The translations under genes and the position numbers were made by a program. Below the pieces are notes generated by a model. That model ran no database searches, was not told the origin of the DNA, and saw nothing but the letters and a program-made list of their open reading frames with translations. Shown here piece after piece: positions 1 to 32,697 of a stretch of 32,697 nt of DNA (its first letter is position 1; the number at the start of each line of letters is the position of its first letter). The DNA lies in contig CAIVGK010000026.1 of assembly GCA_903905475.1 (NCBI GenBank), positions 1 to 32,697 of the forward strand, read 5' to 3'. This stretch comes from an uncultured Burkholderiales bacterium. GTDB taxonomy: Bacteria; Pseudomonadota; Gammaproteobacteria; Burkholderiales; Burkholderiaceae_C.

Positions 1-1
1 C

Positions 2-574
2 GCGGCCTACGGCATGGAGCAAGGCCTGAACTACACGCTGTTCCGTCCGTTCAACTGGATCGGCTCGGGGCTCGATTCGATCTTCGAATCGAAGGAAGGC
101 TCATCCCGCGTCGTCACGCAGTTCCTCGGCCAGATCGTGCGTGGCGAGCCCATCCAGCTGGTCGATGGCGGCGAGCAGCGCCGCGCCTTCGCCGACATCA
201 CCGACGGTGTCGATGCGCTCATGCGCATCATCGCCAACGTCAACGGCGTGGCGTCGGGCCGCATCTACAACGTGGGCAATCCGGCCAACCACCACTCGGT
301 GCGCGAGCTGGCCGAAATGATGTTGGCCATGGCCGCCGAATATCCGGAGTACGCCGACGGTGCCGCGCTCAGCCGCATCGTTGAGGTGTCGTCCGGCGAG
401 TTCTACGGCAAGGGCTACCAGGACGTGCAAAACCGCCTGCCCAAGATCACCGGCACCGTCGACGAACTGGGCTGGAAGCCCACCGTCGACATGCAGACCT
501 CGCTGCGTCGCATCTTTGATTCGTACCGCTCGAAAGTGGTCGAGGCGCGCTCGCTGGTCGAATCGGAGCGCTGA
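2..574 (+). CDS. NAD-dependent epimerase/dehydratase, ArnA C-terminal (UDP-glucuronate decarboxylase)-like; 5' truncated by window edge
   Basis: ORF open to the window start; 'YTLFRPFNWIGSGLDSI..GSSRVVTQFLGQIVRGEPIQLVDGGEQRRAFADITDGVDAL' resembles the ArnA dehydrogenase domain; followed by an ArnD-like gene. Confidence 0.8.
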   Translation, partial: AAYGMEQGLNYTLFRPFNWIGSGLDSIFESKEGSSRVVTQFLGQIVRGEPIQLVDGGEQRRAFADITDGVDALMRIIANVNGVASGRIYNVGNPANHHSVRELAEMMLAMAAEYPEYADGAALSRIVEVSSGEFYGKGYQDVQNRLPKITGTVDELGWKPTVDMQTSLRRIFDSYRSKVVEARSLVESER

Positions 575-584
575 GGGGCCGCTC

Positions 585-1484
585 GTGGCGCTGATCGCGC
601 TGAAGGTCGACGTGGACACCCTGCGCGGCACCCGCGAGGGCGTGCCGCGCTTGCTGCAATTGCTGAGCCGCCACCAGGCGCTAGCCACCTTCTTGTTCAG
701 CCTCGGGCCTGACCACACCGGCTGGGCGCTGCGCCGGGTGTTTCGGCCGGGCTTCCTGACCAAGGTGTCGCGCACCTCGGTGGTCAAGCACTACGGGCTG
801 CGCACGCTGATGTACGGCGTGCTGCTGCCCGCACCCGACATCGGCCGCCGGGCCGCCGCGTCCATGGTCGCCGCCCGCCAGGCCGGCCATGAATGCGGCA
901 TCCACACCTGGGACCACGTGCGCTGGCACGACAACGTGCGCCACCGAGATGCCGCCTGGACGCGCGAGCAGATGCGCCTGGCCTTCGATCGCTACACCGA
1001 CCTCTTCGGCGAGGCGCCCGCCACCCACGGCGCCGCCGGCTGGCAGATGAACGCCGAGGCCTTTCGGCAGATCGACGATTGGGGCATGGCGTACGCCTCG
1101 GACGGCCGCGGCAGCGCGCCGCACCGCATCCGCATGGACGGCCGCCCGCTGCGCCACGTGCAGTACCCGACCACCTTGCCCACGCTCGACGAGTTGATCG
1201 GCAACCCCGGCATCGACGAGGACAACGTGCCCGAGACCTTGCTGCGCTTGACCGAATCGGACCGCGATCACGTCTTCACGCTGCACGCCGAACTCGAAGG
1301 CGGCTTGCTCGCGCCGGCCTTCGACCGCTTGCTCGCCGGCTGGGCGGCGCAGGGCCACCGGCTGGTCTCGCTGGCCGAGCTGCACGCCCACACCGCACAC
1401 GGCCAGCTGCCCGTCGTGCCGTTCACCTGGGGCAGCGTGAGCGGGCGCAGTGGTGAGCTCATCTGCGCTGGCGCGCCCGCCTGA
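585..1484 (+). CDS. arnD: Polysaccharide deacetylase family, ArnD-like (4-deoxy-4-formamido-L-arabinose-phosphoundecaprenol deformylase)
   Basis: GTG start at 585 in the 360..1484 frame; 'ALKVDVDTLRGTREGVPRLLQLL..ATFLFSLGPDHTGWALRRVF', 'AGHECGIHTWDHVRWHD' motifs; next to ArnA-like gene. Confidence 0.8.
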   Translation: MALIALKVDVDTLRGTREGVPRLLQLLSRHQALATFLFSLGPDHTGWALRRVFRPGFLTKVSRTSVVKHYGLRTLMYGVLLPAPDIGRRAAASMVAARQAGHECGIHTWDHVRWHDNVRHRDAAWTREQMRLAFDRYTDLFGEAPATHGAAGWQMNAEAFRQIDDWGMAYASDGRGSAPHRIRMDGRPLRHVQYPTTLPTLDELIGNPGIDEDNVPETLLRLTESDRDHVFTLHAELEGGLLAPAFDRLLAGWAAQGHRLVSLAELHAHTAHGQLPVVPFTWGSVSGRSGELICAGAPA

Positions 1485-1499
1485 GCGGGTGAATTGACG

Positions 1500-2591
1500 A
1501 TGCTGTTCGATGCGACCCTTCGGCGCGATCTCGGGCGCAGCTTCGTGGCCACGCTGGTGGTGCTGCTGACCATCGTGCTCACGCTGATGCTCATCCGCAC
1601 TTTGGGACTGGCCGCCAACGCCAAGCTCGCGCCGCAAGACGTGGTGCTCATGCTGGGCTACACCGCACTGGCGCACATGCCCACGGTGATCGCGGTGGCC
1701 CTGTTCGCGGCGGTGGTGGGCACGCTCGGGCGCATGTACCGCGACAGCGAAATGACCGTGTGGCTGAGCAGCGGCGTGAGCCTGTCACGCTTCGTGCGGC
1801 CGGTGTTGCGACTGTCGTGGCCGGTGCTGCTCGTGGTGGCGGTGATGGCTCTGCTCGTCTACCCCTGGGTCAACGAACGCAGCGGCATACTGCGCGACCA
1901 GTTCGAACGTCGCTCGGACCTGTCGCGCGTGTCGCCCGGCCAGTTTCAGACTTCGAGCGACGGCAAGCGGGTGTTTTTCATCGAACGCCATTCGAAGGAC
2001 AAGACCAACGCGAGCGAGGTCTTCATCTACAGCCAGCTCAAGGACAGCGAGGCCGTCACCACGGCGCATGCCGGGCGCATCGAGGTGCGTGACGACAACC
2101 GTTACCTGCGCCTCGAGGACGGCCAGCGCAACGAGATCGACACGCGCAAGAACGAATCCACGCTGGCTCGCTTCGAGCGCTACGAGACGGCGGTGGGCGA
2201 GCGCCTGGCCTCGGGCACCGACAAGCCCTCGGCCAAGGCGCGCGCGTCGATCGACCTCATCACGGACGCCGACCGGGTGTCGCTGGGCGAGTTGACCTGG
2301 CGGCTCGGCTTGCCGCTGGCTGCGGCCAACATGGTGATGCTGGGCATCGGGTTGGCCGCCAGCAACCTGCGCCGTGCCGGCAACTGGAACCTGTTGTTCG
2401 CGCTGCTGACCTTTGTCGTCTACTACAACCTGATCAACCTGTCGCAGGCCTGGGTGGCCAGCGGCACCTTGCGCATGGGCACCGCGCTGCTGCTGATTCA
2501 CGGCGTGGCCTTGCTGCTGGCCGTGTTCATGCTGTGGTCCAAGGACAACCTGACCCGCCGCACGCTGTGGATGAGGCTCAGCGCTCGCTGA
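1500..2591 (+). CDS. lptF: LPS export ABC transporter permease LptF (YjgP/YjgQ family)
   Basis: TM segments plus 'FATLVVLLTIVLTLMLIRTLG', 'SEMTVWLSSGVSLSRFVRPVL', periplasmic beta-jellyroll-type middle and C-terminal TM helices; TTG at 1494 is an alternative start. Confidence 0.85.
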   Translation: MLFDATLRRDLGRSFVATLVVLLTIVLTLMLIRTLGLAANAKLAPQDVVLMLGYTALAHMPTVIAVALFAAVVGTLGRMYRDSEMTVWLSSGVSLSRFVRPVLRLSWPVLLVVAVMALLVYPWVNERSGILRDQFERRSDLSRVSPGQFQTSSDGKRVFFIERHSKDKTNASEVFIYSQLKDSEAVTTAHAGRIEVRDDNRYLRLEDGQRNEIDTRKNESTLARFERYETAVGERLASGTDKPSAKARASIDLITDADRVSLGELTWRLGLPLAAANMVMLGIGLAASNLRRAGNWNLLFALLTFVVYYNLINLSQAWVASGTLRMGTALLLIHGVALLLAVFMLWSKDNLTRRTLWMRLSAR

Positions 2592-2600
2592 GCACGCGGT

Positions 2601-3461
2601 TCACCCAAACACCACCGTGCGGTGGCCGTTGATCAGGATGCGGTCTTCCAGATGGTTGCGCAGCCCGCGCGCGAGCACGCCTTTTTCGACGTCCTTGCCG
2701 CAGCGCACCAGATCGGCCACCGAATCGCTGTGGTCGATGCGCATGACGTCTTGTTCAATGATCGGGCCCTCGTCGAGGTCTTCGGTCACGTAGTGGCAGG
2801 TCGCACCGATCAGCTTGACGCCGCGCTCCCAGGCCTGGTGGTACGGCTTGGCACCGGCAAAGCTCGGCAGGAAGCTGTGGTGGATGTTGATGATCCGCCC
2901 CGGGTACTTGCGGCACAGCGACGGCGGCAGGATCTGCATGTAGCGCGCGAGCACCATGGTGTCGGCGCCGCACGACTCGAACAGCCGCTCGAGCGCCGCA
3001 AACGCCTCGGCCTTGTCGTCCCTGGGCACCGGGATGTGGTGAAACGCCAGCCCGTGCCACTCGACCAGACCGCGAAACACCTCGTGGTTGGAGGCCACGC
3101 CGACGATGTCGACGTCGAGCTCCTTGCTCTTCCAGCGCGCCAGCAGGTCGTACAGGCAGTGCTCCTGCGTCGACACCAGCAGCAGCACGCGGCGGCGCAC
3201 CGCGCTGTCGCTCAGCCGCCAGTCCATGCCGAACTCGGCGGCCACCACGGCGAAGCGGCGCTGCAGTTCGGCGTGGTCGAAGGGCAGGGAGTCGGCGCGC
3301 ACCTCCAGGCGCATGAAGTAGCGGTCGGAGTCGGCATCGGCGTGCTGGCTCGAACTCAGGATCCACCCGCCGTGCTCGGCAAAGAAGCCGGTCACCCGCG
3401 CCACGATGCCCACGCGGTCGGGGCAGGAAAAGCTCAGGGTGTAGTGGTGCGACGGGTTCAT
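2601..3461 (-). CDS. purU: Formyltetrahydrofolate deformylase
   Basis: N-terminal ACT-like region 'LSFSCPDRVGIVARVTGFFAEHGGWI' and formyltransferase core 'RIINIHHSFLPSFAGAKPYHQAWERGVKLIGATCHYVTEDLDEGPIIEQD'. Confidence 0.95.
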   Translation of the reverse strand: MNPSHHYTLSFSCPDRVGIVARVTGFFAEHGGWILSSSQHADADSDRYFMRLEVRADSLPFDHAELQRRFAVVAAEFGMDWRLSDSAVRRRVLLLVSTQEHCLYDLLARWKSKELDVDIVGVASNHEVFRGLVEWHGLAFHHIPVPRDDKAEAFAALERLFESCGADTMVLARYMQILPPSLCRKYPGRIINIHHSFLPSFAGAKPYHQAWERGVKLIGATCHYVTEDLDEGPIIEQDVMRIDHSDSVADLVRCGKDVEKGVLARGLRNHLEDRILINGHRTVVFG

Positions 3462-3576
3462 GGCAGGTCAGTCAGGTGATAAGTCCGGAACTTGCGAGCC
3501 TAGCGATTTCCTCGATACTTCGACGCCTCCACCCCGGCCATTCACGGCCTTTTTTTCTGGCTGCGGCCGCGCACAC

Positions 3577-3849
3577 ATGAACTGGATTTCCGTCTTCTTA
3601 TCGCTCGCCGCCTTCGGGGCGACAGGTTGGCTGCTCGGACGCTTCAAGGACAGGCCTGTCGCCGGCGCGGTGTGGGGCGTGCTGCTCGGGCCGATCGGCT
3701 GGGTGATCATCGTGCTGGGTCCGAAAGGACGCACGCCCTGCCCCTATTGCGGTGCATCACTCACGCTGCGGCAGTCTCGCTGCGGTGCGTGTGGCGCGTC
3801 GATGACGTGGGTCCGTGGCAAGCCGCTGGGCCCCCGACGAACCGAGTAA
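3577..3849 (+). CDS. Small membrane protein with C-terminal double-CxxC zinc-ribbon
   Basis: ATG 3577; hydrophobic N-terminus, 'CPYCGASLTLRQSRCGACGASM'. Confidence 0.6.
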   Translation: MNWISVFLSLAAFGATGWLLGRFKDRPVAGAVWGVLLGPIGWVIIVLGPKGRTPCPYCGASLTLRQSRCGACGASMTWVRGKPLGPRRTE

Positions 3850-3934
3850 CCGAGGACGGGCCCCGAGGCCGGGGCGCTCTGGTTCGCATCTTGCTGAGTC
3901 GAATGCGTGCATTCGCCACACCGAGGAGCCCGCC

Positions 3935-4957
3935 ATGAACGCCACGTCCCCGCAAGCCACATCGCTGTTTCGAGAACCCGAAGGCGCGTGGCCGAACACG
4001 CTGGTGCTGTTGGGGGTGAGCGTGGGGTGGGCGGTGTCGTTCGTGCTGATGGGCGCCGATGCCGTGTGGCTGAACATCGCGGGCGTCTTGCTGTGCGTGC
4101 AAGCCATGGTGCTGGCGGCTTACCTGATTCACGAGGCGGCTCACTACACGCTGTTCGCCACGCCCGCGGCGAACCGACGGGTGGGCGAGTGGGTGAGCTT
4201 CATCGCCGGTGCCGGCTACGCCTCGTTCGAGCGGATTCGGCACATGCACATCCGGCATCACCGCGATCGCGCCGACGTGACCTGCTTCGACTTCAAGGGT
4301 CTGCTGCTGCGGCGGCCCTGGCTCAAGCACGTCTTGCGCGCGCTGGAGTGGTGCTACGTCCCCGCCACCGAAATCCTGATGCACGGCCAGGTCATCGCCC
4401 GGCCGTTCTTCGTGGCTTCGCAGCGTCAGCATTTGCCCCGTGTGGTGGGCATGCTGGTCTTGCGCGTGGCGCTGCTGGGGGCACTGGGCGCGTGGTCGCT
4501 CAAGGCGCTGCTGCTTTACGGGGTGGCCTACGGGGTGCTGCTGCACGTGCTCAACTTCTTCGATGCGTTTCACCACACCTTCGAGCAGTACTTCGTCGAG
4601 GCCAGCCAGAGCGTGCCGATGGAAGGGCGTGACCGCACCTACGAGCAGGCCAACACCTACTCGAACGTGATTTCGGCTCGCTGGCCAGTGCTCAATTGGC
4701 TGACGCTGAACTTCGGCTATCACAACGCCCACCATGAACGCGCGGCCGTGCCCTGGTACCGGCTGCCCGCGCTGCACCGCGAGCTGTTCGCCGACACGCT
4801 GACCCACCTGATGCCCTTGCCCGAGCTGCTGCGTGCGTGGCACCGCCACCGCGTGCGGCGCGTGGACGCCGACCACTACGGCGCGCCCGCAGCGGGTGAG
4901 CGCCGGGCCGACAGCTTCGTCGGGGCGCACGGGGTGTCGTTTCTCACCGTGGTCTGA
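3935..4957 (+). CDS. Fatty acid desaturase family protein
   Basis: Three histidine boxes: 'HEAAHYTLF', 'HMHIRHHRD', 'HNAHH'; multiple TM segments. Confidence 0.85.
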   Translation: MNATSPQATSLFREPEGAWPNTLVLLGVSVGWAVSFVLMGADAVWLNIAGVLLCVQAMVLAAYLIHEAAHYTLFATPAANRRVGEWVSFIAGAGYASFERIRHMHIRHHRDRADVTCFDFKGLLLRRPWLKHVLRALEWCYVPATEILMHGQVIARPFFVASQRQHLPRVVGMLVLRVALLGALGAWSLKALLLYGVAYGVLLHVLNFFDAFHHTFEQYFVEASQSVPMEGRDRTYEQANTYSNVISARWPVLNWLTLNFGYHNAHHERAAVPWYRLPALHRELFADTLTHLMPLPELLRAWHRHRVRRVDADHYGAPAAGERRADSFVGAHGVSFLTVV

Positions 4958-5009
4958 ACGGCGGTATGTCACCGGGCGCGGCGCCGTCGCAAGGCCTTAA
5001 CCTCGGACC

Positions 5010-5439
5010 ATGAACCCCCGGCGCCTCGCTGCGCTGTCTTGCCTTGCGGCGAGCGTGTTCAGCGCGCTTGCCGTGGCCGCGCCAGCGATGCCCGCCGAGG
5101 TGCTGGCCGCGGTGCGCTCACACCACGGTGGGCGCACTGCCGCGGTGGGTCAGCGCGTTCTCGATTCCGCTGTCGCAGGTGGTGCGCGAGATCAACAAGA
5201 CCAACGACAACCTGGCCGCCTGCAACTTGCTGCTGTCGCTGGCGCCGGCCTCGGCGCTGCCGGGCCAGGAGCGGCAAGGTGCCAAGTCCCGCGTGCAGGC
5301 GTGGCTGATCTCGCAAGGCCTGATCGCAGGTGACATCCACGTCGATCTGCGGTCAGGGCAGTCGCGCGAGGAGCGCGGCAAGCCGCGCGCCATGGTGCAA
5401 CTGCTGGAACGGGTGAGCGGTGTCATGACGCCGGCATGA
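5010..5439 (+). pseudogene. Decayed DacB/PBP4-type D-alanyl-D-alanine carboxypeptidase remnant
   Basis: Signal-peptide-like start 'MNPRRLAALSCLAASVFSALAVAAPAMPAEVLAAVRS' in one frame, then in another frame 'IPLSQVVREINKTNDNLAACNLLLSLA...VQAWLISQGL..IHVDLRSGQSREERGKPRAMVQLLERV', resembling the SxN-motif region of PBP4; the SxxK and KTG regions are absent. Confidence 0.6.
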
Positions 5440-5488
5440 GCGCGGCCGACGATCGACCCGCGGGCGAGCTGGGTGGGGCCGGGCCCGC

Positions 5489-6733
5489 TCAGTAGATGAG
5501 CCCGACCAGCGCAGCCGTGATGCACGTCGACAGCAGCCCCGCAGCCACCGACTTCAGCGCCAGGTAGCCAAGGTCGGCACGGCGATCGGCCGGCAGCAGC
5601 GTCGACAACCCGCCCAGCATGATCCCCACGCTGCCGAAGTTGGCGAACCCGGCCAGCGCGTAGGTCATCAGCAGCCGGCTGCGCGGCGAGAGCGCCTCGT
5701 CGGGCAGGGCGGCCATGTGCAAGTAGGCGACGAACTCGTTGAGCACGGTTTTCTCGCCAAGCAACTGCCCGGCGATGCCGGCCTCGGACCACGGCACGCC
5801 GACCGCCCAGGCCAGCGGTGCGAACAGCACCCCGAGCAGGCGTTCGGCCGACAGCGGCGCACCGCCCACCTCGGGCAGCAGCTTCAACCCGTTGTCGACC
5901 AACGTGACCAGGGCCACCACCACGATCAGCATCGCGACGATGCCCAGCAGCAGTTGCAAGCCGTCGGTGGTGCCGCGGGCCAATGCGGCCATGGCGCTGT
6001 CGTCCTCACGCTCGAAGCGGATCGACACGGGCTGGCCTGCGTCGGTGGGCACCATGATCGCGGCCACGGCAAGCGCGACCGGGATGGCGATCACCGACGC
6101 GGCCAGCAGATGCGCCATCGCATCGGGCATCACCGGCTTGAGGATCACGGCATACAGCACCAGCACCGTGCCGGCGATGGTGGCCATGCCGCAGTTCATC
6201 GTCATGAACAGCTCGCCTCGACTCATCTTGGCCAGCCACGGCCGCACCACCAACGGCCCTTCGACCATGCCGACGAAAGCATTGGCGGCGGCCGACACGC
6301 CCACCGCGCCGCCGATGCCCATCGTGCGTTGCAGCACCCAGGCAAAGGCCTGCACCAGGCGCGTCAGGATGCCCCAGTGAAATAGCAGGGCCGACAGCGC
6401 CGAGACCGCCAGCACCAGCGGCAAGGCCTGTGTGGCCAGCACGAAGGTGGCCTCGGGATGCGTGGGCTCGTAGGGCAGCGCACCACCACCCAGGTGACCG
6501 AAGACCATCGCGGTGCCCGCGCGCGTGGCATCCATCAGGGCATCGAGCACGCCGTTGGTCGCGGCGATCGCCGAGCCCACCCCGGGCACCCAGCGGATCG
6601 CCGCAGTCAGCGCCAGCGCCAGCACGATGCCGGACCACACCGGCCGCCAGTTCACCGAGCGCCGGCGCTCTGAGGCCAGCCACGCCACGGCCAGCATGGC
6701 CAGCACGCCCAAGGCGCTGTGCAGAAAAGTCAT
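5489..6733 (-). CDS. Concentrative nucleoside transporter (NupC/CNT family)
   Basis: 'LVQAFAWVLQRTMGIGGAVGVSAAANAFVGMVEGPLVVRPWLAKMSRGELFMTMNCGMATIAGTVLVLYA' typical CNT/gate-domain core; ATG at 6733. Confidence 0.9.
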   Translation of the reverse strand: MTFLHSALGVLAMLAVAWLASERRRSVNWRPVWSGIVLALALTAAIRWVPGVGSAIAATNGVLDALMDATRAGTAMVFGHLGGGALPYEPTHPEATFVLATQALPLVLAVSALSALLFHWGILTRLVQAFAWVLQRTMGIGGAVGVSAAANAFVGMVEGPLVVRPWLAKMSRGELFMTMNCGMATIAGTVLVLYAVILKPVMPDAMAHLLAASVIAIPVALAVAAIMVPTDAGQPVSIRFEREDDSAMAALARGTTDGLQLLLGIVAMLIVVVALVTLVDNGLKLLPEVGGAPLSAERLLGVLFAPLAWAVGVPWSEAGIAGQLLGEKTVLNEFVAYLHMAALPDEALSPRSRLLMTYALAGFANFGSVGIMLGGLSTLLPADRRADLGYLALKSVAAGLLSTCITAALVGLIY

Positions 6734-7022
6734 GGTGTGGATCCGTTCCAGTGTCCGGCGTTCGGCGCCGGTTCGTCGCGGATTCTGAGGGCACACGAAG
6801 CCTCACCGCCCCCAGCGCCCTGCGCCGGGGGGCGTCGCCAACCCGGTGCTCGACAAAAGCCCGGCGAATTCATGCGTGTTGCGTTCACGCTGCGGTCGAC
6901 CGTCGTTTGCTCCAAGATCGGGCATCCAACGCACCTTCGTCGGTACAGTCGCGCACCCGCCCTTGTTTGGTGCGGCGGGCCAGAGGAATTCCGACCGTGT
7001 CACAACCTTCAAAGGCATCGAG

Positions 7023-8156
7023 ATGCTCGTCAAGAACGCAAGCAAGAAACTGCTGACAGCGGCTGCCGTGGCCGTGGGTTCGATGGGCGCGCAGGCCTCG
7101 ACCACGTTCCAGCTGGGCGAGGACGTTTCGCTGACCCCCGGCTATGCAATGCGCTACAGCTACACCAACCGGGAGGACTGGAGCGCCAATGGTGGCCATT
7201 CCACCGACTTCCATCTCGACAGCGGTCGATTCATGCTGGGCGCCTCGTTTGGCAAGACGATCAAGGCCACGCTGAGCACCGAGCGCGTGGGCGGGCGCAA
7301 CCATTTCCTGGATGCGTTCGGGCAGTTCGAGTTCATGCCCGAATTCAACATCTGGGCCGGGCGACTGGTGTCGCCAAGCGACCGCGCCAACATGGCCGGG
7401 CCTTACTACTCGATGGGTGGCGGCTACTGGCCCGGCGTGGCCTCGCGCTACGGCTGGTCGGGCGGCAAGTTTGTGGCGCGCGACGACGGCGTCTCGGTGT
7501 GGGGCACCGTGGCCGATGGCCGTCTGGGTTACTCGATCGGTGGCTTCGAGGGCCGCACCTTCGGGGTGGGCTCGCTGACCAAGGACGAAGCGAAAAAGCA
7601 GGGGGTCAAGGCGTCGGATTCGCTGATGTACGCGGGCCGGCTGCAATACGACTTCTGGGACAAGGCACCGGGCTACTACAACATCGCCAACTGGCTGGGT
7701 GCCAAGGACATCTTGTCGGTCGGAGCGGCTTTCCGGTACCAGGACCAGGGCGTGCTCACGACCAGCGGCACCGGCGACTACACCGGCTACAACTTCGATT
7801 TCCTGCTCGAAAAACGCATCAAGGGTTCGGGCACGGTGGCATTTGAAGCCGCCTGGTACGACTACGACACCGACAACGTCATCAGGTCAGAGCAGGGCAG
7901 GGCGTACTCGACCGGCCTGTCGTACATCTTCGAGCACAAGCTGGGCTGGGGCCGATTGCAGCCGTTCACCCATTGGCAGAAATTCGAGGCCGACAGCGAC
8001 GTCAATACCCGACAGTACGACTTGGGCGTGAACTACGTCATCGATGGGTACAACACCCAGCTGAGTGCGACCTTCACCAACACCAAGGTCACGGGCGCAC
8101 TGGCCAGCCGCTCGGATCTGGACAAGTTTGCGGTGACGCTGCAACTGCAGTTTTGA
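7023..8156 (+). CDS. Outer-membrane porin-like beta-barrel protein
   Basis: Signal peptide 'KKLLTAAAVAVGSMGAQAS', alternating aromatic/glycine beta-barrel pattern, terminal 'KFAVTLQLQF' with C-terminal Phe typical of outer-membrane proteins. Confidence 0.8.
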   Translation: MLVKNASKKLLTAAAVAVGSMGAQASTTFQLGEDVSLTPGYAMRYSYTNREDWSANGGHSTDFHLDSGRFMLGASFGKTIKATLSTERVGGRNHFLDAFGQFEFMPEFNIWAGRLVSPSDRANMAGPYYSMGGGYWPGVASRYGWSGGKFVARDDGVSVWGTVADGRLGYSIGGFEGRTFGVGSLTKDEAKKQGVKASDSLMYAGRLQYDFWDKAPGYYNIANWLGAKDILSVGAAFRYQDQGVLTTSGTGDYTGYNFDFLLEKRIKGSGTVAFEAAWYDYDTDNVIRSEQGRAYSTGLSYIFEHKLGWGRLQPFTHWQKFEADSDVNTRQYDLGVNYVIDGYNTQLSATFTNTKVTGALASRSDLDKFAVTLQLQF

Positions 8157-8170
8157 TGCTGCGATCGGGC

Positions 8171-8194
8171 GTCTGAACCCGCGGGGGTTCAGAC
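8171..8194. terminator. Perfect 10-bp inverted repeat with 4-nt loop between convergent genes
   Basis: gtctgaaccc-gcgg-gggttcagac, between porin stop (8156) and the convergent SPT-like gene stop (8227); no clear U-tract. Confidence 0.45.
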
Positions 8195-8226
8195 CCCGCC
8201 GGCCGCGCGGCGGCTGATGCGCCGGG

Positions 8227-9435
8227 TCAGGCCGCCGCCACCGACGGGCGGGCCAGACGCATGTGCGCGGCCAAGGCCGACACGATCTGGTGGATGTCGT
8301 CGTCGCTGTGCGCCGCACTCAGGCTGATGCGAACCAGACTCACGCCGGCCGGCGTCGCGGGGGGGATCATCAAGTTGGTGTAGATGCCAGCGTCGAGCAG
8401 GCTTTGCCACAACGCCTGTGCCTCTTCGCGGGTTTCGAACACGAGTGCAGCCACCGGGCCGGGGACGTCCGTTCCCAACCGGTAACCCAAGCGGGTGACT
8501 TCTGCGTACAACCGCTCGGCATGGCGCCACAGACGCGTGCGCAAATCCTGTCCTTGCAGCACCCGGCGCAGCGCCTGGTGCGTCGCCGCGATCACCGAAG
8601 GCGCGGGCGACGCGGTGAAGATGTACGGGCGGCTGACCATGCGCATCATTTCCATCTCGGCGTGGCGCCCGAGACAAAAGCCGCCGACACCGCCCAGGCT
8701 CTTCGAGAACGTGCCCACGATGAAATCCACCTCGTCGAGCAGCCCCAGGGACTCGCAAAGCCCCAGCCCTTGCTCGCCGAACACGCCGAACGAGTGCGCC
8801 TCGTCGACCAGCAGCCAGGCCCCGTGACGCCGCTTGATGTCGACGATCTCGCGCAGCGGCGCGCGGTCACCGAGCGTGCTGTAGAGGCTTTCGACCACGA
8901 TCAGCGCGCGGCTCGCGTCTTCGCCCAGCCGCGAAAGACGGCGGTCGAGGTTTTCCGGGTCGTTGTGACGGAAGCGGATCGTCGTCGCGTTGCTCAGCCG
9001 GCAGCCATCGTGGATGCAGGCGTGGCTGTCGGCGTCGATGAGCAGGTAATCGCCTTCGCCCGCCAGTGCCGAGACGGCCCCGAGGTTGGCTTGGTAACCG
9101 GTTGAGAACACGATGCACGCAGGCCATCCGAAAGCCTTGGCGAGCTCTTGCTCCAGCGCGCGGTGGCCGGCGTAGTTGCCGCTGGCCATGCGCGAGCCGG
9201 TGGTGCCGGTGCCCAGCGTCTCGATCGCCGCGATGGCGGCGGCCCGACACTCGGCGTCGTAGGTCAGGCCCAGGTAGTTGTTGGTGCCAGCGAGGATCAC
9301 CCGCCGGCCGTCGATGGTGGCCGACGTGGCCGAATGGATCGCATCCATTGGCGTGGCGATGGGCGCCACCCGGCTGTTTTCAGCCAGGCGCGTGTGGAGG
9401 GTTCGCTGCGTGGCGAACTTGTCGAGCAGGCTCAC
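8227..9435 (-). CDS. spt: Alpha-oxoamine synthase family PLP enzyme, probable serine palmitoyltransferase
   Basis: 'AGTNNYLGLT', 'DEAHSFGVFGEQGLGL', PLP-lysine motif 'GTFSKSLGGVGGF'; immediately downstream of an ACP, GTG start overlapping the ACP stop (GTGA). Confidence 0.85.
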   Translation of the reverse strand: MSLLDKFATQRTLHTRLAENSRVAPIATPMDAIHSATSATIDGRRVILAGTNNYLGLTYDAECRAAAIAAIETLGTGTTGSRMASGNYAGHRALEQELAKAFGWPACIVFSTGYQANLGAVSALAGEGDYLLIDADSHACIHDGCRLSNATTIRFRHNDPENLDRRLSRLGEDASRALIVVESLYSTLGDRAPLREIVDIKRRHGAWLLVDEAHSFGVFGEQGLGLCESLGLLDEVDFIVGTFSKSLGGVGGFCLGRHAEMEMMRMVSRPYIFTASPAPSVIAATHQALRRVLQGQDLRTRLWRHAERLYAEVTRLGYRLGTDVPGPVAALVFETREEAQALWQSLLDAGIYTNLMIPPATPAGVSLVRISLSAAHSDDDIHQIVSALAAHMRLARPSVAAA

Positions 9436-9686
9436 GAAAGGCCGCTCTTCAACTGCAAGATGCCGGCGCACAGCTCATTGATGGTTCGCGCCTGCGCCGT
9501 CGTCTCGACGGGAATGGACAGGTCGAGTCGGTCCTCGATTTCCATGATGAGGTCCATGACCTCGGCTGAATCGAGGTCGGCGGCCTGGGCCAGATCTTCA
9601 TCGCCGCCCAGGCTGGCAGCCCCGGGGCGGATGACGCCGAGGGCTTCTCGGACTGTCGATTCGATCGAATCGGCCAGGTTGCTCAT
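9432..9686 (-). CDS. Acyl carrier protein
   Basis: 'DLAQAADLDSAEVMDLIMEIEDRLDLSIPVE' matches the ACP helix II region with Ser for 4'-phosphopantetheine (DSA in place of DSL); ATG 9686 (9725 is an alternative). Confidence 0.85.
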   Translation of the reverse strand: MSNLADSIESTVREALGVIRPGAASLGGDEDLAQAADLDSAEVMDLIMEIEDRLDLSIPVETTAQARTINELCAGILQLKSGLS

Positions 9687-9721
9687 GTGGTCGTGCTCCA
9701 TGTTCGTGGCGGGGAGTGAAC

Positions 9722-11587
9722 TCACGATGCCGCGCGCTCGACTTCAGCCGGGGCGCACGAGCCGCCGTCAGGCAGCCGTCCGTGCGGTTCCTCGGCCAAG
9801 GCGCTGCTGCGACGCTCGAGGAATTCCTTGCGCGCGGTGCTGCGCGACAGCTTGCCCGAGGAGGTTCGGGGCAGGGTGTGCGGTGGCACCAGCTCGATCA
9901 GGCAATGGATGCCGAACTCGGCATGAATCGCCTGCTGCAGCCGTTCGGTCAGCTTGACGAGCTTGAGGGGATCGGGTTCTCGGCACTGCACCACGAGCAC
10001 GGCGACCTCGTCTTCATCCTCGTCAGGGATCGAGAACGCGGAAGCGTCGGTGGGACGGACCTCGGGTTGCTGCTCGGCCAGGTACTCGAGATCCTGCGGC
10101 CACATGTTGCGGCCCTTGATGATCATCAGGTCCTTGGCGCGGCCGGTGATGTGCAGCGAACCGTCGGCCAGATAGCCGATGTCGCCGGTGTCGAGCCAGC
10201 CGTCGGCCGAGAGCACCTCGAGCGACGCCTCGGCGTTGCCGAAGTAGCCCGACATGACGCTCGGCCCATGCAGGTGAATGCGCCCGCAGCGACGCTCGGG
10301 CATCAATTCGCCCTGATCACCGCGGATTTCCAGTTGGTAGCCGGGCAGGGGCTGACCACAGTCGATGAATGCCTTGCCCTTGATCGTCGTGTCGCCCTGC
10401 GGTACGGCGATGGCCTCGCCATCGCGTGCCAGGCGGTCCATGTCGACGACGTCACTGCGCGCGCCACGTTCGAGCGGCGCAAAGCTGACCGCGAGCGAGC
10501 ATTCAGCCATGCCGTAGCACGGCAGGAAGGCACGGTCATCGAACCCGGCCGAGGCCACCGCAGCGGCGAATTCCTGCAGCGATTCGGGGTGGATCATTTC
10601 GGCGCCGATGCCGGCCACGCGCCAGGCCGACAAGTCGAGTTCCTGGGTGTCCGAAGCTCGCAGGCGACGCGCGCACAGGGTGTAGCCAAAAGGCGGGCTG
10701 AACGAGATCGTGCTGCGGTTCATCGACATCAGCTTGAGCCACAGGCGCGGGCGCATCGCGAAGTCGCGCGTGGGCAGGTAGTCGACCGAGCGCTGGGTGG
10801 CCACGCAGCCGAGCACGATCCCGACCAGGCCCATGTCGTGGTAGTACGGCAGCCACGAACAGAAACGGTCGGCCGGCGTCAGGCAAAAGCCGTGGTTGAA
10901 GATGGCCTTGAGGTTGGCCATGACCGCCGACTGCGTGATCATGGTGCCGCGAGGAAAGCGCGTGCTGCCTGACGTGTACTGCAGGTACGCGAGCTCGTTG
11001 GGCAACGGCCTCGGCGGCATGGCATCCGCGGGCGGCAAGGCGGAAAACTCTTCCAGCGTGCCGGCCAGCGTCAGCGGCAGCCCGGCGCTGGCCTCGCGCA
11101 GGAAGCCAACGAACTCGGGCGGTGCAAACGCCGCCACGGCCCGGCAGTCGCTCATCAACTGGCGCAAATGCCGGCTGTAGGCCTCACGCCCGCCCAGATG
11201 CACGGCAGCAGGCAGCGGCACCGGTACCAGCCCGGCGTACTGGCAGGCGTAGAACATGACCGCGAAGTCGGGATGGGTGTGAGCCACCAGCGCCAGCCGC
11301 TCGCCACGGCCCAAGGGTGCCAGGCGGCGCGCCATCTCGATCGCGCGTTCACGCAACTCGCGGTACGGCAGGGTCGCGATCAGCGCGCCCCGCCCGTCGT
11401 AGTAATTGAAGCCCGAGTCGCCGGTCGCGGCGTAATCCAGCGCGTCAGCCAGGGTCGGGAAATCCGCACTGAGCAGTGCAATGCCGCTCGCAGTGGGGGT
11501 CGGGCTGGTCAGGGAAGGTGCCGTCAAGTTCACTCGACGCGCCCCAGTCGGCCGGTTCGGCCTCGCAAATAAGCTTTCAACCCTCAC
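9722..11587 (-). CDS. Fatty acyl-AMP ligase / acyl-CoA (ACP) synthetase family
   Basis: 'LQYTSGSTRFPRGTMITQ', 'SWLPYYHDMGLVG', 'GWLDTGDIGYLADGSLHITGRAKDLMIIKGRNMWPQDLE', 'PRTSSGKLSRS'; GTG 11533 is an alternative start. Confidence 0.9.
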   Translation of the reverse strand: MRVESLFARPNRPTGARRVNLTAPSLTSPTPTASGIALLSADFPTLADALDYAATGDSGFNYYDGRGALIATLPYRELRERAIEMARRLAPLGRGERLALVAHTHPDFAVMFYACQYAGLVPVPLPAAVHLGGREAYSRHLRQLMSDCRAVAAFAPPEFVGFLREASAGLPLTLAGTLEEFSALPPADAMPPRPLPNELAYLQYTSGSTRFPRGTMITQSAVMANLKAIFNHGFCLTPADRFCSWLPYYHDMGLVGIVLGCVATQRSVDYLPTRDFAMRPRLWLKLMSMNRSTISFSPPFGYTLCARRLRASDTQELDLSAWRVAGIGAEMIHPESLQEFAAAVASAGFDDRAFLPCYGMAECSLAVSFAPLERGARSDVVDMDRLARDGEAIAVPQGDTTIKGKAFIDCGQPLPGYQLEIRGDQGELMPERRCGRIHLHGPSVMSGYFGNAEASLEVLSADGWLDTGDIGYLADGSLHITGRAKDLMIIKGRNMWPQDLEYLAEQQPEVRPTDASAFSIPDEDEDEVAVLVVQCREPDPLKLVKLTERLQQAIHAEFGIHCLIELVPPHTLPRTSSGKLSRSTARKEFLERRSSALAEEPHGRLPDGGSCAPAEVERAAS

Positions 11588-11733
11588 CCTTTACTTCTCA
11601 AAATGTCGACTGGCCGGGACTGTAGATCGGGCGACGCGGCATTGCCATAAAAACGTCATTTTACGGAAAATATACCGGGGTAGAGCGGGAAACGCGCCTC
11701 GCACAGGCACCAAATTTCTGGACCGACACGGAC

Positions 11734-13704
11734 TCAGGCGCTCGTGGAGTCCAGAAAGTCGGCAAGCTGCTCCAACGTTGGATAGTCGAACAGGTCCGTC
11801 ACCTCGATGCGCTGCGGAAAATCGCGGTCGATCGCCTCGTGAATGCGCGCCAGATTCAGCGAATTGAGGTTGATCTCCAGCAAGTTGGTCTGCGGCGACA
11901 ACGGGTGACCAGACACGAAGGCCGCGCAGATGGCTTGCAGCCGGCGGGCGGTCGGCGTTCCGGTTGGCCCGTCGGACGGCTCAGCGGCGTCAGCTGAAAG
12001 CAACCCGGCGAGCTCGGCCAGGGGGCCGTCGAATTCACCCTGCTCGAACGATTCGGCCAGCGCATAGCGCTGCAGCTTGCCGCTGCTGGTCTTCGGGATG
12101 TTGCGCACCGGCACGATGTGCGACGCTTCCAGTCCGGTTTGCGCAGCGATGACGCGGCGCAGTTCCAGCACCAGCGGCACGAATTCCGCGAGCGCGCCGC
12201 GGTGCAGCACGAACATGGCCAGCGCTTCGGTGTCGTCGGTCGGACTGCGCACGCCGGCCGCGACCACGCGATTGGCCTCGATGCCCACGGTCTGCTGGGC
12301 GATGCGCTCCAGGTCGTGCGGGTAGTGGTTCTGGCCATTGACGATGATGAGGTCCTTGGCCCGCCCGGTGATGATGAGTTGCCCGTCCCACAGCAAACCG
12401 AGGTCACCGGTCTCGAACCAGCCCTCGGCCGAGCGCAGTTCGGCGGTGCGTTTGGCATCCTTGTAATAGCCCTGCGTCACGTTGTCGCCGCGGATGTGCA
12501 CATGGCCCAGCGTGCGTTCATCCAACACCGCGCCGGAGCCGTCCACGATGCGGAGCTCAACGCCGGCCACCGGCTGACCGAGCTTGACGAATTCGACGGA
12601 CCGGCCGCTGTGCGCCACGACTTCGCGCACCCGCTCACCCGCGCGCAGGCTCGCGGGGTCGAGCCGGACCGTTTCAATCGGCAGTTCGAGGCGAGGCACG
12701 CTCACCGCGAGGGTCGCTTCGGCCAGGCCGTAGACGGTGAACATGGTGTGCGGCTTCAGACCGTGCGGAGCCATGGTGCTGACGAAACGGCGGCACACAT
12801 CGGCCGAGATGGGTTCGGCACCGTTCATGATCATCCGGATGGACGACAGATCGAGACCCTGCGGTGACTTGATGGCGTACTGCCTGAGGTAGTGCTGAAA
12901 GCCGAAGTTCGGCGAGCACAGCACCGTCGAGCGCCGCTGGCTGGCCAGCTCCAGCCACAGCAAGGGCCGTCGCGCGAACAGTTCGGTGCGCATGATCGCG
13001 TGGCTCGCGCCGGCCGACAGCAAGGTCAGGTGGAAACCGATCAGGCCCATGTCGTGCGACAAGGGCATCCAGCTGAGGACCGAATCAAGGTCCGTGTAGC
13101 CCGCACCCGCGGCGAGTTGCGCGGTGTTGATGGTGAGGTTGCGGTGCGTGAGCAGCACGCCCTTGGGCTCGCCGGTCGAGCCCGACGAATACTGGATGAA
13201 CGCGATGTCATGCGGGTCAGGCTGAACCGGCTCGCCCGGCTCGCCGGCAATGTCGAGGCCGCCCACCGCCACGCAGCGTGAGCGCAGCACAGCGCCCTCG
13301 GCGCCCATCCCTTGCGCGGCCACAAAGGCATCGAAACGCTCGAGCGCCGGCGCGTCGATGCACACCGACGCCCGGTCGAGTTGGGCAAACACGCGCAGCA
13401 GCTTGCGCCAATGCTCGTCGTTGCTGCCCGGCGCCAGTGGCACCGGCACGATGCCGCCGAGCAGGCAGGCCCAGAACATCTCGAGGAAGCGCTCGTTGTC
13501 GCCGAGGTACAGGATCAAGGCGTCGCCACGGGAGATCCCGCGGCGCTGCAAGGCGCCGAGCGCGCCGAGGGCGCGCTGTCGCAGCCGCTTGAAGCTCAGC
13601 GTGCGCTGGTCCCGCTCGCCGTCGATGAAGGTGATGTGGCGATCGTCGCGTGCGTCGGCGGCCAGCATCGCGTTGAGGGTCTCGAATCGGGGCATGGGTG
13701 TCAT
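11734..13704 (-). CDS. Fatty acyl-AMP ligase with C-terminal carrier (ACP/PCP) domain
   Basis: 'IQYSSGSTGEPKGVLLTH', 'SWMPLSHDMGLIGFHL', 'TGDLGLLWDGQLIITGRAKDLIIVNGQNHYPHDLE', 'PKTSSGKLQR'; C-terminus 'LLEINLNSLNLARIHEAIDRDFPQRIEVTDLFDYPTLEQLADFL' is a carrier domain with NSL. Confidence 0.9.
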   Translation of the reverse strand: MTPMPRFETLNAMLAADARDDRHITFIDGERDQRTLSFKRLRQRALGALGALQRRGISRGDALILYLGDNERFLEMFWACLLGGIVPVPLAPGSNDEHWRKLLRVFAQLDRASVCIDAPALERFDAFVAAQGMGAEGAVLRSRCVAVGGLDIAGEPGEPVQPDPHDIAFIQYSSGSTGEPKGVLLTHRNLTINTAQLAAGAGYTDLDSVLSWMPLSHDMGLIGFHLTLLSAGASHAIMRTELFARRPLLWLELASQRRSTVLCSPNFGFQHYLRQYAIKSPQGLDLSSIRMIMNGAEPISADVCRRFVSTMAPHGLKPHTMFTVYGLAEATLAVSVPRLELPIETVRLDPASLRAGERVREVVAHSGRSVEFVKLGQPVAGVELRIVDGSGAVLDERTLGHVHIRGDNVTQGYYKDAKRTAELRSAEGWFETGDLGLLWDGQLIITGRAKDLIIVNGQNHYPHDLERIAQQTVGIEANRVVAAGVRSPTDDTEALAMFVLHRGALAEFVPLVLELRRVIAAQTGLEASHIVPVRNIPKTSSGKLQRYALAESFEQGEFDGPLAELAGLLSADAAEPSDGPTGTPTARRLQAICAAFVSGHPLSPQTNLLEINLNSLNLARIHEAIDRDFPQRIEVTDLFDYPTLEQLADFLDSTSA

Positions 13705-13707
13705 TTT

Positions 13708-15000
13708 TCAGCGCGCCACAAGGCGCATGTGAACGTCCTGTCGGGTGCGCAGGTTGATCTGGAACTCGGCTTGCGGCGGCGCGCTGCCCGCATATCGCAG
13801 CTGGAAGCGTTGCGCCACCATGCTCAGGTGCATCGTCATCTCGGCCATCGAGAAGGTGGTACCGATGCAAAACCGGGGGCCCGCCGAAAACGGCAAGTAG
13901 GCAAACCGGTCCCGAGCTTCCACCGCCGCCGGTGCGAAACGCTCGGGATCGAAGGCCTCGGGCCGATCCCAGTGCGCCTCGTGCCGGTGCAGCAGGTAAG
14001 GGCAGATGAAGACCTCGGTGCCGGCCGCCACATGGAAGCCGCCCAACTGGTCGTCGCCCAGGGCGCGCCGGCTGAGCAGCCAGCCTGCGGGGTACAGGCG
14101 CATGGATTCCTGCAACACCTGCTCGACGTAGGCGCATTCCGCGGGCGGCTCGTTCGCCTGGGCGGGCCTCGCCTCGGCGATGGCCGCGTGCAGGCGCGCT
14201 TCGACATCGGGGTTTTGCGACAGCAAATACCAAGTCCAGTTGAGCGTGCTGGCCGTGGTTTCGTGACCGGCAACGATCAAGGTCATGATCTCGTCGACCA
14301 AGGCGCGCTCGGGCATGGCCTCGCCGCTGTCCTTGTCGCGCGCTCCCATCAGCGTGGACAGCAAGTCCATCTCGACGCGCTGCTCGGTGCGGCGCGACTC
14401 GATCATCGCGCGCACCACATGCGTCAGCGAGCGGAACTTCGCAGCGAACGCCAGATCACGCCGGGTTTCCCGCGTCAGCAGGTCGAATGGGCTCGCCCCA
14501 TCGGCATCGATCAAGCGCTCGAAGTCGGTGCTGAACAAGGCGCGCAGCACGATGTTGAGCGCCAGTTCACTGAGATCGTGCGTGAGGTTGATCGGCTCGC
14601 CGCGCTCGGCTTGGGCCGTCCAGCGGTCGATGAGGTCGGCATTGGCCTGCTGCATCAGCGGTGAAAAACCACGGATCACCTGGGTCTGAAAGGCCGGTTG
14701 CACCATGCGTCGCTGCCTGGCCCAAAACTCGCCTTCGCTGGCCATCAGTCCGTTGCCGAGCAGCACGCGCACACGGTCCAGCGCCAAGCCCTTGACGTAG
14801 TTGCCGCGGTTGCCCAGCAGCACATGGCGGATGTCGTCGGTGCCGTGGATCACCACACTGTCATGACCACCGCTGATGGATGTCACGCGGCAGGTGTCGC
14901 CATGACGCTGCATCAGGTCTTGCAGCAGGGGCAGACTTTCGTCGTTGGCGTCCAGGTCGTAGCGTTGTTGCGGGCCGGGGGCCGGCGCTTGCTGAACCAT
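13708..15000 (-). CDS. Cytochrome P450
   Basis: I-helix 'AGHETTAS', K-helix 'ESMRL', heme-binding 'FSAGPRFCIG'; ATG 15000. Confidence 0.95.
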   Translation of the reverse strand: MVQQAPAPGPQQRYDLDANDESLPLLQDLMQRHGDTCRVTSISGGHDSVVIHGTDDIRHVLLGNRGNYVKGLALDRVRVLLGNGLMASEGEFWARQRRMVQPAFQTQVIRGFSPLMQQANADLIDRWTAQAERGEPINLTHDLSELALNIVLRALFSTDFERLIDADGASPFDLLTRETRRDLAFAAKFRSLTHVVRAMIESRRTEQRVEMDLLSTLMGARDKDSGEAMPERALVDEIMTLIVAGHETTASTLNWTWYLLSQNPDVEARLHAAIAEARPAQANEPPAECAYVEQVLQESMRLYPAGWLLSRRALGDDQLGGFHVAAGTEVFICPYLLHRHEAHWDRPEAFDPERFAPAAVEARDRFAYLPFSAGPRFCIGTTFSMAEMTMHLSMVAQRFQLRYAGSAPPQAEFQINLRTRQDVHMRLVAR

Positions 15001-15058
15001 AATGAATCTTCTCTTGAGAGCCAAAGAGTGTCTCACGCGCTGGCAGTGCGTTGCGCCC

Positions 15059-15739
15059 ATGTCTGTCTCGGTCTTGATCTCATCGGAGTTCGCCGTCACC
15101 CCCTCCCTCGAGGCCCGGTGGATGGCCGATCTACCGCCGTCACGGCGCGCCGAAATCAGCCGTTGGTCCGACCCGCGAGACCGGCAGCGCTCGTTGCTCG
15201 GCAGCCGCTTGCTGGCGCTGGGACTGCATCGGCTGGGCTGCCCGGCGGAGGTGCTGGCCACGCTGCGTCACCCGCCACAGTCCCGCCCGACACTCGACCT
15301 GCCGGTCGACTTCAGCGTCTCGCATTGCGATGGACGCATCGTGTGCGCGCTGTCGACGTGCGGGCCGGTCGGTGTCGATGTCGAAGCCCTGGGCGCTCTG
15401 ATGGCACAGGACTTTCACCTGTACCTCAACGCCGCCGAACGGGTCTGGGCCGGCCGCAGCGCGCGGCGTTTTTATGCCGTGTGGACGCGCAAGGAGGCGG
15501 TGGCGAAGGCGGCTGGAAGCGGCGGGCTGCGCGACGTGGCCCGTGTCGATACGTCGCCGGCCACAGGCCTTTGCGAACTCGACGGAGGGCTGTGGCGCAC
15601 CCTGCCGGTTCCGGTCGGTCGCGGCCACGTGGCTCACCTGGCGCTGGCCGATGGGACTGGCGAAGTGACCTTGCGCCGCGTGAGTCGGCAAGCGCTTGAG
15701 CGTGGCGGCGCGCCCACCGCAGCGCCCTGTTTGCCGTGA
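15059..15739 (+). CDS. 4'-phosphopantetheinyl transferase (Sfp type)
   Basis: 'FSVSHCDGRIVCALS', 'GVDVEAL', 'WTRKEAVAKA' motifs; ATG 15059. Confidence 0.85.
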   Translation: MSVSVLISSEFAVTPSLEARWMADLPPSRRAEISRWSDPRDRQRSLLGSRLLALGLHRLGCPAEVLATLRHPPQSRPTLDLPVDFSVSHCDGRIVCALSTCGPVGVDVEALGALMAQDFHLYLNAAERVWAGRSARRFYAVWTRKEAVAKAAGSGGLRDVARVDTSPATGLCELDGGLWRTLPVPVGRGHVAHLALADGTGEVTLRRVSRQALERGGAPTAAPCLP

Positions 15740-15798
15740 AGATCTGCGCAGTCTTGTAAGCTCGCCCGCCCGAATCCCTTGACTTGAAAGTCTGCAAC

Positions 15799-16584
15799 AT
15801 GTCCACACCCCAACGCGCGCTCATCCTTGGCGCCGGCCAAGGCAGCCGCTTGCTGCCGCTGACCGAGAAGATGCCCAAGTGCCTGCTGGATCTGTGCGGG
15901 CGCAGCATGCTCGAATGGCAGCTGCGGGGTCTGGCCGACAACGGCGTGCCCGAGGTGGTGGTGGTGACGGGCTTTCATCCGGAGCTGGTCGAGGCCGAAC
16001 TGCGCCGCGTCGCACCGAGCGGGATGCGGGTTCGCACGCTCTACAACCCCTTTTACAAGCTGGCCGACAACCTGGCGAGCTGCTGGATGGCCCGCGCCGA
16101 ACTGCAGGGATCGTGCTTGATCCTCAACGGCGACACCCTGTTCGAGCCGGCGATCGCCCAGCGCTTGTTCGCCGCTCCGGCTGCGCCCATCACGGTCACC
16201 ATTGACCGCAAGGGCGACTACGACGCCGACGACATGAAAGTCGAGACCGACGGCGATCGGCTGCGCGCCATTGGCAAGACGCTCGAGGCTGAGCGTGTCA
16301 ACGGCGAGTCGATCGGCTTCCTGCGCTTCGAAGCCGACGGCGCGGCGCTGTTCGTCGAAGAACTCGAGCGCACGATGCGCACCCCGCAAGGTCCGGCGCT
16401 TTGGTACCTGTCGGCGATCAACCGTCTGGCCTCGGCCGGGGCTGACATCCGGGTGGCTTCGATCGAAGGCCTGGAGTGGGGTGAGCTCGACTACCCGGCC
16501 GATCTGGTGCAAGTTCGCGCTCTGGCCGCGAGCTGGGTCGAACGGGAGCGCGCAGCGAAGGGCGGCGCTTGCGCCACGGCCTGA
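15799..16584 (+). CDS. Nucleotidyltransferase (NTP_transferase, sugar-1-P/choline-P/inositol-P cytidylyltransferase-like)
   Basis: 'ALILGAGQGSRLLPLTEKMPKCLLDLCGRSMLEWQ', 'CLILNGDTLFEP', 'WGELDYPADL'; ATG 15799. Confidence 0.85.
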   Translation: MSTPQRALILGAGQGSRLLPLTEKMPKCLLDLCGRSMLEWQLRGLADNGVPEVVVVTGFHPELVEAELRRVAPSGMRVRTLYNPFYKLADNLASCWMARAELQGSCLILNGDTLFEPAIAQRLFAAPAAPITVTIDRKGDYDADDMKVETDGDRLRAIGKTLEAERVNGESIGFLRFEADGAALFVEELERTMRTPQGPALWYLSAINRLASAGADIRVASIEGLEWGELDYPADLVQVRALAASWVERERAAKGGACATA

Positions 16585-16642
16585 TCGGCTGCATCGCGGC
16601 GCGGCAAGCACCTCGCGTGCTTCCGAGCCGCCTCCCGGGACG

Positions 16643-17419
16643 CTAGCGTCCCACCAGCTGCCGCACGAGATCGAGGTCTTCGGGCTTGTCGACGTCGATC
16701 GCCGCGCGCCCGTCGCTCATCTCCACGACCGCCAGCCGCGCGCCGCCGGCCAGTTCACCGAGCCGACCGAGGGCCGCCGCCAGCGTCAACTGGCCCATTT
16801 GGTAGCGCAGCGCCACGCTCCAGCCGAGTCGGCGCATCAGCTGCAGCGGGTCCTTGCGGTGGCGCTCCAGCTCGCACCACAGCTCGGCCGCGCCGGCGGC
16901 CGCCGGGCGCGACATCAGGAACAGGTTGCAGCCCGAAAAATGCCCATCGGCAAAGCGCAGCCAGGTGCGTTGGGTGTGCGGTGCGGCCGCCTGCACGACG
17001 TCTCGGCGCCCCAGCGCGACGCACACGTCCGCATCCTGCGGGCAAGCGGCCAAAAATTCGCTCAGCCAGCTCGTTTGCAGCAAGGCGTGGTCGGCGGTGG
17101 TGACCAGCAGCGGCGAGCCTTCGCTGGCCAGCGCGGCCGCCACGGTGGCGCTCGGGCCGGATGCCGGCGCCATGGTCGTCAGCGGTTTGCCGCACACCTG
17201 GGGCTGCAGTTCGGGCAGATCGGTCAGCAGCTCCGGCCGCTCGATCGCCACCACGATGCGCGCGACTTCAGGCACCGCGGCCAGCGCGCTCACCACCCGC
17301 TCGATCATCGTGCGGCCACCGACCTCGATCAGCGCCTTGTGGCTCACGCCGCCGTAAGCGGCCAGCGGGTCGCCGCTGGTGCGCGTGCCGGCCAGCACCA
17401 GCGCGGTGAGTTGCTTCAT
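16643..17419 (-). CDS. MobA-like NTP transferase domain protein
   Basis: 'TALVLAGTRTSGDPLAAYGGVSHKALIEVGGRTMIERV', 'PLLVTTADHALL', 'AAIDVDKPEDLDLVRQL'; ATG 17419. Confidence 0.8.
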   Translation of the reverse strand: MKQLTALVLAGTRTSGDPLAAYGGVSHKALIEVGGRTMIERVVSALAAVPEVARIVVAIERPELLTDLPELQPQVCGKPLTTMAPASGPSATVAAALASEGSPLLVTTADHALLQTSWLSEFLAACPQDADVCVALGRRDVVQAAAPHTQRTWLRFADGHFSGCNLFLMSRPAAAGAAELWCELERHRKDPLQLMRRLGWSVALRYQMGQLTLAAALGRLGELAGGARLAVVEMSDGRAAIDVDKPEDLDLVRQLVGR

Positions 17420-17453
17420 GTCAGGCGCCTTGGGTGCGTGGCCGGGTAGAGCT

Positions 17454-18581
17454 TCACAGACCCAAGGTCTTTTCGTACACGCGGTAGGTCTTGTAGGCGT
17501 GCGCGCCCAGCGACTCGATGACGTGACGCATGGCCCGGTTGTCCTCGAGGATCCACGACAACTCGACCTGGCGCACGCCCTTGTTGCGCAAGCCGTTGCG
17601 CAGCGCGTCAATGATGAGGAACGGCGCCAGCCCCCCGGCCAGGCTGCCGCTGAAGCTGCGCCGGATGCCCATCAGCGGCACCCGCGCCGTGCGCGCACCG
17701 CGCCACAGCCGGTACAGCAGCTTGATCCAGTTGAAGGGCAGCAAGCGCCCGCCAAAGTCGGCCACCAGTTCGTTGAGGTTGGGCAGCGCGATGCCGAAGC
17801 CCACCGCCTCGCCGTTCATCTCGACGATGGCCACGCAGTTGGGATCGATCAGCGGCTTGAGGCTCTTGGCCATGTGCGCGATTTCGGCCTGCGTGAAAGC
17901 GATGAAGCCCCAGTTGAGCGACCAGGCGTCGTTGAAGATCGACGTGACCATGTCGAACTCTTCCTGATAGCGCTGCTTGTCGAGCGTGCGCACGGTCAGC
18001 GCCTCGGGCTTGCGCTTGTCGATCTTGCGGCGCGCCGCGGCGGGCAGTTCGTGGTCGATGTCGTACAGGTACGCGATCAGGTCCTTGGTCTTGGCGTAGC
18101 CGAGCGCCTCGATGTGCGGCGCGCTGTAGCGCGGGTCGTGGCCCATCATCAGCACCGGCGGCGTGTCGAAGCCGTCGACGAGCAGGCCGGTTTCTTCGTT
18201 GATCGACAGGTTGAACGGCCCGAGGATGCGCGTCTTGCCGCGCTCGCGCAGCCAGGCTTCGGCCGCGCCAAACAAGGCGGCAAAGACCTCGGCGTCGTCC
18301 TCGGCGGCGATCATCCCGAAGTGACCGACGTCCGGGTCGGCCACCAGCCGGTCGATCTGCGCGCTGATGCGCCCGACATCGCGACCGTCGCGGCGGGCCA
18401 GCCAGAACTGCGTCTCGGCGTGCTGGAAGTACGGGTTCTTGGCAGGCGACAGCGCCTCGCGCCGCTCAAGCACCAGCGGCGGCACGAAGGCGGGATCGTT
18501 GGCGTACAGCAGCGCTGGCAGCTTGATGAAGCGGTCCAGCTCGGCCGGCGAGGCCACCGCGATGATGTCGATCTTGTCCAT
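17454..18581 (-). CDS. GNAT-like N-acyltransferase, candidate bacterial ceramide synthase (bCerS-like)
   Basis: 'ALLYANDPAFVPPLVLERREALSPAKNPYFQHAETQFWLARRDGRDVGRISAQID...GPFNLSINEETGLLVDGFDTPPVLMMGHDPRYSAPHIEALGYAKTKDLIAYLYD...ELSWILEDNRAMRHVIESLGAHAYKTYRVYEK'; position in a putative sphingolipid operon. Confidence 0.65.
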   Translation of the reverse strand: MDKIDIIAVASPAELDRFIKLPALLYANDPAFVPPLVLERREALSPAKNPYFQHAETQFWLARRDGRDVGRISAQIDRLVADPDVGHFGMIAAEDDAEVFAALFGAAEAWLRERGKTRILGPFNLSINEETGLLVDGFDTPPVLMMGHDPRYSAPHIEALGYAKTKDLIAYLYDIDHELPAAARRKIDKRKPEALTVRTLDKQRYQEEFDMVTSIFNDAWSLNWGFIAFTQAEIAHMAKSLKPLIDPNCVAIVEMNGEAVGFGIALPNLNELVADFGGRLLPFNWIKLLYRLWRGARTARVPLMGIRRSFSGSLAGGLAPFLIIDALRNGLRNKGVRQVELSWILEDNRAMRHVIESLGAHAYKTYRVYEKTLGL

Positions 18582-19789
18582 CAGGCCACCGGGCGCGCCC
18601 GCTCGGGCGACAGAAATCCCACCCACACGGTGCGCACGCTGTGCCAGGCGAGGGTCAGCCCCTGCCACGCGGTGATGAGGTACAGCCCCGCCGGGCCGAT
18701 ACCGCACAGCACGCTCAAGGCCATGATGGTCATCGTGATGTTGCGACGCGCGATGAAGCTGCGCACCAGGCCGTCGATTCGCGTGGCGGCGTGCAGCCCG
18801 AAGCCCAGCCGATGCTTGGCAATGCCCAGCACGATGCGGTCGGCCACATAGAAAACGATCAGCCACACGGCCGCTTGATACAGAGGGTTGTCGCCACCGC
18901 GCGCGCCCAGTCCCCAGGCGAAGGCGAAATACCAGAACGGCGGATGCACGATGTCGAGGCCGTGGTCGAGCACGTTGCCGATCTTCGAATCGGTCAGGGT
19001 CAGCCGCGCCACCTTGCCATCGACGCTGTCGAGCACGCTCATGGCGTAGGCGCAGACAAAGCCCGCCAGAAAATCGCCGCGCGCGAACAGCGGCACCGCG
19101 GCGAAGGTCAGCAAGATCGACAGCACCGTCACCGCGTTGGGATGAATGCCCCACCGTGTGCACACACGCACCAGCGGCCACACCAGTGGCGGATAGACGT
19201 AGCGCGTGAGCAGGTCGGTCGAGCCCTTGTAGTTGTCCCAGAACATTTGCCGTTCGAGGCGGCGCCGCGTGGCCGCGTCATTGACGGCATAGATCCAGTA
19301 CGGCAGCGAGCGGCGCAGCTTGTCGATGAAGGCAGGAAACTCGCGCTCGTCGAGCGGTGCGATGAGCCCTGCGGCGCTCAGGGCATCGGCCACCTCCAGC
19401 AGGGTGTCGGCATCCGCCGGAATGGCCTCGCGCAGGTCAGGCGTCAGCCGCAAGGCCACGGCGCGCTGTGTGCCTTCGCCGCGAGCGGCCAGGCACGAAC
19501 CCGATGCACGCAACAAGAACTTGATCAGCCTCGGGTCGATGACGTTGGCGCCGTCCAGTGCGACCAGCGGGCCATCGGCCAGGGCTTGGCGCAAACGGCC
19601 GCCGAGCTTGCCGGCATCCGCGTGGAGCGCCGCGCCGGGCCAGTTCTGAGACTCAGCCGAGGGCCCGGACAACACCACCGAGGTGTCGCCGCCGAGCGGG
19701 CCGGCGCTGCGGCGCAAACGCTCGATCGCCGCCACGCCGAACAGGATCTCGGTGCGCGGGCAGGCGGCCGTGTCGACCCACAGCCTCAT
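18581..19789 (-). CDS. CDP-alcohol phosphatidyltransferase family protein with extra N-terminal domain
   Basis: 'DSVDGKVARLTLTDSKIGNVLDHGLD' matches DG-x2-AR-x8-G-x3-D-x3-D exactly; stop overlaps the downstream ATG (ATGA). Confidence 0.9.
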   Translation of the reverse strand: MRLWVDTAACPRTEILFGVAAIERLRRSAGPLGGDTSVVLSGPSAESQNWPGAALHADAGKLGGRLRQALADGPLVALDGANVIDPRLIKFLLRASGSCLAARGEGTQRAVALRLTPDLREAIPADADTLLEVADALSAAGLIAPLDEREFPAFIDKLRRSLPYWIYAVNDAATRRRLERQMFWDNYKGSTDLLTRYVYPPLVWPLVRVCTRWGIHPNAVTVLSILLTFAAVPLFARGDFLAGFVCAYAMSVLDSVDGKVARLTLTDSKIGNVLDHGLDIVHPPFWYFAFAWGLGARGGDNPLYQAAVWLIVFYVADRIVLGIAKHRLGFGLHAATRIDGLVRSFIARRNITMTIMALSVLCGIGPAGLYLITAWQGLTLAWHSVRTVWVGFLSPERARPVA

Positions 19790-20850
19790 GGTCGCTCGCA
19801 CGAGCGCAAGCGCACGAAACCGATCAAGGCGAACAGCAACGGAGCCCCCAGCGCGGTGACCAGCGGATGCAACTGGCCGCTGGAGCCCAGAGCGGCCAGG
19901 ATGCCATCGGAAAGAAGGAAGGCCAGACCGAGCACCAGCGCCAACAGCATCTGAGCCCCGCCACCACCACCGCGGGTGAGGGTCGAGGCCGTCGGCATGG
20001 CCAGCAGCAGCATGATGAACACGCCCAGTGGCGTCGTGAACGAACGGTACAAAGCGGTCTCGTAGTAGCTGCGCGGCTGTGATCCGGCGCGAGACCCGGC
20101 GATCACTTCGGCGAGCATCATAGTGGAGAGGTAAGGGCGGGCCACGCTCAGTCGCAGCACCTCGTCGGGAGACAAATTGGTCTGCCACTCGAGCGACTCG
20201 AGCTGCCGCCGCTGCATCCCTTGGGATTCGATTTGAAGCTCGGTGACGTCCTTGAGCTGCCAGGCTTGGCCGTCCCACTGTGCGCTCGCCGCACGCAGCC
20301 TCCCTGTGAGCAATCCCGCTTCTCGCGAATACGTGCGCACGCCGCGCAGCTGGAGCCCGTCGGGGCTGACAGCCTCGATCGATACCGGGCCGCCGCGGGT
20401 GTGTGCCCACAGCGTCTTGACTTCCTCATCGGGAGGGGCACTGGCGTTCCACCACTGCTTCAGTTCGAGCTCGACCCGCGGCAAAACCACCTGCAGCAGA
20501 CCCACCTGCACGGTGGCAAACACGATCAACACTGGCATCAGGTAGCCCAGCATGCGCATCAGGCTCACGCCGCTGGCGCGCATGGCCGTGATCTCGAGCG
20601 TGCGCGCCATGGAATTCAACACGCCCATGGTGCCCAGCAGCACCGCCAGCGGCAGCGCCAGCCCCAGCTCGGCCGGCAATCGCAGCAAGGCGTAATAAAG
20701 CAGACCGCCCACGCCTTGACCACGCTCGAGAATTTCAGTGGTCACATCGAGCAGTTCGAGCAACTGCATCATGGCCGTGAGCACCGCCAGCAGCGCGAGG
20801 ATCTGCAACCCGACGCGGCGGCGCAGGTAGGCCGACAGCTGCCCGGTCAT
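19786..20850 (-). CDS. LptG/LptF (YjgQ/YjgP) family permease, LptG-like
   Basis: 'LLELLDVTTEILERGQGVGGLLYYALLRLPAELGLALPLAVLLGTMGVLNSMARTLEITAMRASGVSLMRML' typical LptG N-terminus; C-terminal TM block; ATGA overlaps on both sides. Confidence 0.85.
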   Translation of the reverse strand: MTGQLSAYLRRRVGLQILALLAVLTAMMQLLELLDVTTEILERGQGVGGLLYYALLRLPAELGLALPLAVLLGTMGVLNSMARTLEITAMRASGVSLMRMLGYLMPVLIVFATVQVGLLQVVLPRVELELKQWWNASAPPDEEVKTLWAHTRGGPVSIEAVSPDGLQLRGVRTYSREAGLLTGRLRAASAQWDGQAWQLKDVTELQIESQGMQRRQLESLEWQTNLSPDEVLRLSVARPYLSTMMLAEVIAGSRAGSQPRSYYETALYRSFTTPLGVFIMLLLAMPTASTLTRGGGGGAQMLLALVLGLAFLLSDGILAALGSSGQLHPLVTALGAPLLFALIGFVRLRSCERP

Positions 20851-22031
20851 GGCGTGCTTTGGCGGGCCCGGGGCCGGGCGCGATCGATCAGGCCCTCGAC
20901 CGCAACCACGGCTCGCAACACCGGGTTGTCGCCGGGCCAGGCCAGGCTGCCCCGAAAGATCCACAGGCTCAAGCCCACGAACACGGCGTAGGGGACCCAC
21001 ACGGCGGCCGCAGCCGGCAAACGGCCGGTGTCAGCCAGGCTTTTGCCGAGCTGCAATGCGTGGTCGATGGCCAGCAGCGCGAGCACGCCGAAGATGACGC
21101 CGGGCGCGCGACGGCCCCGCTTGGCGGCCATGCCCAGCGGCAACGCCAGCAGGGGCAAGAAGGGAAAGATCAGCGCGCGCGCCAGCCGGCTGTGGAACTC
21201 GGCCGCCGGCTTGGTCTCGCCGCCTTCGAGGTGCATGTCCCGCCACAGCTCGGCCAGGGTTCGTTCGCGCACGCTCGCCCCTCGAGCTTCCATGGGCTCC
21301 GGTTTGGGCGTGAAGTCATTGGCTGAAAACCCCGTCTCGAAGCGCGAGATCGACAGCGACGCCTTGTGGTCGTTCTCGTTCACGACCAGCCCGTCTTCGA
21401 GCTTCAGTTGCAGCCCCTCGGGGGTGGGCACGATGCGCCCCCGTGCGGCCGTCAGGATCTGTTCGCTGTTCGCGCCGCGGCGTTCCATGAACACGCCGCG
21501 CAGGCCGCGGCCGTCCGGCTCGATCACGTCGGCGGTGAAGGTGACGCCTTGCCCGATGTCGAGGAAGTGGTTTTCCTCGACGCGCGCGTCCCAGCCGGTT
21601 TGCAGCACCTGATTCACCGCCACGTGGTAGCCGTAGCGCGCCAGCGGCTGCAGCTGCCCGTACAGGTAGACGCTGAACAAGCTGAGCATCAGCGCGAGCA
21701 TGAAGTAGGGCGCCGCGATGCGGCCGATCGAGCGACCGGCCACCAGCATCATGTCGAGCTCGTTGTCGTCGCACATGCGGGCCACGGCCATGAAGATCGC
21801 CGCGGTGAACGCCATCGGCAGCGCCAGGCCCAGGTAGTGCGGCACCAGCGTGGACGCCATCACCAGCACGCTCGACGGCGGCGCTCCCGCCGAGGCGGCC
21901 AGATCGAACAGGCGCAGCAGCCGCTCGAGCAGCTGCGCCAGCAGCAGCGCCACCAGCGACAGCGCCAGCGGCCCAGCGATCAGACGCAAGACGTAGCGAT
22001 CGATTCGGTCCAGAGGGAACCAGGGAAACAA
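20847..22031 (-). CDS. LptF/LptG family permease, LptF-like
   Basis: 'IDRYVLRLIAGPLALSLVALLLAQLLERLLRLFDL..', 'DDNELDMMLVAGRSIGRIAAPYF', 'RLARALIFPFLPLLALPLGMAAKRGRR'; TTG 22031 proposed start, start uncertain. Confidence 0.85.
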   Translation of the reverse strand: MFPWFPLDRIDRYVLRLIAGPLALSLVALLLAQLLERLLRLFDLAASAGAPPSSVLVMASTLVPHYLGLALPMAFTAAIFMAVARMCDDNELDMMLVAGRSIGRIAAPYFMLALMLSLFSVYLYGQLQPLARYGYHVAVNQVLQTGWDARVEENHFLDIGQGVTFTADVIEPDGRGLRGVFMERRGANSEQILTAARGRIVPTPEGLQLKLEDGLVVNENDHKASLSISRFETGFSANDFTPKPEPMEARGASVRERTLAELWRDMHLEGGETKPAAEFHSRLARALIFPFLPLLALPLGMAAKRGRRAPGVIFGVLALLAIDHALQLGKSLADTGRLPAAAAVWVPYAVFVGLSLWIFRGSLAWPGDNPVLRAVVAVEGLIDRARPRARQSTP

Positions 22032-22042
22032 GGTGACGGGTC

Positions 22043-22510
22043 CTAGCCGGCGCAGCGCAGCCACGCCTGCCGCAGTGGCGCGAGCAGCGCATCGCTCATC
22101 GCAGGGTCCAGCGCCACGGCCGCATCGAGCGCCGGCGGGCCGGGCCAGCCGGCGTCGCGGAACTCGACGTCGCCGAACCGGCGCGAGCCCTCGTAACGCG
22201 GGATGACGTGAAAGTGCACGTCCCGGTCGACCATCATCAGCATCAGGTAGTTGATGCGCTCGCAGGCGATCACCTCCCGAAGCGTGGATTCGATGCGGCC
22301 CACCAGCTCGCGCAACTCGGCATAGCCCTGCGCGCTGACCTCGGCAAACGATGTCACCGGCTCGCGGCAGATCAACACCAGCGAGCCCAGCGCGGGTTGG
22401 CGCGCTCGCAGCAGCACGGTCCAGCAGTCGGTTTGCGCCAGGCGGGTGGCCGGGTCGCCGAACTTGGTCTCAGTTGCGTTGGCCATGCTCGGGTTCATCT
22501 GGGAAATCAC
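22043..22510 (-). CDS. HIT family protein
   Basis: 'DCWTVLLRARQPALGSLVLICREPVTSFAEVS', 'MVDRDVHFHVIPRY' (HIT motif with first His replaced by Asp). Confidence 0.8.
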   Translation of the reverse strand: MISQMNPSMANATETKFGDPATRLAQTDCWTVLLRARQPALGSLVLICREPVTSFAEVSAQGYAELRELVGRIESTLREVIACERINYLMLMMVDRDVHFHVIPRYEGSRRFGDVEFRDAGWPGPPALDAAVALDPAMSDALLAPLRQAWLRCAG

Positions 22511-23430
22511 AGCGCTCGATTATCGGCCGCGGTGCTGGGCACGCTGCGCGGCAAACACAGCTCGTAGACGGCGTCGGTCATGAAGGCGTTCGAGTCGACC
22601 GACCAGCGCCGCACCGTGACCTCGGCGCGCAGATCGCCGCCGATGCCCATCAGGCGCAGCCGATGCCAGCGCGCGCCTTGATCCTGGGGGTTGGGCAGCG
22701 CCGACGACGACGGCACGCACAGGCAGGGAATCGGCTCGCGCGGCCCGGCAATGGCGTCCAGGCGTGCGTCGCGGGCGTGCCCGTGCAGCACCAGCTCGGC
22801 ACCCGCGCGCTGGAGCACCGCGCGCAGCGCCGCGCCATCGGCCAGCGCCTTGCGCCAGCCGATGGCGCCCGCAGCGGCAGGGTGGTGGAGGAGGACGATG
22901 CGCGCGCGCCCAGCCCGGCCTTCGGCGCTCAGGACCTGCTCGAGCCGGGCGAGTTGCTGTGCGCCCAGCCGGCCGCGCGCGAGCAGCGGCGCGGTGGGCA
23001 GCGCGGAATTCAGACCGATGACCGACGCCTGGCCCACGCGGTGCACGTAGGGCCAGCCATCGCTCAAGCGCGTCCAGGGCGCCCACCGATCCAGGCCCTC
23101 GGCCGGCGGCACGTGCATCAACGCGTCGTGGTTACCAGGTACCAGGCTCACGCGCTCGGCCGGGCCGAGCCCGGCAAGCCAATCGGCGGCCTGCCGGAAC
23201 TCGCCCGGCAGCGAGAAGTTGGTGATGTCGCCCGTCAGCACGACGTGGTCGACGGCGTGGTCGCGCACATCGTGCTGGAGCGAATCGAGGATGTCGCTTC
23301 GGTGCAGCGCGCGGCGCCGGTACCACGACCACACGCTGAGCTGGCGCTTGGACAGGTGCTGAAGCAGGGACAAACGGGGTTCGAAGGGCAGGTGCAAATC
23401 GGAGATGTGCGCGAACGTCAAGTCGCTCAT
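22507..23430 (-). CDS. Calcineurin-like metallophosphoesterase
   Basis: 'FAHISDLHL', 'VVLTGDITNF', 'SLVPGNHDAL', 'LLHHP', 'LVLHGHARDA' metallophosphoesterase motifs; ATG 23430. Confidence 0.9.
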   Translation of the reverse strand: MSDLTFAHISDLHLPFEPRLSLLQHLSKRQLSVWSWYRRRALHRSDILDSLQHDVRDHAVDHVVLTGDITNFSLPGEFRQAADWLAGLGPAERVSLVPGNHDALMHVPPAEGLDRWAPWTRLSDGWPYVHRVGQASVIGLNSALPTAPLLARGRLGAQQLARLEQVLSAEGRAGRARIVLLHHPAAAGAIGWRKALADGAALRAVLQRAGAELVLHGHARDARLDAIAGPREPIPCLCVPSSSALPNPQDQGARWHRLRLMGIGGDLRAEVTVRRWSVDSNAFMTDAVYELCLPRSVPSTAADNRAL

Positions 23431-23527
23431 CGATAATGCCCGGCTGCTGTTTCGTCTTTCACGACTTGGGTATCCACCCCCGGATGATGCCAAAAAAACT
23501 TTCGCCGTCGGGCCCTGGGCGGGCTCG

Positions 23528-24652
23528 GTGAGCGCCGCTGAATCTCCCGCTCGCCTCACGGCGGGCGTCATCGTCGGCCAGTCGGCTCTGCGGGTGTGGG
23601 GCCTGACGTCTGAGCTGCGGCTGCAGCGGCAACTGGCGCGCTTTCGGGTGGTGGACGATGCGTCGGCGGCACAGCGGCGGGTGCTGCTGCGCGCCGACTG
23701 GGTCTATGACGACGCGCTGGTGCGCGGCCTGGTCGATGCGGCTGACGACGTGGCGCTCGTGGCACCTGACGGCACCGTGGTCGCGCTCGCCGTGGCGGCG
23801 ACCGTCGCCGATGCGGCAGCGCTGCTCGCCGAGCACCGCGCGCCCGCCTGTGCCCGCCAGGTCACGCCGGCGCAGCTGGCCGATGGCTACAACGATGCGC
23901 TGCGCAAGCGCGAGCCGCCGTACCTGATGCCGCTGGTGGCCGCCGATCTGCCCGCCATCGAAAAACGCATCTTTGCCGGCTCGTACAAGGGTGTGACCGA
24001 TCTGGTCACGCTGTATGTGTGGCCGAGTCCGGCGCGCTGGGTCACCCGTGTGTGCGCCAACAACGGCATCACGCCGAACCAGGTCACCTCGGCGAGCCTG
24101 CTGCTGGTGTTCGTGGCGATGGGGCTGTTCTGGACCGGCCACTACGGCTGGGGCATGGCCGCAGCCTGGGTCATGACGTTTTTGGACACGGTCGACGGCA
24201 AGCTGGCACGCGTGACGCTGCGTTCGTCGCCGTTCGGCAACTTCTTTGATCACTCGATCGACCTGATCCACCCGCCGTTCTGGTGGTGGGCCTGGATCGT
24301 CGGCCTGCCGGCGGCCGGCTTCGCCTACGAGTATTCGGCGTTGGCGCTGACGGTGATCGTGGCCGGCTATGTGCTGCAGCGCATCGAAGAAGGCATCTTC
24401 ATGGCCTGCTTCAAGATGGACATGCACGTGTGGGAGCGCTTCGACAGCCGCTTGCGCCTCATCACCGCGCGGCGCAACCCGAACCTGCTGATCCTCAACG
24501 CGTCGCTGCTCTTCGGCCGACCCGATCTGGGCATCGGCCTGGTCGCGCTGTGGACGGCCGTGTGTCTGGTGCTCCATGCGCTGCGCATCGCGCAGGCCGG
24601 GCTCGCGCGACGGCACGGCCCGCTGCGCTCGTGGCTCGCCACTCCCACGTGA
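23528..24652 (+). CDS. CDP-alcohol phosphatidyltransferase family protein with extra N-terminal domain (paralog of 18581..19789)
   Basis: 'DTVDGKLARVTLRSSPFGNFFDHSIDLIHPPFWWW' matches the CDP-AP signature; ORF open from 23405, start codon uncertain. Confidence 0.88.
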   Translation: MSAAESPARLTAGVIVGQSALRVWGLTSELRLQRQLARFRVVDDASAAQRRVLLRADWVYDDALVRGLVDAADDVALVAPDGTVVALAVAATVADAAALLAEHRAPACARQVTPAQLADGYNDALRKREPPYLMPLVAADLPAIEKRIFAGSYKGVTDLVTLYVWPSPARWVTRVCANNGITPNQVTSASLLLVFVAMGLFWTGHYGWGMAAAWVMTFLDTVDGKLARVTLRSSPFGNFFDHSIDLIHPPFWWWAWIVGLPAAGFAYEYSALALTVIVAGYVLQRIEEGIFMACFKMDMHVWERFDSRLRLITARRNPNLLILNASLLFGRPDLGIGLVALWTAVCLVLHALRIAQAGLARRHGPLRSWLATPT

Positions 24653-25584
24653 GCGATGAGCTGAAGTCCCTGATCGGCGCCGAGCTGTGCCGTGAGGTGC
24701 CGCTTGCCGTGACATCGCTCGCCAAGCAGCTCGCCGATCGTGCGGGGGGTGAGGCTGTTGCGGTGTTGTTCTACGGCTCGAACCTGCGCGATGCCCGACT
24801 GGACGGCGTGCTGGATTTCTACGTTTTGCTCGATCGTGTCGGCGCCTGGCCCGGGTCTCGCTTGGCAGCGCTCGCCAATTTGGTGCTGCCACCCAACGTC
24901 GGGTACCTTGAAGGGCAGGTTGACGAAACGACGTTGCGCGCGAAATTCGCGCTGATCAGCCTTCCGCAGTTCAGCCGCGGGGTGTCGTTCGGATCACTCG
25001 ACACCACGCTGTGGGCGCGTTTTTCACAGCCTTGCTGCATGGTCTGGGCGCGCAGCGACGCGGACCGACAAGCCGTCACCGATGCGGTCTGTCAGGCCGT
25101 CATCACCGCAGCGCGTTGGGCCGCACAACTCGGCCCCGACAGCGGCGATGCCTTGTCCTTTTGGCGCGCGCTGTTTGCCAGAACCTACGGCGCGGAGCTT
25201 CGCGTCGAGAAAGGCTCGCGCCCCAATGACATCGTGGCGCGCGATGCCGAGCGGTACTCGGGCTTGCTTGAACATGCCTGGCACGCTGCAGGGATCGCCT
25301 TTGATCGCACTGTCGACGGTTGTCTGGTGCCGGCGCTTCACCCTTCATCACGTCACAGCGCCACACGTCGCTGGCGATTGCGGCAGCGGCTGGGCAAGCT
25401 TCTGAATGGGCTTCGCTTGATCAAGGCCGCCTTTACCTTTGACCGCGCGATGGACTACGTGGTCTGGAAAGTGGAGCGACATTCAGGCGTTCGCCCCGAC
25501 ATCACGGACTGGCAACGGCGCCATCCGCTTCTGGCTGCGCCCGGCTTGTACCTTCGCCTGCGCAAGCTGAATCTTTTGCGATGA
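24649..25584 (+). CDS. Nucleotidyltransferase-fold protein, possibly Tam41-like phosphatidate cytidylyltransferase
   Basis: 'AVLFYGSNLRDARLDGVLDFYVLLDR' resembles the YGS...LDF region of Tam41; GTG start overlaps the upstream TGA stop. Confidence 0.5.
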   Translation: MSDELKSLIGAELCREVPLAVTSLAKQLADRAGGEAVAVLFYGSNLRDARLDGVLDFYVLLDRVGAWPGSRLAALANLVLPPNVGYLEGQVDETTLRAKFALISLPQFSRGVSFGSLDTTLWARFSQPCCMVWARSDADRQAVTDAVCQAVITAARWAAQLGPDSGDALSFWRALFARTYGAELRVEKGSRPNDIVARDAERYSGLLEHAWHAAGIAFDRTVDGCLVPALHPSSRHSATRRWRLRQRLGKLLNGLRLIKAAFTFDRAMDYVVWKVERHSGVRPDITDWQRRHPLLAAPGLYLRLRKLNLLR

Positions 25585-25840
25585 GGTTGTGTCGGCAGCC
25601 CCAGGCTCCAAGCGAAGATTTGGAACCGTTCAACAAGGCGCGGCTGTCACGATGAAGGCCCGATGGGGCCGAGAGCCGGGACATTGCCATCAATCGCCGA
25701 CTCGTACACTCGGTTGGCTCAAGGCAGCGGCAGGTTGTTGAGTTGTGGGTCACGAGGTTGGGAGCCCGCAGTCGACCTTTACCTTGAAGATCCTTGTCAG
25801 GGCCTCTCATCGCCAGTCCGAAACTCTTCAGTTGGAAACC

Positions 25841-27091
25841 ATGCCGCCAGATATTCAATCGATTGAGTCAGTGAGCCCCACGCAGTTTTTGAACAACCCA
25901 CGGACGAATCAGGACAAGCTCCACCTGGCGCTGTTCATCTCAGGCCTCGCGGTGGGGGGCGTGGAGCGCACGATGCTGTCGCTGGCCCATGAATTGGCCC
26001 TGCGCGGCCATCGCGTTGACCTCTTGGTCACCAAGGGGCAAGGGTTCTTCAGGGACTCCGTGTCACCGCTGGTTCGCTTGATTGATCTCGAGCCATGGTG
26101 GATGCGCCTTCCGTTTATGGGGCCGTCGAAGCGCACGCGAAGCCTGACCAGTGCTCCAGCCGTCGCCCGATATTTGCGAGGTAACCGTCCCGATGTCCTG
26201 CTGGCGGCCTCGCACTACGTCAACCTGGCTGCGATTTGGGGCCGTCGGCTTGCGGGTACTGGCACCCCGTTGGTGATCCGGCAGTGCACGCATCTCTCCA
26301 CTGCGATCCTCAACACGAAATTCCTGACCGGTCGCCGGCCGTTTCTGGGTTGGATGGTGCGCCGGTTTTTTCCGCAAGCCGATGCCATCGTGGCGGTTTC
26401 AAATGGAGTGGCAGACGACCTGGCCGTCGTGGCAGCGCTGCCGCGTCAGGCCATCCGCACGATTTACAACCCGGTCGTTACGCCTGACCTGCCGGCGCGG
26501 GCCCTCGCGCCGCTCGACCACCCATGGTTCGCGCCTGGAGCACCGCCGGTGATCTTGGGGGTCGGCAGACTGGCCGCCCAAAAGGATTTTTCCACCTTGA
26601 TTCGGGCCTTTGCCAGAGTCCATGCTTGTCGGCCAGTCCGGTTGATGATCCTTGGGGAGGGGAAAAATCGAAGAGAACTGGAGGAGCTGGCAGATTCACT
26701 CGGGGTGCGCCAGGACCTTTCGTTGCCTGGATTTGAGGAAAACCCGTTCGCCTACATGGCGCGCTCGGCGGTTTTCGCGCTTTCGTCTCTTTATGAGGGG
26801 CTACCGGGTGTCCTGGTACAGGCGATGGCCTGTGGTTGTCCGGTCGTCAGCACCGATTGCCCCAGCGGACCCATGGAAATTTTGCAAAACGGCACCCATG
26901 GTCTTCTGGTCCCGGTGGGTGACGATGAAGTGATGGCGAAAGCGATTCAAACTCAGTTGGATGCCCCGCGTCATCAGGAGCGATTACGAGAACGCGCAGC
27001 CGAGTTTTCTGCAGACCGCGCCGTGGATGAGCACCTTGAAGTGCTGTTCGATGTTTACAGGAGCAGCCTACTTAATTTAAGGAAAGGCTGA
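25841..27091 (+). CDS. Glycosyltransferase family 4 (GT4)
   Basis: 'ISGLAVGGVERTMLSLAHELALRGHRVDLL', 'ILGVGRLAAQKDFSTLIRAFARV', 'RLMILGEGKNRRELEELADSLGV', 'SSLYEGLPGVLVQAMACGCPVVSTDCPSGPMEIL'; ATG 25841. Confidence 0.92.
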   Translation: MPPDIQSIESVSPTQFLNNPRTNQDKLHLALFISGLAVGGVERTMLSLAHELALRGHRVDLLVTKGQGFFRDSVSPLVRLIDLEPWWMRLPFMGPSKRTRSLTSAPAVARYLRGNRPDVLLAASHYVNLAAIWGRRLAGTGTPLVIRQCTHLSTAILNTKFLTGRRPFLGWMVRRFFPQADAIVAVSNGVADDLAVVAALPRQAIRTIYNPVVTPDLPARALAPLDHPWFAPGAPPVILGVGRLAAQKDFSTLIRAFARVHACRPVRLMILGEGKNRRELEELADSLGVRQDLSLPGFEENPFAYMARSAVFALSSLYEGLPGVLVQAMACGCPVVSTDCPSGPMEILQNGTHGLLVPVGDDEVMAKAIQTQLDAPRHQERLRERAAEFSADRAVDEHLEVLFDVYRSSLLNLRKG

Positions 27092-27295
27092 TCAGCCGGC
27101 CCTGAAAAACCTCTGCAAGCCGCATTACGAATCACTTTGCGGTATGAGTATTGAAGTCGAGAGTCACTGGGAACAATGTTCCAGAATTCCGATTTATCGT
27201 GGATTCGATTCTGCACCTGTAGGCCGAGAATTCATTCGGGCTTCTGGTCTTTTCGGCGCCGACCCCTTGAGTAAATTTAAATAATAAATAAATAT

Positions 27296-28078
27296 ATGAT
27301 ATCAACTAAAAAAAAATCTTTAAACGTTTTTAGGTTGATATTTCGGAAGATTAAAAGAGTCTACAGGATGGGGGCGGTTAATTATTTTAGATACGTTTCT
27401 TCGAAAAACGGATCTTTGGTCACCCTAAGACTAAATAAAATAGATATCTCTGTAAGAAAAGGAACCCCCGACCTTCATATCGCCATCAGCTGCCTGATCA
27501 AGGAGGAATTCAAGCCCCTGGTAAAGCATTTAGACAAGAATTTTTCTGGGTTAATTATTGATGCGGGCGGTTATATCGGGGCGGCCGCACTGGCTTTGCA
27601 CAGGCTCTACCCTTTTGCACAGGTGATCACGATCGAGCCATCTAGGGAAAATATAGAAATCCTTAGATTGAATGTGGCCGGCCACGAGAACATTAAGGTC
27701 GTTTATGGTGCACTCGTCGGAGGAGATGTAAAGTTTGTTAGCCTAAAAAATCGCGGCACTGGCGAATGTGGATTTACAGCTGTAGAAAATCCACTCGACT
27801 GCAGTGGCGCGGAATTTCTGCACACAACCCCCGCATTCAATTTAAGTAGCCTGGGTATAGATCTCTCCGAAATTGGGATTTTAAAATTGGATATTGAAGG
27901 CAGTGAATATGATTTATTCAAAAATGACGCAGTCAGCCTGAAGGGGATTCCAGTTATTGCAGTGGAACTTCACGATAGAATTACCGAGGGCTGCACGGAA
28001 GCCTTCATGGAATTCTCTGAGGGAAGAGTTATCTATAAAGATCGCGGTGAAAAATATATTTCTGTAAAGAAGGCGTAA
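27296..28078 (+). CDS. FkbM family methyltransferase
   Basis: 'LIIDAGGYIGAAALALHRLYPFAQVITIEPSRENIEILRLNV', 'LKLDIEGSEYDLF'; markedly AT-rich relative to flanks. Confidence 0.85.
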   Translation: MISTKKKSLNVFRLIFRKIKRVYRMGAVNYFRYVSSKNGSLVTLRLNKIDISVRKGTPDLHIAISCLIKEEFKPLVKHLDKNFSGLIIDAGGYIGAAALALHRLYPFAQVITIEPSRENIEILRLNVAGHENIKVVYGALVGGDVKFVSLKNRGTGECGFTAVENPLDCSGAEFLHTTPAFNLSSLGIDLSEIGILKLDIEGSEYDLFKNDAVSLKGIPVIAVELHDRITEGCTEAFMEFSEGRVIYKDRGEKYISVKKA

Positions 28079-28129
28079 CGGATTTTTAAGTCGGCGGATT
28101 CAAGTCTGAAGTGCAACACCTGACCCACC

Positions 28130-28640
28130 GGTGTCCTGCAGCAAGTTTGTGGTCGGTTCCAGTGGCGCGCCTCTCCCTTGGCGATGCACCCCACCTCGGG
28201 GGTGTGCAGGGCATAGCGCTTGTCCTGGCTGTTACGCCGATGGGTTCGGATGCGCTCGGCGCGTTCCAGCCACATCGCCAACTCGGCCAGCACCCTGGGG
28301 TTGCCGGGCTCGTTGGCCTGGCGCTACCGGCAGCCATTGCCCGGTGGCTGGCGTCGAGCTTGCCTCGCACTTCGCGCATCACCACCCCAGGGATAGCGCG
28401 CTGGCGCCGGATGGTCCCGGCCAGCCGCTTGAACTGCTTGGAGTGTGCGCAGCCACCCGCCTTGCGGCGCAGAGTTTTGCCTTTCTAGGCCGAGGTCTGC
28501 TTCAAACTGGAGCCCGCGCACTTGGCGGCGCTCACCACCTTGTGCCGTGCGGTCTCCAGCAGCCGAGGATGGCCTTGGATTGCACGGTGGAGTCGACGAC
28601 CACGCGCTCCAACTCGGCGGGCATCAGATTTTCGGATTTG
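28130..28640 (-). pseudogene. Degenerate, frameshifted IS5-family transposase remnant
   Basis: Minus-strand fragments in different frames: 'NLMPAELERVVVDSTVQSKAILG', 'LLETARHKVVSAAKCAGSSLKQT', 'KGKTLRRKAGGCAHSKQFKRLAGTIRRQRAIPGVVMREVRGKL', 'LAELAMWLERAERIRTHRRNSQDKRYALHTPEVGCIAKGEAR'; collinear with IS5-type transposases. Confidence 0.75.
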
Positions 28641-29433
28641 GATGCAGCCCAAAGAAACTACGCAGACGGTCAAGGCGTCTCAGCAGCCAAGTTTTTGCAG
28701 TGTCTTGAACGTAATAGGTGAGCATGATGGATCGCCTCACACCGTCGGCCTCGGACGTTCTCTCGGCGCTGTGCCAGCTTTCGTGCGCCTGCACGGGGAA
28801 GGCGTAGCCGCTGGCTGGCATGAACGGCATCTGCCGTGTGCGCAGCGCGGCTTCACCCGAATCGCCCTCGTGAAAGATCGTACCGATGTTCATTTGCGAG
28901 TCATCGTCGGGCAGATAGAACTGCACGGTGATGGCTTTTTTCAGCACATCGGTGTGGATGCCGATGCGGTAGCCTGGTAGATCTCGCACGATGATCGGCA
29001 CCGGATAAAAACCGAGTCGATCAATCGAGCAGCCGAACCGTGCTTCCAGCGCACGGCGAAACTTCCGCTTGAACGCGTCTTGCAGATCTTGCGACACCAG
29101 CAGTCGTGCCAGTGGCAGCCAGCGTGCGCGCACGGCGGCGGGTAGCAGCCAGATCTGTTCAGGGTAGAGATAGCGTCGCATCCGCGTGCTGCTGCCGTCC
29201 GCGCGCAGGGCATCCCGGTGGCGCAACTCATGGAAGTGCTCATCGGCCGGGATGCTCGCCAGCAGCTGCCGGTAGTACTCCGGTGGAAACAGACCGCTCA
29301 GGCACACGTGGTCGAAGGGCTGAGTCTGGAGTGCCGCCTGATCGATCCGGGCCGTGAACCCGCGGCTGTCCAGCTCAATCGGTGTGGCGGGTGGGGTGCC
29401 AACGGCCTGCTCAGGCATATTGAATGTCTCCAT
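28624..29433 (-). CDS. 2-oxoglutarate/Fe(II)-dependent oxygenase-like protein
   Basis: 'GYRIGIHTDVLKKAITVQFYLPDD' (HxD) and 'GYAFPVQAHESWHSAER' distal His; ATG 29433; C-terminus abuts the transposase remnant. Confidence 0.6.
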   Translation of the reverse strand: METFNMPEQAVGTPPATPIELDSRGFTARIDQAALQTQPFDHVCLSGLFPPEYYRQLLASIPADEHFHELRHRDALRADGSSTRMRRYLYPEQIWLLPAAVRARWLPLARLLVSQDLQDAFKRKFRRALEARFGCSIDRLGFYPVPIIVRDLPGYRIGIHTDVLKKAITVQFYLPDDDSQMNIGTIFHEGDSGEAALRTRQMPFMPASGYAFPVQAHESWHSAERTSEADGVRRSIMLTYYVQDTAKTWLLRRLDRLRSFFGLHPNPKI

Positions 29434-29442
29434 GGATCTTGC

Positions 29443-29453
29443 GGGGGGGGGGG
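29443..29453. repeat. Homopolymer G(11) tract (C11 on the minus strand) just upstream of the 29433 start codon
   Basis: 'cttgcgggggggggggcagcgg'. Confidence 0.9.
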
Positions 29454-29582
29454 CAGCGGCTGCGCTTCGGTGCAGGTCAACGCCGGGGGCGTATCTTAAG
29501 GATTGTCGAACCCGACGACGGCGCAGATGCTGGGCATTGCCTTGCGCATGGGACGTCCCTCAGGGTCAGGCCTTTCATGCGC

Positions 29583-30554
29583 TCAGCGTGGCAGCCATCC
29601 GGCGGTGCGGTACCACGTGACCGCATCCGCAAAGCCTGCCTCCAGATCAAATTCGGGAGCCCACCCCGTGGGCCACACCAGTTCGGTCATCGGCACCGAC
29701 CAGTCCAGATGGCGCAGTTCACGCAATTTTTGGGAGCTGAGCATGCTCGCCGAGCCCATCAGGCGAGCGGCATCGCCGAGCAGCGCAACACAGCTCAGCA
29801 GGCCCTGCGGTGCCTGCATGAAACGTGGCGCCGGGTTGCCGACGGCGCGTGCCGCAGCGCCGAGCAGTTCGTCCCACCGGTAGCCCTCGGGATGAGCGTC
29901 AGCAGCCGACACGATCCCGCCGCTCGGACGCGCCGCCGCCAGCGCGACGATCAGACGCACCAGATCGTTCACATGGATCATCGCAATGCGCGCGTTCGAC
30001 CCGCCCAGCAGCGGCACGCGTCGCATGCGCGCCAACTGAAAGAAAAGCAGGGTTTCGCGATCGCCGGGCCCGTAGACCGCTGGAGGACGCAGCACTGTCG
30101 CGCGAGATCCCAACTCGTCGAGCACCGCGATCTCGCCGGCGCGCTTGCTGCCCGCATAGTCGGAAAGCAGCGGTTCGCGAGCCGCCAGGCTGGACACCGA
30201 GATGAAATGCGCGTCTGGAGCACACTGCCGGGCGGCCTGCGCCAGCGCCGCCGCCGCATCCCGGTTGACGCTGAAGAAGTCAGCCTGCCGTGCCGCCTTG
30301 ATGAGCCCGCCCATGTGAATCACGGCATCGGCGCCTTCGACCAGGCGCGACAGCGCGGCACCGTCGCCGAGCGAACCGGCCACGACCTCGGGCCTGAGGT
30401 TTCGCCACTGCGGCACATCGGGTTCGCGGCGCAGCAGCAAGCGGGTGCGCCAACCGGCTCGAGCCAACGCCACCACTAGATGGCGTCCGATGAAGCCTGA
30501 GGCGCCGGTCACTGCGACCAGCGGCGCTTTGTCTGAGCCCGTTTTCAAGTTCAT
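29583..30554 (-). CDS. NAD-dependent epimerase/dehydratase (SDR), candidate ceramide reductase CerR-like
   Basis: 'VAVTGASGFIGRHLVVALARAGW', 'VIHMGGLI', 'YAGSKRAGE'; genomic context with SPT, ACP and bCerS-like genes. Confidence 0.7.
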   Translation of the reverse strand: MNLKTGSDKAPLVAVTGASGFIGRHLVVALARAGWRTRLLLRREPDVPQWRNLRPEVVAGSLGDGAALSRLVEGADAVIHMGGLIKAARQADFFSVNRDAAAALAQAARQCAPDAHFISVSSLAAREPLLSDYAGSKRAGEIAVLDELGSRATVLRPPAVYGPGDRETLLFFQLARMRRVPLLGGSNARIAMIHVNDLVRLIVALAAARPSGGIVSAADAHPEGYRWDELLGAAARAVGNPAPRFMQAPQGLLSCVALLGDAARLMGSASMLSSQKLRELRHLDWSVPMTELVWPTGWAPEFDLEAGFADAVTWYRTAGWLPR

Positions 30555-31624
30555 ACCGCGAAACGGTCGCTGCCAAGCAGGCCGTGAACACGTGCCATCG
30601 TCGCCTGTCGTTCACGCGCAGCCAACTCCATTGGGTGGCCGGATGAGTTCAAGACGCCCGCCTGTTCCAGTGCCCGATGCAAGAGCCCAAGATCACGCAC
30701 CGAGGACAGCAGCCCCAGATCGACCGCCGCCTCGAAACTGCGCGCAATCAGCGATGCCGGGGCCCGCTCGGCAGCGCGTCGCCAGGCCGACGCCACACGC
30801 CAACGCCAATCGGGTCGCATTGGCAGCTCGAAAGGTGTCACCGGCCGGCCGGTGAGCACGGCTTCAGTCAGCATCGACGCGCTGTCGGCCGTGACGATGA
30901 AGCCATCGGCCTGGCTCAGCAGCGGGCGGTAGAGTTTTTCGCCGTCGCGCCAGCGCGAAACACAGGCGCTCACCTCGAGCGACTTTTCGATGATCGCCAT
31001 CGCCGCTGGCGGGGTGCGCGGGCTGTCGAGCACCCAGGCGCTGCCACCGACGTCGCGCACCCGGGCATTCACCGTGCTCGCCAGCGAGGCCGCTGCGGCG
31101 TCGCTGAGCACATGGGGCCGGCTGTTGCCACCGACCAGCACCACCGTCCAGGGGCGCGGCAATGCGGTGGCGCGGTCCGGCCACGACAGCGGCGCGGGTT
31201 CGGCAGCCACCGGCGGCAAGAACGGCATCAGGTTGACCACCACGTTGGGCCGCTCGGGCAAGGCGTATTGCGGCGTGCTGACGATCAGATCGAACCACGA
31301 CAGCGGCGCCCACGGGCGGTTGACGTGGACCAGCCGCGTGCCCCCGCGCGACTGACGCCGGATCCAACGTGCGGCCGGCACGCTCTTGCGGCCGGCAGCC
31401 AGCACCAGCTGAGGCCAAGGCGCCTCGAGAGGTTCATCGCTGCGCCAGCTCAGGTGTCTGGCGCCCAGCAGCACCGGTGCCAGCGTGGCAGCGGCATTGA
31501 ACTGCAGCTGAACCGTGCGAAACGGCAGATTCAGCGCCTGGGCGATGGCGAGCAGCTGCTGGTTGTCGCCATGCTTGGCACCCAGCAACACCCAGATCGG
31601 CGCGGCGGTCAGATCGGATGACAT
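30551..31624 (-). CDS. Mitochondrial fission ELM1 family protein (DUF1022)
   Basis: 'WVLLGAKHGDNQQLLAIAQALNLPF', 'LVLAAGRKSVPAARWIRRQS', 'FIVTADSASMLTEAVLTGRPV'; ATG 31624, ATGA overlap with the next gene. Confidence 0.8.
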   Translation of the reverse strand: MSSDLTAAPIWVLLGAKHGDNQQLLAIAQALNLPFRTVQLQFNAAATLAPVLLGARHLSWRSDEPLEAPWPQLVLAAGRKSVPAARWIRRQSRGGTRLVHVNRPWAPLSWFDLIVSTPQYALPERPNVVVNLMPFLPPVAAEPAPLSWPDRATALPRPWTVVLVGGNSRPHVLSDAAAASLASTVNARVRDVGGSAWVLDSPRTPPAAMAIIEKSLEVSACVSRWRDGEKLYRPLLSQADGFIVTADSASMLTEAVLTGRPVTPFELPMRPDWRWRVASAWRRAAERAPASLIARSFEAAVDLGLLSSVRDLGLLHRALEQAGVLNSSGHPMELAARERQATMARVHGLLGSDRFAV

Positions 31625-31670
31625 GGGCTGCGGGTGTGGGCTGGGCGGGTGTGTCGAGCACCAGCGGCCA

Positions 31671-32585
31671 TCAGGATGACCCCGGTGCCGCCAGCGCAAA
31701 CTTGCGCCAGCGCCGGTGGTGCCAGCTCCAGAATTGCGGCGACTGCAGGATCTGCCGCCCCGTCAGATCGACCAGCAAGGCGACGTCCGACTCCAGCGAT
31801 CCACCGCTCAGCCGCACGGCGGGCTGGATCTCGAACCGCCAATGGGGCGACGAGCCGGTCATGACCAGCGGCAGCACCGGCGCTCGCGAGGAGCGGGCGA
31901 GTTGCGCGGGGCCGGCGGGCATGGGCACGTCCTTGCCCATGAAGCGTTGAACCAGACCGTCCTTGGCGCGCTTCACGCCCTGATCGAGCATCACCTGAAC
32001 GACACGGCCCTGCTTCAATGCCGAGAGCATCTGGCCGTAGGCCTGGATGCCGGCATTCGCCAGGATGCCCTGGACGCCGTACTGCTCTAGCCCGCTTTGA
32101 AAAAATTCGTCCGACATCATCCGGGCATCGCGGTAGACCACGCTCACCGGCCAGCCGGCCGCGGTCAGCCGCACGGTGGCCAGCGCCACGTTGCCCATGT
32201 GGGTGGCCAGCAGGATCGCGCCGCGCCCTTCGGTCATCGCTGCGCGCAGGTTCTCGAGGCCGTCGATCTCGCAGCGGGCCACGAGTTCGGCTTCGCTTTG
32301 GCGGCGGTCCAGCAGCGACATGATCTCCAGCACCGCGCCGTTGTTCACCCGGTACGACTCGCGCAGCAGCGCCGGCACCGACGGGTCATCCTGGGCGCGG
32401 CCCAGCGCGACCGCCACATCGGCTTGCAGGCGACGCCGCGTGCGGCCGTCAAAGAAGAACTGCAACTCGCCCAGCCAGCTGCCAAAGGTGTAAGCCCGCG
32501 AGAACCCCAGCATGCGCAAGAAGGTGCGCACGACGAGGAACGTCAGGCGACGCCGCCCCCGCTTGATCGATGCCGGAAATCCCAT
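31671..32585 (-). CDS. Lysophospholipid acyltransferase family (LpxL/HtrB-like)
   Basis: 'AILLATHMGNVALATVRLTAAGWPVSVVYRD', 'VQVMLDQGVKRAKDGLVQRFMGKDVPMPAGPAQLARSSRAPVLPLV'. Confidence 0.8.
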   Translation of the reverse strand: MGFPASIKRGRRRLTFLVVRTFLRMLGFSRAYTFGSWLGELQFFFDGRTRRRLQADVAVALGRAQDDPSVPALLRESYRVNNGAVLEIMSLLDRRQSEAELVARCEIDGLENLRAAMTEGRGAILLATHMGNVALATVRLTAAGWPVSVVYRDARMMSDEFFQSGLEQYGVQGILANAGIQAYGQMLSALKQGRVVQVMLDQGVKRAKDGLVQRFMGKDVPMPAGPAQLARSSRAPVLPLVMTGSSPHWRFEIQPAVRLSGGSLESDVALLVDLTGRQILQSPQFWSWHHRRWRKFALAAPGSS

Positions 32586-32697
32586 TCAGCCGTGTCCCGC
32601 CGGGCTGATCGCGCCGGCTTGCGCATCGAGTGCGCTGAGCTGCCCATCGGCCAGCCGGTAGATCCGGTCGGCGGCCTGGATCAGCAGGCCCTGGTGC
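32586..32697 (-). CDS. C-terminal end of an ABC transporter ATP-binding protein (possibly MsbA-like), truncated by window edge
   Basis: Reverse complement reads 'HQGLLIQAADRIYRLADGQLSALDAQAGAISPAGHG*', typical post H-loop 'H...aDrIyrLadGql' end. Confidence 0.65.
   Translation of the reverse strand, partial: HQGLLIQAADRIYRLADGQLSALDAQAGAISPAGHG

Follow-up and report, generated by a model that had tools for sequence, protein, structure and literature searches.

Which sphingolipid could be made by the locus in this window (the whole stretch of DNA that was analysed, 32,697 nucleotides from an uncultured Burkholderiales bacterium), and which of its genes distinguish it from known sphingolipid loci? 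The first-pass annotation had listed an SPT-like AOS enzyme, an ACP, two acyl-AMP ligases, a PPTase, a GNAT-like acyltransferase, a CerR-like SDR, two CDP-alcohol phosphotransferases and two NTP transferases, and all of these enzyme classes were found in the window, encoded by long ORFs rich in GC at third codon positions (Table 1). The gene set continues on contig C5 of the same genome, which shares a 141-base overlap with the window end and carries genes for an MsbA-like ABC transporter, a DAGK-type kinase and a desaturase/hydroxylase. Since nine to ten locus genes keep their order and orientation across many Proteobacteria, the gene set is not a chance assembly. A tRNA-Val called by ARAGORN at 11234-11313 was rejected, as it falls within aasR and Rfam finds no RNA there.

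Table 1. Genes assigned to the locus, with window coordinates, strand and basis of assignment.
Feature	Position	Strand	Basis
spt, serine palmitoyltransferase	8227..9435	-	NF047599, BL21 SPT, PDB 2x8u
acpR, specialised acyl carrier protein	9432..9686	-	PF00550, DLDSAE phosphopantetheine site
aasR, fatty acyl-AMP ligase / acyl-AcpR synthetase	9722..11533	-	NF006624, BL21 AasR
FAAL-ACP, fatty acyl-AMP ligase with C-terminal ACP fusion	11734..13704	-	PF00501 + PF00550
Cytochrome P450 monooxygenase (cassette)	13708..15000	-	PF00067 253 bits; heme and AGHETT motifs
Sfp-type phosphopantetheinyl transferase (cassette, divergent)	15059..15739	+	PF01648
ntA, CpgD orthologue (CC_1152), phosphoglycerate cytidylyltransferase	15793..16584	+	PF00483, GxGSR...PK motif
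ntB, CC_1153 orthologue, MobA/CofC-like nucleotidyltransferase	16643..17419	-	PF12804, synteny
cerS, bacterial ceramide synthase (CC_1154/YghO family)	17454..18581	-	BL21 YghO
cpt1, second CDP-alcohol phosphotransferase, lineage-specific	18581..19801	-	PF01066, catalytic motif
lptG2, sphingolipid-export permease paralogue (CC_1155)	19786..20850	-	PF03739 216 bits, synteny
lptF2, sphingolipid-export permease paralogue (CC_1156)	20847..22052	-	PF03739 221 bits, synteny
HIT-family protein, CC_1157 place	22043..22498	-	PF01230 just below cut-off
Metallophosphoesterase, CC_1158 place	22507..23430	-	PF00149, synteny
cpt2, CpgA orthologue (CC_1159), CDP-alcohol phosphotransferase	23405..24652	+	PF01066
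CpgC orthologue (CC_1161), Tam41 fold, candidate CTP:ceramide-1-phosphate cytidylyltransferase	24649..25584	+	
2-oxoglutarate/Fe(II) oxygenase-like protein, putative member	28624..29433	-	fold matches, HTD + H221
cerR-like SDR	29583..30554	-	BL21 CerR match
ELM1-family protein, putative member	30551..31624	-	PF06258 180 bits
LpxL-like acyltransferase	31671..32585	-	PF03279

Ceramide-synthesis and Caulobacter-type headgroup genes

The proteins of ceramide synthesis were compared with those of E. coli BL21, and SPT also with curated families. The AOS enzyme scored 587 bits against the NF047599 SPT equivalog (cut-off 500) and showed 51% identity to BL21 SPT, identifying it as an SPT of the AcpR-dependent type; its best PDB match was the Sphingomonas-type SPT 2x8u. 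The GTG start of spt at 9435 overlaps the stop of acpR, which directly precedes it, with aasR nearby. AasR scored 771 bits against NF006624 (cut-off 600) and was 50% identical to its BL21 counterpart, and the GNAT-like acyltransferase was 46% identical to BL21 YghO across its full length. Identities were modest for AcpR (36%) and the CerR-like SDR (35%). The latter gives the strongest match to CerR of any protein in the genome (136 against 49 bits) and is 54% identical to a Hydrocarboniphaga SDR sited between aasR and acpR-spt; it does not lie beside spt, as had been supposed, being 20 kb away from it, unlike cerR in the Caulobacter region, which is not separated from the acpR-spt operon. In the proposed pathway, AasR would load a fatty acid onto AcpR, SPT would condense the AcpR-bound acyl group with serine, and N-acylation by CerS and reduction by CerR would yield ceramide. 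The BL21 locus itself, yghO-aasR-cerR-acpR-spt-lptG2-lptF2, encodes homologues of the five ceramide proteins (35-51%) with LptFG paralogues alongside, and has neither CPG headgroup genes nor the acyl-modification cassette described below.

A likeness was also found to the CC_1168-CC_1152 region of Caulobacter crescentus for the phosphosphingolipids ceramide phosphoglycerate (CPG) and ceramide di-phosphoglycerate (CPG2) (PMC11324152; PMC10331486 for CpgB, PMC12275187 for CpgD), with which the window has all five ceramide genes in common. Homologues of CpgA, CpgC, CpgD, CC_1153, CC_1158, the protein at the CC_1157 place, LptF2 and LptG2 stand in the window in the identical order, as established by comparing the Phenylobacterium loci L104 and L105 with the published Caulobacter locus. 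A synteny survey showed this order again in Phenylobacterium and in many genomes besides. The CpgD orthologue is 54-56% identical to the Phenylobacterium protein at the CC_1152 place, and HIT homologues (43-60%) sit at the corresponding position in CPG loci of Alpha- and Gammaproteobacteria. In the tree of CDP-alcohol phosphotransferases, cpt2 clusters with the single such enzyme of Caulobacteraceae and with those of other CPG loci. The genome encodes four LptFG proteins that exceed the cut-off, two of them in the locus.

The CpgC orthologue gave a confident AF2 model (pLDDT 92.9), whose top five Foldseek matches in the PDB were all Tam41 (E 2e-8 to 6e-7, TM about 0.5-0.6), and 6 of its 32 homologues matched the Tam41 Pfam family. 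As recently as 2026, a preprint described the mechanism of CpgC as unidentified (PMC13228409); given the Tam41 fold, the hypothesis that CpgC forms CDP-ceramide becomes directly testable. The sole DAGK_cat protein found in the genome, encoded on C5, shares only 23-32% identity with kinases that occupy the CpgB place. As a candidate ceramide kinase is present, the idea of an organism lacking one was discarded. A CpgB-like kinase gene lies near the locus here as in Caulobacter; in this genome it has moved beyond lpxL-msbA. Following the LpxL-like gene, across the contig end on C5, come the MsbA-like transporter, the CpgB-like kinase and a DesA-like protein, and in relatives from Ramlibacter and Variovorax this lpxL-msbA-kinase-desA block lies beside tam41-cpt2. 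We suppose that the CpgB-like kinase would form ceramide-1-phosphate, that this is probably activated by CpgC, using CTP, to give CDP-ceramide, and that CpgD, whose chemistry is known (PMC12275187), would supply CDP-glycerate; CpgA, together with proteins of the CC_1153 and CC_1158 types, would then add phosphoglycerate, and export would proceed via LptF2/LptG2 and probably the MsbA-like transporter. We infer each of these reactions from sequence, and the core CPG/CPG2-type pathway very probably runs in the organism, in agreement with the earlier proposal of ceramide and phosphosphingolipid synthesis.

Genes beyond the known set

The combination of the locus with P450, HIT, LptFG paralogues and a Tam41-like protein had been thought possibly undescribed. 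This stands for the P450 with its partners and fails for the other three, since the LptFG, HIT and Tam41-like genes, together with the metallophosphatase and both NTP transferases, follow the published Caulobacter CC_1161-CC_1152 order and are standard parts of a Caulobacter-type CPG2 locus. Absent from the Caulobacter region are the FAAL-ACP/P450/PPTase cassette, cpt1 and the 2-oxoglutarate (2OG) oxygenase. Beyond the known set, the P450 with the ligase-ACP and PPTase and the second CDP-alcohol phosphotransferase alone set the locus apart. We read the locus, with a probability of roughly 0.75, as one of the Caulobacter CPG/CPG2 type to which an acyl-modification cassette has been added.

The second phosphotransferase, cpt1, forms its own clade (support 100/100) confined to this sphingolipid lineage, and may add or alter a headgroup unit. 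We also considered whether it is the enzyme still missing in Caulobacter for coupling glycerate to activated ceramide; this is unsupported, because Caulobacteraceae have a single such phosphotransferase and cpt1 is missing from its place in some members of the window genus.

The 2OG oxygenase and the desaturase/hydroxylase near the locus are a further unusual feature; the DesA-type protein lies in the locus here, whereas Caulobacter CC_0202 lies elsewhere in its genome. The 2OG-like ORF, which the first-pass annotation had missed, is present in five genus members and conserves HTD and H221. All its top fold matches are 2OG oxygenases (PolD, E 6e-7), and these are only indicative given the weak AF2 model (pLDDT 60.6). 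ELM1-family genes also occur near some other cerS loci.

The FAAL-ACP/P450/PPTase cassette and its possible product

The cassette was found in all 12 inspected genus members and in Variovorax, Ramlibacter and Panacagrimonas; within the lineage FAAL-ACP is conserved. The P450s of sphingolipid loci form a single clade (monophyly 100/100), suggesting that the cassette apparently joined the sphingolipid lineage once. A CYP152-type peroxygenase was ruled out, as the AGHETT motif is present and the CypC model scored 28 bits against a cut-off of 600. No description of the cassette was found in a literature search that covered few subscription journals. Free-standing cassettes of Gammaproteobacteria share with that of the window the full-length FAAL-ACP (37-48%), the adjacent P450 (39-52%) and the divergent PPTase, whose position is shared by relatives and by 9 of 19 free-standing loci. 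They differ in that DUF374 (PF04028) lies near 14 of those 19, whereas this acyltransferase was found in none of 15 window-genus genomes, and in that the window cassette is embedded in a sphingolipid locus.

In our preferred reading, FAAL-ACP, activated by the local PPTase, would hold a fatty acid in tethered form for hydroxylation by the P450. The chain would then pass into the sphingolipid, and the likeliest routes are its use by CerS as N-acyl donor or transfer through the LpxL-like acyltransferase. We lean towards the cassette acting on the sphingolipid; that its product is a hydroxylated N-acyl chain is a more tentative proposal. The absence of the customary DUF374 acyltransferase weighs against this reading.

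The strongest competitor, which we consider rather unlikely, is that the cassette was inserted between cpgD and aasR and makes a separate product, such as a hydroxylated acyl chain destined for a different lipid, or a small metabolite. Of 369 genomes sampled across the class, 26 encode a full-length FAAL-ACP homologue, and CerS is lacking in 19 of the 22 that were checked; the orientation and the PPTase-P450-FAAL order also match the free-standing form. Most genomes with the cassette use it outside sphingolipid loci, so proximity may mislead, and an association that apparently arose a single time does not count as independent evidence for a functional link. Against a separate product, the P450 was present in 8 of 11 cerS genomes of the family and in none of its 390 other genomes, the cassette remained with aasR-acpR-spt when the locus was split in Ramlibacter, two relatives keep FAAL-ACP and PPTase without the P450, and the usual DUF374 partner is gone.

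It is less likely still that P450 hydroxylation targets the sphingoid base or the completed ceramide, with FAAL-ACP as a second acyl supply for SPT. The P450 does adjoin the aasR-acpR-spt block in every member, and among its top PDB matches are hydroxylases of fatty acids and terpenoids, which do not fix the substrate; however, the free-standing P450 adjoins FAAL-ACP in genomes mostly lacking CerS, suggesting that the substrate is an acyl-ACP or a fatty acid. A BioF- or KBL-like identity of the AOS enzyme, and with it a locus unrelated to sphingolipids, is extremely improbable, because, although SPT, BioF and KBL belong to one fold family (PF00155), the enzyme passes the SPT cut-off and stays below those of BioF (333, cut-off 426) and glycine C-acetyltransferase (280, cut-off 460), excluding these identities at the sequence level, and CerS, CerR, AasR and AcpR were all found alongside it.

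Taken together, a known biosynthesis and export set combined with an acyl-loading and oxidising cassette that normally resides elsewhere makes it probable that the organism produces a chemically modified CPG-type sphingolipid. The full proposal, to which we give slightly less than even odds, is that a single event brought the oxidation cassette into a CPG2 locus, that a carrier-bound hydroxyacyl (or further oxidised) chain enters the outer-membrane sphingolipid, and that, with the second phosphotransferase, an undescribed acyl chain and headgroup would result. In Caulobacter, CPG2 aids survival without LPS, and the action of polymyxin is influenced by hydroxylation of the acyl chain in amide linkage to it (PMC11324152, PMC12275187). 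The captured cassette, together with natural relatives that lack the P450, offers a way to learn the product of the FAAL-ACP/P450 module, which is widespread and apparently uncharacterised.

Ceramide core and extent of the locus

The window is a single contig (C26) of a genome assembly of 2.86 Mb, 97% complete, whose nearest named relatives in the genome collection were Burkholderiales bacterium 28-67-8 and further Burkholderiales MAGs, one of them labeled Rhizobacter. ORF calling, Pfam and motif checks located all enzyme classes named by the first-pass annotation at or near the positions it gave. That annotation had placed a locus for ceramide synthesis, headgroup formation and export at 8227-32585; the enzymes do lie inside these bounds, but the set runs beyond 32585 onto contig C5 of the same genome, which shares a 141-base overlap with the last bases of the window. 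Beyond the overlap, C5 carries an MsbA-like ABC transporter, then a lipid kinase of the DAGK type and a desaturase/hydroxylase of the DesA type, and the gene order across this junction was seen again in relatives. The features located by coordinates are listed in the table.

Features in and around the locus
Feature	Position	Strand	Remark
Epimerase gene end, ArnD-like deformylase, lone LptF-type permease	14-2588	+	the one further LptFG protein outside the locus lies separately, on contig C143
dacB-like (PBP4) gene remnant	5010-5440	+	internal deletion; of the 511 aa of the G002 orthologue, residues 1-36 and 323-419 alone are retained; may be a pseudogene or result from misassembly
tRNA-Val (ARAGORN)	11234-11313	-	false positive; inside conserved aasR, no Rfam match
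FAAL-ACP (fatty acyl-AMP ligase fused to C-terminal ACP)	11734-13704	-	cassette
P450	13708-15000	-	cassette
PPTase	15059-15739	+	cassette
GT4 glycosyltransferase and low-GC FkbM methyltransferase	25832-28500		variable region between tam41 and SDR; different glycosyltransferase-like genes in each relative; may act in LPS or glycolipid decoration
2-oxoglutarate-oxygenase-like protein	28627-29433		overlooked by the first-pass annotation
DUF3108 protein of relative G391	L202:3301-4077	-	between desA and tam41; Ramlibacter has a comparable ORF; may assist sphingolipid export as a periplasmic partner

With the SPT equivalog model NF047599 (cut-off 500) the AOS protein reached 587 bits, and its scores on the BioF and glycine C-acetyltransferase models fell under their cut-offs, so that both of these identities were rejected. 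Identities to the E. coli BL21 proteins were 51% for SPT, 50% for AasR, 46% for CerS/YghO, 35% for CerR and 36% for AcpR. The SDR was the best CerR match within its own genome (136 vs 49 bits); a single clearly best match was also found in 13 other genus members, mostly on the locus contig, and was absent only in G004, a fragmented genome, among the members searched. The SPT score, the BL21 identities and the CerR match therefore gave no sign of an AOS enzyme belonging with BioF/KBL, or of a GNAT and an SDR lying outside bCerS and CerR. A genome of another genus in the same family (G089; loci L211 and L212) carries spt, acpR, SDR, aasR and cerS, and no headgroup block or cassette was found near them.

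Headgroup and export block

The Caulobacter region CC_1168-CC_1152 and its ceramide phosphoglycerates, CPG and CPG2, have been described (PMC11324152). In two Phenylobacterium loci (L104 and L105), the homologues are ordered spt, tam41, cpgB, cpt2, mpp, hit, lptF2, lptG2, cerS, ntB and ntA, in agreement with the published order. On the basis of this order and the domain descriptions in that paper, from which, rather than from C. crescentus sequence, CC numbers were assigned, ntA is the orthologue of CpgD, an enzyme shown to make CDP-glycerate (PMC12275187), cpt2 is CpgA, the Tam41-like protein CpgC, and the HIT protein occupies the CC_1157 place.

An alignment of CpgC homologues drawn from 32 loci was built and the structure was modelled (pLDDT 92.9). 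The top five Foldseek matches in the PDB, at E 2e-8 to 6e-7, were Tam41 CDP-DAG synthases, with further nucleotidyltransferases beginning at E ~1e-4; profile searching and Pfam scanning of individual members pointed weakly to the same relation. These results support the suggestion that CpgC would activate ceramide-1-phosphate with a nucleotide (PMC11324152); a 2026 preprint (PMC13228409) still terms its mechanism unidentified.

In contrast to the Caulobacter-type locus, the window has no cpgB (ceramide kinase gene) between tam41 and cpt2. The sole DAGK_cat protein found in the genome, a candidate for this kinase, sits on C5 and shows only 23-32% identity to the kinases at the CpgB place; its orthologue lies near the tam41-cpt2 block in Ramlibacter, Variovorax and G391. 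The window also differs in having a second phosphotransferase gene, cpt1, inserted between lptG2 and cerS. Its homologues form a separate clade (100/100), found in this analysis only in the cassette-bearing lineage, and among genomes with a Caulobacter-type locus, those searched in full have one phosphotransferase of this kind each. Close relatives (G010, G002, L060 and L062) lack cpt1 at its position, and it was not found elsewhere in genomes G010 and G002, so that cpt1 is dispensable. The simplest guess is that it provides an extra or altered headgroup unit.

A putative acyl-processing cassette

The PPTase, P450 and FAAL-ACP genes lie between cpgD and aasR, and this cassette was found in all 12 inspected genus members with a contig covering the site, as well as in Variovorax N23, G391, Ramlibacter and a Panacagrimonas MAG (Gammaproteobacteria). 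In Ramlibacter, where the sphingolipid locus is split in two, the cassette remained with ntB, ntA and aasR-acpR-spt. Within the DNA retrieved around each, the P450 was not found in any other cerS locus. When 401 genomes of the family were searched, the P450 (E < 1e-100) was present in 8 of the 11 with cerS and in 0 of the remaining 390. The resulting Fisher value (1e-14) does not count as independent evidence, since these genomes have a common ancestry: the P450s linked to sphingolipid loci fall into one clade (100/100). The FAAL-ACP tree agrees only loosely with this clade because its root is uncertain. Since G238 and G431 retain FAAL-ACP and PPTase in the locus with no P450 between them, the ligase-ACP appears to be useful without oxidation.

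Of 369 genomes sampled from the class, 26 had FAAL-ACP homologues (37-48% identity, nearly all full-length). Among 19 such loci inspected (L183-L201), a P450 adjoined in 14, a DUF374 acyltransferase was nearby in 14 and a PPTase in 9, forming a widespread free-standing cassette in Gammaproteobacteria, of which our literature search found no description. CerS was absent from 19 of 22 FAAL-ACP genomes checked, so that the usual purpose of the cassette is a different one. The DUF374 partner was found in none of 15 genomes of the window's genus, and we infer that CerS or the LpxL-like acyltransferase of the locus replaces it as the acceptor enzyme.

On almost all of the sequence criteria applied, with the C5 kinase standing as a candidate, the locus belongs to the known CPG/CPG2 kind, and the organism very probably makes a sphingolipid of this type; what is new is the captured acyl-processing cassette, the extra phosphotransferase and the nearby oxygenases.
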